From positions 1-64,000 of the forward strand of contig JAIQCW010000105.1 of the NCBI GenBank assembly GCA_020283715.1: a stretch of 64,000 nucleotides of DNA, in the 5' to 3' direction. This DNA comes from Cytauxzoon felis. Its lineage: Eukaryota; Apicomplexa; Aconoidasida; Piroplasmida; Theileriidae. The notes below the pieces were generated by a model. It was not told the origin of the DNA. It did not search any database and saw only the letters and a program-made list of their open reading frames with translations. This document shows positions 1-64,000 of the stretch, piece by piece (positions within the stretch are counted from its first letter, which is position 1; every line of letters begins with the position of its first letter). Made by a program: the position numbers and the translations under genes.

Positions 1-207
1 TTAGATATATTATAATGCTATAAAATCTTAAATCTACGTCTATAGTAATGCATGCATTAATTGATCTATTCTCGATCATATAATCTCTACATCAATTTAT
101 CATGTCATTTTCTATTGATTTATAATCACTTTATAATTGTTAATCTCAACGTATAATAAATTAAATCTCTATACTGTCTGTAATTTTTATAATCATTTCT
201 AGTAAAA

Positions 208-483
208 ATGAAGTCTAGTTATATAATAATTATACTCTTGTGTACATTATTGTTGATTAATTCAGCTATTTTGATAATGTTATTATTTGGTATCAATTGT
301 TCAAGATCTGAAGATGAAGATGATTCATATAATAATTTAAGGCATGAAGGTGGTGTTGCTCGTGTCTATCCGAATACTGGTGATCCTAAACCAATCAATC
401 TAGATGGAGTATCTTCATACAGCAGCCATGGATACAGACCGAAAGTTATCAACAACTATGAGGATGATGAAAGTGATAACTGA
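208..483 (+). CDS. Small hypothetical membrane or secreted protein
   Basis: A 91-residue single-exon frame. Residues about 5-30 are strongly hydrophobic (YIIIILLCTLLLINSAILIMLLFG), which fits a signal anchor or uncleaved signal peptide. The rest is hydrophilic and acidic (EDEDD near residue 36, EDDESDN at the C-terminus), so the topology is probably a short membrane anchor with an exposed acidic tail. I recognise no family. The stop is immediately followed by gttgatgg-type minisatellite sequence. It may be a lineage-specific secreted protein, or the last exon of something larger to the left, since the window edge is only 207 bases away. Confidence 0.45.
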   Translation: MKSSYIIIILLCTLLLINSAILIMLLFGINCSRSEDEDDSYNNLRHEGGVARVYPNTGDPKPINLDGVSSYSSHGYRPKVINNYEDDESDN

Positions 484-908
484 AGAGGAAGTTGATGGAG
501 GAGGTTGAAGGTTGATGGATATAGAGGTTCATGGAGGTTCGTGATGGAAGTTGATGATGGTTCATGGATGTTCGTGATAAAGGTGAAGACTGGAGAGTTA
601 TAAAAGAGGAACATTGTAGTATATATAAAGGATGGAAATTAAATTACTAGAGGTTTATTGTAGAGTTTATAATTGAAGTTGATGGAAGTTGATGGATGTT
701 GATGGAAGTTGATGGATGTTGATGGAAGTTGATGGATGTTGATGGAAGTTGATGGATGTTGATAAAAGTTCATGATGACATTCACACTTTGTCAAATCGT
801 CACTTCATCATTTCATTCTTAAGTGACATCCTTCATTCTTAAGTGACATCCCTCATTCTTCGGTGACATCCTTCATCCTTCAGTGACTTCACACCTCATT
901 CTTCGGTG
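484..908. repeat. Minisatellite region
   Basis: Two tandem arrays sit between the first two genes. Around 500-560 there are degenerate, and at about 670-765 regular, copies of a 20-bp unit made of gttgatggaa alternating with gttgatggat (about four and a half units). At about 795-905 there are four to five copies of a unit near 20 bp resembling ttcattcttaagtgacatcc, drifting towards cttcggtgacatcc. I see no gene here. The arrays are unrelated to the GC-rich modular repeats elsewhere in the window. Confidence 0.8.
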
Positions 909-1391
909 TCACTTCGGTGTCATCAAATACTGTGATATGATAGAGCCGTAATCGCCGAAATCGACATCATTGGATTGGAGCATATTACAAATGCTGATAA
1001 ATTGATCAAAGGGTAATGATAATAATCTTGGATTATTAATAATGATATCAATAGCCATATCTTTAACTATACCTAAATTCATTAAATAATCCAACCTTGT
1101 ATTAATATTATCATAATTTAAATCAACTGAATCTATATACCCAATATTATTACCCCCTATTAAATTTGATAAATATGCCCCATTATTATAAAAAAATTCA
1201 TTAATTTGATTACATGTAAATCCATACTTTAATAATTCATTAATCATAGACTTTAAATTATTAATTGTATATCTCCTTCTATTATACATATTAAATGATC
1301 TCAATCTATTCATTAAGTAATAATTCTTACCCCACTTTATACATAATCTATTGTCTATAAATCTAAATATATTATTATTCATCTTCATCAT
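909..1391 (-). CDS. mTERF-like protein, probably organellar
   Basis: A single-exon 160-residue protein. Its middle contains helix pairs of the mTERF type: LLKYGFTCNQINEFF followed about 45 residues later by YLMNLGIVKDMAIDIIINNP RLLSLPF, with the typical pattern of a Gly-containing turn and a closing Pro-x-Leu-Leu. mTERF proteins bind organellar nucleic acids and act in mitochondrial or plastid transcription or ribosome assembly. The N-terminus is basic and Asn-rich, which could serve organelle import. Its ATG lies inside the last codons of Pelota, in another frame, so the genes overlap by 17 bases; the ATG at 1382 would still overlap. The assignment rests on a helix pattern only and could be a different helical-repeat family. 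Confidence 0.5.
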   Translation of the reverse strand: MMKMNNNIFRFIDNRLCIKWGKNYYLMNRLRSFNMYNRRRYTINNLKSMINELLKYGFTCNQINEFFYNNGAYLSNLIGGNNIGYIDSVDLNYDNINTRLDYLMNLGIVKDMAIDIIINNPRLLSLPFDQFISICNMLQSNDVDFGDYGSIISQYLMTPK

Positions 1392-3255
1392 TAGTAATTG
1401 GATATCTTAATAATGCTACTATACCCATTAAATTCTTAATGTATTCAGTGGAGCAATGACCATCAGATAAAAAATATATATTACCACCATTATTTTTAAC
1501 ATCATCTAATAATTTTGTTATATCACGTCTCTCAATAGCAGATGCATTCCTTATTATGTAATCACTAATTAATAAACTATCTATTGCACCAAATTCTACA
1601 GCCTTAATCACATTACTTATACCCATACATATATTATCATCATTCAATTCTAAACGCCTCTTAACCTCTAATATCAATTTATCATGCTCTCTATATCGTA
1701 TACCATTTATCCTCTTTGATAATACTGGATCACTCAATATCTCAGATATCGCGTTTCTAGAAGTGATGTTATGAAAATTCAAGGAATATAGGGTAATATA
1801 GAAAAAAAATCGCTCAAGTCAATGGGGAGGAATCAAAATTCAACATACTTATCAGTAAAGTTAGAATAACATGTTATAAATTTATTTAAATTTTTATGCA
1901 AGTCAATATAGTTACTAAAGTAAAAGATTATTTAGAAAACAAAAGAAGAGTACTCTATAATAAAACATACAGTTTCAACGCGTTATCTTTAAGAAATTCA
2001 TAAAACGAATCCTAAATATAAATTTATATTATAAAACAACAACAACAACAACAAACTTTAATAATAGCTAAACCAGTAATAATAACAGTATTAACAATAG
2101 TAAAATCCAAATATTGAACAAGACGATCAAGTATTAATTTAAAGAATACCTCAAGTGACTAATTAATTTATTAATAAAATTTTACTTTTAAAAAAAAATA
2201 AACCTTTTTAGTATTACTTTGAGTAAATATAGTAGATTTTCTAGCAGGTATATTATGTACAATCTTAAATATTTGTTTAGTTATATACTGTGTCATTATA
2301 TATAATAAAGCGATACCATTATCAATAATCTATAAATTATATATAATAATATATAAATAAAATTACCAAAAAAGCCTGCCTAGCAGATTTACAAATATCA
2401 ATTGAATTCATTAACTTATCCTCACAATAACCATTCCATTCATCCTATAATAATAATACCATAAAAAATATATATAACCAACCTTATGTAAAGTTATAGT
2501 AGAATTAACATTTATATTCACAGTATGATACTGACCAATCTATACAAACAATTAATTAATAATTAAATCATATAATCTACTCCACCTGAGATTACCTCTA
2601 CCAACAGTCCAACCTCTCTTCGTCCTGCCGTCAGCTCTTCTATTTACTTCCCCTTCCAGCTCCCGTAGATCGCTTCCAGGTTCCACTCGAGGCCCAATAA
2701 CTACCTTCTTCATCGCCACGATCTCTGGGAGTGGCTTTACTCTTTAGAGATAGGTAATTAGAAGAGCTGACGGCAGGACCTCAGGTGGAACGCCTAGTGG
2801 CAAAGAGAGTTGGATTGGACATCAGGTGGAATGGTGAGTAGAAGATAAGGTTGTAACCTCAGGTAAAGTAGATTAGACCTTGAGATATGTACATACCTTG
2901 ATGTATGGATTTTCTGCGATATTTTTACCGGAGATGTTAAGGTCATCGTATGAGGAGATATATTCGATGTTCTATTGGAATATTATATTGAGATGAGTAT
3001 GCTTACAGTTACGAGTAATTTAATGTTGAATTTTTTAATCTCTTGTTTAACACATATAGAATTAGATCCTTCAGATTTGACTTTACTATTGACATTAATG
3101 AATGATTGATAATAAAATTACCGTGATGTAAAACATTCTATAATATCATTTTCGAATGTTATATTATATAGACACCAAATATCGTCTGGATTTTCTAATA
3201 ATAATCTAATTTGTATACCACCCGAATGTGTATTATTCCTCTTTAATATACGCAT
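1375..3255 (-). CDS. PELO: Pelota/DOM34 ribosome-rescue factor (multi-exon)
   Basis: Pelota works with HBS1 to split stalled ribosomes in no-go and non-stop decay. Exon 1 (3255-3122) reads MRILKRNNTHSGG..LLENPDDIWCLYNITF, the family N-terminus. Later exons give NIEYISSYDDLNISGKNIAENPYIK, then VGQYHT-like IGQYHTVNI, and DEWNGYCEDKL. The last exon carries the eRF1 domain-3-like C-terminus (AVEFGAIDSLLISDYIIRN, RRDITKLLDDVKNNGG, LLRYPI), ending in an acidic tail. I count about ten exons. Most introns are 35-50 nt, but intron 3 (2540-2896) is 357 nt and holds a GC-rich modular repeat. The start at 3255 is the only ATG matching the family N-terminus. Its stop overlaps the start of the downstream mTERF-like gene. 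Confidence 0.93.
2582..2880 (-). repeat. GC-rich modular repeat cluster 1, in a Pelota intron
   Basis: Begins and ends with inverted boundary motifs (ccacctgaga.. and ..tctcaggtgg type). The inner arms cctgccgtcagctcttct and agaagagctgacggcagg are inverted. Between them lie the B2 module (cttccagctcccgtagatcg) and the A module (gccacgatctctgggagtgg). On the minus strand, which is Pelota sense, the modules read in the usual A then B order. Confidence 0.9.
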
Positions 3256-3389
3256 AATAAAATTTTACATTCCCTTAAAAGGGCTACAACTTTATACACT
3301 ATGGATGAGCTATGGGTGTATAAGTGGTGGGTGACTGATGGTGTAATTTTATATTAAATGTATGGATTTTAACATTTCTTCATATAAAA

Positions 3390-4161
3390 ATGCCATGGCC
3401 TATTATAGCAATAGCAATTGGTGGTAGTTTACTAACAGCACGATATATCTACAAGAATTTACCAAGGCTTACGGGCGGTGTCGTCACCTCTAACATGGGA
3501 AGCAGAATCGGTAGAATGAATCTTCATGGATTTGAACCACAAATGACACTATCTGAAGCATGTAATATTCTTAATATCAGGTAAGGTTTATATTTCCATT
3601 AAAAAAATTCATTCATACAACTTCAGTATAACAGCACCAAAAGATAAAATCAGAGAAGCATATAAACAACTTATGATGAGAAATCATCCAGATAATGGAG
3701 GTATGTTCAATAAAAGAACTTTAAATAATAATAAATCTCCTCCACTCGAGGTCCAATCCAACTCTCTTTTCCAGTCAATCCTATCTTCCACTCGCCGTGG
3801 AGGCTCTTCTAATTACCTCCCCGTAACGGTATAGCCACTCCCAGAGATCGTGGCGATATCAACCCCTAAGAACAGGAATTCAACCCGGAAGAACGAAAAA
3901 GTTCAACCAGGAAGAACAGACCTCAACTATAGTATATGTAACCTCAAGTGGAACCCGCAGCTGATCTCAGGGAAGCGGAGGGACAACTAAATAGAAGAGC
4001 TGTCTGCAAGACGACCTCAGTTGGAACGCCTAGTGGAAGAAGAGTTGTACCTCAAGTGGAGCAGTAACAACTCAATTTATGCTTAAACTTCATATTCATT
4101 CCTAGGCTCTACATATTTGGCTTCGAAGGTGAATGAGGCTAAGGATTTTCTTATAAAATGA
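3390..4161 (+). CDS. PAM18: PAM18/TIM14 J-domain import-motor protein (3 exons)
   Basis: PAM18 stimulates mitochondrial Hsp70 at the TIM23 import channel in the inner membrane. Exon 1 (3390-3580) gives MPWPIIAIAIGGSLLTARYI, a single membrane segment, followed by the matrix region and MTLSEACNILNIR/S. Exon 2 (3627-3700) gives the J domain with APKDKIREAYKQLMMRNHPDNGG, including the essential HPD tripeptide. Exon 3 (4106-4161) gives STYLASKVNEAKDFLIK and the stop. Frames join exactly at both junctions, and the length of about 106 residues is normal for the family. Intron 2 (3701-4105) contains a GC-rich repeat cluster. RRP7 ends convergently 38 bases downstream. Confidence 0.93.
3738..4070 (+). 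repeat. GC-rich modular repeat cluster 2, in PAM18 intron 2
   Basis: Contains an A module (gccactcccagagatcgtgg) and a B1 module (gctgatctcagggaagcgg), both in plus orientation like the host gene, plus boundary motifs near acctcagttgga and ctccactcgagg. A variant inner arm, agagctgtctgcaagacg, replaces agagctgacggcagg. A short local duplication near 3870-3925 (cccctaagaacaggaattcaa / cccggaagaacg) is not seen in other clusters. Confidence 0.88.
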
Positions 4162-4198
4162 TTAATAATCGCAAATGTACGTGTAATTTTAGTGTAAA

Positions 4199-4863
4199 TT
4201 AATTTTGTTTCAATTGAAATTTATAAAAATCTGTAAGATTTTTATTATTTGACGCTTTAGTTTTCTTTTTTTTATTTAAATTTGCTGTTAATTTTGGTTT
4301 TGGACCTGTTGTTACAAGTTCAAATCCTTCTTCATCTACAACTTTCTGTTCTCTTAACCTTTTTTCTATCTCTTGTTCCAAGTCATATTTACTCATGTAC
4401 TCATCAACCATCTTTTGAAGTAGATCTGGTCTCTTGTAATGTGAACGATGTTCTATGAGCGCGTCTGGATGAATTAATGAGACATTATATGAAGTAAACA
4501 ATTACCACTTAGATATTGCGATAATTTAACACCCTTTTTAATTTTTACGCGCGGTGCCTTTTTATTTTCTTTATCACCTTCGGTGTAATCGCTAGAGGCA
4601 GTCGTGTCGATAAAATATGAATGTTTGATAGATTTTTTAAATTCAACGATATTATCATAACCATCCTTCTTAAATATACCTTTAATGTCATCCAGCGTTA
4701 GTAAAGGGTCAAATGACTTGATTAAAAATTTAGAACCGGTCTCATCATCCTTGTATCTGAGTACCATCAACTGTAGTTGAAAATAATGAATTTATGATGA
4801 ATACTATAAATAAACCTGTGAATAAAAAGGTAATTTGTCATTTAAAGGTAATAATTTAATCAT
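4199..4863 (-). CDS. RRP7: RRP7 ribosomal RNA-processing protein (3 exons)
   Basis: RRP7 is a small-subunit processome factor for 18S rRNA maturation in the nucleolus. Exon 1 starts at the ATG at 4863 (MIKLLPLNDKLPFYSQ). Exon 2 gives LMVLRYKDDETGSKFLIKSF and ends KLSQYLS. The last exon, after a 41-nt intron, gives DALIEHRSHYKRPDLLQKMV and the diagnostic C-terminus DEEGFELVTTG..KKKKTKASNNKNLTDFYKFQLKQ, matching the conserved GF.LV and .LLNFYRFQ pattern of RRP7. The frame is kept across both introns. The C-terminal signature is strong; the N-terminal part is divergent. Confidence 0.85.
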
Positions 4864-5020
4864 TTTAAATTTTAATACATTATCCAATAACCCATGTGTA
4901 GTACTATGTGATCGCTATTATTAGAGCTAATAAAATGTCAAAATACTATTAGATGTCGTTTAATTAATATTTAAATATAATTTTATTCTGTATTGTTTTT
5001 TTAATTTTGTTGTTCATATT

Positions 5021-7334
5021 ATGTCCAGTAATAAAGTTGTTGAATGGTTACAGGCAATGTCTAATGCTATTGATACCGATAATGGTACTCAACTTGCCCT
5101 ATTATTAAGTTCTAAATGTAATAAATTACATGATCAGTTTCTACAAAACATCAATGAGGTTTGAGGAAATAATTAGAATTTTGATAATTCTATAGGCTCA
5201 AATTGATAATGCTTGTCAAATATACTTTGGAAAATACAATAGTAATCAATATGGTTCTAGTCTATATCACTTTTTATCAGAGTATCTAAAGCTACGTGTA
5301 ATTATCGCTAATAATCTATCAACATGGGATGATGTTGTAAAGAAATCATTTAAATTATTAGAGTATGTTGATTTCTATTGAATTATTTCAATAATTTTTA
5401 GTTTATGGTTGGATTTATATTTGAATATACCAGAGAATCATTATTGGCTAGTGCCTGGTTTATATTCATTATGTAATTTTGTAAGTAGACTTGGTACATT
5501 GGTATGTTATTATATTATAATGGATTATATTTAATTAAAGGCTGATAAATATCGTGATAAATCTGATAATATATCTGATATTGATAATGATGATGATAAA
5601 GATAAATATATGAAACAAGTTCTTAGTACAGTACGTAGTAAAATGGGTAGAGTACGTGGTGATGATACTAGGCATTCAGGTATATTAAAATATTATTAAA
5701 TATAAATAATACAATTAGCATATATTGTATTACTTGGTCAATCTATTAAAGGTTGTATGCAAGTATGTTTATTCAATATATTTTAATTTAAATAATTAAG
5801 CTTGGCAATATGCAAATGGCTGCTGGATTTCTAAAGGCTATAGAATCTACGTATGTTTATACTTGGAATTTTAAAATATATAATTTTCTAGCACTATAAA
5901 TTATTCAAGATCTTTAAGAGGTCCATTAATTAATTATCGCTATTATCTGGGGAAATTACATATGCAAAAAGAAGAATATTTTGAGGTTTATAATGAAATT
6001 ATTATAACCCATTATAATAATCTATAGGCTGAAGAACATTTATCATGGGCATTTTCAAATTCATTAAAAGAAAATACTAAAATGAGAAGGTAATTATCAT
6101 TATAATAATTTATTAATCATATAGACATATTTTGGAATGTTTAATTGTTGTTCGATTAGGTCTAGGAAAAATACCACCCTTAGATCTCTTAAATAAATAC
6201 AAGTATGACAATTATATTATATAAATTATATTCCATTCCAGCCTTGTACATTATATAGATATCGTTAAATCCATTAAACATGGAAATATATCAAAACTAA
6301 ATAATACTATTGTAAGTTTTATTAATATTAATCCATCCATATATACCACTCGAAGCCCAATCCAACTCTCTCTTCGTCCTGCCGTCAGCTCTCCACCTGA
6401 GGTCTATACAAGTGTTCCACTCGCCGTGGTGGCTTCTTCTAATTACCTCCCCTTCCAGCTCCCGTAGATCGCTTCCAGGTACCACCTGAGGTTATAAACC
6501 TTATTTCGAAGAGATACGTCTAAAGTGACGGAATTCATATTTGTCAGGATAACTCAATGAATATAACATGAAAAGGAATGACATCTCTTCATTCCGATAC
6601 AATCATCAAATTCCTGTTCAATGAGGTATTAACATGTATATTTCATCCATTATTCATTGCACAATCTTCATGAGTTTCCCCAGAAATTAAGATTTTCCTT
6701 CAAATTTTGGAGATAAAATGAAGTAGTGAAATTAGTAATATGACCTCAGGTGGAGACCTCAAGTGGAACCCGTAGCTGATCTCAGGGAAGCGAAGGGGGA
6801 AGTAAATAGAAGAGCTGTCTGCAAGAGGAACAGAGGTGGAGTGAACCTCAGTATAGTGGTTCATTAATAATGTTATTTAAATAATAACAGAGCATGGAAA
6901 ATGTTCTTTCTATAATTAATTGATTAATTTTCAGAACAAGTATATGAACGTTTTTATACGTGAGGGGACGATATTATGTGTTGAGAATTTGAAGTATATT
7001 TCATATAGATCATTGATACGTAATGTGTAAGTTGTATTGTTTATATATATGAACTTTATTCTAGTAAGAAATGGTGGGATATAAATGTACCTAGTGGTAA
7101 GAACAATATGTTACCATGCGGGGCATTGACATGTTCTATAAAATCGCAGGGTTTAGACACTTCAGATAATGAGGTTAGTCAATTTATATTGTAATCATTA
7201 TTACTTTAGATATTGTGTATATGTTCTAATTTGATTAAGAGAGGTTATATAAAGGGTTATATATCATGGGAAAGATACATGATTGTATTTAGTACTGTCA
7301 AACCATTTCCACAAATAAGTACTTGTATAATATG
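5021..7334 (+). CDS. PCID2: PCID2/THP1/CSN12 PCI-domain protein (about 10 exons)
   Basis: A PCI protein of the THP1/PCID2 group, a subunit of the TREX-2 complex that couples transcription to mRNA export. Exons joined by 35-45-nt introns read MSSNKVVEWLQAMSNAI, LYHFLSEYLKLRVIIANN, NMQMAAGFLKAIEST, GPLINYRYYLGKLHMQKEEYFEAEEHLSWAF and LECLIVVRLGLGKIPP, the family's TPR-like helices. The last exons give VFIREGTILCVENLKYISYRSLIRNV and the winged helix ending IKRGYIKGYISWERYMIVFS. One intron (6312-6934, 623 nt) holds a GC-rich repeat cluster including the 250-bp module. The stop at 7332-7334 lies 24 bases from the convergent RPB4 stop. CSN12 is the alternative name within the same family. Confidence 0.85.
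6345..6855. repeat. GC-rich modular repeat cluster 3 with 250-bp module, in a PCID2 intron
   Basis: A left B2 arm in minus orientation (ccttccagctcccgtagatc, near 6455), then a copy of the 250-bp module E at about 6490-6735 (starts near cgaagagatacg, contains aaagtgacggaattcat and gagtttccccagaaatt), then a right B1 arm in plus orientation (gctgatctcagggaagcgaa, near 6775). The inverted arms around E give a MITE-like layout that recurs in four other introns. Confidence 0.9.
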
Positions 7335-7358
7335 AAATAATTTATTATATTAAACACT

Positions 7359-7835
7359 TTACGATTGTAATCTATAGCTTTCTAATAGTTCTAACATATT
7401 ATTTATACGTTCATCTGGTATTCTACATAATGATGGGATCAATGATTTAGCTTCATCTACTGATTTTGGTAGTAAATTTACTAGACTTGCCATTTCAAAT
7501 TCATGTAATGAACCATCTCTTTCCATTGTACTATATAAAAGTATAATTTAAAATCTATTAGAAAACTCACGTTCTTATATCTACAATAGCATTACGATAT
7601 TTCAATATAGCAAATCTACTAGCATATTCATGTGATACTTTAATTAAGCTATATGAGGTAATAATATAAATGGTTATGATATGTAAACATACTGCATGGT
7701 TGTATCATTTCTATTTTGTTGTAATCTCAATTGATCTCCAAGAATTAAATGTAATTCACATAGATTTAAACACTTTGAATTTTTAAATTCTGGTCCTAAA
7801 TCGAACATATTCAAGTCACTATTATCATTATCCAT
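7359..7835 (-). CDS. RPB4: RNA polymerase II subunit RPB4 (3 exons)
   Basis: RPB4 pairs with RPB7 to form the stalk of RNA polymerase II. Exon 1 (from the ATG at 7835) reads MDNDNSDLNMFDLGPEFKNSKCLNLCELHLIL. Exon 2 reads LIKVSHEYASRFAILKYRNAIVDIRT. Exon 3 gives MERDGSLHEFEMASLVNLLPKSVDEAKSLIPSL and ends RIPDERINNMLELLESYRLQS. The segment E-x-A-x-LxNLxPxxxxEAxxLIPSL is the family signature (HRDC-like fold), and the length of about 126 residues is normal. Both junctions preserve frame with GT-AG ends. Confidence 0.93.
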
Positions 7836-8205
7836 ATTGATATAATGATACTACACTAAACAACTACAAATTTTACATTTTATAAGAAAATTAGAATTAA
7901 TAATTATATTTAATATATAAATTGTATATTTTAACAATTAATATTAGAAGTTATAAACTTTTCATTACATTAAGATGTTATGTTGGGAAGGTGTAGCTCA
8001 TGTATTATTACTATATTGTATATTTAATGTATTGTTACTATAATGTAAATTATAGCCTCATATTTTATGTATTTATTATTGTATGTCTAGTATATTAATT
8101 GATTGGAATTTTTTATATAGAACTTCTAATAAAAAAGTATACGTATAACCAATCAAAATTAATGATTTTTTATCATTCAATTGTTCAATATATTTTCAAC
8201 TAAAA
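7836..8205. promoter_or_regulatory. Divergent promoter region RPB4 / NSP1
   Basis: 370 bases of AT-rich sequence between two divergent start codons. It must hold both promoters. I see no RNA gene, no GC-rich repeat and no clear motif. Confidence 0.5.
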
Positions 8206-10403
8206 ATGTCCAACAATCTTAATGACTCGTCCTCTGACCCTAATAAACCGAATTCCAACATTTTTGGTTCAAGTTCTAAATCTTCCATCAGTAACCTCTT
8301 TGGTGGTACAAGTACAAATACTTCTACTGGAACTGGAGGAAGTCTGTTTGGAGGAAGTACGACGACAAGTGGAGGATTATTCGGAGGAACTTCGAGTCAA
8401 CCTACGACGACTACTACTGGAGGTCTATTTGGTGCAACGAATCAACCGACTGCAACTGGAGGTGGATTATTCGGTTCTACCACAACTTCATCTCAACCTA
8501 CTACTACAACTTCAAACCTCTTTGGTACAAGTACGACTTCGACTCAACCTCAATCCACGACGACTGGTGGACTATTCGGTTCAACTCAACCCACTACAAC
8601 TGGAGGATTATTTGGAGGAAGTACAACGACTACTGGTGGTGTATCGAATTTATTTACATCAACTACGCCATCATCTACAAATTTATTTAGCACCACATCT
8701 AATACCCCAACGTCTGGTATTTTCTCCAGCAGTACGACAGGTATAGGAGATTCTGCTTCTACATCTTCCAACGCGCAACCGATGGCGACTACAACTGGAG
8801 GATTATTTGGAGGAACTTCGAGTCAACCGACGACTACATCCGGTGGATTATTTGGTGGAACTTCTAGTCAGCCTACTACAACAACTTCCAACCTCTTTGG
8901 TTCAACTACTCAACCTACGACGACGAGTGGTGGAGGTTTATTTGGTTCTACCGCAACAACAGCTCAACCTACAACTTCCAACCTCTTTGGTACAACTTCG
9001 GCTCAACCTACGACGACTACTAGTGGAGGTTTATTTGGTTCAACCACAGCCCCAGCTCAACCTCAGCCGAGTAGATCTTCCAACCTCTTTGGTACAAGTA
9101 CAACTACAACTCAACCCACGACGTCATCTTCTAATCTCTTCGGTTCAACTACAACTCAACCAGCTACTACTAGTAGTAGTACCAATCAGTCTACATCACT
9201 ATTTGGTGATACGACGTCTTCAAGTTTATTCAGTACAAGCACGACAGCTCCAACAACGGCTACGGTCACGACATCAGTTCCTACTACAACCGAAACCACT
9301 TCCACTGATACAACCGCTCCTACAACGACAAATACTACTTCTACCGCGGATACTACCACAACTACTACAACACAATCATCACTTTTCGGTTCAACCACTC
9401 AGCCCAGTGAACCTGCGAAAACAACCTCTACGACTACAGAAACGGCCGCGACAACCACAACATCAACTCAACCATCACTATTTGGAGTTACAACAACATC
9501 GACTTCAACAAAACCAAGTGAACCTACAACTTCCTCTTCAACACAACCGTCACTCTTTGGAACTACAACGACATCAACAAAACCAAGTGAACCTACAACT
9601 TCCGCAAAGACAACAACCTCAACTCAACCAACATCGACTTCATTATTTCAATCATCAGATACAACAACAACATTAGTCGGTACACAAAAACAAGGTAATT
9701 TGTCAATACCCCCTATAATTTCAAAAATTTTTAGATGATAAAAAAGAAGATACATCATCAGCGTCAAAAGGTATGTTAAAAGTTTTTAATTTCAAGTCAC
9801 TTTAAACTACTAGACAAATCAAATCTATCTGTACGATTCACAGATAATACAGAAGCACCAAAGTTAAATATAGATTTTAGTATAACAGAACAACATAGTA
9901 TAACAGAATTATTAGACAATTGGGAAACAAGATTATCAAAGAAAATTGAAACATTTAAATCATTTGCAGAAAAGGTTGCAAATATAGATCAAAAATTAGT
10001 ACAACAATCAAGTAATATAAATTCATTATTAAATATACATAAACAATTACTTGAAAGACATGAAAAAATGGAATCATCAATAAAATATATTGAAGAAGAA
10101 CAGAAAATGGCAATATCATTATTAGATTCAATGGAAACATCATTACAAAATCGATTAAAATCCATCAAAAATCGCAGCTCTGGTTATAATACAGTACAAT
10201 CAATCACAAATCATCTACAAGAACTCAGTGAACAATTATCATATACAAATAAAGTCGCCGAAGAAACATCCGTTGCATGCCAACCAGAACCATTATATAC
10301 AATCGCTAAAGTTTTACTATTTCATCAATCAAGCATAAATGATCTAGAAAGACAATGTGATGAAATCGATAATAGAATCAAATCACTTGAAATGCTTCAA
10401 TAG
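8206..10403 (+). CDS. FG nucleoporin, NSP1/NUP62 type (3 exons)
   Basis: A central-channel component of the nuclear pore. Exon 1 (8206-9694) encodes about 496 residues of Thr/Ser-rich sequence with more than 20 GLFG, NLFG or SLFG motifs, the natively unfolded FG meshwork. Exon 2 (9735-9770) is 12 codons. Exon 3 (9814-10403) encodes a coiled coil of the NSP1_C type: ITEQHSITELLDNWETRLSKKIETFKSFAEKVANID, LLNIHKQLLERHEKMESSIKYIEEEQK and ASLL-like LYTIAKVLLFHQSSINDLERQC, ending EMLQ. The frame is kept at both junctions. The repeat DNA of exon 1 creates long open frames in other phases that are not genes. The family call is good, although NSP1 and other FG/coiled-coil nucleoporins overlap in features. 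Confidence 0.88.
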
Positions 10404-11047
10404 ACCTCAAAGGTCCTGAAATCTCTCGTTACAATCAACATACCAAAGTCTACAATATCTGTTTAACTCGCCTCCACTTGAGGTTACAACCTTGTCTTCC
10501 ACTAGGCGTGGATCCCTCTCCTAATTACCTATCTCTAAAGAGTAGAGCCACTCCCAGAGATCGTGGCGGAAGAGGAGGTAGTGATGTAACCTCAGGTGGA
10601 AGTGGAATACCTGGAAGCGATCCACGGGAGCTGGAAGGGGAAGTAAATAGAGGAGCCTCCACGGCGAGTGGAAAGAAAGGTGGAGTATTGGACCTCAGGT
10701 AGAAAGGGAAGGTAGAGTATAATGGAAGATGAGGATGATGGTGTTGCAGATTAGACTTCGATTTGGTGTAATGGAATGAATGGTGACTTGGATCTATGTT
10801 TGTTGGTATAGGTATTGGTGGAAATGTTTGATTGTGTAGTTATGCACATTTAACTGTGGAAATATTTTAATGTTCAGAATTTTAATAATTATATCATGTA
10901 TATTTATTTATTACATCTGTATAAGTTTGATTTTTTGATATGTGTTGTAAGTTAGCTATTATTTTGTTGAGATTTATATCGATGGGGTATGGATGATAGA
11001 CGTGATTGATGAGATAATACATAATTGCATGGTATAATATTTATTGA
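10404..11047. other. Gene flank NSP1 to LON, with repeat
   Basis: 644 bases between two same-strand genes. The first half holds GC-rich repeat cluster 4 (separate entry). From about 10715 to 11047 the sequence becomes AT-rich again and should contain the LON promoter; nothing else is recognised. Confidence 0.5.
10452..10712 (+). repeat. GC-rich modular repeat cluster 4, intergenic
   Basis: A (near 10520-10570) then B2 (ggaagcgatccacgggagct, near 10613) in plus orientation, enclosed by inverted arms of the tccactaggcgtgg / ccacggcgagtgg type and boundary motifs ccacttgaggt and acctcaggtagaa. It lies 50 bases past the NSP1 stop. Confidence 0.88.
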
Positions 11048-14000
11048 ATGATTGTGGTAGAAATGAATAGATCCTATAGGTATACATTTGATCATTGTAT
11101 AGGTTTTTCTAGATATTTATTATCTAATAGGTCTATTTCATCTCCATTTATATATGGAAATTCTGGTATAGATGTGAATTTTAAACGTAGTTTTGTTATT
11201 GTGAGTGATTTTAATAGGAAATCTTATAATAATTTATATATATATGATTCATGTGGTAATTGTAGTTTTTCATCATCAAAAAAGAAGAAGAAAGAGAAGG
11301 ATGATGTTGATGTTAAAGATGAGGATGATATGAAGAGTATAATAGATTCTACTGCGAAGGTGATTTATGATTTTATGAATAGCGGTAAATCTGATAAGCA
11401 GAAATTAGGTAGGCAGGCTACTAATGGTAAGATTAGAAAGAAACCTATTCCTGTAAAGACTGAGGTAAAGGAGGAAGTGAAGAAGAAGGATGATGATGAT
11501 GAATTGGTATTACCTACAAAGTTTACATTACCTATATTAAATTTTTCACCTTCTAAACGTGTTAATGCATTAACTGCCTTAGGTTTATATAGGAAGCCTG
11601 CATTTCCTGGTTTTTATCAAGTATTACAAATACAAGATCAATCAGTATTACAATGTTTATCTAATGTGAAGCAGAATTCTGGTCATGATTATATTGGTGG
11701 TTTTTTGACTAGAGATGATAAGAGTTTAAATAATAATTCATTACCTGTATTAAGAGATGATGCTGGATCAGTATCATCATATAATGAATTACATATGGTA
11801 GGTACATTATTACAGATTATAACAATAACACCAAATTTAAGTTTTCAAGGTGGACAAGTAATATTAATGCCACATAAAAGGATAAGAATGACTGGTATAC
11901 ATGCAGAACCAAATGAGAATTATCCATTATATAGAGTATCAGTAGAATATGTAGAAGATAATAAAGAATTTGAAGATTCAAATATAACAAAAGCATTACA
12001 TTTAGAGATAATAACAACAGTTAAAGAATTAATAAAGACATCAAATTTTTATAAAGAGCATTTTGATCAGATAATAAGATTTTATAATTTAGATTATCCA
12101 ACAAGATTAGCAGATTTAATAGCTGGTATATCATTAGCTAAACGTGATCAATTACAAAATATATTATCAGAGATGAATATAGATAAGAGATTAACAATGG
12201 TATTAGAGATTGCAAAGAATGATTTAGAATTTGCTAGAGTACAATCTGAAGTAAATAATCAATTAGAAGAAAAATTATCTAAAGATCAAAGAAAATATAT
12301 ATTAAATGAACAAATGAAGATGATAAAAAAAGAATTAGGTATTGATAATGATGATAAGATGAATATAATAGAATCATTTGATAATGAATATAATAAATAT
12401 AATAAATATATGACAGATGAGGTAAAAAATTCATATATAAATAATATAAATCGTTTAAAACAATTAGAATTATCTAGTGCAGAATTTAGTGTATGTAGAT
12501 CATATATAGAATGGTTAATAGGTTTACCATGGGGTAAATATGATATAGATAATATAGATATATATAATGCAAAAAAAATATTAGATTCAAATCATTATGG
12601 TTTAAATGATATAAAATTACGTTTATTAGAATATATAGCTACTAATATATTAAATGGTAATAATAATAATAAAATTATATGTCTTGTTGGTCCACCTGGT
12701 GTAGGTAAAACATCTATAGCTATTATAATAGCTAAATCATTAAATAGAAAATTATATAAATTTTCATTAGGTGGTTTATTTGATGTAGCTGAAATTAAAG
12801 GACATCGTAGAACATATGTTGGTGCATTACCTGGTAAATTTATACAAGCATTAAAATATACTAATACTATGAATCCATTAATTATATTAGATGAAATAGA
12901 TAAATTAGGTAAAGATTCACGTGGTGATCCATCATCTGCATTATTAGAAGTATTAGATCCATCACAAAATTATAATTTCCGTGATTATTATCTAGATGTA
13001 CCTATAGATCTATCCAATATCTTATTTATATGTACTGCTAATACTATCGATACTATACCTATACCTTTATTAGATCGTATGGAAATTATTAATATACCTG
13101 GATATCTACCCGAAGAAAAATTATCAATCACTAAACATTTCCTTATACCACAAACAGAAAAAAATACTGGATTAAACTCTAATATAGTGAAAATTAATGA
13201 CTCTGCTATCAATACCATCATTAAACAATACTCTAGAGAAGCCGGTGTCAGAAACCTACTCAAATGTATCGAAAAAATCTATCGAAAAATCGCACTCGAT
13301 ATCGTCATGAAATCTACAACTCCACCTGAAGTCCAATCCAACTCTCTTCATCCTGCCGTCAGCTCTCCTAATTACCTCCCCGTAAACGGTAATGCCACTC
13401 CCGGAGATCGTGGCGATAAGCCCGTAGCTGATCACAGGGAAGCGGAGGGGGAAGTAAATAAAGGAAGCCACCACGGCGAGTGGAAAGGTGGTGGAGAAGG
13501 TAGTGATGGATCATCCATCATGGGAATGATGGAAGATGGTTCTAAGGATATGTTGGATGTAACCTCAAGTGGAGAACCCATAGCTGATCTCAGGGAAGCG
13601 GAGGGGGATGTAAATAAAGGAAGCTGTCTGCAAGACGAAGATAAGGTTGTAGTAGGTGATGGTAGTGATGGAATGAAGAGTAGTACTGGACCTCAGGTGG
13701 AACCCGCAGCTGATCTCAGGGAAGCGAAGGGAGAACTAAATAGAGAGGCCACCACGGCGAGTGGAAAGGAGAGTAGTACTGGACCTCAGGTGGAGAGCCA
13801 TCTGCAAGACGAAAATACAGATAATGGAAGACTATCGAGTGGATTGAGTTTGGATAGATCGGCGATAGCATCGAGTATATTATCTGGTGTGAGTGAGTGT
13901 ATAATTGTAACGGATGAGAATGTGAAGGATTATTTGGGTGTACCTATATATAATAAGGAGACATTACATCCTTATCCATTACCTTATGGTGTTGTGATGG

Positions 14001-14612
14001 GATTAGCATGGACTAATGCTGGTGGTGCTACAATGTATGTAGAAGCTCATGGTCAAATTATAGATTGTAATGGTTATTTAATAGAACCTAATAGAACGAA
14101 TATACCAGATAATGATATAAAATTAGATGTTAATAAAAAATTTGGTACATTTCATGGTAGTTTAAAAGTAACTGGTCATTTAGGTACAGTTATGACAGAA
14201 AGTTCACAAATTGCTCTTACATATTGTAAAACATTTATTAGAAAATATCAACCATATAATATATTTTTAGATGAAGCACAAATTCATATACATGTACCAG
14301 AAGGTGCTACGCCTAAAGATGGACCATCTGGTGGTATTACAATGGCATCTGCTTTAATTTCTATTGCATGTAAAAAAAAGAATTAAAAAATCATTAGCAA
14401 TGACTGGTGAATTAACTATATCTGGTAAAATTTTAAGAGTAGGTGGTATTAAAGAAAAATTAATCGCTGCTATTCGAGAAGATGTACAAAATGTCCTCTT
14501 ACCAAAAGGTAATATGCCCGATGTAGATGAACTAGATGAATCCATCAAAAATAAATTAAATATCATCTTTGTAGACACTTTTGATGATGTTTACCATCAT
14601 GCATTCGAATAA
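11048..14612 (+). CDS. LON: Mitochondrial-type LON protease with in-frame repeat insertion and a frame break
   Basis: ATP-dependent serine protease for mitochondrial matrix protein quality control. The N-terminus is basic and Ser/Tyr-rich, as in import leaders. The N-domain (about residues 165-440) is followed by AAA+ with Walker A GPPGVGKTS (near 555), Walker B LIILDEIDKL and the sensor regions. Residues about 757-935 are encoded by GC-rich modular repeat. The protease domain follows (VPIYNKETLHPYPLPYGVVMGLAW) with the catalytic Ser in KDGPSGGITMASALISIAC. At an A8 run (14372-14379) the frame hits a stop. The next frame continues RIKKSLAMTGELTISGK..VGGIKEKLIAAI, including the catalytic Lys, to 14612. 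One base fewer in the run restores the family sequence; a 28-nt GT-AG intron (14370-14397) would also restore frame but removes conserved residues. Confidence 0.9.
13315..13850 (+). repeat. GC-rich modular repeat cluster 5, coding, inside LON
   Basis: A followed by three B1-type modules, with arms of the ccacggcgagtgg and ctgtctgcaagacg types, all in LON sense and in frame. Encoded peptides include [36 protein letters not shown] and [20 protein letters not shown]. It separates the AAA+ lid from the protease domain and ends near GLSLDRSAIASSIL. Confidence 0.93.
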
Positions 14613-14999
14613 TGCACAATAATAATATTATCCTCACTTATACATTATCTATCATTTATCTCAGGAACTCAGTTCCCAAGTTAATCAGATGTAAACATAA
14701 GCCCTCTTCCTCCACCTGAGGTCCAATCCAACTCTTCTTCCACTAGGCGTGGTGGCCTCCTCTATTTACCTCCCCCTCCGCTTCCCTGAGATCAGCTGCG
14801 GGTTCCACTTGAGGTCCAGTACTGCTCTTCATTCCATCACTACCTTCGCCACGATCTCCGGGAGTGGCTTTACTCTTTAGAGATAGGTAATTGGAGGAGG
14901 CTCCACGCCTAGTGGAAGATAAGGTTGTAACCTCAGGTGGAACGGCGAGTGGAAGAAGGTTTATAGAGAGTCTAGAGGATAGGTTGATATGAAGATGAG
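14613..14999. other. Convergent 3' flank of LON and an unknown gene
   Basis: 387 bases between converging stop codons, mostly occupied by repeat cluster 6. No gene is seen outside the repeat, although the repeat itself keeps a long open minus-strand frame with the usual repeat peptides. Confidence 0.6.
14705..14960 (-). repeat. GC-rich modular repeat cluster 6, intergenic
   Basis: In minus orientation, A (gccacgatctccgggagtgg near 14851) and B1 (ctccgcttccctgagatcag near 14775), with arms tccactaggcgtgg and ccacgcctagtgga. The minus strand reads SSNYLSLKSKATPGDRG ... [13 protein letters not shown] without a stop, although this is not part of a gene I can support. Confidence 0.88.
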
Positions 15000-15811
15000 T
15001 CACCAATCCCCAGCATGTCCAGTATCCTCACCAGCACTTGAAGATGCATCGAGAGTTTTATTCTCAAAAAGTTGATGAATACCTTTATTCTGAGGTTCTC
15101 TATCAGCTGTATTAGCAGTTTCACCGCTGAAATCAATAGCATTAGCATCATCGGCTTGTGTATCTGCAATATCTATGCCTATATCAATAGAAATAACAAT
15201 TCTATTCCATTCATATACACTTTACATGCAACTGAAATGAACATAGAAATTCTATATAATCGTACTTTATGGTCTTTAGGTTCAGTAGGTTTAGAATCAG
15301 CACTAGCTTGAGGTTGTCCACATGAACTTCCTCCTTTGTCTTCAGTTCCAGTAGTTTCAGAAGGACCAGCATCACCAGCTTCAGGTTGCCCTCCACCTGA
15401 ATTTTCTCCTTGGCCTGGAGATTGAGAAGCTTCAGGAGTATTATCAGCAACACCAGGTTGTAAACCAATTAATTTCCAAATGGATGAATTATTAGGTATA
15501 ACGGAACCAGCGTTTGTACCAGTACCTCTTCGATATTTATCTCCAAGTTGTAATATTTGAACGGAAATTTGTGTAACAATCCATTCACAATATAAAATGA
15601 TAAAACCAGCTAGGAATATAGAAATCCTACATAAAGGTGTTTTATGTTCTGTAGATTCAGAAGCAGATTCAGTTTGTTGTCCACATGAACTTTCATCTTG
15701 GACTTCAGGTTTAGTAGTTTTAGGAGTTTCAGCACCATCAGTTCTAGGTTGTTCTTGTCCTCCACCTGAACTTCCTCCTTGGCCTGAAGAATCACCACCA
15801 TTTCCACTCAT
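15000..15811 (-). CDS. Unknown protein with internal duplication
   Basis: I do not recognise it. The first exon (from the ATG at 15811) encodes two similar halves: SGGGQEQ..DGAETPKTTKPEVQDESSCGQQTES...HKTPLCRISIF and SGGGQPEAGDAGPSETTGTEDKGGSSCGQPQAS...HKVRLYRISMF. Each is a Gly/Ser/Glu/Pro-rich stretch with an SSCGQ motif, followed by a basic then hydrophobic stretch. A 48-nt intron then leads to IDIADTQADDANAIDFSGETANTAD...SAGEDTGHAGDW and the stop. The hydrophobic stretches (FLAGFIILYCEWI and FISVA) could be membrane-associated, or could hide short introns. There is no signal peptide. It may belong to a rapidly evolving piroplasm surface or secreted family, which is only a guess. Confidence 0.5.
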
Positions 15812-16398
15812 TTCTATTTTTTTGGTTGTATTCCATTTTTATTCCGAATTATCACCCTTTAATCACTTACAATCTTATTATAATATTTTAATAATTTTAT
15901 AGAAGTATATATAGTAAGTATTATTATAAGTATTATATAGTTATTAGAATAGTATCAGTTCATGTTAGTAGTTATATAGTATATATATTATTATAATTAT
16001 TTATATGAATACTTGTATACCTTCCTATAACCATATATCATCCTTCAATTATATTAATATATAAATATATGTTGTATATATGTTACAATCTTCAATAGAC
16101 ATTGGAAATGTACTGTAAATGGTGTTTATTATCCCGACATTTCTGGGGTAAATATGAAGATATTGAATGGACCTCAAGTGGACTACCCGTAGCTGATCTC
16201 AGGGAAGCGAAGGGGGAAGTAAATAGAGGAGCTGTCTGCAAGACGAAGATAAGGTTGGAGAAGGTGGAGATAGTGACGGAAGTAGAGTTGAGGATGTAAC
16301 CTCAAGTGGACCGTATCTAATGTGAAATAGTAAATAAATGTAATGTAGATATCAACATTCAATATAGTTTATTTAGTTGATAATGTTATTATAGTTTA
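15812..16398. other. Intergenic region upstream of unknown gene
   Basis: 587 bases between the start of the unknown minus-strand gene and the 3' end of SmB. Mostly AT-rich, with one short GC-rich repeat copy at 16165-16315. Open frames here consist of repeat-derived peptide and are not supported as genes. Confidence 0.5.
16165..16315 (+). repeat. GC-rich modular repeat cluster 7 (short), intergenic
   Basis: A single B1 module in plus orientation (gctgatctcagggaagcgaa) with arm agctgtctgcaagacg, enclosed by acctcaagtgga at both ends in direct rather than inverted orientation. This is the shortest copy in the window and may approach a minimal unit. Confidence 0.85.
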
Positions 16399-17214
16399 TT
16401 ATGTTGGCCTTGGTGGCATTGTTGCATTAGTTTGTTGTGGTGCTAATTGTACGGGTGCAGCTCCTACGAGACCTCTCATAGGTGCTTGTAAGGCGATATT
16501 AGTTGTACCAATTGGTGGCATGCCAGGTTGTCCCATTCTAGGCATACCTAATGGTACACCCCTAGCTGCTGGTACAGCTTTACCTGGACCTGCACCAAAT
16601 GGCATTGGAGGTGCCGACGGTGGAGATCTTGCCGCAAACGATACTATATTCTCACCCCTCAATAATACAAAACCCAATGTACGCTTAACCTCCTGAATAA
16701 TAAATGTATACAGTATAGAAATTGCAATCACTCATTTCACTCGTGCCCAACCGTCAGCTCTCCACCCAAGTACAATCCAACTCACTTCATCCTGCCGTCA
16801 GCTCTTTTATTTACCTATCTCTAAAGAGTATAGCCACTCCCAGAGATCGTGGCCGAAGTATAGTCATTGGACCCCGAGTGGACTACCCGTAGCTAATCTC
16901 AGGGAAGCGGAGGGGGAAGTAAATAAAGGAGCTGACGGCAGGACCTCGAGTGGATGAAAGTGGAGAGGAAAGTAGTATTTGACCCAGGGTGGAAGGTTGA
17001 TGCATGAGTGAATACGGACGGTGTTGTATGGACTTACGACTTTTTGTTTATCTCCTTTGCCTTGAGTCATTCTAAATTCTTCACAATCAGCTAGTACGAG
17101 ATTCATATGTTTATCAAATGCAATGAGTACTCCTACGAATTTCCTGCCATCTTTGATGGTTACTCTGATGGTATACTGCAGCCATTGCTGCATACGCGTA
17201 TTCTTGCCTGCCAT
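16399..17214 (-). CDS. SNRPB: Spliceosomal Sm protein B (2 exons)
   Basis: SmB is a core component of the heptameric Sm ring on U1, U2, U4 and U5 snRNAs. Exon 1 (17214-17038) gives MAGKNTRMQQWLQYTIRVTIKDGRKFVGVLIAFDKHMNLVLADCEEFR, the Sm1 motif. Exon 2 (16692-16399) gives EVKRTLGFVLLRGENIVSFAARSPPSAPP, the Sm2 motif with the LRGENIVS sequence typical of SmB. A Gly/Pro/Met-rich tail (MPRMGQPGMPPIG, ending MPPRPT) matches the SmB C-terminus. The 345-nt intron (16693-17037) contains a GC-rich repeat cluster. I chose the ATG at 17214 because upstream in-frame codons lack an ATG and the family begins here. Confidence 0.95.
16740..16985 (+). repeat. GC-rich modular repeat cluster 8, in the SmB intron
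   Basis: A then B1 in plus orientation, antisense to SmB, with arms cctgccgtcagctc and gagctgacggcagg inverted around them. The boundary motifs are more decayed than elsewhere (ctccacccaagt, acctcgagtgga). Confidence 0.88.
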
Positions 17215-17375
17215 GACTAAAGCTATTAACAATTTAAGAAATATGAATTATTAAATTTATATACAAATTAAAATGGACATTTTTTTACATATGGAAATAG
17301 AATTGACTAGGTCCATGGGTCTTTACGAGATGGACATTATACCCATGGGGTGACATGGCATTATTACAATAAACT

Positions 17376-20300
17376 TTATTTGATTATAGACATATAGCCT
17401 TTGCAAGATTCTGAACCACAATAACATGCTTCTTTAGTACTTGAACTATCCGATAATCTATAATTATAAAATAACTCTTCGCCAGGCACTATATCCTTTG
17501 AAGCATATACACCGACATGAGTACCGAAATCATCATCTTCAATACAACTAAAATTCGTAGTCACAGTATTAGGTGTACACGAATGATTAATAAATCTACC
17601 AGAATTGCCGTAACGTGTAGAATCAATTATATAATTGCGATCCAAACGAAATAAATATGTACTACCACCCAATGTCTTCTGATATTTTGACTCCCTATAT
17701 ACATACATCAACCTCATCGAAGATGGTCTACCTATGTCCAGTACCACCTTGTTTTCCATTGCATGGAGCTTCTCCACTTGAGGTCGTCTTGCAGACAGCT
17801 CTTTTAATTACCTATCTCTAAAGAGTATAGCCACTCCCGGAGATCGTGGCGGAAGTATAGTGATTGGACCTCAAGTGGAACCTGGAAGCGATCTACGGGA
17901 GCTGGAAGGGGAAGTAAATAGAGATGCTGACGGCAGGAATATAACCTCAGGTGGAACGGCGAGTGGCGGAGGTGAAGGTAGTGGTTGTAACTTCAGGTAG
18001 TATTAGATGCTGTATGACTTACCATATGTCAGCGATATAATCATTGATGATGAGTCCAGAATATTCTAATATGAGTTCTCCTTTTGAGATATGTTCACCA
18101 GCAAATAATCCATACCTTTAAAATATAAATTTTAAATAAAGTTATAACAACATACCCGTGTATTTTTGATTTACCAACAATAACTTGTTTACATTTCGAC
18201 AAGAAAATTGGTTTACAAGTGTTATAAAGTCTCTTACAATCATTTATAATTTCAGTCAAATAAGCTATTAAATGAAAATTTTTATTATTTCACTTAAATT
18301 TACCAGTTCTTACTAATGATCTTTCTATCTTAAATAATAAATTTCTTAAATTCTGAAGATGTTCATCCTCAACCAATACACCATTTTCCTAAAATAATTA
18401 AATTTATTAATAAATTTGTACTCGATAAATTTTACTCATATTCATTTATATATCACAGTTCATCCAAGGTATATCCTATCATTGTCTTGCAGACAGCTCT
18501 TCTATTTATTTCCCCTTCCAGCTCCCGTAGATCGCTTCCAGGTTCCACTCGAGGTTAATTACTAATCTCGACGAGATAAGGATAAAGTGACGATATTCAT
18601 GTTTGTTCGGATATCTCAGTGAATATAAATTGAATGATCTGAGGATGATAAAACTCAATACAATCATCAAAGTCCTCTTCAATGAAGTATTGAAATCAGA
18701 ATTACATCCAATAATCATTGAGTAATCTTCGGTATTTTCCCCAGAAATGATGGTTTTTCTTCAAATTTTCAAGGTAAAAATGAAGAAGTGGAATTGGTGA
18801 ATATTACCTCAAGTGTAGTACCTGGAAGGGATCTCAGGGAGCTGGAAGGGGAAGTAAATAGAAGAGCTGTCTGCAAGACGACCTCGGGTGGAAGACTTCA
18901 TATTTGATATAGTGTGGATGAATTTCGATTATAGTGATGTTAGGACTTACGTGGTAATAATAACCGTTTGTGCTTGTAATGAGTGTATCATTTTTATTAT
19001 GTGTATGTAATTGGTTTAATATAAGTTTAATTTTATTTGATATATCTTTATCTAATTGTATATCAACATTAGCGTATGGATTAGCGAATTTATATTTTGA
19101 TCGTGCTTCTAAATAATTAAATTAATAAATTTAAATTAAATGGGGGAATTTTACCTCCTTTATGTTGATATTTCATATTATTTTTAATATTATCATCATT
19201 ATTTAACTTTATATCATGTAATAAATTACTAAAATTAGAATTTATATTTCTACTATATGTTAAAATCTCATTATCATCAATTAAAGATAAATATTTCTTT
19301 GTAGTATATTGAACCTGTTGTAAATATATAATAGGGATATCATATAATGTACATGATGATAATGGACTCATATTACACCATGTACCTATAATAATCAATA
19401 TATCAATATAAAATACAACAACAAACATATTCTACTCAATCCACCTGAGGTTACAGCCTTGTCTTCCACTAGGCGTGGCGCCTCCTCCATTTAGTTGTCC
19501 CTGAAGGGTGAAGCCACTCCCAGAGATCGTGGCGATCCATTATAGAATTATAGGGTAATTATAGGGTTATAGGGTTAAATATCCCCACTTGCCACATAAT
19601 ACTAAATTTACCCTACATTCGCCACGATCTCTGGGAGTGGCTCTACTCTTTAGAGATAACTAAATAGAGAGGCCTCCACGGCGAGTGGAAGAAGAGTTGG
19701 ATTGGACCTCATGTGGAAAGATGATGGATGTAACTTCAAGTGGTATATTATATGTATGAACGAACCTAGTTCGGTATCGATTGTTGTAATTGGTGTTCCT
19801 CCATAATTGATGTATTCATTTATTATTTTAGGTGATTTTTTGATGATGGGGCTGCACAATAATTCATGGGGTTTTGGTAGTTGTTGATTATGGTGTTTAT
19901 TTTTAATATTTATTAATTTATTATAGATATTGTTATCATATATGAGTGATAATTTTTGTTGATGTGTTAATTTGATATTATTATATTTGGTCAAAACATT
20001 AATTGAAGATGATTGTAATGCTTTACATATCATTAAATATGAAAATATTTTCTTAAATATATATTCTATATTATATATAATAATATGTATATATGGATAT
20101 TCTAATATACGTTTTAAACCTTCATTGCCCAATAATTTTGTTGGGCTAATATTATTAAACCATGGGGTAAAATTATTTAAAATTAATTTTAATTCATTAT
20201 AATCATTATTATTATTATTTAATAATAATGATTCTAATAATAAGTTAATTTCTGTATAATCCATTGGATTTATAGGTTCATCTGATATATATGGATCCCA

Positions 20301-21129
20301 TATCTTACAATAATTCATCAAATATCTAACATTCATTAATGGTCTATATGATTTCAAATTATAATCTGATGGAACTAATGAAGAATGTGATATATTTGAA
20401 TGAAGTGGGGATGGATATTCTAATTCCACATCAATATCTAATCCTCCATCATCATTATTAGAGTTAATAAGCTCTTGTTCAATGTAGGGCTTTAAACCTT
20501 TATGATTATTCATATTACCATTGAAATGATATAAATTAATATAATCTGTATTACTAAATTTACTTTGTCTATTGTCTAAATAATCCAAAAACTTAGGGTT
20601 ATATAGAACTAAACCATATTTATCACACTTAATTGGTACATGTCTTCTAGAATCATCAACTTTCCTAGTCCTCTTGTACTCTATAACTATTTTTGTACTG
20701 CAAGGAGTAATATTAGATGTATTATTTACATCCTCATTACATTTCTGACATCTAATTACACCATTTTTATAATCCAATTTTTTTTGAACAGTTGATTATA
20801 CACCTCATTACCGGTTCATAAGATACCAATACAGTCGATTCATACCAAGAATAAACAACTTTATCAATGGAATCCTCATAATTTTTCTGAGATTCTATAA
20901 TATCAGCCGATGATTGTAATAAATTGTCAAAACTATAATTATCATTATGTCTATTTGTTGTTCTACATCTCTTTTTAGGCTTATATACCAAAAAATCCGG
21001 TTCTACATCATCCTTTACATCCATATTATCATTTGAATTAGACCTATGTATGCGATTGTAAGGCCTCGTGATCTTTGGATCAGGTTGAGGTATCTTCTGG
21101 AACTTGTTTGCCAGTAATGGATTCTCCAT
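17376..21129 (-). CDS. SET-domain histone lysine methyltransferase, SET1-like C-terminus (multi-exon)
   Basis: The 3' exons encode a full SET domain: SKIHGYGLFAGEHISKGELILEYSGLI, then after an intron LMYVYRESKYQKTLGGSTYLFRLDRNYIIDSTRYGNSGRFINHSCTPN, then GEELFYNY and a post-SET cluster (ACYCGSESCKGYM). This arrangement is typical of SET1/MLL H3K4 enzymes. The first exons (21129-20804, then 20751 onward) encode a Cys-rich stretch RCQKCNEDVNN..PC, then an Asn-rich region without a recognised domain. A 52-nt intron (20752-20803) joins them. Three introns carry repeat clusters: 17713-18022, 18389-18950 and 19386-19765. Frames were followed through all of these. Substrate specificity is inferred from domain order only. 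Confidence 0.85.
17765..18005 (+). repeat. GC-rich modular repeat cluster 9, in a SET-gene intron
   Basis: A then B2 in plus orientation, antisense to the host. Arms are gtcttgcagacagctc on the left and gctgacggcagg on the right, a mixed pair. The left boundary ctccacttgaggt is very close to the 3' splice site of the host intron. Confidence 0.88.
18480..18900. repeat. GC-rich modular repeat cluster 10 with 250-bp module, in a SET-gene intron
   Basis: Left B2 arm in minus orientation, module E in plus orientation at about 18555-18810 (gagataaggataaagtgacg ... tttccccagaaatg), right arm in plus orientation that is a B1/B2 hybrid (ggaagggatctcagggagct). The outer arms cttgcagacagctcttct and agaagagctgtctgcaag are inverted and match perfectly. 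Confidence 0.9.
19437..19745. repeat. GC-rich modular repeat cluster 11, in a SET-gene intron
   Basis: Two A-type modules face each other (gccactcccagagatcgtgg near 19511 and cgccacgatctctgggagtg near 19620), separated by about 90 bases containing three short atagggt repeats. There is no B module. This foldback of A against A is different from the other clusters. The arms are tccactaggcgtgg and ccacggcgagtgg. Confidence 0.85.
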
Positions 21130-21260
21130 TTATATATAACAAATACATTTACCATTTACAAGAGTTATTTAAATTAAATATTAATGAGAGATTTTTAAAT
21201 TTTTCATCTATTTTATAAATTTAAGGTGTTGGAGTAATGTTATGCCCTAGGTCATACACA

Positions 21261-24200
21261 TTACTTTTTCAATATACGTTTCTTGAATAATACCCGAGAT
21301 AATAACGTAGGCTTTGTACTTTGCGATTTATTTTCCTCTGAAATGAATATGTATTTACAATTATTGAATAGGAAGTTCTATTTAGACCTGACGGTGGACG
21401 ACACCTTAGTTGATGCCATACCTTTTGTATAAACTCACCATTATTTGATTGTACTTCTTCTTTTTTAATTTCCTTCTTTGGTGGTGTATTAACTTTGGGA
21501 TGTGTATCATTCATCACTTTACCATTTGGTTTAGTGGCTTCGTCTATAAAAGTATAGATGAGTTAAAGCGTCAGTCAGCATACTGTTATTCACCCGTCCA
21601 ATTGTATCACCAAGTAGTTCTAAATACTTGGCATTCTCACTTTGTACAACCAATGCTGATGATTTATTACCATCGATTATAATTTTTAATAATAGTGGAG
21701 CACCAGGTAATGTCGGTATATCTTCTGCTACTAAATTGGTGGCGATCATCTCAAATGACTTATCAGATGAGTTAAATATCAATAAATCCTTGTCATAATC
21801 AAATGATATTTTACATAATGATGAACTCGCCCTCTTATCAGCTGTATGAAGTTAATGACATTTTCATTCATCAAATTACCGTTGACTATATATACAGTAG
21901 CCTCAAATCCCTCTATCAATATTTTATTCTTTACATTCCTCAGTGGACGATCCTTTTCAACCTTTGGTTTTGCCTTTTTCTTCTTTTTCTTTTTTTTCTC
22001 CTTTGTTTGATCTGATGTTGGTTGAGGCTCTTCGGGTGTAATTAATGGTTGAGGCTCTTGAGGCGGTGTGGATTCTTCAGGAGTAGTTTGGAACTGAGGT
22101 TCTTCGGGTGTAATTAAGGGTTGAGATTCTTGAGGAGGTGATGGAGGTTGGGGTTCTTCAGGTATGATTGGTGGCTGTTGTTCAGGGGAGTGAAGTGTGG
22201 ATTCTTCAGTGGGAGGTTGAGGTACCTCATCAGCGATGATGGGAGGTTGTGATTCTTCATGTTGTTGAGATGTAAGTACTTCATCAACTGCGGGAGATGA
22301 AGGAATGACTTGATCAACAGGTGATGGAGTAAGTTCAGGTTGATCGGAAATTTGTTCTTCCGTATATATACCCGAGGTCTCATCTACTTCTTTTCCACTC
22401 GCCGTGGTGGCCTCTCTATTCATCTCCCCTTCCAGCTCCCGTGGATCGCTTCCAGGTATTCCACTTCCACTTGAGGTTACATCCTCACTACCCTCTCCAC
22501 TGCCACGATCTCTGGGAGTGGCTTTACCCTTCAGGGATAGGTAATTGGAAGAGCTGACGGCAGGACTAACCTCAGGTGGAGAGCTGTCTGCAAGACCAAC
22601 CTCATGTGGAGGGGCTCCACGCCTAGTGGGATCAATGGTTGTAACCTCGGGTGGAGAGCTTTCCACGATATCAATCTTATCAGATATAATATTTCTACTT
22701 GTTACGTTATCTTTGGTTACTTGTACCTCTAGCTCGGTGATATCTCCAGTCGATGATTCAATTCTCTCGTTATATTTTTCTTCAATCCCCACTTGTTCTG
22801 TATGTTGTATGGTGTATGGTGCTTCTTCTTGTGCAATTTCTTTTGGTGTGATTGGGCTGGATGGTACAATTTCTGTTTCTATATGACTGGTTGATTCTAT
22901 ATCACCATCTTTGATTGGTATATCTTCATCTATTGGTATTGTGGTTTTAATTGGTGTAGATGTATCATGTATATCTGTTTCCTTTACATTTTCATCCACT
23001 TTCAATTCATCATCTACCCCAACCATAACCCCATCGCCCGACTTTTCCACTTTTATTTCCGTTTTTTCTTCGGCTTCATCGGATTCGAGTATAAAATTCG
23101 AGAATGATCTGGTGAATTCTAAAATAGTGCTAGGTTGTGTATTATCTATAGTATTAACAACATCTTCATTAGTCAATGTTACATCTTCTTTAATTATGGT
23201 GTTATCGTGTTTTTTATCCCCATAATCTTGTTGTAGGTCATGGAAATGATAAACTTTATTTAAATTTCGTCTTCTTGTAACAAGACGTTCAAATAATTTA
23301 CCAGTTTTATTATTAAATATAACCTCATCTAATTCATCATGATAATCTATCATATCTACACGTCTATTAAGTATCTCTCTACCTAATACCCTCTTTTCAA
23401 GCCTCTTCAATGCCATATCCACCTCTAAATCTTCATCCACCATCTGCACCATTTCAGCCCCACTTGTGGGGCTAGCAGAAGTTTCATCGATTGATTGAGT
23501 GGGTTGTGATTCAAGATTAATTCGTCTATTAACAGCACGTTTTAGATTTTGAATTGGACCGAATAATTTCTTCTTTTTAAAGTGTTTTATTTTTGAATCT
23601 TCAAAATCCGTCTCTTCATAACTCAAGTCTATATGACGATAGTAGGGTTTAAACCCCATAAAAAACTTACTATAAATAGAATCACCTCTTTCTAAGACTT
23701 TGACATCAACATCTTTAATTACATCATCATGACTATCTTCATATGATATAACACCTTCATTGATACTTAATTCACTTAATTTAGTTTTTAGTAATGATTC
23801 AACTGAATAGCGATAAATATAAAGTCCATCTACTAAACATACCAACATAATCTCTCTTTTTACCATAAATCTATAAAAAATAGTATAAAAGGTGTAAATA
23901 TTATAAACAAACTGATTTCTTATCTCCTCGAGTTGGAGAATCATCAATTCTATGATAAAGGCCTGAAATCTTATCATTTTATCACAAAAATTCTAAAAAT
24001 TTCAACCTACTGGTATCCTATTGTCAATTATTTTCTTTTTTAAATCTGATGAGTGAATTAAATTAAAAATGTGTAAAAAAATACCTTCAAAATAAACATC
24101 ATCATTATAATATGAACGAAATTCTTCAAGTGTAGCATATCTCTTTGATATTTGTGAGCTTTTAGCCGGTACAGCTCTGTAACATATAGTATTCCTATCA

Positions 24201-24313
24201 TGTGCGATAACATATTGTCTACGGTTATAATGCAGTATGCGATGTCTCCTATGGGTATAATACAAGTAATAAGATGAATGAAAATAATAATACCTGTAAT
24301 CATATACATCCAT
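21261..24313 (-). CDS. Large unknown acidic protein with in-frame repeat insertion (multi-exon)
   Basis: I do not recognise it. Exon 1 (from the ATG at 24313) encodes a Tyr/His/Arg-rich N-terminus, then RYATLEEFRSYYNDDVYFE and, after short introns, DLKKKIIDNRIP and AFIIELMILQLEEIRNQFVYNI. The main exon has a basic region, a long acidic region, a GC-rich repeat insertion at 22370-22690, then proline repeats (PPIIPEEPQPPSPP, PLITPEEPQ) and a lysine run (KEKKKKKKKKAKPK). The C-terminal globular part (EGFEATVYIVN/ADKRASSSLCKISFDYDKDLLIFNSSDKSFEMIATNL..PTLPGAPLLLKIIIDG) could be a beta-rich domain. The last exon most likely ends ..LLSRVLFKKRILKK at 21261; without splicing, the frame stops at 21269. 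Confidence 0.6.
22370..22690 (-). repeat. GC-rich modular repeat cluster 12, coding
   Basis: Reads in frame on the host strand: PPEVTTIDPTRRGAPPHEVG, SSSNYLSLKGKATPRDRG, DVTSSGSGIPGSDPRELEGE and MNREATTASGKE. It has the usual A then B2 order. It sits in an already disordered acidic region, where an insertion would be tolerated. Confidence 0.92.
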
Positions 24314-24798
24314 TTGGATATTAAATATGTAAATTAATATAGATTAGTTAATGTGTATAGGATTATACAAGGGTTAGTCTAGGCATACTAGTGAAAAGTA
24401 TAAGAAGTAGATCAATAAATTTATAATTTATATAAATATGATAAAATTTAATAAATAATATACAATTGGACATAGATTATAATAGAATAATCATAATGTG
24501 TTTCTATAATAAAAAGCATATACCAGTGCACTTGTCTAACATGATGTAGGTATAAGATTCGAGTATATCGATGATAAATTAGTGAATATATATAAAGATT
24601 ATTAAATTTTATAATATATTGAGTTAAATTTTCATGTTTTAGTTAGTTTCAATTTTTCCAATATATGATGACCGATTATGATCCATCATACTGGTATAGT
24701 ATAGATCAAGATTAAATATAAATGTATATAATTAAAAAGAATCTAAAAATTATAATAATGTAGTATATTAAAATTTTATTAATTCCATAATAATAGCA
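24314..24798. promoter_or_regulatory. Divergent promoter region unknown gene / DPH1
   Basis: 485 bases of very AT-rich DNA between divergent start codons. No repeat, RNA gene or recognisable motif is seen. Confidence 0.5.
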
Positions 24799-26904
24799 AT
24801 GGAATCTATTGATAATAAATTATCGCATTGTAGAATATCATCAGCAAAGCCTAGATTATTGGATGAAGAGGTTGAATTTTTGAATATTGTAGTGGATAGA
24901 GCATTACCTAGGAATTATAATTTTGAGATACCGAAATGTATATTAAGGATACGTCAATTGAATTCTAAAAGGGTAGCATTACAATTACCTGAAGGATTAT
25001 TAGCTTGGGGATGTGAGATTGGTGATATAATTAAATATTTTTGTCCATCATTATTAGAGGTTTGTTTAAAAAAAATGATAGTAATGAATATTAATTATAG
25101 GTTATAATAATGGCAGATGTTACATATGGAGCATGTTGTATTGATGATTTAACAGCAATATTATTAGAATGTGATTTAATAATACATTTTGGTCATTCAT
25201 GTTTAATTCCTATTACAATTATTGAGATTGAATGTCTTTATATATTTGTTGAAATAAAATTTCCTATAAATGATTTAATAGATAATATTAAAAAAAATTT
25301 TGATATAAATGATAAATTATATATAATGGGTACTATACAATATTCTAATATATTACATGAATCAGTAAATATATTAAATAATAATAAATATTTTAATAAT
25401 GATATTAAAATACCTAGAGTATTACCATTATTACCTGGTGAAGTATTAGGTTGTACATCACCTATTATTAATAATATTAATGATTATAATAAAATAATAT
25501 TTATAGCTGATGGTAGATTTCATTTAGAAAGTGTATTAATACAAAATCCAAATATACCATTATATAGATTTGATCCATTTACAAAGGTTTTTTTTCATTT
25601 ACTTTTTATTTTATTTATATTTATTCTTTAGATCTTTACAAAAGAATCATATGATTTAAATTTATTACATAAAACAAGACTTGATTCTATTATAACAGCA
25701 CAAAATGCTAAATCTATTTGCCTTATTTTAAGTACATTAGGTAGACAAGGAAATTTAAATATATTAAATAATATCTGTAATATTTTAAATTATAAAAATA
25801 TCAAATATTATAAAATACTCTTATCCGAAATCACAATCGAAAAACTCACAAACCTAAAATCAGACGCCTTCATACAAGTATGTCAATTAATAAACCTATA
25901 AAAATATGTACATTAAAAAAAAATAACTCCACTCTAGGTCCAATCCACATCTTTTCCACTCCACCTGAGGTCCAATCCACGTTACTTCCCACTAGCCGTG
26001 GAGGCTTCTCCACCTGAGGTCGTCCTGCCGTCAGCTCCTCTATTTACTTCCCCCTCCGCTTCCCTGAGATCAGCTACGGGTAGTCCACTTGAGGTTATAA
26101 ATCTAATCGCGCTGAGATAAGGATAAAGTGACGGAATTCATGTTTGGAAGCATATCTCAATGAAGACAATATGGAATTAAATTAGGATTAGTAAATTCAA
26201 TAGAATCATCAAATTCCTTTTGTATGAGATATTGAGATTTATAATCCATTCATTGGTCATTGAGATATCTTCATGAGTTTCCCCAGAAATTCAGTATTTC
26301 TTCAATTTTTGAAGGTAAAAATGAAGTTAGTGGAAGACAGTGATTATTGACCTCAAGTGGAACCTGGAAGCGATCTACGGGAGCTGGAAGGGGAACTAAA
26401 TAGAAAAGGCTCCATGCAATGGAAAAGATGGACCTCAAGTGGAAGTGGAACCTGAAAGCGATCTCAGGGAGCTGGAAGGGGAAGTAAATGGAAGAAGCTC
26501 CATGCAATGGCAAAGAGAGTACGACTATAACCTCAGATGGAGTGGAATTAAGAGTTGGATTAGACTTCAAGTGGATGTATTTGATTTAAATGTATCATTG
26601 ATATATAGATTGGTTGTCCGAGATTATCGATAGATTGGGGTGTTACATTTGACAGGCCACTTTTGAATCCTTATGAGGCTTACGTAGCTTTTAATAATAT
26701 AATGTATAAGAGTGTTTATCCTATGGATTATTATTCGAAAAATGGTGGTGATTGGTCGAATTATACTACAAGTATGTATTTTTCTATATAAAATTGATAT
26801 AATTTAATTTTCTAGATTCTAAATGTACTATAAATGAGGATAAAAGAGAATTAATTAAACGTAGATTACAACAGAGATCTAATACGATACATTATACATT
26901 ATGA
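24799..26904 (+). CDS. DPH1: DPH1, diphthamide synthesis enzyme subunit (5 exons)
   Basis: With DPH2, DPH1 forms the [4Fe-4S] radical enzyme that transfers 3-amino-3-carboxypropyl from SAM to the target histidine of EF2, the first step of diphthamide synthesis. Family segments are [50 protein letters not shown] with the first cluster Cys, FGHSCLIPI, and [11 protein letters not shown] with the second Cys. After [10 protein letters not shown] and [11 protein letters not shown], the frame would stop soon after DAFIQVC. A GT-AG intron (25878-26608) instead leads to [28 protein letters not shown], which supplies the third cluster Cys in the CPRLSIDWG motif. The final exon ends TIHYTL. The 731-nt intron is filled with repeats. 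Confidence 0.95.
25925..26560. repeat. GC-rich modular repeat cluster 13 with 250-bp module, in a DPH1 intron
   Basis: A left B1 arm in minus orientation, module E in plus orientation at about 26096-26345 (ctgagataaggataaagtga ... gagtttccccagaaattcag), then a right B2 arm in plus orientation. A second B2 copy (gcgatctcagggagctggaa) follows near 26458. The arm variant ctccatgcaatgg is found only here. This is one of the two longest clusters. Confidence 0.9.
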
Positions 26905-27451
26905 TGATGACATTTGGGCAATTCATGAAGTTGTTTCAACCTCTAGAAGATATAACCACACTTTAACTCATGTAATATACTTTTATGATACAATTGTATG
27001 ATAATGTAGTGATGTGATGATTTATACCAATTCAATACAAGAAATGAATTTAAAAAACACCATCGACCTTGGGTTATAGGGATAAAAAACACTATTTCCA
27101 CTATAATATTAATGTCTATTGAAGATATATACATGAATATAATACATACTTAAACATTAATACAATTGAATTATGATGTATAGTTGTATTAAGGTATATA
27201 TATATTAATATAAATAATTATTATAATATATATAGTATATAACTACTAACATGAAGTGAAGATAGTATAGTAACTATATTATACTTATAATAATACTAAC
27301 TTATATATACTTCAATAAATTATTTCAATACTAAACTTCGGTTGTAAATAGTGAACTTAAAGTAAAAGTGTAATGGTAAGAGTAATTAATAGTGTACAAG
27401 ATAATCTACATGTAGTGTATGGTATGATATTAGATTAAGGTGTATAGATTA
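26905..27451. other. Convergent intergenic region DPH1 / SDHAF2-like
   Basis: 547 bases of AT-rich sequence between converging stop codons. It contains no GC-rich repeat and no recognisable gene. Confidence 0.5.
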
Positions 27452-27820
27452 TTAGTTTAAATTATCAGTGGTGTTTAAATAATAAACAAGCTCTCTTATA
27501 ATTACATTATGATTATATTCTTTAATATTCTTCTTTAATATAAAGAGATTATATAATTGTAATGTATCTAATGATAACATTTCTTCAAAATCATTTAATG
27601 GTTCTAAATTACCATTTTTATATTCATTTATAAATTTATTAAATATTATATCCAATTCTTTAATACCTGTATCATTTATACGCTTCATTATCATCTTATA
27701 CTTAATATCTCTATTATATGATAACCCCATTTTCCCACAATAATAATAAACCCCATTCCAACAATTTATATTCCTCATTAAAATATTAAACATATTGAAT
27801 TTTTTAATATATGTAATCAT
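27452..27820 (-). CDS. SDHAF2: SDHAF2/SDH5-like succinate dehydrogenase assembly factor
   Basis: SDHAF2 helps attach FAD to the succinate dehydrogenase flavoprotein in mitochondria. Residues 40-95 (KMIMKRINDTGIKELDIIFNKFINE...LNDFEEMLSLDTLQLYNLFI) follow the family pattern: a short helix with R..RG/TG..ELD, then F, then a second helix with a dFe.LL..D..L motif. The N-terminus could be an import leader. The first ATG overlaps the YTH stop as ATGA; the ATG at 27793 (MFNILMRN) is an alternative start, still only 23 bases from that stop. The length of 122 residues fits. The similarity is moderate, so the function is likely rather than certain. Confidence 0.65.
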   Translation of the reverse strand: MITYIKKFNMFNILMRNINCWNGVYYYCGKMGLSYNRDIKYKMIMKRINDTGIKELDIIFNKFINEYKNGNLEPLNDFEEMLSLDTLQLYNLFILKKNIKEYNHNVIIRELVYYLNTTDNLN

Positions 27821-28626
27821 TTGTTTTGATTAGGTTTATCTAACCAATATTTTTGTGAACATTGATATAATGAGATATAATTTTCATAAGACATGTTAGA
27901 TAAATCAACAGGGAATATAACAATTGATGGATTATAATCTACAGCAATTTCTAATATATTTGGTTTAACTTTAGTTTTAATAGTATTATTATCAATAGGC
28001 ATAAAAAATGGAAATATGTTACCACCTATAAATAATTATAAATAAATAAAATTATAATACCTTTAATTAAATCTATATTTATAACATCTTTAGAATTTAA
28101 AAATTTATCTTCAAATAATTTACATAATTCATAACCAGAATTATAATCTACCTCTTGTCCATCACGACTTACACGTAATGGTTTATTAGAATTTAATTTA
28201 TTAATTAAATGTTCACAATCATTAAATGATAATTCAATAAATCGTATCCAAAATATATTAAATGTTTTACCATTAAATAATTGACCATTTGGTAATTTAA
28301 ATATACCTTTTATATTACCATCACCAGGTTTAGATGTCATTACAGCATAACCAGTAAATCTAGAACTACCATTCACTGAAAATATCAAAATCACATTAAC
28401 ACCACTATCAAAAGCATCTTTAAATATATGTTCATTCTTTGATGTTGTAGCCCATATATCATATGTTAATGATGTATAAATATTCTCATCAGATATACTC
28501 TTTACAATAAAATAACGATTACATTCATCTTCATCTAAATATTAATATCAATACATAATCAAATAACATACATATCTTCTTAGCATTAGCATGTGGGATG
28601 TTTTTAGCAAAATATGACAAATCCAT
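27817..28626 (-). CDS. YTH-domain m6A reader (3 exons)
   Basis: YTH proteins bind N6-methyladenosine in RNA through an aromatic cage. The start is MDLSYFAKNIPHANAKK (28626). After a short intron, the domain reads RYFIVKSISDENIYTSLTYDIWATTSKNEHIFKDAF, VILIFSVNGSSRFTGYAVM, FNIFWIRFIELSFNDCEHL and NKPLRVSRDGQEVDYNSG. The aromatic positions are W in DIWATT, W in IFWIRF and F/Y in the loop region, so the cage looks intact, though one position is uncertain. A third exon reads NIFPFFMPIDNN to the stop DKPNQNK. There is no other domain, unlike the CPSF30-YTH gene further along. The stop overlaps the next gene's start codon. Confidence 0.9.
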
Positions 28627-29065
28627 TAAAAAAACATAAAAAATCACAGAATATTAATAAATTGTAAATCAAATTTACATAACTATTAAATAAACATAAA
28701 TGTATTTTTCAGGAAATAAAAGACACATAATAAACAAATTATGACATTAGAGTCAAAATTTAAAAATTAAAAGTATCTTTTAATTAAAACTACAATATAA
28801 ACAAATCAACAAAATAATTACATTTATACACTTTAAATCAACTGAAATTAGATGTAATATTTTAAAACTTTTTATAATGGGTGGGGGTTGTAAAGTTTTT
28901 ATAGCAGCAAGATGAATTAAAATCAGACCAGAAATTACTATTACATTGTACTGATGTTGATTAATAATTGTTTAATTGTAAATGCTGGGTTGTAATATTG
29001 TTTGTTGAGTTTAATTTTGGAATCTATCATCAATTATCTATAGACTACACTTCATTCATATAAAG
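28627..29065. promoter_or_regulatory. Divergent promoter region YTH / SRRM1
   Basis: 439 bases between divergent starts; AT-rich, with a few poly-A/T runs. No repeat or RNA gene is recognised. Confidence 0.5.
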
Positions 29066-30395
29066 ATGATTGGAGCAAGTAGATTTAATCGAGGTAGTAA
29101 TGATCATAAGAATCTATTTTTAGCAGGTAAAGAAAAGGAATTATTAGACTCTAAAAAATGGCCATCTTCATTTTCTCAACATGTTGATATTACAAAGGTA
29201 CGTATTGATGCGTTTAAACCCTGGATTAATAAACGCATTTCTGAGCTTATGGGTGTTGAAGATGATATAGTTGTAGACTACTGCATCAGCCAACTCAAGG
29301 TACTCGGAGAAACCGACGCCAAAGCTAATTCCGAAAATGCAGGTATGTACATATAATCACATACAAAATTTTATACACACCAACATACTAATTTCTCCAC
29401 CCGAGGTCCATCCACTTTCCTTCGTCTTGCAGACAGCTTTCTCAATTTACCTCTCCCTCCGCTTCCCCGAGATCAGCTGCGGGTAGTCCACTTGAGGTTA
29501 CATTATTACCCTCCTCACTGCCACGATCTCTGGGAGTGGCTTTACTCTTTAGGGATAGGTAATTGGAAGAGCTGACGGCAGGATTGACCTCGAGTGGAGA
29601 AGATCTGTCTGCAAGACCTACGGTGGAGGCGAGTGGAACACTGGTTGTAACCTCAGTGTGAATATACATTTTGAATTTTCGTTAATGAATATATATATAT
29701 ATATATATAGGTGATGGTGGTTCGGTATTGAATGAGAAGCCGTATTTGGATCCTAAGAGATTGCAGATAAATTTGACTGGTTTTATGGCTAAGAAGGCGG
29801 GTGTATTTGTTCGTGAATTATGGGATTTATTATTATCAGCTCAAGAGAATGAGTATGGTATACCACAATTATTTATTGATGAGAAGCGTCGTGAGATAAA
29901 TGAGATACAGAATTCAGTTAAAGAGGTTGAATCTGAGATTAATGAATTGACTACAGATGGTGTATTAGATAATAATCAATCTATAAGAGATCAAGATGAT
30001 AAGTATAAAATGAATGGTCATAAAGATAGACGTAGTCGTTCTAATGATGATGTATGGTATAAAAATAAGAAATATACAGATTCATTAAGGAATCATAATA
30101 GAAATTATTATGATAGACGTTATAAATCTGATAGATATAAGAGATATCGTAGATATTCTACTAGTTCAAGTCGTTCATCTAGTTCAAGTTATTATTATTC
30201 AAGACATCATAGGCGTCGTTCTAGAAGTTTTAGTTCAAGAAGGAGAAGGGATAATAGACATAGAAGATATTCATCAGAATCATCAGCAAGTCTTACACCA
30301 GGTATATATATATATATATATATACATTTAAAAAATAAAATTATATAGAACGTATGAAGAAAGCACGTGATGTATCATCAAGTCGTGGGGTTTAA
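29066..30395 (+). CDS. SRRM1: SRRM1/SRm160-like PWI-RS splicing coactivator (3 exons)
   Basis: SRm160 links splicing factors and the exon junction complex. Exon 1 starts MIGASRFNRGSNDHKN and includes the PWI domain: KWPSSFSQHVDITKVRIDAFKPWINKRISELMGVEDDIVVDYCISQL with the core PWI tripeptide. Exon 2 (29711 onward) completes it: LDPKRLQINLTGFMAKKAGVFVRELWDLLLSAQEN..GIPQLFIDEKRREI. An Arg/Ser/Tyr-rich RS tail follows. Exon 3 adds ERMKKARDVSSSRGV and the stop. Intron 1 (29343-29710) holds a GC-rich repeat and a (ta)n run just before its acceptor. Intron 2 starts with another (ta)n run at about 30302-30323. Confidence 0.9.
29395..29660 (-). repeat. GC-rich modular repeat cluster 14, in SRRM1 intron 1
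   Basis: Minus orientation, antisense to the host. A (gccacgatctctgggagtgg) and B1 (ctccgcttccccgagatcag), with mixed arms of the cttgcagacagc and ctgacggcagg types and ccacccgaggt / acctcagtgtg boundaries. The minus strand is open through SSSNYLSLKSKATPRDRG and AADLGEAEGEVN even though it is antisense intron sequence. Confidence 0.9.
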
Positions 30396-30516
30396 TTTAT
30401 TTTTCAACATCCCCATAATTTCTTCATTTTTTATTTTAACATCATTTAAATAAACATCAACTTCATTACTATAAATAAAAAAAATTATAGGGTTTTTTTA
30501 TTATTATGGGGGAAAT

Positions 30517-31752
30517 TTACCTGCTTTTAATATCATTACCAGTATATGTTTTTATATGTCCAAATGTTTTTAAATCATTAATTACTTTATCCAATGGATA
30601 ATAATAAGGTGATTTAAATAAATTAAATGAATATATAGGAGGTAATATAATATTCATATCAACATGAATATAATTATTAGGATATCTAAAACCATAAATT
30701 AACATACGCCTAATATCATTCCAACCACCGTTCAATATAATAGATGAAAAATCATATATTGTGGGGGTTAAAACACCATATTCACTATCTAAAGTCTTAT
30801 ATACCTCATTATAAACACCACACGATGTCGTAGTTTTCCACTCGCCGTGGTGGCTTTCTCTATTTAGTTCCCCCTCCGCTTCCCATAGATCAGCTACGGG
30901 TAACACCTGAGGTACAGTATCACTCTTCATTCCATCACCACTTTCCATTCCACTAGGCGTGGCGCCTCTTCCTTTTACTTCCCCTTCCAGCTCCCGTAGA
31001 TCGCTTCCAGGTTCCACTTGAGGTCCAGTACTACACTTCATTCCACTCGCCGTGGAGGCTCTCTTATTTACCTCACCTCGACTCCCATAGATCGTCTCGG
31101 ATTCTTCGCCACGATCTCCGGGAGTGGCTTTACTCTTTAGAGATAGATAATTGGAAGAGCTGACGGCAGGACTAACCTCAGGTGGAGAGCCAACGGCAGG
31201 AGAACGCGAGGTTGTTGTAACCTCAGGTGTAGAAACGTGGGATGAATAACGTTCATATGTGTATAGATTATTATGTCTATTGGGTATAATTTTCTCTTGC
31301 GATAGAATATTTTTGATTATGGATTCGGCTTTGTTCTTCATTTGTTGTATTAATTTAATATGTGACCTTCTGAAATTTTTAATGTCATAAAATGTACCAT
31401 TAGGTGTAGCAGAAAGATGTATCATAGAACATGGGTTAGGATTATATATAATTGTATAATCAAAACATTTATATAATAAATTTACCCCATCATCTCTTCT
31501 AGAATTTGCAACCCTACATAATGGATCTGATATTCTTAATCTAATATCACTATCATTTAATTTATTTGAACATTTTATACAATTAATTACAGATACACAA
31601 TTCCATGAATTACATACCCTACATCTCTTCATATATAATCTATTAGTATAATAACGACCATTATATGCTGAATGATGTATCAACCTATTATCCACCCCAT
31701 TCAATTTAATGGGGTATTTTATATGAAATTTATAAACATGGGGCAATTTCAT
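30517..31752 (-). CDS. Zinc-motif and HIT-like domain protein with in-frame repeat insertion
   Basis: Residues about 43-70 (CRVCNSWNCVSVINCIKC) hold two CxxC pairs that may bind zinc. Residues 100-165 (DYTIIYNPNPCSMIHLSATPNGTFYDI, then RRSHIKLIQQMKNKAESIIKNIL) and the C-terminus (MLIYGFRYPNNYIHVDMNIILPPIYSF) resemble the two halves of a HIT-fold nucleotide hydrolase. The usual HxHxH motif would be IHVDM, so it is incomplete; activity is doubtful or this is a different family. About 130 residues encoded by GC-rich repeat (30837-31235) separate the halves. The ATG lies 6 bases after the bL9 stop. The coding region is a single uninterrupted exon. Confidence 0.5.
   Translation of the reverse strand: MKLPHVYKFHIKYPIKLNGVDNRLIHHSAYNGRYYTNRLYMKRCRVCNSWNCVSVINCIKCSNKLNDSDIRLRISDPLCRVANSRRDDGVNLLYKCFDYTIIYNPNPCSMIHLSATPNGTFYDIKNFRRSHIKLIQQMKNKAESIIKNILSQEKIIPNRHNNLYTYERYSSHVSTPEVTTTSRSPAVGSPPEVSPAVSSSNYLSLKSKATPGDRGEESETIYGSRGEVNKRASTASGMKCSTGPQVEPGSDLRELEGEVKGRGATPSGMESGDGMKSDTVPQVLPVADLWEAEGELNRESHHGEWKTTTSCGVYNEVYKTLDSEYGVLTPTIYDFSSIILNGGWNDIRRMLIYGFRYPNNYIHVDMNIILPPIYSFNLFKSPYYYPLDKVINDLKTFGHIKTYTGNDIKSR
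30835..31235 (-). repeat. GC-rich modular repeat cluster 15, coding, inside the HIT-like gene
   Basis: Host-sense and in frame: SSSNYLSLKSKATPGDRGE, then [20 protein letters not shown] (B2) and VADLWEAEGELNRESHHGEW (B1). It contains one A and two B modules plus a shortened GSRGEVNKRASTASG copy. The boundary peptides PPEV and PQVE mark ccacctgaggt / acctcaggtgg. Confidence 0.93.
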
Positions 31753-31758
31753 TATAAT

Positions 31759-32430
31759 TTACATGAATGATGTATCGATATCTTGGGGTTTAACGATGAT
31801 TTTGATTGTTGTTGTGATATTATCATCTAGTGTGAGTGTAGCTTTAAATGTACCGAATTTAGTTATGAGACCTTTTTCGGAATGAATTTTAACATCTTGT
31901 TCCCTAAGAATATCTAATGGTTTAATATATCTGACTTCTTTTAATTTTTCTATAATATGTACAGGTCTTAGTGGTGTGTTTAGAACTTCAGAATCCTGTT
32001 CTTCCGGTGGTATCTTAAATTCTAAAATACACTTTGGACCAATTCTACCCTTTAATTGTAGCGCAGACGACTTTCTTAAATTTGTCAATGCCTCTTTATA
32101 GTCTGTATCCAACGCTAGACCAACCAGTTCAGACCTCGTCGTATAACGTGCAAATCCGAATGGAATCAGATAATTAAACGCAAAACTACGATTCACTGGT
32201 AATATATCACCTATAATTTTGATTAATGAATAGTGAGATGAGTGAGGGGATGATAATTCAGACAACCTCATTCATTAACTAACCTTGTTTACCTATATTT
32301 GGTGTATCCTTCTCTAAAGTTACTCTGACATATTTATAACGATGTGCTAATAGATTTAATTTATGCGTATTGAAGTTTAAAAGGTTATATTTTACAGTTT
32401 TGAAGGCAATGGCTAGCCTAGCCAATAGGT
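31759..32430 (-). CDS. Organellar ribosomal protein bL9 (2 exons, start unresolved)
   Basis: bL9 is a bacterial-type large-subunit protein, so it should serve the apicoplast or mitochondrial ribosome. Exon 1 gives KYVRVTLEKDTPNIGKQG; after an intron whose acceptor precedes gtgatatattacc, exon 2 gives DILPVNRSFAFNYLIPFGFARYTT, the family N-domain with a degenerate RNYLIP motif. The C-domain (LKEVRYIKPLDILREQDVKIHSEKGLITKFG) follows. Upstream, the frame stays open through a hydrophobic stretch (ILEIVVLLYLLARLAIAF), like an apicoplast signal peptide, but has no ATG before a stop near 32500. The right-hand coordinate is therefore approximate. A tiny upstream exon or a non-AUG start would explain it. 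Confidence 0.75.
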
Positions 32431-32598
32431 ACAATAATACTACAATCTCCAGTATATTAAAAAGTGAATTTAATAGGTATATAATAATGAATTGTATACA
32501 TTAAATTATAAAGTGTGTTAAAATGATGAATATTTATGTATTTTTAATATGAATCATCATTATTGGGGTTTAGTAGAGAGTGTGTATCACATAGGTCA

Positions 32599-34501
32599 TC
32601 AAAATGGTATAGATGCTCCAATAACAGGTTCATTATTCCTTAAAGCCTCAAAATAAATACATTTATATTGAGTTTTCATCATAGACCTTAAATTTGATGT
32701 ATAATTAGCATCCTTCCATTCAACAACATCTAATGTGAACCATTGAGAGATGATATGTTGTAACTCATCCCATGGTAATTCTATTGAATTATGTGAATAA
32801 TCAGCATAATGATATAACAATGGTCCAATATTAGCCCATAAACCACCAGGTTTTATCGTATTTGCTATTGTACGTATATATGATATAATATTCTTAGCAG
32901 TATCCAAGAAGAAACAGGTTAATATAGCATCAAATTCATCTATAGACTTTGAGTATAGTTCAGTAAATTCACCAGCACACATTGAAAAGTCACAATTGTT
33001 ATTCTGAAAATCTGAAGGACATACATCTGGTAGACTTATAGGTATTAATTGATCCTCAAATTTCATCCTATAGATTAATATCTATTAATCTAATAGAATT
33101 ATAACAAACTTATTAGATGTATCTAAGCAATATGGATAGATTGTTAATGATTTTGGATCAATCAAATGGTTAATAATAAAATTCGATCCTAAAAATGTGG
33201 TGTTTTTTATCAATAATAAAAAAAATTTTCGCTTATACCTATGAGCATATAATAAGAAAATTCATTACCTTGACAAGAATAACCCAATAATATTACCTCA
33301 AATGGTAATCTACCCAAACCTGATCCTGGGCATAATACTCTATATAATAATTATTATAATTAATATATCAAATTACTTTGGTGGATTATTTACATCTTTT
33401 ATCGGTAATCTAGACTTTAAAGCATTCAATAATGGAAGAAAACACTGCTCTCTCTCAACATTACCCTCATCAGACCAATCTCTAACAAATTGCCTCAACA
33501 TCGTCCTTACCTAATATAATGATATTATCTCCATTTTAGCTATTGATTAATTCACTACACTACATGGTAGCTCTTTTAACGTGTAGTACAATCAGCCTTC
33601 CTTCGTCCTCCGTTTCACCTGAGGTCGTCTTGCAGACGGCCATTTCTATTTATCTTCCCCTTCGCTTCCCTGAGATCAGCTGCGGGTTCAACTTGAGGTC
33701 TCCACCTGAGGTCCAATCACTTTTTTCTAATTCTTCATTTTTACCTCGAAAATTTGAAGGAATCTCTTCATTTCTGGGGAAACTCATGAAGATTGTGGAA
33801 TGACTATTAAATGAAATTCTAATCTCAATACTTCATTGAAGAGGAATATGATGATTGTATTGAATTTACTAAACCTCACTTCAATACAATTAATATTCAT
33901 TGAGATATCCTCACTTCTGTGAATTCCGTCACTTTATCCTTATCTCGACGAGATTAGGTTTATAACCTCGAGTGGAACCCGTAGCTGATCTCAGGGAGCT
34001 GGAAGGGGAAGTAAATAGAAGAGCTGACGGCAGGAATGTAACCTCAGGTGGCAAACATAACAACTAAGTCTTTAAACATACCCAGCTCATGTTCCGTTCG
34101 AGTATAATGGGATCATTTGTCGGTTTGATGTCATCGTCGTTGATTTCGGAGGGTAACTTACAGAACGCAGAATTCCTAACTATAAATCTTAGGAGTTTGA
34201 CATTTTTAAAATTATCATTTGAATTATTGATTAGATCTCGATATTCGCTTTCATTATCAATTACAGCTCCAATGAGCAGATTTATAAAATTTTGATTAGC
34301 ATCAATACATTTTAGCATTTTAAGTGCCCTATTGGAAGGTGAAGTTAGTAGTAATTGTTTATCATCCTCGGATAATAATTTAAATGATCGATATACCCTT
34401 TCAATATCGATGGCACCATCATTTCTATATGAGATTAAGGAATATATGACGTTAATATAGTGTTGGCACTCTTCACGTTCTAATTCTGATAGTGTATCCA
34501 T
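32599..34501 (-). CDS. CARNMT1: CARNMT1/N2227-family histidine N-methyltransferase-like protein (multi-exon)
   Basis: The family includes carnosine N-methyltransferase and related SAM enzymes. Exon 1 (34501-34082) is helical and ends ERNMSW. A 571-nt repeat-bearing intron leads to [31 protein letters not shown], a strong family segment. Further exons give [15 protein letters not shown] (the SAM-binding loop), [38 protein letters not shown] and [20 protein letters not shown]. The last exon has [63 protein letters not shown] and an IPF C-terminus. All junctions keep frame. The natural substrate in the parasite is unknown. Confidence 0.9.
33570..34055. repeat. GC-rich modular repeat cluster 16 with 250-bp module, in a CARNMT1 intron
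   Basis: Left B arm in minus orientation (cttcgcttccctgagatcag), then module E in minus orientation (tttctggggaaactcatgaa ... gaattccgtcactttatcct) at about 33715-33965, then a B1/B2 hybrid arm in plus orientation (gctgatctcagggagctgga). It is the only copy with E inverted relative to the other four, yet the flanking arms keep the same inverted arrangement. Confidence 0.9.
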
Positions 34502-34759
34502 ATATACTAAGCGATAGACAGTAGAATGATGTTATACATATTATTACACATTTTGATTTAATTTATTAATATACATTTATTTTTAACCAAAAGATTAAAA
34601 ATAATCTTCTAATGGATAATATATCATCTGATTAATATGTTTATGTTTCCTAACAGTAGCAGCGTGATGTTGTAAGGTGTTACAAGGTCATTTCTGTGAT
34701 GATAAAAATATTTCTTGTATATAATTGTATATTATGTGTATTCAATCGCATATATTGTA

Positions 34760-36310
34760 ATGTCTAGAGTGATTAAAGGATTATATGTAGGTGGCGTATA
34801 TCAAGCTGATGAATTATTTACTACACAATGTAATGAATCTGAGATCGCATTAACAGATGGAACAGATAAACCAAAATTTGGAGGTGTAATTACAGTATGC
34901 TATGATATTCCATGCTGGTGTAGATTTAAAGATGGAGAGGGATCTACGGGGGTGGACGATGAAGAAGAGGTCGAGATGGAGTCGGATGCATTTATAGCTT
35001 CATTGAATAAGAAATATGAAGATTTATCATACTTTAATTTACATTTGGATCATATAATTATAAATATAGATGGTAGATTTGAAAAGATTAAAATTTATCA
35101 TTCGATAATTTATACAAATGACTCTGTCTATGAGCCGTTGTTCAAGGCGTTCCAATTTACATACGAGTATGTATACGCATAAATAATAAGAATATGCATC
35201 TTTAGATTTATAGAAGGATTATTATCACAAGAAAAATCGGTGTTTGTCCATTGGTATGTATTGCATAGTATACTTTTTTTTCATATTACAACATCATATT
35301 TACAGTATGTATGGTATGTCAAGGAGTACAACTATAGTATCATCCTATCTAATGAAGAAGTGGAATAAGAGATTCAAACACGTATTGAAATATCTCCGCA
35401 CTATTCATCCATCCGCTGATCCAAGTTTTGGCTTTACTAAACAGCTCTACCTCTACTACAAATTCAAATTCAACATCAATAACCACGAACTCTTCTGGAA
35501 CTACTACAAAAGCTGCTGTAGAAATCATGACACATCAAGTGATGAATCTGATATAAATAGCCACTCTAGAAAGAGTATAGATACTGAAGGTCCTCTACCT
35601 GAGGTCAGTCCTGCCGTCAGCTCTTCCAATTATCTATCTCTAAAGAGTAGAGCCACTCCCAGAGATCGTGGCAATGGAGAGGATAGTGATGATGTAACCT
35701 CGGGTGGAATAGCCGCAGCTGATCTCAGGGAAGCGGAGGGGGAAGTAAATAGAGAAGGCACCACGCCTAGTGGGAAGACCTCAGATGGGGAAACTCTATC
35801 CAATGGAGAAGATGAACCTCAGGTGGAATCTGATGGCAGGACTTCAGGCGGAACAACAATTGATATGGAATGTATAGAAGTACCTTCTTCTACTAAATAC
35901 CCAAGATATACAGCTCCTTCTATGGATTATGATGATGAGTTGTTATTGGAATGGGTTTATAGATGTAAAACATGTTGCCGTGTCTTATTTTGTAATTTGG
36001 ATATAATTTATCATAAGCCCAAAGGTAAAATTGAATGTAGTAGTTATTTTATTGAACCTATGGATTGGATGTCGGGCTTAGAGGAACAAATGGGGCGCTT
36101 GGATTGTATGGGGTGTTCTAGTAAATTGGGTTCATTTTCATGGCATGGTAGGAACTGTTCATGTGGTTATATACAGGTACCTGGTATACAGGTATGTTTT
36201 ATTTGATACTTTTGTTAATTTTATAGGTACAAGCTTCTAAAGTTGATAAAATACCATATGACCCAGATATATATAGTAATATACCCAATAGACATCGTAA
36301 TTACACTTGA
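34760..36310 (+). CDS. YVH1: YVH1/DUSP12 dual-specificity phosphatase with zinc domain and repeat insertion (4 exons)
   Basis: YVH1 releases MRT4 from pre-60S ribosomes through its zinc domain. The N-terminal phosphatase part reads MSRVIKGLYVGGVYQADEL; exon 2 gives FIEGLLSQEKSVFVHC and exon 3 MYGMSRSTTIVSSYLMKKW, so an intron splits the HCxxGxSRS catalytic motif after its Cys. It continues VLKYLRTIHPSADPSFGFTKQLYLY. GC-rich repeat sequence encodes the next segment (35588-35865). The C-terminal zinc domain has YRCKTCCRVLFC, H, CSSYFIEPMDWM, LDCMGCSSKLGSFSW and CSCGYIQVPGIQ/VQASKVD, matching DUSP12. The start at 34760 is the first ATG; no ATG lies upstream in frame. Confidence 0.93.
35585..35865 (+). 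repeat. GC-rich modular repeat cluster 17, coding, inside YVH1
   Basis: Host-sense and in frame: LPEVSPAVSSSNYLSLKS, RATPRDRG, DDVTSGG and [20 protein letters not shown], followed by a decayed tail ending DEPQVESDGRTSGG. It joins the phosphatase and zinc domains. Confidence 0.93.
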
Positions 36311-36478
36311 ACAATTACATCAATGCACTACATTCTGATATTATGGGGTAAAAAAACACCATCGTGGAAATTTCTTCGGCATAAATTTCTCTCGTATTCA
36401 CTAGTATACCAGAGTACAACACTATTAATGTATAATGATAGCAAGTTAATATATTTAATTAAATGTTATTCCATGCTC

Positions 36479-36975
36479 TTAATCAAAGAGTGAGAATCCC
36501 ATATCATCTTCCTCTTCTTCGGGCTCTTCCTTCTTACTTTCGACAGGTGTAGGATCTATAGTAAGATAATGTGATGAAATTTTGGGTAAGAAAGTTATGA
36601 GTTGGGGGATGAATGATAGAGGAGAAAATTAGCCCCTTCAACATACCAGCAGCGGCTTGAGCAGCTGATGAGCTCGATACAACGACAGCACCACCAGATG
36701 GTACAGATTGTAATTTAGATAATCCAGATGATATAGTCTATAAAGGTAAAATGAAGGGTGAAGATAATATATGTATGGAATAGTGAGTAACAACGTGGTG
36801 TTAAACAAACCTCATGTACAGATTTGCCAGAAACGGTTGACATGAAGGCATCTAATACTTCATCATCAATTTCTGAACCGACAGATCCAAGTATTTCTTC
36901 TAAATCACTCTTGCTTGGGTTTTCATTGCCGCAAACAACAGCCAATAGATAACTCGCAACGTATTTGAGACCCAT
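36479..36975 (-). CDS. RPLP2: 60S acidic ribosomal stalk protein P2 (3 exons)
   Basis: P2 dimerises with P1 in the ribosomal stalk, which recruits translation GTPases. Exon 1 gives MGLKYVASYLLAVVCGNENPSKSDLEEILGSVGSEIDDEVLDAF, then MSTVSGKSVHE. Exon 2 gives TISSGLSKLQSVPSGGAVVVSSSAAQAAAG. Exon 3 gives DPTPVESKKEEPEEEEDDMGFSLFD and the stop, the canonical acidic tail. Introns are short and frames join cleanly. The length is normal for P2. Confidence 0.96.
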
Positions 36976-37640
36976 CTTTTATATAAATTTGAATGAATAT
37001 TGATGTGAATTATTTATAAATTAAATTATATATATATAAATTTATATTAATTTATACCTTTAATCTTTATTTACTGGGAGATTTATAGGATTCATCACTG
37101 GGGCTCAATATCATACAGTTGACAATGGGGGAACGCGTCATACTAGACGTATGAAACTAAATTTATGAAATTCCATGGATATTAAAATTTCATACTTTAT
37201 AAATTAATATAAATGATTGTCTTCTATTTGAAATATATCCATTTTCCAGAAATTTTACCACCCTTCAGGAAATCCATCATGCGCGTCACGGATTTGAGGT
37301 TTCTCTCATTTCCTAAAAAAATTTTCCATCTCCTTAACATTGTTTTGCTATAAATATTTAAATATATACTGAATTTATAAATTTAATCATTTCTATCACT
37401 GTATAACTAAATTCAATTTTAACACCTTCACCCTATACTCAGACAATCAGCCGTAAAGGACTTCCCTAATGTTTGGGATGTTAGCTATAATTTGCTTCTA
37501 TCGTCATATATTACGATATCTCTTCCCTTCCTAGAATGAGTATCCCCTTCCCCACCTTGACTCATTGACCTCCCTCTCGCCTCCCATACATTATATGGTG
37601 TTGTTTCTACTCTTTTTGTCTATAAATTTATTATTCACAA
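36976..37640. promoter_or_regulatory. Divergent promoter region P2 / UMP1
   Basis: 665 bases between divergent starts. It contains a short, relatively GC-rich patch at about 37120-37165 (tgggggaacgcgtcatactagacg) and another near 37445-37600. I found no tRNA, snRNA motif or repeat copy. A non-coding RNA is possible but not supported. Confidence 0.4.
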
Positions 37641-38027
37641 ATGGAAGAGGGTAGTATTGATTTGACTAAATTTCCAATTGATAAATTGGGTATTTATGGT
37701 ATTAAGACCGTATACGAGAATGTCAATGATTCACATCCATTGGTGGATGTTGATTACAAGTCCTTATTAAAGGATAATATTGATAGAGATATACGTATAA
37801 GTAAATGTTTTGGTCAACAGCAGTCATTAAAGGCATCAATTGAGCGCAATATGTGCTCGAAATCTACAAGACTACCTGGTATCAAGAGTAGTATGTTATC
37901 ATTGGAGATTTTAATGGGTAATTTGGATGAATTACAGACTTATGAGTATATGAATACTATTAAACCTAAGAATGAATACAAACTTGGTGATCTACACTCT
38001 TACATTGAAGATGTATATGAGATTTAA
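37641..38027 (+). CDS. UMP1: UMP1/POMP proteasome maturation factor
   Basis: UMP1 is a chaperone trapped in and digested by the maturing 20S proteasome. The single-exon protein (128 residues) has the family features in order: an N-terminal LGIYGIKTVYENVNDSHPLVDVDYKSL (usual G..D..R.G...HPLE), a middle FGQQQSLKASIERNM, and RLPGIKSSMLSLEILMGNLDELQTYEYMNTIKP, matching LPg..SN..le.L.G.de....eD.LN. It is a divergent but convincing match. PI31, another proteasome regulator, is also in this window but not adjacent. Confidence 0.85.
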   Translation: MEEGSIDLTKFPIDKLGIYGIKTVYENVNDSHPLVDVDYKSLLKDNIDRDIRISKCFGQQQSLKASIERNMCSKSTRLPGIKSSMLSLEILMGNLDELQTYEYMNTIKPKNEYKLGDLHSYIEDVYEI

Positions 38028-38312
38028 GACAACTCCGAGGTTTGAGAAGGCTGCGTGAAGACTACGAGACGAAGGAGTAAGTGAAGATTATGATATAATG
38101 TTTTTACGCTCGGGGAACGTACTGACGATTAAGATTTCATGGAATACTGGGGTTTTCATTACTCAGAGAAAATTTCCCCCATTAATCTCAAAGATTACTG
38201 GAATCTCATGGGGAATTTTCATCATTACATATGGGGTGAGATTATATTCTTTATACACGATGGAATTTTCTCACTTTGCTATTACTCTATAAATTTCATT
38301 AATATATTACGC

Positions 38313-39959
38313 TTAAGTTAGAGGTGTATAATCGTATCCATATGTGGTATTTAGTAAATTTCTCTTTATTAAATCATCGAAATAACGACTATGATCTACC
38401 TTTTCCCAGTCATTTAATATAGTACCTATTTATATTATATAATAATGGGGTAAATTATGCAAGAAAATTCTCATGTCCCCACATAAAAAACACTATAAAA
38501 TTTCCAACATACCTTTTAATAGATCATCAGATGGTGAATTATACAACGTATTACAGATATTATATGCGATGTTTATAGGAATTTCGGTACAATCCCTAGA
38601 TTTCTTCAATGGTAAATTATTATTCAATGGATTAGTAACATGTTTCAATTTATCAAAATCCACAGTACACTGCTTTATCCACTTCACTCTAAAATTATCA
38701 CCCACTTTTTGTGAGGTTTTATTCCCCCATATACCATTATATAATCCTGGTATAGGTAAAGTCATCATCTTAGCATAGCCTTGGAATCCACCCGTTTCAT
38801 TACCAGAGAAAATTAAGATGACATTATCATACTCATTAAAAGCAGATGATAATTTATTAGTATTTAATATACTAGTAGACCATATACCATAACAAATTGA
38901 ATAATAAATATTCATTATATTGTTACACTTAATCATAAATATCCTAGTACTCGATACATTACTATTCTCGTCATGTATACCAGGTATCATATAATCTAAA
39001 AGTAATAACATGAGATAAAGGGAGAAAACTGATTTAGACTACGTTTATTCTAAATGAAGTTACAATCTCTCCTCGTCTTGCAGACAGCTCTCCACTTGAG
39101 GTTACAACCTTGTCTTCCACTCGGCGTGGAGCCTCTTCCATTTACCTATCTCTAAAGAGTAATGCCACTCCCAGAGATCGTGGCGATTGTAGAAGTGATG
39201 AGGATGTAACCTCGAGTGGACTACCCGCAGCTGATCTCAGGGAAGCGGAGGGGGAGATAAATAGAAGAGCTGACGGCAGGACTGACCTCGAGTGGAGAGC
39301 TGTCTGCAGGACCAAGAGAGGTGGATTAGAGCTCAGGTGTAGTAGTAGAAGATTACTTCGGTATAACATACCGTTTATATCTTTTTTTTAACATCGATTA
39401 GATCTGAAAAGTTATTAATGTTTAAATTGTAAAACATACTTAATTTGATATCATTTGGATCTAACTTTGGTAATACGGAGCCTAATGCTACATCAAAGAC
39501 GGATGTAAATGTATTTGGATCTATGATGTATGACAATTCATTAAGATTAGTATTATCATTTGTATCATTTCCATCTGTCTGTTGTTGTTCTTCATGTTGA
39601 AATATACAACAACCTCGTAATTTATCTATACAAAATGTATTTTTTTCTATACTCCTACATGGTGGCATTCTTGAGTATACAAATTGATGTAGGAAATCAC
39701 AGAATTCCCCTTTCATACACATGCCTTTTAACCAATGACGGCATACTACAGAATGTTTACCACGAGTACGTTCTATATCTACACGTTCATATCCTTTTAA
39801 TTTTAATAAAGCAACCTTTTCACTGTCACGTTTTACTACATCTAATGCTAAATTTATTAGTGAATTACATTTATATTCTTCCACTCTTGATGATTGTTCG
39901 CCATCAAATGGCTGATTACATTTACCACCAGCCTCTAGAAATAATGTAGTGAATTCCAT
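38313..39959 (-). CDS. CPSF30: CPSF30 fused to a YTH domain (multi-exon)
   Basis: A polyadenylation factor with an m6A reader domain, the arrangement known from plants and apicomplexans. The first large exon (39959 to about 39373) has CCCH fingers: KHSVVCRHWLKGMCMKGEFC and DFLHQFVYSRMPPCRSIEKN, then CIDKLRGCCIFQHEE. A repeat-bearing intron follows. The YTH exon reads STRIFMIKCNNIMNIYYSICYGIWSTS, VILIFSGNETGGFQGYAKM, FRVKWIKQCTVDFDKLKHV and SRDCTEIPINIAYNICNTLY. A last exon, GTILNDWEKVDHSRYFDDLI...YGYDYTPLT, ends at 38313. The junction after DLIDVKKK is unclear: an A8 run is followed by an in-frame stop before the best donor (cg|gtatgtt). Confidence 0.85.
39060..39335 (+). repeat. GC-rich modular repeat cluster 18, in a CPSF30-YTH intron
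   Basis: A then B1 in plus orientation, antisense to the host. Arms are gtcttgcagacagctc and gagctgacggcagg / gagctgtctgcagg. The plus strand is open from SSTRRGASSIYLSLKSNATP through [18 protein letters not shown]. Confidence 0.9.
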
Positions 39960-40069
39960 CTTTAATTATTAGAGTGGAATTTAATTCTAATACTTATTTA
40001 CGTATTTGATGTCATTTCACCCTGACTTTATTACCCCTCCATAGTGTAGATGGTATACAGTGGATTGAT

Positions 40070-41214
40070 ATGGTACTAGTACATCAGATATTGGCAATAG
40101 TAATGACAAAGAGGTTAATAACGGAATTTTTTCAAGTTAATAGAGAACATAAGGTAAAGAAGGCTATATTAGAGACGAAAAGTAATGTGTTAATACCGGA
40201 TGGATGTGGAGGTGACTCATCAAATGATGAGTTCAAAACATTATTAGGGGATGAATGGTAATAAAAATTAATTTAAATAAATAGAAATATAGGTTTAATA
40301 TATTAAATTTTGAATTGAGTAAAGATTATTTTAAAAATTTATGGTCAAGAGTCAATAATGAGCGTAATTTGAAAAAAATTTATCCGCCTACACATTTAAC
40401 ATTTAATGCCTTTAAATTAACACCGTATGATTTCTATTTGGATTTATATACTAATTTATAGATTGTCTAAAATTAAAGTTGTTATAGTTGGTCAAGATCC
40501 TTATCATCAGCCAAGACAAGCCATGGTATGTATTTTGTTGGTAGAAGACAGAATAATTTATCCCAACAACACCATAATTTGTAGGGTTTATGTTTTTCTG
40601 TACCTAAAGGAGTGCCATTACCACCCAGTTTACGTAATATATTCAATGAAATCGGTATTGTATATATATAATTTATCTTCAACGTTATAGGAACTTCAAG
40701 TTTACATGGAGATTTATCATCCTGGGCATCACAAGGTGTATTTTTATTAAATTCTATACTAACTGTAGTTGATAGTCAACCATTATCACACAAAGAATAT
40801 GTACGTCCCCATAATCCAATAAATTTCTATCGGCTTTGGAGGGATAAAAAACCCCATTTTATACATATTATAGGGTTGGGATAAATTTACGGATTCAGTG
40901 ATTGATATAATAAATGAAAAAAGAGAGAATGTTGTATTTTTATTATGGGGTAAGTAAAGAATAATTTTTATTGGTGAATAATTTACCCCATATATAGGAA
41001 GATCAGCCCAAGAGAAGTGTAATAATATATCAAAGAGTAGGCATTATTTATTATCATGTGGTCATCCATCACCATTATCAATTAAATATTTTAAAGGTAT
41101 ATAAATAACAACGATATTAAATAATTTTTAGGATGCGATCATTTTAAAAAGTGCAATGACTATCTAATTAAAACCAATCAAACACCAATAGATTGGACAT
41201 TACCCAAAGATTAA
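40070..41214 (+). CDS. UNG: Uracil-DNA glycosylase, UNG family (about 8 exons)
   Basis: Removes uracil from DNA to start base excision repair. Exon 1 (from the ATG at 40070; the ATG at 40103 is an alternative start) ends LLGDEW. Following exons read [37 protein letters not shown], then [21 protein letters not shown] with the catalytic GQDPYH motif. Next come [61 protein letters not shown] and [23 protein letters not shown] with the DNA-minor-groove loop HPSPLS. The end is DWTLPKD at 41214. Introns are 34-75 nt and keep frame. An organellar leader is possible at the N-terminus. Confidence 0.95.
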
Positions 41215-41264
41215 TTAATTAACCCCATATCAAATTTATATTACACGAATTAGTCATTCTCTAT

Positions 41265-41495
41265 ATGACAGCTCATCCACCTGAGGTCATTCCACTCGCC
41301 GTGGTGGCCTTCTCTATTTAGCTCCCCTTCCAGCTCCCGTAGATCGCTTCCAGGTTCCACTTCCACTCGAGGTCCAATCACTACACTTCTGCCACGATCT
41401 CCGGGAGTGGCTATACTCTTTAGAGATAGGTAATTGGAAGAAGCCTCCACGGCGAGTGGTAAAGAGAGTAGGATTGGACCTCAGGTGGAAGAGTA
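41265..41495 (-). repeat. GC-rich modular repeat cluster 19, between UNG and SF3B4 3' ends
   Basis: A and B2 in minus orientation with arms tccactcgccgtggtggcc and cctccacggcgagtgg inverted, and boundaries ccacctgaggt / acctcaggtgg inverted. The region of 312 bases between the convergent stops is nearly all repeat. Confidence 0.9.
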
Positions 41496-41526
41496 CTCTA
41501 CGGGGCATTATGGTAGATAATGGGTG

Positions 41527-42589
41527 TTATCTTCCGAAAGCTTGTGTGATATTGAGTATACTGTTATTTTGCATTGGTAGTGGTGGTATGTTCATCATAT
41601 TAGCTTGTGGTAGCATTGATGGATGTACATTACCTATAGATGATATAATTCCATTAGATTAAACATACCCATTAATCCCATTGTGGTACTTGATGTATAA
41701 CCACCTAATGTATTGATTGGTTGCGATGATCCATATGGTGTTACACCCATTTGATTTAGGAATTCTGTAGGGCGATTTGCTGCTATTAATCTTTCAGCTG
41801 CACTACCATGACGTTCACCTATAGTTATGATGAAAGACATATTAACCTTATTCAGCATACCTTTAGTATCCTTTTTATATGCATACGATACATGTATTGG
41901 TTTATTACATAGAAATTGTCCATTCATTGCAGCTAATGCTGCATCACTAGACTCGAAATTATCGTATGATACAAAGCCGTATATCCTACCCTCATTGATA
42001 CCATCACCATCTCTAACAATCTGAGGTGTATATCATGTCCGAGTACATGAATGAAAAACTATACCTTTGTTAAAATAACGTTACCAAATGATGAAAATGT
42101 ATCATGTAACAACTTTTCATCAACTTCTTCATCAATATTACCAATAAATAAATTAGCTCCAACCTGTTAATTATTTATTCATCATCACTCAATCCTACTT
42201 ACTTCAACATTCTGTTTATCACGCGATGCCTTATTACAACGTAATGGTTTATTATACAATTTTATAAAATTTAATACACGTACAGCATAATCTGCATCAG
42301 TTTCTGTTTCAAATTCAACGAATCCAAAACCTATACGATATTTATTAAAGTCTACTAGATAAAACATACCCTGATGTTGCCCTGTAATTTTATCTTTTGG
42401 TATATGTACACTTTTTACGACTCCAACTTGTAAAAAAAACTCCCATAATAATTCTTCATCTACTTGAGGATCAATATTACCTGTAATAAGGTCAATTATG
42501 ACTTCCAATCGAGCATACATACCCACGTATAACGTAGCCTCCTGATTACGCTCATATAAAGATAATATATCTAAAGTACGTGCAGACAT
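41527..42589 (-). CDS. SF3B4: SF3B4/SAP49 splicing factor (multi-exon)
   Basis: A U2 snRNP SF3b subunit that contacts the pre-mRNA near the branch point. RRM1 is [67 protein letters not shown] with short introns at the slashes, then [19 protein letters not shown]2 is [80 protein letters not shown], nearly identical to SF3B4 elsewhere. A Met/Pro-rich tail ends NITQAFGR at 41527. Several codons between exons read through introns if not spliced (for example MYARLEV and KVNMSFI). Confidence 0.95.
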
Positions 42590-42717
42590 TTTTAAAAGAT
42601 TAAAAAAAGTTTATTTATAGTAAAAGTTATAGAACATAGTGAGTGAGGTAAGAGGGCTTGAAGGTGGTGATTGCACAATGTCTCTCCAATACCCTCTACT
42701 TACAAATTTGACTCTAA

Positions 42718-43611
42718 TTATTTCTTCTTAAAACAGTAATCGAATTTATATAGTTTGATTAGATTCAATAAACCGTCGCTACTGTCGTCGGTATCAATAT
42801 GGCTTCTTTTATATCCTACTTCATTCGATGGTGTTTTAGTACTCCGATGACAACTAGAATCTGTTAGATTAACGTTACTACTGCCTTGACTTAAATATCC
42901 ATCTGTAGATTCGTTGATCTCACTCATTTTATTGACTCCTGACTGTATCATGTCATTTATTAATGCGCTCGTAGATGTTGTCGAATATGTATCGAATTTA
43001 GCCTCTAGATATGATTGCTTTTTAATTCTTTGTGTATTATTGGCGGGTTTTTTACGTGTCTTCAAAGTAGCAGCCTGTTCCTTCCTTTTAGCCCTTTGAT
43101 CATCGTAATCATCATATGAATGATATTTATCTAATCTTCTATTGATATTATAAACTTTTGGTGATAATAAATTTTTATCTTTTCTTCCTTTTCTCTTGTC
43201 TAATTCGATTAACTGATGTTTATTCAGACGCTCTAATACTATACCATCCTCATTTTTAGTATGTCTACCATATTCTATAACCTTTTCAAGGAAATAATAA
43301 GCTGCATTAAAACCTGCGATTAATGTATCATGATCTGTATAATTAAAAAAACACGTTATCACCTCAGCTTCATCATTAAAATATTTAACCCTCCATGATC
43401 CTTTAGAAAAATATATACCCCTTATCCCACTCAATGGCTTAGCACCAACCTTACATGCCTTATCTTCTCTTATTTTATTAATAATATTCTCAACATATTT
43501 ATTTACTGGACCAAGTTCCTCCAAATCATTGAAATATTCTTTATTTTGTGACAAATATATATTAAATACTTCACTTGTAGTATTAAAATTCACTTCATCA
43601 CTATGTACCAT
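42718..43611 (-). CDS. ApiAP2-type DNA-binding protein
   Basis: Residues about 60-115 (LSGIRGIYFSKGSWRVKYFNDEAEVITCFFNYTDHDTLIAGFNAAYYFLEKV) match the AP2 integrase-like DNA-binding fold: an SGxRG(V/I)Y start, a central WRV strand, and the C-terminal helix with A..AA. ApiAP2 proteins are the main sequence-specific transcription factors in this phylum. The rest is Lys/Arg-rich (KRKEQAATLKTRKK) and Ser-rich. A single-exon gene of 297 residues, small for the family. Target motif and stage role cannot be inferred. Confidence 0.85.
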   Translation of the reverse strand: MVHSDEVNFNTTSEVFNIYLSQNKEYFNDLEELGPVNKYVENIINKIREDKACKVGAKPLSGIRGIYFSKGSWRVKYFNDEAEVITCFFNYTDHDTLIAGFNAAYYFLEKVIEYGRHTKNEDGIVLERLNKHQLIELDKRKGRKDKNLLSPKVYNINRRLDKYHSYDDYDDQRAKRKEQAATLKTRKKPANNTQRIKKQSYLEAKFDTYSTTSTSALINDMIQSGVNKMSEINESTDGYLSQGSSNVNLTDSSCHRSTKTPSNEVGYKRSHIDTDDSSDGLLNLIKLYKFDYCFKKK

Positions 43612-44150
43612 TTCTATTATACTAACATTTATATATAAAATTTATACTCATTTTGTAATATAGCTAGCTTAATTATCTATGTATATCAATACTTTACGTG
43701 TACTTAATGTGCATCTTATATTAATGTATACATGAATTACTACATTCTACATAATATATCGAAGTTTACACTTCTCATGTAATATTAGATCTTGATATTA
43801 TTAAATACGCTCATTATAATCTAATGTGCAGCATGAACTCGGAGATAATTTTTAAAACTCAGCCATCATGGCCTACTTCATCACCGGTAACTAAATTTTT
43901 CAGAAGGATTTATAATTATTAACATTTTCATTGTAAATTTATAATTTTTAAATTATTATTGTGTATTTTATACATGAATTTATAGATGTTATACAGAAGG
44001 AGACAACTAACACTATAATATCAACAACATCACTAACCCTATAATATATATACTCTATTAATCATAGTATTATAACAATCAGTGTATAGACTCTTTTATT
44101 TTTATATATACTTCTATTCAATTAATAATAAAAATCATACAGACAAGAGG
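43612..44150. promoter_or_regulatory. Upstream region of ApiAP2 and tRNA-Ala
   Basis: 539 bases of AT-rich sequence upstream of the ApiAP2 start and ahead of the tRNA. No repeat and no clear motif. Confidence 0.45.
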
Positions 44151-44223
44151 GGGCGGCTAGCTCAAATGGTAGAGCGCTCGCTTAGCATGCGAGAGGTACG
44201 GGGATCGATGCCCTGGTCGTCCA
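44151..44223 (+). tRNA. tRNA-Ala (AGC)
   Basis: A 73-nt cloverleaf. The acceptor stem gggcggc pairs with gtcgtcc (two G-U pairs), followed by discriminator A. The D arm is gctc..gagc. The anticodon arm ctcgc-ttagcat-gcgag has anticodon AGC. The T arm is cgggg-atcgatg-ccctg, with an unusual A at the first T-loop position where T is standard. No intron and no encoded CCA beyond the single A. A TTTTT terminator follows at about 44226. Confidence 0.95.
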
Positions 44224-44867
44224 CATTTTTAAATCTGACATCTTTAACAATACAATCTACACTACAAAATGAAAAATAATATAATTAAATCAGTCTTTTA
44301 TATTATTCCATGTTGCCATGTATATTAATGTCAAGATTCCAAACATCCATATGACATAGACACCAACTTCAGTAAATAATATCTAATATATCTCTACATA
44401 TCATATAATGAATAATTAAAGCAATATTATCATCTAATTATATAGTTTCAAATATTACCGGAGAAGTACCCACACCGAGGTCACCCTCCCGTTGCCACTC
44501 CACCTGATATCGTCTTGCAGACAGCTATCCACCTGAAGTTACAATCCACCTCTTCTTCCACTCGCCGTGGTGGCCTTCTCTACTTACTTCCCCCTTCGCT
44601 TCCCTGAGATCAGCTGCGGGTTCTCCACTTGAGGTTACATCTACTACATCCTTAGCACCATCTTCCATCATTCCCATGATGGATGATCCATCACTACCCT
44701 CATCACTACCTTCTACCGCCACGATCTCAGGGAGTGGCTATACTCTTTAGAGATAGGTAATTAGAAGAGCTGACGGCAGGACTGACCTCAGGTGGAGTGT
44801 ATTGGACCTCGATGTATGATTTCTTGTTCGGTGTGTTTGTATATTGATAATGAATAGTATGGTGATA
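44224..44867. other. Intergenic region tRNA-Ala to eIF3e 3' end
   Basis: 644 bases. The first 230 are AT-rich without features; the rest is repeat cluster 20. Confidence 0.5.
44465..44830 (-). repeat. GC-rich modular repeat cluster 20, intergenic
   Basis: B1 and A in minus orientation with an insertion between them (ccatcttccatcattcccat) that also occurs, in the other orientation, inside the LON insertion (GSSIMGMMEDG). Arms are of the cttgcagacagc, tccactcgccgtggtggcc and ctgacggcagg types. The minus strand is open through the repeat. Confidence 0.88.
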
Positions 44868-47365
44868 TTACCATATAGATTCTTGATCGACACTTTTGAA
44901 TGGATCTTTATCTCTGGTTGTAAAGTTTGTGAATTTTTGTTGTTTTTTTTGATGTTGATTATTATATTGTTTTAATTGTTGTGTATTATATTGTCTTCTT
45001 TGTTGATTTGTATCTAATGTTCGTATTTGTGTTATATAATCAGCATTTTGATTATATTGTGATAGATTTTGTAAGATCATATTAGATCGTAATGTTAAAT
45101 TTTGTGTCTTTTCTATTACTTGTTGATAAATATTTGGTGGTGTTGTAGATATTTCTACAGAATTCTTTTCACTATCAATTTTAGCCTCTAATAATAATAT
45201 AAATAATAATATATAATAACAATTACCTAAATGTGAATGTCTTATTATATTAACAATCCATTTCTCAGCTTCAAATGTACTCATATTAACTTTTTGTGCT
45301 ATCAAACTAAAGATAATATTATCAAAATCTAATTTAAAAAAAAATTACTTTAAATTAATAGATTTATGAATTCTACAATATGTCTCAAATATTATATGCC
45401 TCGAACTCTCCTCTATAGCATCCTTCAAATGATTCAAAAATACATCAACATGACAAGCCTATAAATGTAAATGTTAATAATAAATAACATCAATTATTAA
45501 TTATTCAGTCATACTCTCCATTCCACTAGGCGTTCCACCTGAGGTCGTCCTGCCGTCAGCTCTTCCACTAGCCGTGGTGGCTCTTCTATTTACTTCTCCC
45601 TACGCTTCCCTGAGATCAGCTGCGGGTAGTCCACTTGAGGTTATAATTCTAATCTCAGCGAGATAAGGATAAAGTGACGAAATCCACATAAATGAGGATA
45701 TCTCAATGAATATAAATTGTAATGAAGTGATGTTTATGAAACTAAATACAATCATCAATGTCCTCTTCAATGAAGTATTAACCTCAGAAATTCATTTAAT
45801 AGTCACTCTACAATCTTCATGAGTTTCCCCAGAAATTAAGATTTTTCGTCAATTTTTGAAGGTAAAAATGAAGTTAGTGAAATTAGTGATTGGACCTCAA
45901 GTGGAATACCCGAAAACGATCTCTGGGAGTTTGAGGGGGAGATAAATAGAGAAGCTGACGGCAGGACTGACCTCAGGTGGAGACCTCAGGTGGAATACCT
46001 GGAAGCGATCTACGGGAGCTGGAAGGGGAAGTAAATAGAAGAGCTGTCTGCAAGACGACCTCAGGTGGAGAAGCTGACGGCAGGACGAAAATAAGGTGGA
46101 ACTGAAGGTAGTGGTGTAACCTCGGATGTAGAAGATAATGGGGATACATCAGGTATGATAAGAAGTTGTTATTTGTAATAAATAGTGTATAAACGTACAT
46201 CTTTTATTTCGGCGATATGTTTTTGTGCAGCTTCGAAATTGAAATCGACGAATAATGCTCCTAGTAATGATGTGAATGTATCACTATATTTTGATTTAGA
46301 ATTAGAAATAGCCTAATATATAATGGAATATATAAATTTATAGTGATATACAAACATTACTAATAATTCTAAAATGATCTTTACGACTTCTATTAAGAAT
46401 TGTATATACTGCATAATATCTTAATAAATGTGGTGCAATTAATTGTACTACAGCTACATTTCTTTCATCTAATAAATATTCTTGTAATTGTGGCCATTCA
46501 TATGATTTTATTCCTTTAGTATTTAATTGATTTAATAATAAATGATATTTAAATATATAAAATAATGACCAATGTAATAACCATACCCTTTTAAGTACTA
46601 AACTTTTTTTATCTTTATTAGATTCTTCTGTATTTAATAATTCAGCAAATTTTAATATACAAAATACACCAGAACGTGGTGTATTTTGTTCTATTATACA
46701 TGCTTCTTTATCATCTGTTTCTTGTGTATTGATTATAACTTTAGACATTTCTAATAATTCTTTATCATTTGATGGTAATAATATATTTATTATATTACAA
46801 CTTATTAAACCCCAATAACATAATACTCTATTCTTAGTAATATAACCTATAAATAATAATCTATTAATCATTTTAATATACCTTCTATAGTATATTTAGA
46901 TACTTTATTAATATAATATGATAACCATAATTTACAATTATTATAATCTTCTTGATCAAAATATAATTTTGCTAATTTCAATATCAAACAATCAACATCT
47001 ATAGGAAATTCATTCATATTCTCAATTGTCTTTGTTAATTTAAGTAATGATGAAATAGATATCCTTTCAGTAGTAGAACCAATCCTATTCAATTGATCTT
47101 TCTTATATAATGATAATACTTCTTGAAATGGTCTAATCTTATTCAATAAATCCGATTCATATTCTTTAAATTTCTCATCATCCAATTTATGAGATTCTAA
47201 ATTATTATATATACCTTCACGTATATTATTCAATTGATCTATAGGATAAATATTCTTAGAACTCAACCAATCAATTATATATAATAACATCCTAGGATCC
47301 AAATATGGAGATAACCTAGATGTAATATCATATTTACAACACTCATTAACATTAAATACTGCCAT
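44868..47365 (-). CDS. EIF3E: eIF3 subunit e (INT6) (multi-exon)
   Basis: eIF3e is a PCI subunit of initiation factor eIF3, part of the octameric core. Exon 1 (from the ATG at 47365) begins MAVFNVNECCKYDITSRLSPYLDPRMLLYIIDWL, then FQEVLSLYKKDQLNR. Later exons give SYEWPQLQEYLLDERNVAVVQLIAPHLLRYYAVYTILNR, then SDTFTSLLGALFVDFNFEAAQKHIAEI, and after a 740-nt repeat-bearing intron (45459-46198) ACHVDVFLNHLKDAIEESSRHIIFETYCRIHKSI. The PCI winged helix is SLIAQKVNMSTFEAEKWIVNIIRHSHL / EAKIDSEKNSVEI, ending YQQVIEKTQNLTLRSNMI and a Gln-rich tail. Several codons in the region read through short introns if not spliced. Confidence 0.93.
45515..46150. repeat. GC-rich modular repeat cluster 21 with 250-bp module, in an eIF3e intron
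   Basis: Left B1 arm in minus orientation, module E in plus orientation at about 45645-45895 (gagataaggataaagtgacg ... gagtttccccagaaattaag), a decayed B copy in plus orientation (cgaaaacgatctctgggagt), then a further intact B2 (ggaagcgatctacgggagct near 46003) in plus orientation. It is one of the two longest clusters. Confidence 0.9.
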
Positions 47366-47570
47366 TATTATATATATTATAAGCAATTTAAATCAATAAT
47401 TATTACATCTATACCCATTCAATGTGGTATACAATATAATATGTATCCACTCCCCCATTCTGGTAAAACAGAAATAAGATTTACATCAACCTATTTAATT
47501 ACTACAATTTTTACTGTGTAATAATATATTAATTAATATAATATAACACCTTTAAAATGATGGCTATATA

Positions 47571-47789
47571 ATGACGGCATTATTTAATCTACCGTCACTT
47601 TGCATGGTGTTGTTATTACTAATCTGTACATCTAGTTATCTTAAACCCTTCTTCCCAGGATTCTTCAACGCTAAAAGACCCGGATTCCCCGGTGTTCTTG
47701 GTAAATTTGCCGTTATAGGTGATAGACTGTCACCATATGTCTCAGCTTCTTGTATTGCCTTTGCAATCTGGACAATCGCACTCAGGTGA
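47571..47789 (+). CDS. KSH1: KSH1/TMEM167 secretory-pathway membrane protein
   Basis: A 72-residue protein matching the kish family end to end: MTALFNLPSLCMVLLLLICTSSYL (membrane segment 1), a middle loop FFNAKRPGFPGVLGKFAVIGDRLSPYVSASCIAFAIWTI (membrane segment 2 after IGDRLSPYV). The family acts in early Golgi traffic. It lies 66 bases upstream of the next gene on the same strand. Confidence 0.93.
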   Translation: MTALFNLPSLCMVLLLLICTSSYLKPFFPGFFNAKRPGFPGVLGKFAVIGDRLSPYVSASCIAFAIWTIALR

Positions 47790-47855
47790 AGGACTACAAA
47801 AATCACTGTATTGAAATTTTAAACAAGTTTGCATATTATAAACTCTTAATTTCAA

Positions 47856-48525
47856 ATGGCAACTGTCGGTGATTATCGTTCGGTTGATATACTACCGAAT
47901 CAGACCTTATACGTATATAATCTAAATGAGGATATACATATAAAAGATTTAATAACGCTGATATTTGAGTTATTTATACCATACGGCAAAATAATTGACA
48001 TTGTTGCTAGGAAGACTAATACACTACGCGGTCAAGCATTCATTGTATTCAGGTACGTCTATTCCATCTCTTCAACCATCATCATACTACAGTGAGATTT
48101 CAGAAGCTATAGCAGCTTTCAAAGCTGTTAATGGTCGTACTATATTAAATAAAACAGTTAAGATAGAATATGCAAAGACAAAGTCATATAAAGCAATGAA
48201 ACCAATGGAATATTATAGTATCGGTAAGACTACAATGAGTAGACAACAAGATTTTACTGATACTAAAGTTGATGAAGGCCAGTCTATTGATACTGGAGAA
48301 TCGCATACGTTATTTGTAGAAAATATGCCATCAGATATGACAAGAGAGGCTGTTCATGTATTATTCAAACAATATCCTGGTTTCATTGACTGTAGATTTA
48401 TAGAAGGGCGTTCAGTAGCGTTTGTAGACTTTGCTTCAGCATCACAGGCAGAAGTAGCACTTCAAGGACTACAAGGATTTAAAATTTCACATAATGAGGC
48501 CCTAAAAATATCATTTTCTACTTGA
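47856..48525 (+). CDS. SNRPB2: U1A/U2B''-family snRNP protein (2 exons)
   Basis: A spliceosomal protein with two RRMs. RRM1 is NQTLYVYNLNEDIHIKDLITLIFELFIPYGKIIDIVARKTNTLRGQAFIVF, then after an intron ISEAIAAFKAVNGRTILNKTVKIEYAKTKS. RRM2 is HTLFVENMPSDMTREAVHVLFKQYPGFIDCRFIEGRSVAFVDFASASQAEVALQGLQGFKI, ending ISFST. Both follow the U1A/U2B'' pattern, including LRGQAF and YAK. Which of the two snRNPs it serves cannot be decided; many protists have one dual-function protein. Confidence 0.9.
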
Positions 48526-48798
48526 AATTTTACATTTTTATGTTGGTTAGATTTATCATACCGGTAGGATATGTGCAATCTAGCGCATCGTTTCAATTAA
48601 ATTACCATGAAAGCGATTGTTAATTTGATATATTTATAATAAAAATTAAATCTAATTCTAATTCTTTGATGTATTATTTGATTATTTTATTAGAATTTGT
48701 ACTTTATTAGAGCGATATTAGTCTGTCTTATATATGAGAGCATATACGTACATACATTATTATTAGATAATTGAAATTCAAATGTCTATTACTATAAA

Positions 48799-50016
48799 AT
48801 GACTAGAGGTGAGTAAAATTATGTGAATTTTAATGATATTGGTGATAGGTTATAATGAACGTGCAGGATGTGTAGGTGGTATAGCTAGGGCTCTACGTGG
48901 TATATTTTCTCCCGCTCCTAAGCGTCCACAGGGTGTAAAGTTAAAGTATAAAACAATAGCTAAGTTATCTAGTGGATCATTTAAATTTATAAAGACATTA
49001 GGTACAGGTATGTCTATAATGGTTATATGTATATATACTGATTAGGTGGTTTTGGTAGGGTATTTTTGGCTATACCTGATGGAGACGAAGGATTACCAAA
49101 ACAATGCGCTATTAAAAGGCTTAAGAAGCATCCATTAATCGTACAGAAACAAATCGATCATGTAGTATCAGAAAAGAAACTACTGGGATCAGTAAATCAT
49201 CCATTCATAGTTAATATGATTGGAACATTTAAAGATGATTATTACTTGTTCATTGTCATGGAATATGTCCGTGGTGGTGATTTTTTTTCATTTTTAAGAA
49301 AGACAGATAGATTAAGTAGTCAAGATGCCATGTTTTATGCAGCACAGGTTACATTAATGTTTGAGTATTTGCATTCCCATTTTATAATATATCGTGATTT
49401 AAAGCCGGAAAATTTATTATTAAATACGGATGGATATATTATGTTGACTGATTTTGGATTTGCTAAGGTTGTAGAGTTTAGAACTTACACATTATGTGGT
49501 ACACCAGAGTATATATCCCCTGAGATATTATTAAATAAAGGCCATGGCAAAGCTGTAGATTGGTGGACATTAGGTATTTTAATATATGAAATGCTTGTAG
49601 GATATCCACCATTCTATGATGAGGATCCAATTTCCATATATAAAAAAATATTGGAATGTAAATTATCATTCCCAAAATTCTATGACAGGTATGCTTCTCA
49701 TTCTATTGAAGTTACACTTACTATAGTACTGCCAAGGATTTGACTAAGAAGTTGTTATCATTTGATCCAAGTAAGCGTATAGGTAATTTACATAGGGGTA
49801 CTGATGACATTAAGAATCATCAATGGTTCAAAACTATGGATTTTCAAAAACTATTAAAAAAAGAATTAGATCCTCCACATAAACCGGTATTTATAATTAA
49901 CTATTTATAATTATAAAAATATTTAGGAATTTGATGAACGTATACCCGATTACCCCGAGTCTCTAACTAAACCTAAGCCTGTATCAGGTAGTGCTGATCC
50001 ATTTGTAAATTGGTGA
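48799..50016 (+). CDS. cAMP-dependent protein kinase catalytic subunit (5 exons)
   Basis: Complete AGC kinase. Exon 1 is only MTRG; a 39-nt intron leads to YNERAGC. The kinase has glycine loop LGTGGFGRVF, AIKRLKK (VAIK-type Lys), the catalytic loop YRDLKPENLLL, DFGFAK, activation-loop RTYTLCGTPEYISPEI (phospho-Thr before LCGTPE, as in PKA) and GYPPFYDEDPISIYKKI. Later exons give TAKDLTKKLLSFDPSKRIGNL..GTDDIKNHQWF and PDYPESL, ending DPFVNW. The classic terminal FxxF is replaced by this PFVNW. PKA controls egress and invasion in related parasites. Confidence 0.92.
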
Positions 50017-50322
50017 TGATATTATTCATATATTAAATTAATATCAATTATAATAATGTTTTAATAATTTATATAAAAATGTATAATAACTATTGATGAT
50101 ATGTGTAATATATATCCGCCTGATATTAATTAATGATTTATCCTATTTTAATTGTAATATTTAAATTATATCAATGTCAATTTAAATCTTATAATATTTA
50201 ATGTATATTAATTGATTTTCATGTAAATGTGTAAGGTTTTAATATATATTCGCATTATGATATGTGTACTTGGTGAATAGCATTACTATATTGGTAGCTA
50301 TTATTTCAAGATTTAGTACGTA
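50017..50322. promoter_or_regulatory. Intergenic region PKA to EF-hand gene
   Basis: 306 bases of AT-rich sequence between two same-strand genes; no repeats, no features seen. Confidence 0.45.
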
Positions 50323-53040
50323 ATGACGTCTAATGATGTAACATCTGAAAAAAAATTCTTTTATGATAGGTTAGGATCATCGGAGTTTACCACGCAGTTG
50401 GTACATGTTAATACTGGTGATCAGTTGGCATTGAATGGCTTGGTAAATAATCCTCCTTTGGACATATCTCATGGTTTGCGGAGTTTATCTTTTGATGATT
50501 CGAATTTGATTCAATCGAGGTTATCATTTACGAAATGGCGATCACAGAGATCGTTATTGAGGGGTGCTGAGGTTGAGGATAAGAGGAAATTGAATACGGA
50601 TTTTGTTATGAGTCCATTGGATAGTAGTGCTTTTGATAAGCATGTAGAATTATTTGATATAAATGATGTGAATTCATTATTTTTTTATACTGGTGGTGCC
50701 AATAATAGAATTATTACAGCATTATTTAATAATTTTAAGCCATCTCATGATGATAAATTTACATCTATACCTAATGATTTATTGAATGATTTTGAGAGAT
50801 TTAAGAGTAAATTTATAACGGTTGTTAATAATTTTGACAATAAGACATCATTTAAGAGGATATTATTAACGGTAGCATTTAATTATTATGGTGGGCATAC
50901 AGTGAATGGTTATATGACATTAGATGAGTATTTGAAATTGGTATCAATACATGATGATTTATTTAAGAATAATACAATGGCTAAATTTGTATTTGATTGT
51001 ATGGATAGGAAACATAAATCAATGATAACATTATATGATTTTATATGTGGTATGTTATCATGTTCACCTGATACTGATAGTAATTTGAATACTTCTATTG
51101 GTAAATTAAGATTACAACATATATTTAGAGGTTATGATTTAAATCGTTTAGGTCTATTAGATGAGGCTACATTGAATATAATATTTAGTCATTTATATTA
51201 TTTATCTAATGATGTAGATGATAATTTATATAAATTAAATTCAGATATTAAATTAAATGATGAATTACAAGATAAATTAAATATTATTTTACAAAAATAT
51301 AATGGTAATGTGGGGTATGATGATTTTTATTCATGTATAGAGGATGGTATATTGAATGTTGATTTATTACTTAGATCTAATAAAGATTTTGGTACATGTA
51401 TAATGGATAATATTATATTATCAATGGGTAATATTACTATACCTATAAAGCCATTAAATGAGGTTAATAATTTAACATCGAAACGTCGTATATCATTATG
51501 GAATACAACACCTAAATTCAATTCTACACTTTTATCACCTAATGTTTATACTACTAATAACGAACCCCATAAATATAATAACGACTATATATATGGGGAT
51601 GATTATAATAAATCTGTATTGGGTGATTTTGATGTTAGAAATAGTGTTGATTTAAAAAATCAATGGTCTCCATCTTTTACTGTATCTAAGCCTAATTTCC
51701 ACTATGACCGCCTAAATAGTGATGAGAATTATTGTCATATTATCGATGATAAACTCAAGGCCGCATTTAAAGATTCCGTATCAATACAAGATAATAATGA
51801 TGTAAAAATAAATCCATCCACCAATGATAAAACCCAACATATACATCATAATGATTATGGGGTTGATAATGTGGGGGCCCAACAAAAAACCCCATTAAAT
51901 TCTAGTGAGAGTTTGAAAGTTGATGATGTAGAGACTGATGAGTTATTGATATTATCTTCATTAGAAAACACATTGGAAGAGAGGGTATTGGAATTATATA
52001 ATCGTTATAAAAATAGGTATAAGAGTGATATTTTAATAGATGATAGAATAGCATTGAATATATTTAAAAGTATATACAAGAGATTATTTAAATGTACAAA
52101 TTACAATAGATTTGATAAATTTGAATGGTGTACATATAATGAGATGATAAATTTATTTGATACAGTATATACATTGATTAGACGTGAAGATAGTTTAATA
52201 TATATAGATGGTATAGTACAAATACATGGTGATATGAATAATGATTTATATAGTTTAATAGATATATTTAATACATATGGTTGGCCATTACATAATAATA
52301 ATTTAAATTTAAAATGTATACCAATAAAATATATATTTATAAGTGGATTTATAAATAATAATAATAAAATTAATTTAGAATATTTATTATTTATATTTTC
52401 ATTAAAAATATTATTTCCATATCATATTTATTTTATATGTGGGGATTATGAATATAATTTAATTATAAATAAATTAAATTTATATAATAATATATATAAT
52501 ATATTAATAAATAATTATAATAAATTAAAATTAATTAATAATGAAATTATATTAATACAATCTACTAATGAATTAATTAATAAAATTATTAATATATTTA
52601 ATTATATGTCTATAGCTATATATATAAATAATAATATTTTATGTATTAATGGTTTAATATCACCACAATTTAATAATTTAAATCAACTTTATATTAAAAA
52701 ACCTATTGGTAATAATTTAAATAATATTTTTATTAATGATGCTTTATATGGTCATTTTATTAATTATGATTCAATAAATTTCCCTAAATGTAATAATGGA
52801 TTAAATATAAATAATCTTAATACCTCATTTAAATTAACCGGTATTAAAATATTAATCACCAATAATCGAAAATTAAAATCTGGATTCAAATACTATTTCA
52901 ATCATAAAATATTACAACTCTCCAGCCATCTTATACATGATGATGATGATGATAAAAATGCTACCATTGTAATCGTCAATAAAGATGATAATAATAATGT
53001 CATTATACATCATAAAACACTCAAATTAAAACACAACTAA
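50323..53040 (+). CDS. EF-hand protein with degraded phosphatase-like domain
   Basis: A single exon of 905 residues. Residues about 150-360 look like EF-hand helices with loops such as DCMDRKHKSMITLYDFI and YDLNRLGLLDEATL; several loops lack calcium ligands. After a low-complexity linker (about 370-560), the C-terminal 300 residues have the order of a PPP phosphatase: IDGIVQIHGDMNNDLYSLIDIF where GDxHG is expected, YIFISGFINNNNKINLEYLLFIF where GDxVDRG is expected, and IYFICGDYEYN where GNHE is expected. Only the first Asp of the metal site survives, so catalysis is unlikely. The Asn content suggests drift or scaffold use. The family call is by motif order. Confidence 0.6.
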   Translation: MTSNDVTSEKKFFYDRLGSSEFTTQLVHVNTGDQLALNGLVNNPPLDISHGLRSLSFDDSNLIQSRLSFTKWRSQRSLLRGAEVEDKRKLNTDFVMSPLDSSAFDKHVELFDINDVNSLFFYTGGANNRIITALFNNFKPSHDDKFTSIPNDLLNDFERFKSKFITVVNNFDNKTSFKRILLTVAFNYYGGHTVNGYMTLDEYLKLVSIHDDLFKNNTMAKFVFDCMDRKHKSMITLYDFICGMLSCSPDTDSNLNTSIGKLRLQHIFRGYDLNRLGLLDEATLNIIFSHLYYLSNDVDDNLYKLNSDIKLNDELQDKLNIILQKYNGNVGYDDFYSCIEDGILNVDLLLRSNKDFGTCIMDNIILSMGNITIPIKPLNEVNNLTSKRRISLWNTTPKFNSTLLSPNVYTTNNEPHKYNNDYIYGDDYNKSVLGDFDVRNSVDLKNQWSPSFTVSKPNFHYDRLNSDENYCHIIDDKLKAAFKDSVSIQDNNDVKINPSTNDKTQHIHHNDYGVDNVGAQQKTPLNSSESLKVDDVETDELLILSSLENTLEERVLELYNRYKNRYKSDILIDDRIALNIFKSIYKRLFKCTNYNRFDKFEWCTYNEMINLFDTVYTLIRREDSLIYIDGIVQIHGDMNNDLYSLIDIFNTYGWPLHNNNLNLKCIPIKYIFISGFINNNNKINLEYLLFIFSLKILFPYHIYFICGDYEYNLIINKLNLYNNIYNILINNYNKLKLINNEIILIQSTNELINKIINIFNYMSIAIYINNNILCINGLISPQFNNLNQLYIKKPIGNNLNNIFINDALYGHFINYDSINFPKCNNGLNINNLNTSFKLTGIKILITNNRKLKSGFKYYFNHKILQLSSHLIHDDDDDKNATIVIVNKDDNNNVIIHHKTLKLKHN

Positions 53041-53493
53041 TTAATCTCATATATACATAATGTAGAATATACTCTACCTGAAGTTACAATCCCTATCTTC
53101 TAGTACAACCTTGTCTCCGTCTTGCAGACAGCCTTCCTTATTTACCTCCCCCTCCGCTTCCCTGAGATCAGCTGCGGGTATTCCACTTGAGGTCCAGTAC
53201 TACTCTCCTTTCCACTCGCCGTGGTGCCTCTTCCTTTTATTTCCCCTTCCAGCTCCCGGAGATCGTGGCGAAGTATCCGAGACGATCCATGGGAGTTGAG
53301 GTGAGGTAAATAGAGAGGCCACCACGGCGAGTGGAAGAGACATTAGGATTGTAACCTCAAGTGGAGTACGATGAGAGATGTAGAAGATAAGAGTTGGATT
53401 GGACTTCAGGTGGAGTATATTCTACATTGGGTGTATGGAAATAATAGTTTTAAAATGGTTAATAATATTAAATGTTATTATTTTCTTCGTTCA
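53041..53493. other. Convergent 3' flank of EF-hand gene and TruB
   Basis: 453 bases between converging stops, mostly repeat cluster 22; the remaining part is AT-rich and featureless. Confidence 0.55.
53075..53415 (-). repeat. GC-rich modular repeat cluster 22, intergenic
   Basis: B1 in minus orientation, then a fused module at about 53240-53275 in which the B2 arm (ccttccagctcccg) runs directly into the A end (gagatcgtggcg), as if recombination had joined B2 and A at their shared gatc-containing core. Next comes agacgatccatgggagttga, a motif also seen in cluster 15. Boundaries are acctgaagt and acttcaggtgg, inverted. Confidence 0.85.
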
Positions 53494-54934
53494 TTATGTA
53501 TTCGATTGGTATTGTATCAAATTGTTAATGATTGATTCGTAGGTTAATTCGTTTAGATGTAGTGAGTTTTTGATGTTGAAATTACATTTTTGAGTACGAA
53601 TCTAATTAATAATTAATTTCTTTATATATAAATTTCAACATACAAGTGATGTAATTGTAGCTTTTGAATTTAATTTTGTACTTAAATCTTTAACTATACT
53701 TCTTATATAAGTGCCACTAGAGCTTTTAATATATATGGATAAATATGGTAACTATAGATATTAATTGAGAATATATTATATAACAACTAACATTATATCC
53801 ATTTTTAATACGATAAATATCATAAATTGTTATTCTACTAATCTTTATTGGTATATTATCCATCTTTTTCAAGACATATTTATATAATGGAATACCATTT
53901 GATTTCTTAGCTGAAATATTAATATTATATATATAGCTTATATATATTACCACAAAGACTAGGGGCTACTTGATCTTGTACACCCTTCATTGAATTTAAT
54001 ACATCATCTATCATATCATACGTTATATGTTCCCATGGCTCTTTATATATAACATTACCCTATATAATCTACTGTTAATATAAACATGTATCATACACTA
54101 TTATATATCGTGTCAGTCTCATAACCAAATACAATATCACACTGATACTCCTTGTCACCTATAGAATAATATATATATCAAGAGATAATCAATAATATTC
54201 TTAACATAATATCCATGCTCGTCAGCTACCCACCTGAGGTTACAACCACCGTTGGTCGTCTTGCAGACAGCTCTTCCAATTACCTATCTCTAAAGAGTAA
54301 AGCCACTCCCAGAGATCGTGGCGGTTAGAAGGTATGGATTGGACCTCAAGTGGAACACCCGCAGCTGATCTCAGGGAAGCGGAGGGGGAAGTAAATAGAA
54401 GAGCTGACGGCAGGATGAAAGGAAGTGGATTGGACCCTCAGGTGGAGGCGAGAAGAAGACAATGTTGTAACCTCAGGTGGAGTGTCGAGTGGAACAGTGT
54501 TTGTAAATAGGTTGTACTGGTGATATGAGTAGTATGTATGCATATATAATTATACCGGTTAGATAATATGAAAGACCTTTGGTAGCTTTACCGATTCCGA
54601 TTGCTAATACGCCTAATGGTTGAGATGAAAATGGTATAGTTACAAATCAACCTTGAGCATCTTTGTCTAGAGTTCCTCCATGACCAACTTTAGGAATAGT
54701 TGTACTAAATGTTAAATGTATGATATAAATATGAATATACATTAATTTATCCATTAGTCCTTTTGTTATAATCCTTTTTATTGTATTTGTAACGTCAGTA
54801 CATGTGCGATTGAATGGTTTGTATACGTTTAAGAACCCATTGACGGGACAGAAGTTAAATTTATATGAATTGGCACGGTAACATATTGAAAATAGTATTA
54901 ATATATAAATATATGTAAATGATATTAATTTCAT
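53494..54934 (-). CDS. TRUB: TruB tRNA pseudouridine-55 synthase, apicoplast-type leader (multi-exon)
   Basis: Modifies U55 of tRNA. The N-terminus MKLISFTYIYILILFSICYRANS is a signal peptide, followed by GFLNVYKPFNRTCTDVTNTIKRI, the family start; the two together suggest import into the apicoplast. Exon 2 gives [32 protein letters not shown] with the catalytic Asp in [9 protein letters not shown]. A 397-nt intron (54159-54555) holds a repeat. Later exons give DKEYQCDIVFGYETDT, MKGVQDQVAPSLCAKKSNGIPLYKYVL, RITIYDIYRI, SSGTYIRSIVKDLSTKLNSKATITSL and IRTQKCNFNI, ending at 53494. The start lies 8 bases after the PI31 stop. Confidence 0.92.
54225..54490 (+). repeat. GC-rich modular repeat cluster 23, in a TruB intron
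   Basis: A then B1 in plus orientation, antisense to the host, between arms gtcttgcagacagctc and gagctgacggcagg, with boundaries ccacctgaggt and acctcaggtgg inverted. Confidence 0.9.
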
Positions 54935-54942
54935 TCAAATTA

Positions 54943-55477
54943 TTAAATAAATCCCCCGCCTGGCGGAAACATGTCTGGGAATCGATGGCCTTTGTCGTAG
55001 TTTGAAAATTTTGGGTATAATTCTATATCAGGATCAGGTTCATTACCAAATGGTCCGATTGGATCATATTTTACATGAGGACATTTCAAGATTCTAATGA
55101 AATTATAGTATGTAGTGCAAATATAACATACTTTTTATTATTAAAACGTTCAGCAAAGAATGGATTGTCAGGACCAAATATCATACCATCTGGTTTACAG
55201 GTAACATCTTTATCATCTGATAATTATATATATATAAATTTGTGGTGATACAAACCTATGACACTGATATGTGATAAAGATGGTTTTGTATCATCAATTA
55301 ATTTTGTAGATTCCTGAATTAATATATAATAATTTATTTAATTTAAAAAATATATACATGAATATTATCATCATTTGAAGTATTTTTTAAGATTGGTTGA
55401 GTATTATCACTATCGTGAGTAGCCTCAGGATCACAATCATTACCAGATGGAGTATAAGACAATAATTTCTCAACCAT
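54943..55477 (-). CDS. PI31-like proteasome regulator C-terminal domain (multi-exon)
   Basis: PI31 proteins bind and inhibit the 20S proteasome through a proline-rich C-terminal tail. Exons read MVEKLLSYTPSGNDCDPEATHDSDNTQPIL, ESTKLIDDTKPSLSHISVI, DKDVTCKPDGMIFGPDNPFFAERFNNKK and ILKCPHVKYDPIGPFGNEPDPDIELYPKFSNYDKGHRFPDMFPPGGGFI. The GMIFGPxNPFF and RYDPIGPFG..PEPD segments match the PI31 C-terminal family. The usual N-terminal FP domain is missing, so this is a short form of about 150 residues. Upstream is a 750-base AT-rich region. Confidence 0.75.
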
Positions 55478-56227
55478 TAACTATGTTATAATGAAATAAA
55501 TATATATAAAAGAATATTTTAAAGAGTATAGATATAAAATTAAATGATTATTATATATTAAAATAATTAATATAATATTATTAATATATACATAATAATA
55601 AATAATTTAAAAATACATTTAAAAAATAATTTTAATTAATATATAATATTTATAATAACAATAAAATATAATATCAGTTGATAGGATTTATATTATGGTG
55701 TATTAATATGTATCCTGTTATTTTTTTCCAACAAATTTATTAATATTTTCATGATATTTTATAGAATTATTATATTAATATTCATTTATCTATTTTAAAT
55801 GAATAATATTTTTGTATTATTATGTTAATTTAATTATATATAATATATATATAATTTGTATCATGTCCACTGTAATTCTACTTGAATATATTTTATTTTA
55901 TAGAATTATAGATTTTTATAATTTATATCCTATTGATTAATATACTTAAAATGGTTTATTATTCTTATATTCAATTGATTGATTGAAAATTACCATTTTT
56001 ATTGGTAGTATTTATTTATAGTGACGTTATATATTTATCATGAGATTTTAACTGTCTTATACCAAGGGTTCTTTTAATTACGATTTATTTGGGTTATTTA
56101 TTTTTCAATTAATTTTATAGTATTTGGCCTTATTGTCTATATTAATATATATAATAATAAGGTTTTAGAATTTTAATTGATATTATTTCATACTTATAAT
56201 TATATAATATCTTTATTATTATTTAAC
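55478..56227. promoter_or_regulatory. Divergent promoter region PI31 / channel
   Basis: 750 bases of extremely AT-rich sequence with many homopolymer runs; the lowest-complexity stretch in the window. No gene, repeat copy or RNA is recognised. Confidence 0.5.
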
Positions 56228-57898
56228 ATGTTGGATCTTAAGAACGATCGTTTTAATGAAAAAGCACTTTTGGAAAGGCCATTAAGTCATAGGGTTGACA
56301 AAAATGAAGTTTATTTTATGCGTGCCATTACGAAAACTGAAAATCCATATGAATTTCCAAGTTGGTATAATTTATTTACATATACCGTATTGATTTCATA
56401 TGGCCTTGTTGTTGGTGTTGCTACTTTAATACCATGGAGTGTATTTTCAACTCAATGGGTAAATTCCCAACTTCTTCTAAGATCAATATATTTATGGCTA
56501 TTCCTTGTGGATATATATTATTTTACAAGATATGTACCTAAGCCATTAAGACATTTTAGATTTTATACTGATTCATTCTTTACTTTGCTAGAAATTGCTA
56601 TAATAGTAAATTTAGCTCTTATTAAAGTAATTGGATATGATAAACCTATATACTATACAGCTAATGTAAATTTATCATTAAGAATATTAGTATGTATATC
56701 GCCATTTAGATTATACAAATTATGTTATATGTGTAAATCATTATTAAGTATAACACATAGTATTTTGTATAGTTTGAAATCAGTATATTGGACTGCTATA
56801 TTTATTGCAATTGTGATATACGCTTGTTCAGTTGTAGCTACATGGACATTAAATGATGTCAATGATGAAGAAATGTATAGTTTTTATGGTACATTGTTTA
56901 AATCAATGTATACATTATTTACTGTATTAACACTTGAAGGTTGGAATGAAGTATGTAACAGAACTGGTGCAAAATATCCAAATTGTAAAATATTTTTCGT
57001 TTTTTTCGTCTGTTTTACAACTATTGTAGTTATGAATGTTGTAACAGGTATTATTTTGGATTCATATAATACAAAGAATGATATTTTGACCGGTGAAAAG
57101 AGATATAGACGTAGTTATGAAAATCATACAACAGTTAATAGTCTTGTATGCAATGCATTAAATAACATTTATCTAAAATCAATTGGTCATAATTTCCCAG
57201 GAGGTGGTAAACAGGGCGATAAATATGCTATGAATACATTGTCTACTGGCGAAAATACGTTAGATAAGAATTTAAGTCGATCATTAAGTGATCCTGCTGT
57301 AAATAATAAGTTATCATTTAAGAATATTGCATCATTATTGAATCAGCATTTTAAGAAAAAGTCATCAAAAGATAGTAGTTTATCACCTGCATATTCGCCC
57401 GATTCAGTTGATAAAGCACTACTACCTACTAATAATGCTGAAGATGATTTACCATCTCAATTCTATCAAAAACATGATCAAGATACAACTGATTCTCAAG
57501 TACAATTTGGACAAGACGCAAGTAATGATTCAGGTGTTAATGCACCTGCTAATTTGATAGAGAACGTTGATTTATATGGATGTAACTATTTTGAAGTTAT
57601 TGAATTAGAAGATAATAACCCATACAAAGTATTAGAAGAACCCGAAATGGTAAAAGCATTAAGATCAGCTGAAATCGAAAAATATCAGGCATATGATGTA
57701 TTGAATATTTATTGGAAGAGTGGATACAAAAGATTAACGGTACATGAGTTTGTTATTGGTTGTTACAAGGCCAAGAATGCTACAGAGAGACAGTTATTAT
57801 CATTGGAAATACCATTGAGTAAGAGGATGGATAATATTGAAAAATCAATTGCTGAACTCAATACTAAATTCGAAAAGATAGTTTCATTATTATCATAA
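56228..57898 (+). CDS. Single-domain voltage-gated-like cation channel
   Basis: About 557 residues with one six-helix ion-transport domain. Hydrophobic segments occur near residues 37-62, 70-90, 103-130, 138-165 (S4-like, NLSLRILVCISPFRLYKLCYMCKSL, with spaced Arg and Lys), 180-205 and 255-280. Between S5 and S6 the pore loop LFTVLTLEGWNEV carries a TLEGW filter like the one-domain CatSper/NaChBac group, so Ca2+ or Na+ selectivity is likely. S6 is FFVFFVCFTTIVVMNVVTGIIL. The C-terminal half is cytosolic and Ser/Asn-rich, ending in a possible coiled coil (RMDNIEKSIAELNTKFEKIVSLL). I took the ATG at 56228; no ATG lies further upstream in frame. Confidence 0.85.
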   Translation: MLDLKNDRFNEKALLERPLSHRVDKNEVYFMRAITKTENPYEFPSWYNLFTYTVLISYGLVVGVATLIPWSVFSTQWVNSQLLLRSIYLWLFLVDIYYFTRYVPKPLRHFRFYTDSFFTLLEIAIIVNLALIKVIGYDKPIYYTANVNLSLRILVCISPFRLYKLCYMCKSLLSITHSILYSLKSVYWTAIFIAIVIYACSVVATWTLNDVNDEEMYSFYGTLFKSMYTLFTVLTLEGWNEVCNRTGAKYPNCKIFFVFFVCFTTIVVMNVVTGIILDSYNTKNDILTGEKRYRRSYENHTTVNSLVCNALNNIYLKSIGHNFPGGGKQGDKYAMNTLSTGENTLDKNLSRSLSDPAVNNKLSFKNIASLLNQHFKKKSSKDSSLSPAYSPDSVDKALLPTNNAEDDLPSQFYQKHDQDTTDSQVQFGQDASNDSGVNAPANLIENVDLYGCNYFEVIELEDNNPYKVLEEPEMVKALRSAEIEKYQAYDVLNIYWKSGYKRLTVHEFVIGCYKAKNATERQLLSLEIPLSKRMDNIEKSIAELNTKFEKIVSLLS

Positions 57899-58083
57899 CA
57901 TTTATAAATATATATCGTTAATTTTTTAATATTTTATTACCTGTGGGGACTCTCACTTTATGTTTGTCGTTGCCAGTTCACTAGAATCCCTTGTATAGCT
58001 TGTTCCATGTATCGCATAAAATTTTATTTTTTAGTATTCAATAATTAAACCAGATATTCCGTACCGTATATCACTCCGGTATA

Positions 58084-59039
58084 ATGATGTCCATTGAATC
58101 ATTTATCGGAACTAAAATTTCGTTGATTTCCAAGATAGGAATACGTTACGAAGGTATTTTTGTATTCAATTTCTTTAAAATTCATAAAATAGGTACACTT
58201 CATAGTCTTAATACCGATGAAGGTACAATTGTACTCAATGATGTTAGGTCTATGGGCACTGAGGGCCGTGGTAAACATGCCGAGGTACAACCCTCATCCA
58301 AAGTTCATGATTTTATAGTATTTAGAGGTATATTTACTTTTAATATTTGTAAATCAATTCTTAGGGGAGGATATAAATGATTTAATAGTTGATGAAGTGA
58401 ATAACAAATCGTATGATGATCCAATATTTGATGATCCCGCTATTTGTAAAGCATATAATTCTAAGGATTTAACTACAAGCTCAGGTTCAAAACCGTTATT
58501 TAATACATCATCTTTACATTCAAAATCTGATAATATGACTTCTAATATCGCATCCCAATCGGTGAAATTTTCGCCATTTGTTAAAAATTCAAATTCAAAA
58601 TTATATGGACTTGCGAGCAATTCGGTTGATCGTGATTTGGAAACATTCCAATTTGATGAATTTTTAACTCATCGTTCATCTACCAACTTATTTAATGACA
58701 ATTCCGCTGAAAGTGCAAGAACTGCTCTAGATGAACCATCAAAATCATGCAGTAGCGAGTTAGATTCTAATAAAAAGTATGACAAGAAATCATTCTATGA
58801 TAATTTATCTAATGATAAGCAGTTGAGCAAGGTATGTTGTTATATTGATCAAATTACATTAATAGGAGGCATTGAGAGAAGAGCGTCAAAAACAGAGAAA
58901 GATTGATATCGAAACGTTTGGTAGACAGTCATTTAACCGATGGAATAGTAGGCGTTCGGGACAAAGGCGCAACAATCAATACAATAGACATGGTGATAAA
59001 AATGATACAGTACAAGCTGGATGGGAGAAGGATAAGTAA
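58084..59039 (+). CDS. SCD6: SCD6/LSM14 family RNA-binding protein (4 exons)
   Basis: SCD6 proteins repress translation and act in P-bodies. Exon 1 and 2 give the LSm14 domain: SFIGTKISLISKIGIRYEG / TLHSLNTDEGTIVLNDVRSMGTEGRG, with FIVFRG at its end, as in the family (G..I.L.SK...YeG.L..I......tv.L..V...GTE.R). After a Ser/Asn-rich linker, the FDF/TFG-box region appears as YDKKSFYDNLSNDKQLSK / EALREERQKQRKIDIETFGRQSF, followed by an Arg/Gln/Asn-rich RGG-like tail (RRSGQRRNNQYNR) ending WEKDK. All three introns keep frame. Confidence 0.92.
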
Positions 59040-59273
59040 ATATATTTTATAATGTTTTACTTTTAATAATTATACATGGATTATTATGTATTGATGTTTT
59101 ATTGTAAATTTATACATTGCAGTTGTTGAATGTGTGATCATATAGTAGGGATTCGACATCGATCGGGTACTAAATAAGCTTTATATATTATTTATGTTAA
59201 TTCTTTATAAATTGTATTTATGGATTTATTTATATCATGTCCATATTAATGCATTTGATTATCATGTTTTAAT

Positions 59274-62200
59274 ATGAGAATAGAACGTATAAATAAATGT
59301 TGTGGATCTCGTGGAGTTCTTACCGCTGTGGACTTTCAACCACACTTTACTAATGTTTCTATTCATAGAATTGCTACAGCAGGTGGTACTTATGTTCAAA
59401 TATGGGCACTTGGACGTAAGGATGGTAGTTCTTTAAATTCACCTATTGAATGTGTTTGTTTGTACAAGTTTACTGATCATTCACCGTATGAAGTATCTAC
59501 CGTTAGATGGTCACCTAATGGACAACACGTGGCAAGCACAGATTCCGGTGGAATAACACATGTCTTAGTACGAAATTCTAAAAAATCTGAACAAATTGAA
59601 GCTATAATTAATAATAAACTTAATAATGGCAACATTGATGTTCCCAGTGAAATTATTGAAACTAAAGAAGTAAAGAAATACACATTTAAGTATGATGCAA
59701 CGAATTCACCAAAGAACAAGTTAACTTTATCTAATGAAAACGGTAATAATAATAGGATTACTCATACAGAGTCTCATGATGTAGTTAAAGATAGTTTTAA
59801 GATATTTACTAATGATAATTTGGATGGTAATTTGGAGTCATGGGAAACGTTGGGAGCTATACATTGTCCGAGTAATATGGGACAATTATTTGATATTAGC
59901 TGGGCACCTGATAATCGTAGTATAGTTGGTGGTGGTATGAATGGTCAAGTTGCTGTATTTGATATATATACTAAAGAAATTGTAGCTAAATTTGATACAT
60001 CTATACCTGGATCCGTTTGTGAAAGAGGTTATGTTAAAAGTGTTGCATGGGATCCAATGACACTTCATATAGCTGTTCAAAATAGTAATAAAGAAATATC
60101 AATTTGGAGACGTTCACCACCTTTACAACCATCATCTCATATGAAATGGACATTTAAAAAAGTATTATCTAATAATAGTTTGTTTGAAAAGAATCATAGT
60201 GATGTATTGGGTGGATCTCGTATATCATGGTGTCCAAATGGTAGATTTGTTGCTTTTCCCAATGCTGGTGTTGATGGTAGTAAATTTGCAACGTGTTATG
60301 AAGTTGAACATGATGATTCTATATTTAAATCAATAATTGAGAGTTCAAATTATGATAAATATCAAATACAATATTTATATGATACATCAGATCATCCTAT
60401 AGGTGAAATACCATTATTATTGAAAGGTCATACATCACGTATTAGAAATGTTAGATTTTCACCCGATGTTATGAAACCGAGTTTGAGAGGTGGTAATGTT
60501 ATTTATGAGAAGTTTATATATTTTGCTCAATGTAGTGATGATAGTGTATTATCTATATGGAGATTTAAATTACCACCAAAGAGTAATAAACAATATGAAA
60601 AAGTTGTTGAATGTATATGTGTGTTACAAAATATATTAGATGAGCAATCAAGTGTAGAAGATTTATCTTGGGGTAATAATGGTAAATGGTTAGCAATTGC
60701 ATCCAGTCAAGGTGGATTAATTATAGTAGAATTTACGAATGATGAATTATCATCTAAATTTTATACAAATTGGATACATGGTATGAATATATCTGATATG
60801 TCTAGTCCATCTAATTTAATTTTTGATTATGTTGATAAACTTGTCAATTCTAATGAAGATGAAATTAATAATAAAAATCAAAAGGATGTTCGAAATCAAC
60901 AAGAAACATCAGATTGTTGTATATTTTATTATTTAATTATGTTACTAACTAATTTTATTCGATATATATCGAATATATTAATTATATATACATTATATAA
61001 TTTAAAAGTGATTAAAGATGATAATTTCAACATAATCAATCATATTTTATATAATTCATATAAAAAGTATGAAATTTGGAATACAATATTATTAAATGAT
61101 CATGATGTTTCTGAAACTACAACAAGTGAAAATATTTCTCTAAAGAATAAAAGATATAAACGTAGTACTAGTATATCAAATTCTAAAGATATTAATGAAA
61201 TATGGTTAGATATGGATTATAGTGAATCTAATACAATGTTAAATTATTATTGGAATACAATAGAGGATGATGAAGTAGATTATACAATAAATGATTTATC
61301 AACACCAAAAGTTAAATGTAATGATAATCATTTTGAAAAGAATACATCACCATTAAATATAATTACATCTGAATCGAAAACTATGATTAGTGATCATATT
61401 AAATCCCAACATAGGAATATTAAATGGTTTAATTTACCTATTATAGAAGAATATATTTCAACATTAAATAATAAAGTATTAGCAATAAATTTTATAGATG
61501 ATAAGATTAATTTAAATTCTATATCATCAACTATATGTTATGTTGAAGATGATTATAATAATAATAAATGTAAAATATCATGGAGTAAATGCTTTTATAA
61601 TTCATATACAACACATTTAGATTATTATAATGATATACTAATGATTATTACACAGCGTAAATCAAAATTATTATCCAATTCTAATACAGATTATAATCGT
61701 CCTCGATTATATAATGAAATTAAAGATGATGTAAATAAAAGAAGTAATGTATTTTTAACATTACTCAATTATAAAACAGGTGATGTATATATCGATGCAG
61801 TTTCATTAAAAATGGATTATATATCAAGAGCTAATCTAATATCATTAAATAGTAATATGTACATTATTTTAATTACTATAACTGGTATTATTATTACATT
61901 TTCTATTAAAAATTATAACGAATTATCTAACATTATGCATCATGATCTTAATCTTTTTTTATCTGAAGATGAATTAAATAAAATATTTAATATCGAAGTT
62001 GTAAATTCATCTAATGAAGGTGCAGGGAAAGAAGAGGATTATGGAAATGGTGAAGGAAGTCATCTTCATCCTTCAGGTAATGAATTTATTTCATCAAAAA
62101 TTGACAATATTAAAACCTTTACTTTACATTATTCTTCTCATCTACTTGAGATAATGTCACCATTAAAATCAAATACATCTTTGATTTATAATGATTCATT

Positions 62201-63091
62201 GATTCCAAATTGGAAATTTTTATGCATTCTAGTTCATTTATCAGATTCTAGAATATATATATTAACTAGAGATTATAAGCCTTTAATGATTTATAAAGGT
62301 GATGTTAAATTTAATAGAGGTGATGCTTTATCAAATTTATATTCATTGGATGATGGAATTTGTAATAAGATGGATTATTCATGTAAAAGTATTAAAAATA
62401 ATCCTATAGTTGATGAAATAATATCTAATTTATCATGTAAAGTTGGTAACGGTTTTATTTCAGATTCCATATATAAATATTTAAATGCAGATTATACAAA
62501 GTGTAATATAAATTCTTTAAAAAGAAGATTATCGGCATGTTTATTGTTGAGAAGGACAAATGAATATTTGTTTAATCTACATCAATTTATTTTTACTATA
62601 TTTTCAAATTTACTTGTAGATGATATCGAATTCATGACTGAATATTTATACAAGTTTATTATTAAAGATTCTATAACAAATGATGAAATTGAGATGAAAC
62701 AAATTAATTGTTTTGATATAAAACTTATTGATTGTATTGGTTTAAACTGTATATTTATTTTAAGAAATGTAATTGTTTTATTATTACATTCATTAATTAA
62801 ATTTATTGAGTATGAATGTAAAAATCGTTCACTAACAATTGATTTCAAAGGATTATCTGGTGTTGTATTTAATGATTCTTCTTGTGAATATTGTTTTACT
62901 AGATATTGTAATATATATGGATCAAGATGTCCATTAATTAATGTTAAGGTCTTATTAACTAGTGATTTAATGACTAATGAAAAGCTTTTAAATATATTAA
63001 AGGTATATGAATAATAAGTATATTAAATTATTTATAGGTTTTATCAGGATTGATATCGAAGATTGAGGTATGGGAAGGTTTTTTTTGTTAA
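59274..63091 (+). CDS. HIRA: HIRA-like histone chaperone with WD40 repeats
   Basis: HIRA deposits histone H3.3 outside replication. The N-terminal WD40 part reads VLTAVDFQPHF..RIATAGGTYVQIWAL, VSTVRWSPNGQHVASTDSGG, FDISWAPDNRSIVGGGMNGQVAVFDI, VAWDPMTLHIAVQNSNKEISIW, ISWCPNGRFVAFPNAG, and VEDLSWGNNGKWLAIASSQGGLIIVEF. The C-terminal part has features of the HIRA domain (LVHLSDSRIYILTRDYKPLMIYKG) and a helix LKRRLSACLLLRRTNEYLFNLHQFIF. The exon runs to 63002; a 35-nt intron (63003-63037) then leads to VLSGLISKIEVWEGFFC and a stop at 63091. Without splicing it would stop at 63014. CAF-1 p60 is the main alternative within the same WD40 group. Confidence 0.75.
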
Positions 63092-63106
63092 ATTTAACAT
63101 GTTCAA

Positions 63107-64000
63107 TTATTTTTTATAATTTAGATAATTTGCATTATTATCCAACAAATCTGTGTTTGGATCTTCCCAAGTTGTTACGCTATCATTTTCATTTTGAATA
63201 TCATACTTGTTTGATTCTACCATGATTTTAACTGGTTCATCTTTAATAGATACTAAACCTCTATCTAATTTATCCATGAATTCTAATTGTATTTGATATA
63301 ATTCATATGGATTTTGACCCATTATATAATGTGGGTGATTAATACCAATTTTTTTCGTAATACCCCTCTCATAAAATCTACCAGCAGGTAGATCATCATC
63401 AATTTCATATTCTTCATATAGATTATTTAATGGTGTTGCTGTCCATAATGTACGTAATTTTTGTTCTTCTGTCAAGTGACAAGTTAATATTCCCTCATGT
63501 CTACTATAAGCTTGTGATAGATCATACCATGAAAGTGCACCACCTTTTTTTATAATATCCATATATATTTCATTTTTTATTAGCATCTTTTTAATAGATT
63601 CATCTGTAATCTCTTTTTTATTACATAATTTATTAGTATTACCAATTATAAGATAATTATCTTTAACATTATTATACAATAAATAACACTGCTTTTTATC
63701 CATCCAAAATCCAGATACAGCTTTTGGTTTATATTTATCATATTTACACATACCTTCAGCACTTAATGATGTATTCCATTCACCTACTTCACTCATATTC
63801 CATGCATAATTATTCCATCCTGGCCTCGGTTCAAAATAATCACCTTCAGGTAGTGATACATAAACATATTTCTTTAATAAATTTGCATAAAATGGCCTAT
63901 CCAACTCTCTTGGTGCAACTTCATCTAATAACTTATTTAATACATGTAATGGAATCCTAATTGACCGTATCATTTGAATATCACATGATGCACTTAATAT
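63107..64000 (-). CDS. Unknown conserved-looking protein, partial at window edge
   Basis: I do not recognise it. The frame is open from the stop at 63107 to the window edge; an ATG lies at 63971-63973, but the frame has no stop upstream of it within the window, so the gene may start further right. The part seen (about 288 residues) has mixed, globular composition with motifs such as PRELDRPFYANLLKKYVYVSLPEGDYFEPRPGWNNYAWNMSEVGEW, GGALSWYDLSQAYSRHEGILTC and INHPHYIMGQNPYELYQIQLEFMDKL. There is no low complexity and no membrane segment. The 3' ends of this gene and the HIRA-like gene are only about 15 bases apart. Confidence 0.6.
   Translation of the reverse strand: MLSASCDIQMIRSIRIPLHVLNKLLDEVAPRELDRPFYANLLKKYVYVSLPEGDYFEPRPGWNNYAWNMSEVGEWNTSLSAEGMCKYDKYKPKAVSGFWMDKKQCYLLYNNVKDNYLIIGNTNKLCNKKEITDESIKKMLIKNEIYMDIIKKGGALSWYDLSQAYSRHEGILTCHLTEEQKLRTLWTATPLNNLYEEYEIDDDLPAGRFYERGITKKIGINHPHYIMGQNPYELYQIQLEFMDKLDRGLVSIKDEPVKIMVESNKYDIQNENDSVTTWEDPNTDLLDNNANYLNYKK

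Follow-up and report, generated by a model that had tools for sequence, protein, structure and literature searches.

Several described systems resemble, in part, the repeat reported here. Rickettsia palindromic elements (RPEs) are palindromes of ~150 bp that lie in frame in unrelated genes, contribute a recurring peptide and are also found extragenically, according to the account in PMC10969869. Yeast mitochondrial GC clusters are GC-rich palindromes in AT-rich DNA which occur in frame in var1, are polymorphic there between strains and are tied to gene conversion, and the byps of Magnusiomyces are GC-rich inserts in coding regions that are present in mRNA (both as outlined in the relevant sections of PMC8811140). 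Foldback transposons (FB, Galileo, Tetris) are non-autonomous and have inverted, modular arms of variable length, as characterized in the pertinent part of PMC4079207. In its passages on these points, a 2022 mobilome survey of 64 apicomplexan genomes reports that no transposable elements (TEs) were found in Cytauxzoon felis, states that class II elements seem absent from the phylum and discards MITE candidates as most likely false positives (PMC9141347).

Here we describe a palindromic repeat of C. felis that is apparently undescribed so far. We read it, with a probability of roughly 0.7, as a non-autonomous, GC-rich family of foldback type which expanded in the Cytauxzoon lineage once this had diverged from the Theileria and Babesia sampled and whose modules are exchanged by short-tract ectopic copying. 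The family inserts into introns, spacers and exons.

Abundance and architecture of the repeat family

The repeat makes up 15% of a 314-kb C. felis sample, with a GC content of 48% in the element versus 29% outside, and alters the TE-free picture of this species. A trained profile detects 331 half-units in 158 clusters in this sample and none in the reversed-sequence control; by extrapolation the genome holds about 4,300 clusters. Genome-wide, the exact 20-mer GATCTCAGGGAAGCGGAGGG occurs 705 and 669 times on the two strands and the core 21-mer GCCACTCCCRGAGATCGTGGC, with up to two mismatches, 1396 + 1429 = 2,825 times, while the reversed patterns yield 0 in both cases. An earlier note had counted 23 clusters in the window, i.e. 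the whole 64,000-nt stretch analysed here, and the trained profile gives the same number (Table 1). All modules it named are present (A1 6 plus/6 minus, A2 10/8, B1 10/8, B2 5/7), as are its arms, with ACCTCAGGTGG palindromes. The observation is thereby confirmed, and genome-wide.

Assembly artefact or contamination, which the same note had named as grounds for refutation, is a practically negligible source of the repeats. Homopolymer errors in the assembly are hinted at by a frameshift in a poly-A run of Lon, but numerous distinct genes have copies embedded in them, viral and prokaryote collections contain no exact match to the 20-mer, and the open reading frame (ORF) of the vaccine antigen cf76, published from cDNA, was amplified separately, including both of its copies, from cDNA and from eleven samples, though by the authors of the genome.

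In each unit, a pair of half-units in inverted orientation, with short arms added, forms a foldback. Its ~130-nt core (CTCTTC..GAAGAG) consists of paired, related half-units facing outward and is extended by arms and ACCTCAGGTGGA modules. Architecture variants comprise B<B> (16 clusters, eight of which span 368-388 nt and have a long AT-rich core, the other eight being shorter) and A<A>. Arm and outer modules recur outwards, giving the repeated, variable-length arms of foldback elements, and are almost absent at more than 200 nt from any core: the arms lie near a core in 96/96, 95/96, 89/90, 54/54 and 21/22 cases and the outer modules within 200 nt in 369/370 and 360/361. ACCTCRRGTGGA, proposed as outer boundary, is indeed found outside but occurs centrally too.

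Whole elements fold far better than controls (mean z ~ -5.1 for 60 elements versus -0.03 for 60 controls), and RNA folding of window positions 54230-54490 gives z -4.31. Compensatory changes affect 3 of 18 consensus pairs, and the events behind them may be few. A string of mini-hairpins was rejected as the main feature, as folding restricted to a span of 26 nt is weaker than in shuffled sequences (z +0.88; control +0.19); the frequency of perfect mini-hairpins is 1.18-fold that of shuffles, and 0.76-fold in control regions. The arms had been called inverted, which holds for their polarity but not for a match within one element: among 99 arm pairs (13 of 112 were dropped as unclassified), 23 are of the same class versus 21.2 expected (p=0.35). 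Matched terminal inverted repeats (TIRs) were thus not found among these pairs, and correction of matched arms by template copying was rejected on the same count. An older B<core>B and a younger A<B> wave were likewise discarded, the mean pairwise identities of 0.77 (8 copies) and 0.80 (66 copies) differing little.

Table 1. The 23 repeat clusters of the window
Position	Strand	Element and location	Remarks
2579..2864	-	A<B> (B2 half, A half)	
3740..4061	+	A<B>, AAGAACAG-type spacer	
6357..6830	.	B<core>B, core long and AT-rich	
10466..10700	+	A<B>, upstream of Lon ORF	
13319..13813	+	A<B>B>B>, in frame in Lon protease ORF (11048-14386)	495 nt
14709..14958	-	A<B>, 3' of Lon	
16167..16311	+	Single B half-unit and arm	
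16751..16955	+	A<B>	
17752..17998	+	A<B>	
18482..18892	.	B<core>B	
19439..19711	.	A<A>, AT-rich centre	
22389..22660	-	A<B>, in frame, ORF 21779-23977	
25936..26561	.	B<core>B>B>, intron of diphthamide synthase gene	Diphthamide_syn profile: 183-265 precedes and 265-301 follows the element
29395..29656	-	A<B>, intron of plus-strand PWI-domain gene	GT..AG outside element
30834..31231	-	A half and 2-3 B halves, in frame, ORF 30517-31752	DcpS_C below cut-off; B halves: two by refined profile, three by first profile
33615..34051	.	B<core>B	
35597..35829	+	A<B>, in frame, ORF 35256-36206	Dual-specificity phosphatase match
39073..39312	+	A<B>, between minus-strand CCCH zinc-finger and YTH ORFs, probably one gene	
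41275..41491	-	A<B>	
44496..44812	-	A<B>, SDGSSIMGMMEDG-type spacer	
45521..46113	.	B<core>B>B>, exons on either side probably of eIF3e	Weak eIF3_N upstream; PCI, EIF3E_C downstream
53076..53416	.	Composite; flanking AATGTAGAATAT inverted on opposite side	
54230..54499	+	A<B>	

Assortment of modules among the copies

Linkage was evaluated in 85 copies over a span of 130 nt with modules of ~10-25 nt. Inside blocks r2 reaches 0.63 (V1), 0.62 (V2) and 0.80 (V4), with V3 (0.12) and V5 (0.19) being weak, while between blocks it is 0.0134 (541 pairs) versus 0.0137 for the shuffled null. At a matched distance of 11-26 nt the values are 0.38 within and 0.026 between blocks; the neighbouring pairs V3-V4 (0.027) and V4-V5 (0.028) are at about twice the null. 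By mutual information (MI), only 1 of 21 module pairs falls at p<0.05. Linkage is gone within ~30 nt, the joints measure 12-26 nt, and the similarity of copies is unrelated to their genomic distance. On average the modules are therefore in linkage equilibrium, and evolution of the copies as intact lineages is thereby refuted. They recombine rather than form intact subfamilies, and such free, cassette-like assortment is not explained by simple descent.

We infer that resident copies swap modules at the conserved joints by short-tract ectopic copying, which may proceed via template switching or microhomology with the foldback structure assisting. Mixing by ordinary gene conversion fits less well, since its tracts are longer than the linkage and joints seen here and copy similarity does not depend on genomic distance. 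A broader proposal is that all ~4,300 palindromes might form one freely recombining pool in which 10-25-nt cassettes are swapped in place at the joints, by neither ordinary transposition nor long-tract conversion, continually re-assorting introns, spacers and protein linkers including those of a vaccine antigen. We regard it as tentative and on balance doubtful; if true, a shared cassette library would keep reshaping all of these sequences. With its modules in equilibrium, the family provides a natural system in which to study recombination over very short tracts in the nucleus of a eukaryote.

Insertion sites and copies in reading frames

The insertion in Lon is missing from the Lon orthologues of T. 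equi and T. annulata, and that in a CAF1/PARN-like gene is missing from the orthologues of relatives. At unlinked sites with unlike flanks the cores are still 93.7-96.2% alike (6 pairs). The earlier note's idea of a foldback or MITE-like non-autonomous family stands with respect to a dispersed, inserted foldback type but not for the MITE traits: besides the lack of matched TIRs, target-site duplications (TSDs) of 2-12 nt gave no signal in the 45 of 158 blocks having both outer palindromes, the true ends of which are uncertain. Paralogous empty sites were not found in the 314-kb sample, and an empty allele of the same locus was not seen inside C. felis, so that any recent mobility is putative. 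Inverted similarity of the flanks beyond the element shows a weak excess (score >=24 in 11 of 158 clusters versus 4.9 expected; score >=20 in 30 versus 18.9) and carries no positional signal.

As to introns, 13 had been proposed in the window. Two are shown by a Pfam domain split across the element (diphthamide synthase, PWI) and two are less firm, the remainder being putative. For eIF3e, the domains of the flanking exons lend support, with an N-terminal match below the cut-off; for 39073..39312, support comes from a CCCH/YTH pair in the neighbouring exons, two domains that occur fused in a single gene. Introners, i.e. elements that supply their own splice sites and thereby create introns, would agree with at least two intronic copies and with GTAAWT motifs inside the halves. 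This explanation is highly improbable and was rejected, as element ends do not coincide with splice sites: in two introns inspected visually (at 29395 in the window and at C9 69051) these lie outside the element, and in both, the former in the PWI gene, ~50-60 nt of ordinary intron sequence remains on each side. Moreover, clusters between same-strand ORFs are oriented 20:20, and the cDNA of cf76 retains both copies.

The four coding cases of the earlier note were matched in number by copies inside ORFs with >=200 codons outside the element. In the sample, 21 of 23 such ORFs carry copies that are all forward; B halves share one frame in 25/25 scored cases (5 unscored) and A halves in 16/19 (4 unscored). 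In-frame insertion on one strand and in one frame, as in RPEs, is thus found here but is partly implied by ORF finding: the single B frame arises largely because ORFs are found by openness and both alternative forward frames hit a stop in GTAAATAG. With all ORFs of >=100 codons counted, 24 clusters inside have the same and 6 the opposite orientation. Purifying selection on the peptide was rejected as inconsistent, N/S being 2.21 coding versus 4.44 noncoding for A halves and, oppositely, 3.11 versus 2.21 for B halves. The 23 A halves labelled 'coding' include 4 stops, hence the coding label is imperfect. Exon insertions may survive mainly where the commonly open frame (..EGEVNR..) fits the gene, and would then be translated.

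In the published C. felis assembly, to which the window belongs, cf76 is matched at 100% at its published coordinates, and the gene contains two element copies. Its published tandem repeat corresponds to one arm plus outer module, with a 33-nt module in tandem. The alleles have the insertion in common and differ in module content; two alleles of one gene are a thin basis for in-place exchange. The seroreactive, immunogenic C-terminal fragment includes one copy, and isolates differ by a module of that copy. Matches to cf76 number 95 across the genome, cf76 included. As element-like stretches recur elsewhere, antibodies against cf76 could bind other proteins, which is relevant to vaccine and serology design.

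A selected cassette system that diversifies parasite proteins including antigens would be in line with the free assortment of modules and with the two cf76 copies, including the one that varies within the immunogenic fragment. We consider it improbable, however: 133 of the 158 clusters lie outside long ORFs in either orientation, 27 of 60 copies there have no open frame, copies are also present in genes with housekeeping roles (Lon, diphthamide synthase), and the N/S constraint is inconsistent.

Origin and comparison with known systems

In agreement with the earlier note, which had seen no transposase, profile searches of the genome for rve (integrase), MULE, DDE_3 and DDE_Tnp_4 returned 0; the hAT and piggyBac searches, whose controls were silent too, do not demonstrate absence. 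A LINE or LTR retroelement was rejected, since the integrase count is 0 and the one reverse transcriptase ORF in the genome (RVT_1) is telomerase-like by eye. Rfam at gathering scores yields one tRNA only, within the window.

A DNA transposon of the conventional MITE or foldback kind with an undetected transposase, its modules mixed by ordinary gene conversion, would account for the foldback symmetry and the dispersed cores, and a 2.7-kb gene fragment between two A halves (C4 48.5-51.7 kb) resembles gene capture. It is nonetheless unlikely given the absence of matched TIRs (99 pairs), of a TSD signal (45/158 blocks) and of the transposases covered by the four DNA-transposon profiles, together with the rapid loss of linkage. 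The reading as a foldback-type family with short-tract module exchange is preferred.

Compared with the systems introduced above, the C. felis repeat differs from RPEs by residing in a eukaryotic nuclear genome, by thousands versus tens of copies, by its presence also in introns and by the equilibrium of its modules. The host is an apicomplexan, the prokaryote genome_contigs collection has no exact match to the 20-mer, and RPEs are set apart by description. Yeast GC clusters are several times shorter; here the copies are nuclear and number thousands, with no duplication seen. Contigs >100 kb and neighbouring genes of nuclear type, such as diphthamide synthase and Lon, place the elements in the nucleus, not in the mitochondrion. 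Foreign DNA in the centre is a trait common to foldback transposons and the present family, which differs from them in having a 130-nt core, arms drawn independently, no TSD found and no superfamily signature. Byps, finally, are bypassed in translation, whereas the exon copies of C. felis are in frames that stay open, a property not needed under bypass.

Abundance and architecture of the element

The repeat modules that the earlier note had named are real and present in the window sequence, and our profile search likewise gave the 23 clusters claimed for it. Profiles of the two related half-units A and B were trained on the window and a 314-kb sample (the window, C9:1-140000 and C4:1-110000; C4, C9 and C114 are contigs of the C. 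felis assembly). They resulted in 331 half-unit matches across the sample (140 A, 191 B) and none on the reversed sequence used as control. The matches form 158 clusters (92 in C9, 43 in C4, 23 in the window), most commonly with one A and one B pointing outward (A<B>, 95 clusters). Another 16 are B<B>, 12 consist of a lone A and 7 of a lone B, A<B>B> and B<B<B> account for 6 each, and the rest take rarer forms. Element blocks take up 47,194 bases or 15.0% of the sample, with a GC content of 48% vs 29% in the remainder. Extrapolation leads to ~4,300 clusters per assembly, and the whole genome holds 2,825 instances of a core 21-mer with at most two mismatches (none in the control). Genome-wide counts refer to an assembly of 8,623,106 bases in 181 contigs; the published one has 9.1 Mb in 361 contigs (PMC3748084), so ours is either identical to it or a part of it. 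Cytochrome b has no match anywhere in our assembly, which seems to lack mitochondrial contigs.

From the centre outward, both half-units consist of a GATCTC..GGGA segment, a linker, GTAAWTAG, AAGAG and an arm. The arms belong to the classes GCTGACGGCAGGA, CTGTCTGCAAGAC, CCACGGCGAGTGG, CCACGCCTAGTGG and CTCCATGCAATGG, left and right arm being drawn independently of each other within elements, and are followed by linkers and then ACCTCRRGTGGA. Arms and outer modules are almost never found away from the core, hence the composite is the unit. Whole elements fold far more strongly than their dinucleotide shuffles (mean z -5.1, 60 elements; control -0.03), and short-range folding is not stronger than in the shuffles. 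Weaker inverted flanks than those at the C9 element in the table were seen at several other elements.

Insertion into host genes and reading frame

Past insertion is shown by empty orthologues: the comparison of orthologous loci proposed in the earlier note revealed that the relatives lack the insertions in the protease gene Lon and in a CAF1/PARN-like gene. Target-site duplications, likewise suggested there, gave no signal for 2-12 nt in the 45 of 158 blocks that have both outer palindromes, the true ends being uncertain. Lon has its nearest counterparts in Theileria equi and T. annulata (80% identity, best local alignment covering 38% of the part searched). Its 495-nt block sits in a linker which is short in these two species and variable in T. 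orientalis. The CAF1/PARN-like gene has ~150 extra residues within the CAF1 domain, including a 283-nt element block, that are absent in T. equi, two T. orientalis, B. bovis, B. microti and B. ovata. Two intron elements of the window split a Pfam domain (diphthamide synthase and PWI genes), with the GT..AG splice sites of the PWI gene falling outside the element. Further window elements lie between CCCH and YTH ORFs and between eIF3e ORFs (eIF3_N match below cut-off); each of these ORF pairs is probably one gene.

Clusters with clear direction between same-strand ORFs show the same orientation in 20 cases and the opposite one in 20 (264-kb sample); within ORFs of 100 codons or more the numbers are 24 and 6. 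In the 314-kb sample, 23 ORFs have 200 or more codons besides those of the element; 21 of them contain forward halves only, and the two exceptions have one reverse half each. All 25 scored B halves (5 unscored) share a single reading frame; of the 19 scored A halves (4 unscored), 16 use one frame and 3 another. Because stop codons (TAA and TAG) interrupt GTAAATAG in both remaining frames, the restriction to ORFs largely dictates the B result; independent evidence comes from the homologues described above. Of the 68 A<B> copies examined, 8 lie in long ORFs, and 7 of these are open in that frame, as are 24 of the 60 located elsewhere; 27 of the 60 have no open frame at all. Where both anchors are present (9 of 15 coding, 58 of 80 other copies), 8 of 9 coding copies have A and B spaced by a multiple of three, vs 27 of 58 others. 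Cluster density amounts to 0.22 per kb in ORFs of 200 codons or more (25 clusters) vs 0.87 elsewhere. Survival of a single frame out of six would give a ratio of 1/6, the observed one being 0.25, but the comparison is rough because ORF detection favours open copies.

Coordinates of genes, elements and neighbouring features
Feature	Contig	Positions	Observation
Minisatellite	window	675-774	10/20-bp, GAAGTTGATG
Long ORF	window	8149-9735	FG-type repeats (SLFGSTT), nucleoporin-like by eye
Lon	window	11048-14386	protease ORF
Poly-A run in Lon	window	14358-14383	frame shifts one base; may be a homopolymer sequencing error
tRNA gene	window	44151-44223	near element cluster; Rfam RF00005, 49.1 bits
ORF	C9	108661-109554	one reverse half
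B<B> element	C9	112504-112797	exact 19-nt TAATTATTTGCATCCCACT on both sides, inverted orientation
CAF1/PARN-like gene	C9	118078-119565	
ORF	C4	48687-51533	one reverse half
A halves facing outward	C4	48500-51700	surround 2.7-kb stretch; inverted flanks outside
Match to the 2.7-kb stretch	C4	22099-22433	99.1% identical over 335 nt
cf76	C114	6540-8708	100% over 723 aa

The surface antigen cf76

The element-encoded part of Lon was searched against ~5.8 billion proteins (candidates of 0.55-1.75 times query length only), giving two matches, both the C. felis surface antigen cf76. In the literature it is placed at contig00195:6540-8711 (Table 1 of PMC6310948), and a 2172-bp ORF with fragments amplified from cDNA has been described (PMC3748084). 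The protein contains two complete in-frame A<B> copies (residues ~200-270 and ~583-657), and, counting its own locus, cf76 has at least 95 matches across the assembly (62 of 3,347 candidates scored).

Copy 1 contains two published fragment primers (Table 1 of PMC3748084); as this repeat is present thousands of times in the genome, PCR specificity may be affected. Copy 2 falls within the C-terminal fragment (from residue 499) reported as most reactive with pooled survivor sera (PMC3748084). The immunogenicity of cf76 below expectation in a later trial (PMC10058880) counts against a simple immunodominance story. The published 30-bp repeat, which is in tandem in ten samples out of eleven and single in the other (PMC3748084), corresponds by sequence to arm plus outer module (33 nt by our count); a term search of the PMC3748084 text gave no mention of transposon or palindrome. 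Two database alleles of cf76 have the insertion in common and differ in the module content of copy 1.

Proposed module exchange, origin and known systems

Linkage was evaluated in those 85 of the 95 A<B> copies that passed a length filter of 104-200 nt; their alignment has 45 columns with common two-state variants. Mean r2 falls with rising distance from 0.50 (1-3 nt) over 0.43, 0.23, 0.07 and 0.015 to 0.012 (>60 nt; 1/n = 0.012), and all four combinations are present in 935 of 990 column pairs. Within the variant blocks along the copies, r2 reaches 0.63 in V1 (left arm), 0.62 in V2 (inner hairpin) and 0.80 in V4 (B1/B2), being weak in V3 (0.12) and V5 (0.19). The mean between blocks (0.0134, 541 pairs) equals that of shuffled rows (0.0137), with the highest neighbouring-block means at V3-V4 (0.027) and V4-V5 (0.028). 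Since r2 at a matched distance of 11-26 nt is 0.38 within blocks vs 0.026 between them, the decay tracks modules and not distance alone. A module-class test that needs no alignment gave the same picture for 95 copies, with p<0.05 in 1 of 21 pairs. Copies are equally similar whether near or far apart in the genome (0.54-0.55 in each of four distance classes). Variants unlinked between modules are not as expected of copies descending intact.

Among copies at unlinked sites, six pairs show the highest similarity (at least 125 nt and 93.5%; boundaries judged by eye). The shared stretch starts at or near CTCTTC in five of them; two of the six are bounded by CTCTTC and GAAGAG on both sides with differing arms outside, and in the remaining pairs it extends into a common arm or stops within the element. 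The junction motif GCTCTTC at the core ends is identical to the site recognised by SapI, a type IIS enzyme, probably by coincidence. Joints between modules measure 12-26 nt, below the length usual homologous recombination needs. After insertion, copies mix modules across the sampled genome. We propose that this exchange may happen in place, as the cf76 alleles suggest, and that template switching promoted by the foldback or cruciform structure would be the likeliest driver.

Profile searches of the genome found no integrase, MULE, DDE_3 or DDE_Tnp_4 domains, and the single RT ORF is telomerase-like in appearance. The 2.7-kb stretch in C4 resembles FAINT-type and membrane gene-family sequence by eye. 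Judged from sequence, this locus looks like a gene-fragment capture, by which foreign DNA can end up in the element centre.

A mobilome survey reports that it found no TEs in C. felis (PMC9141347), and among the open-access literature matches listed, no title or abstract describes the repeat. Foldback transposons are nearest to the C. felis element in architecture, and RPEs together with mitochondrial GC clusters are nearest in behaviour.
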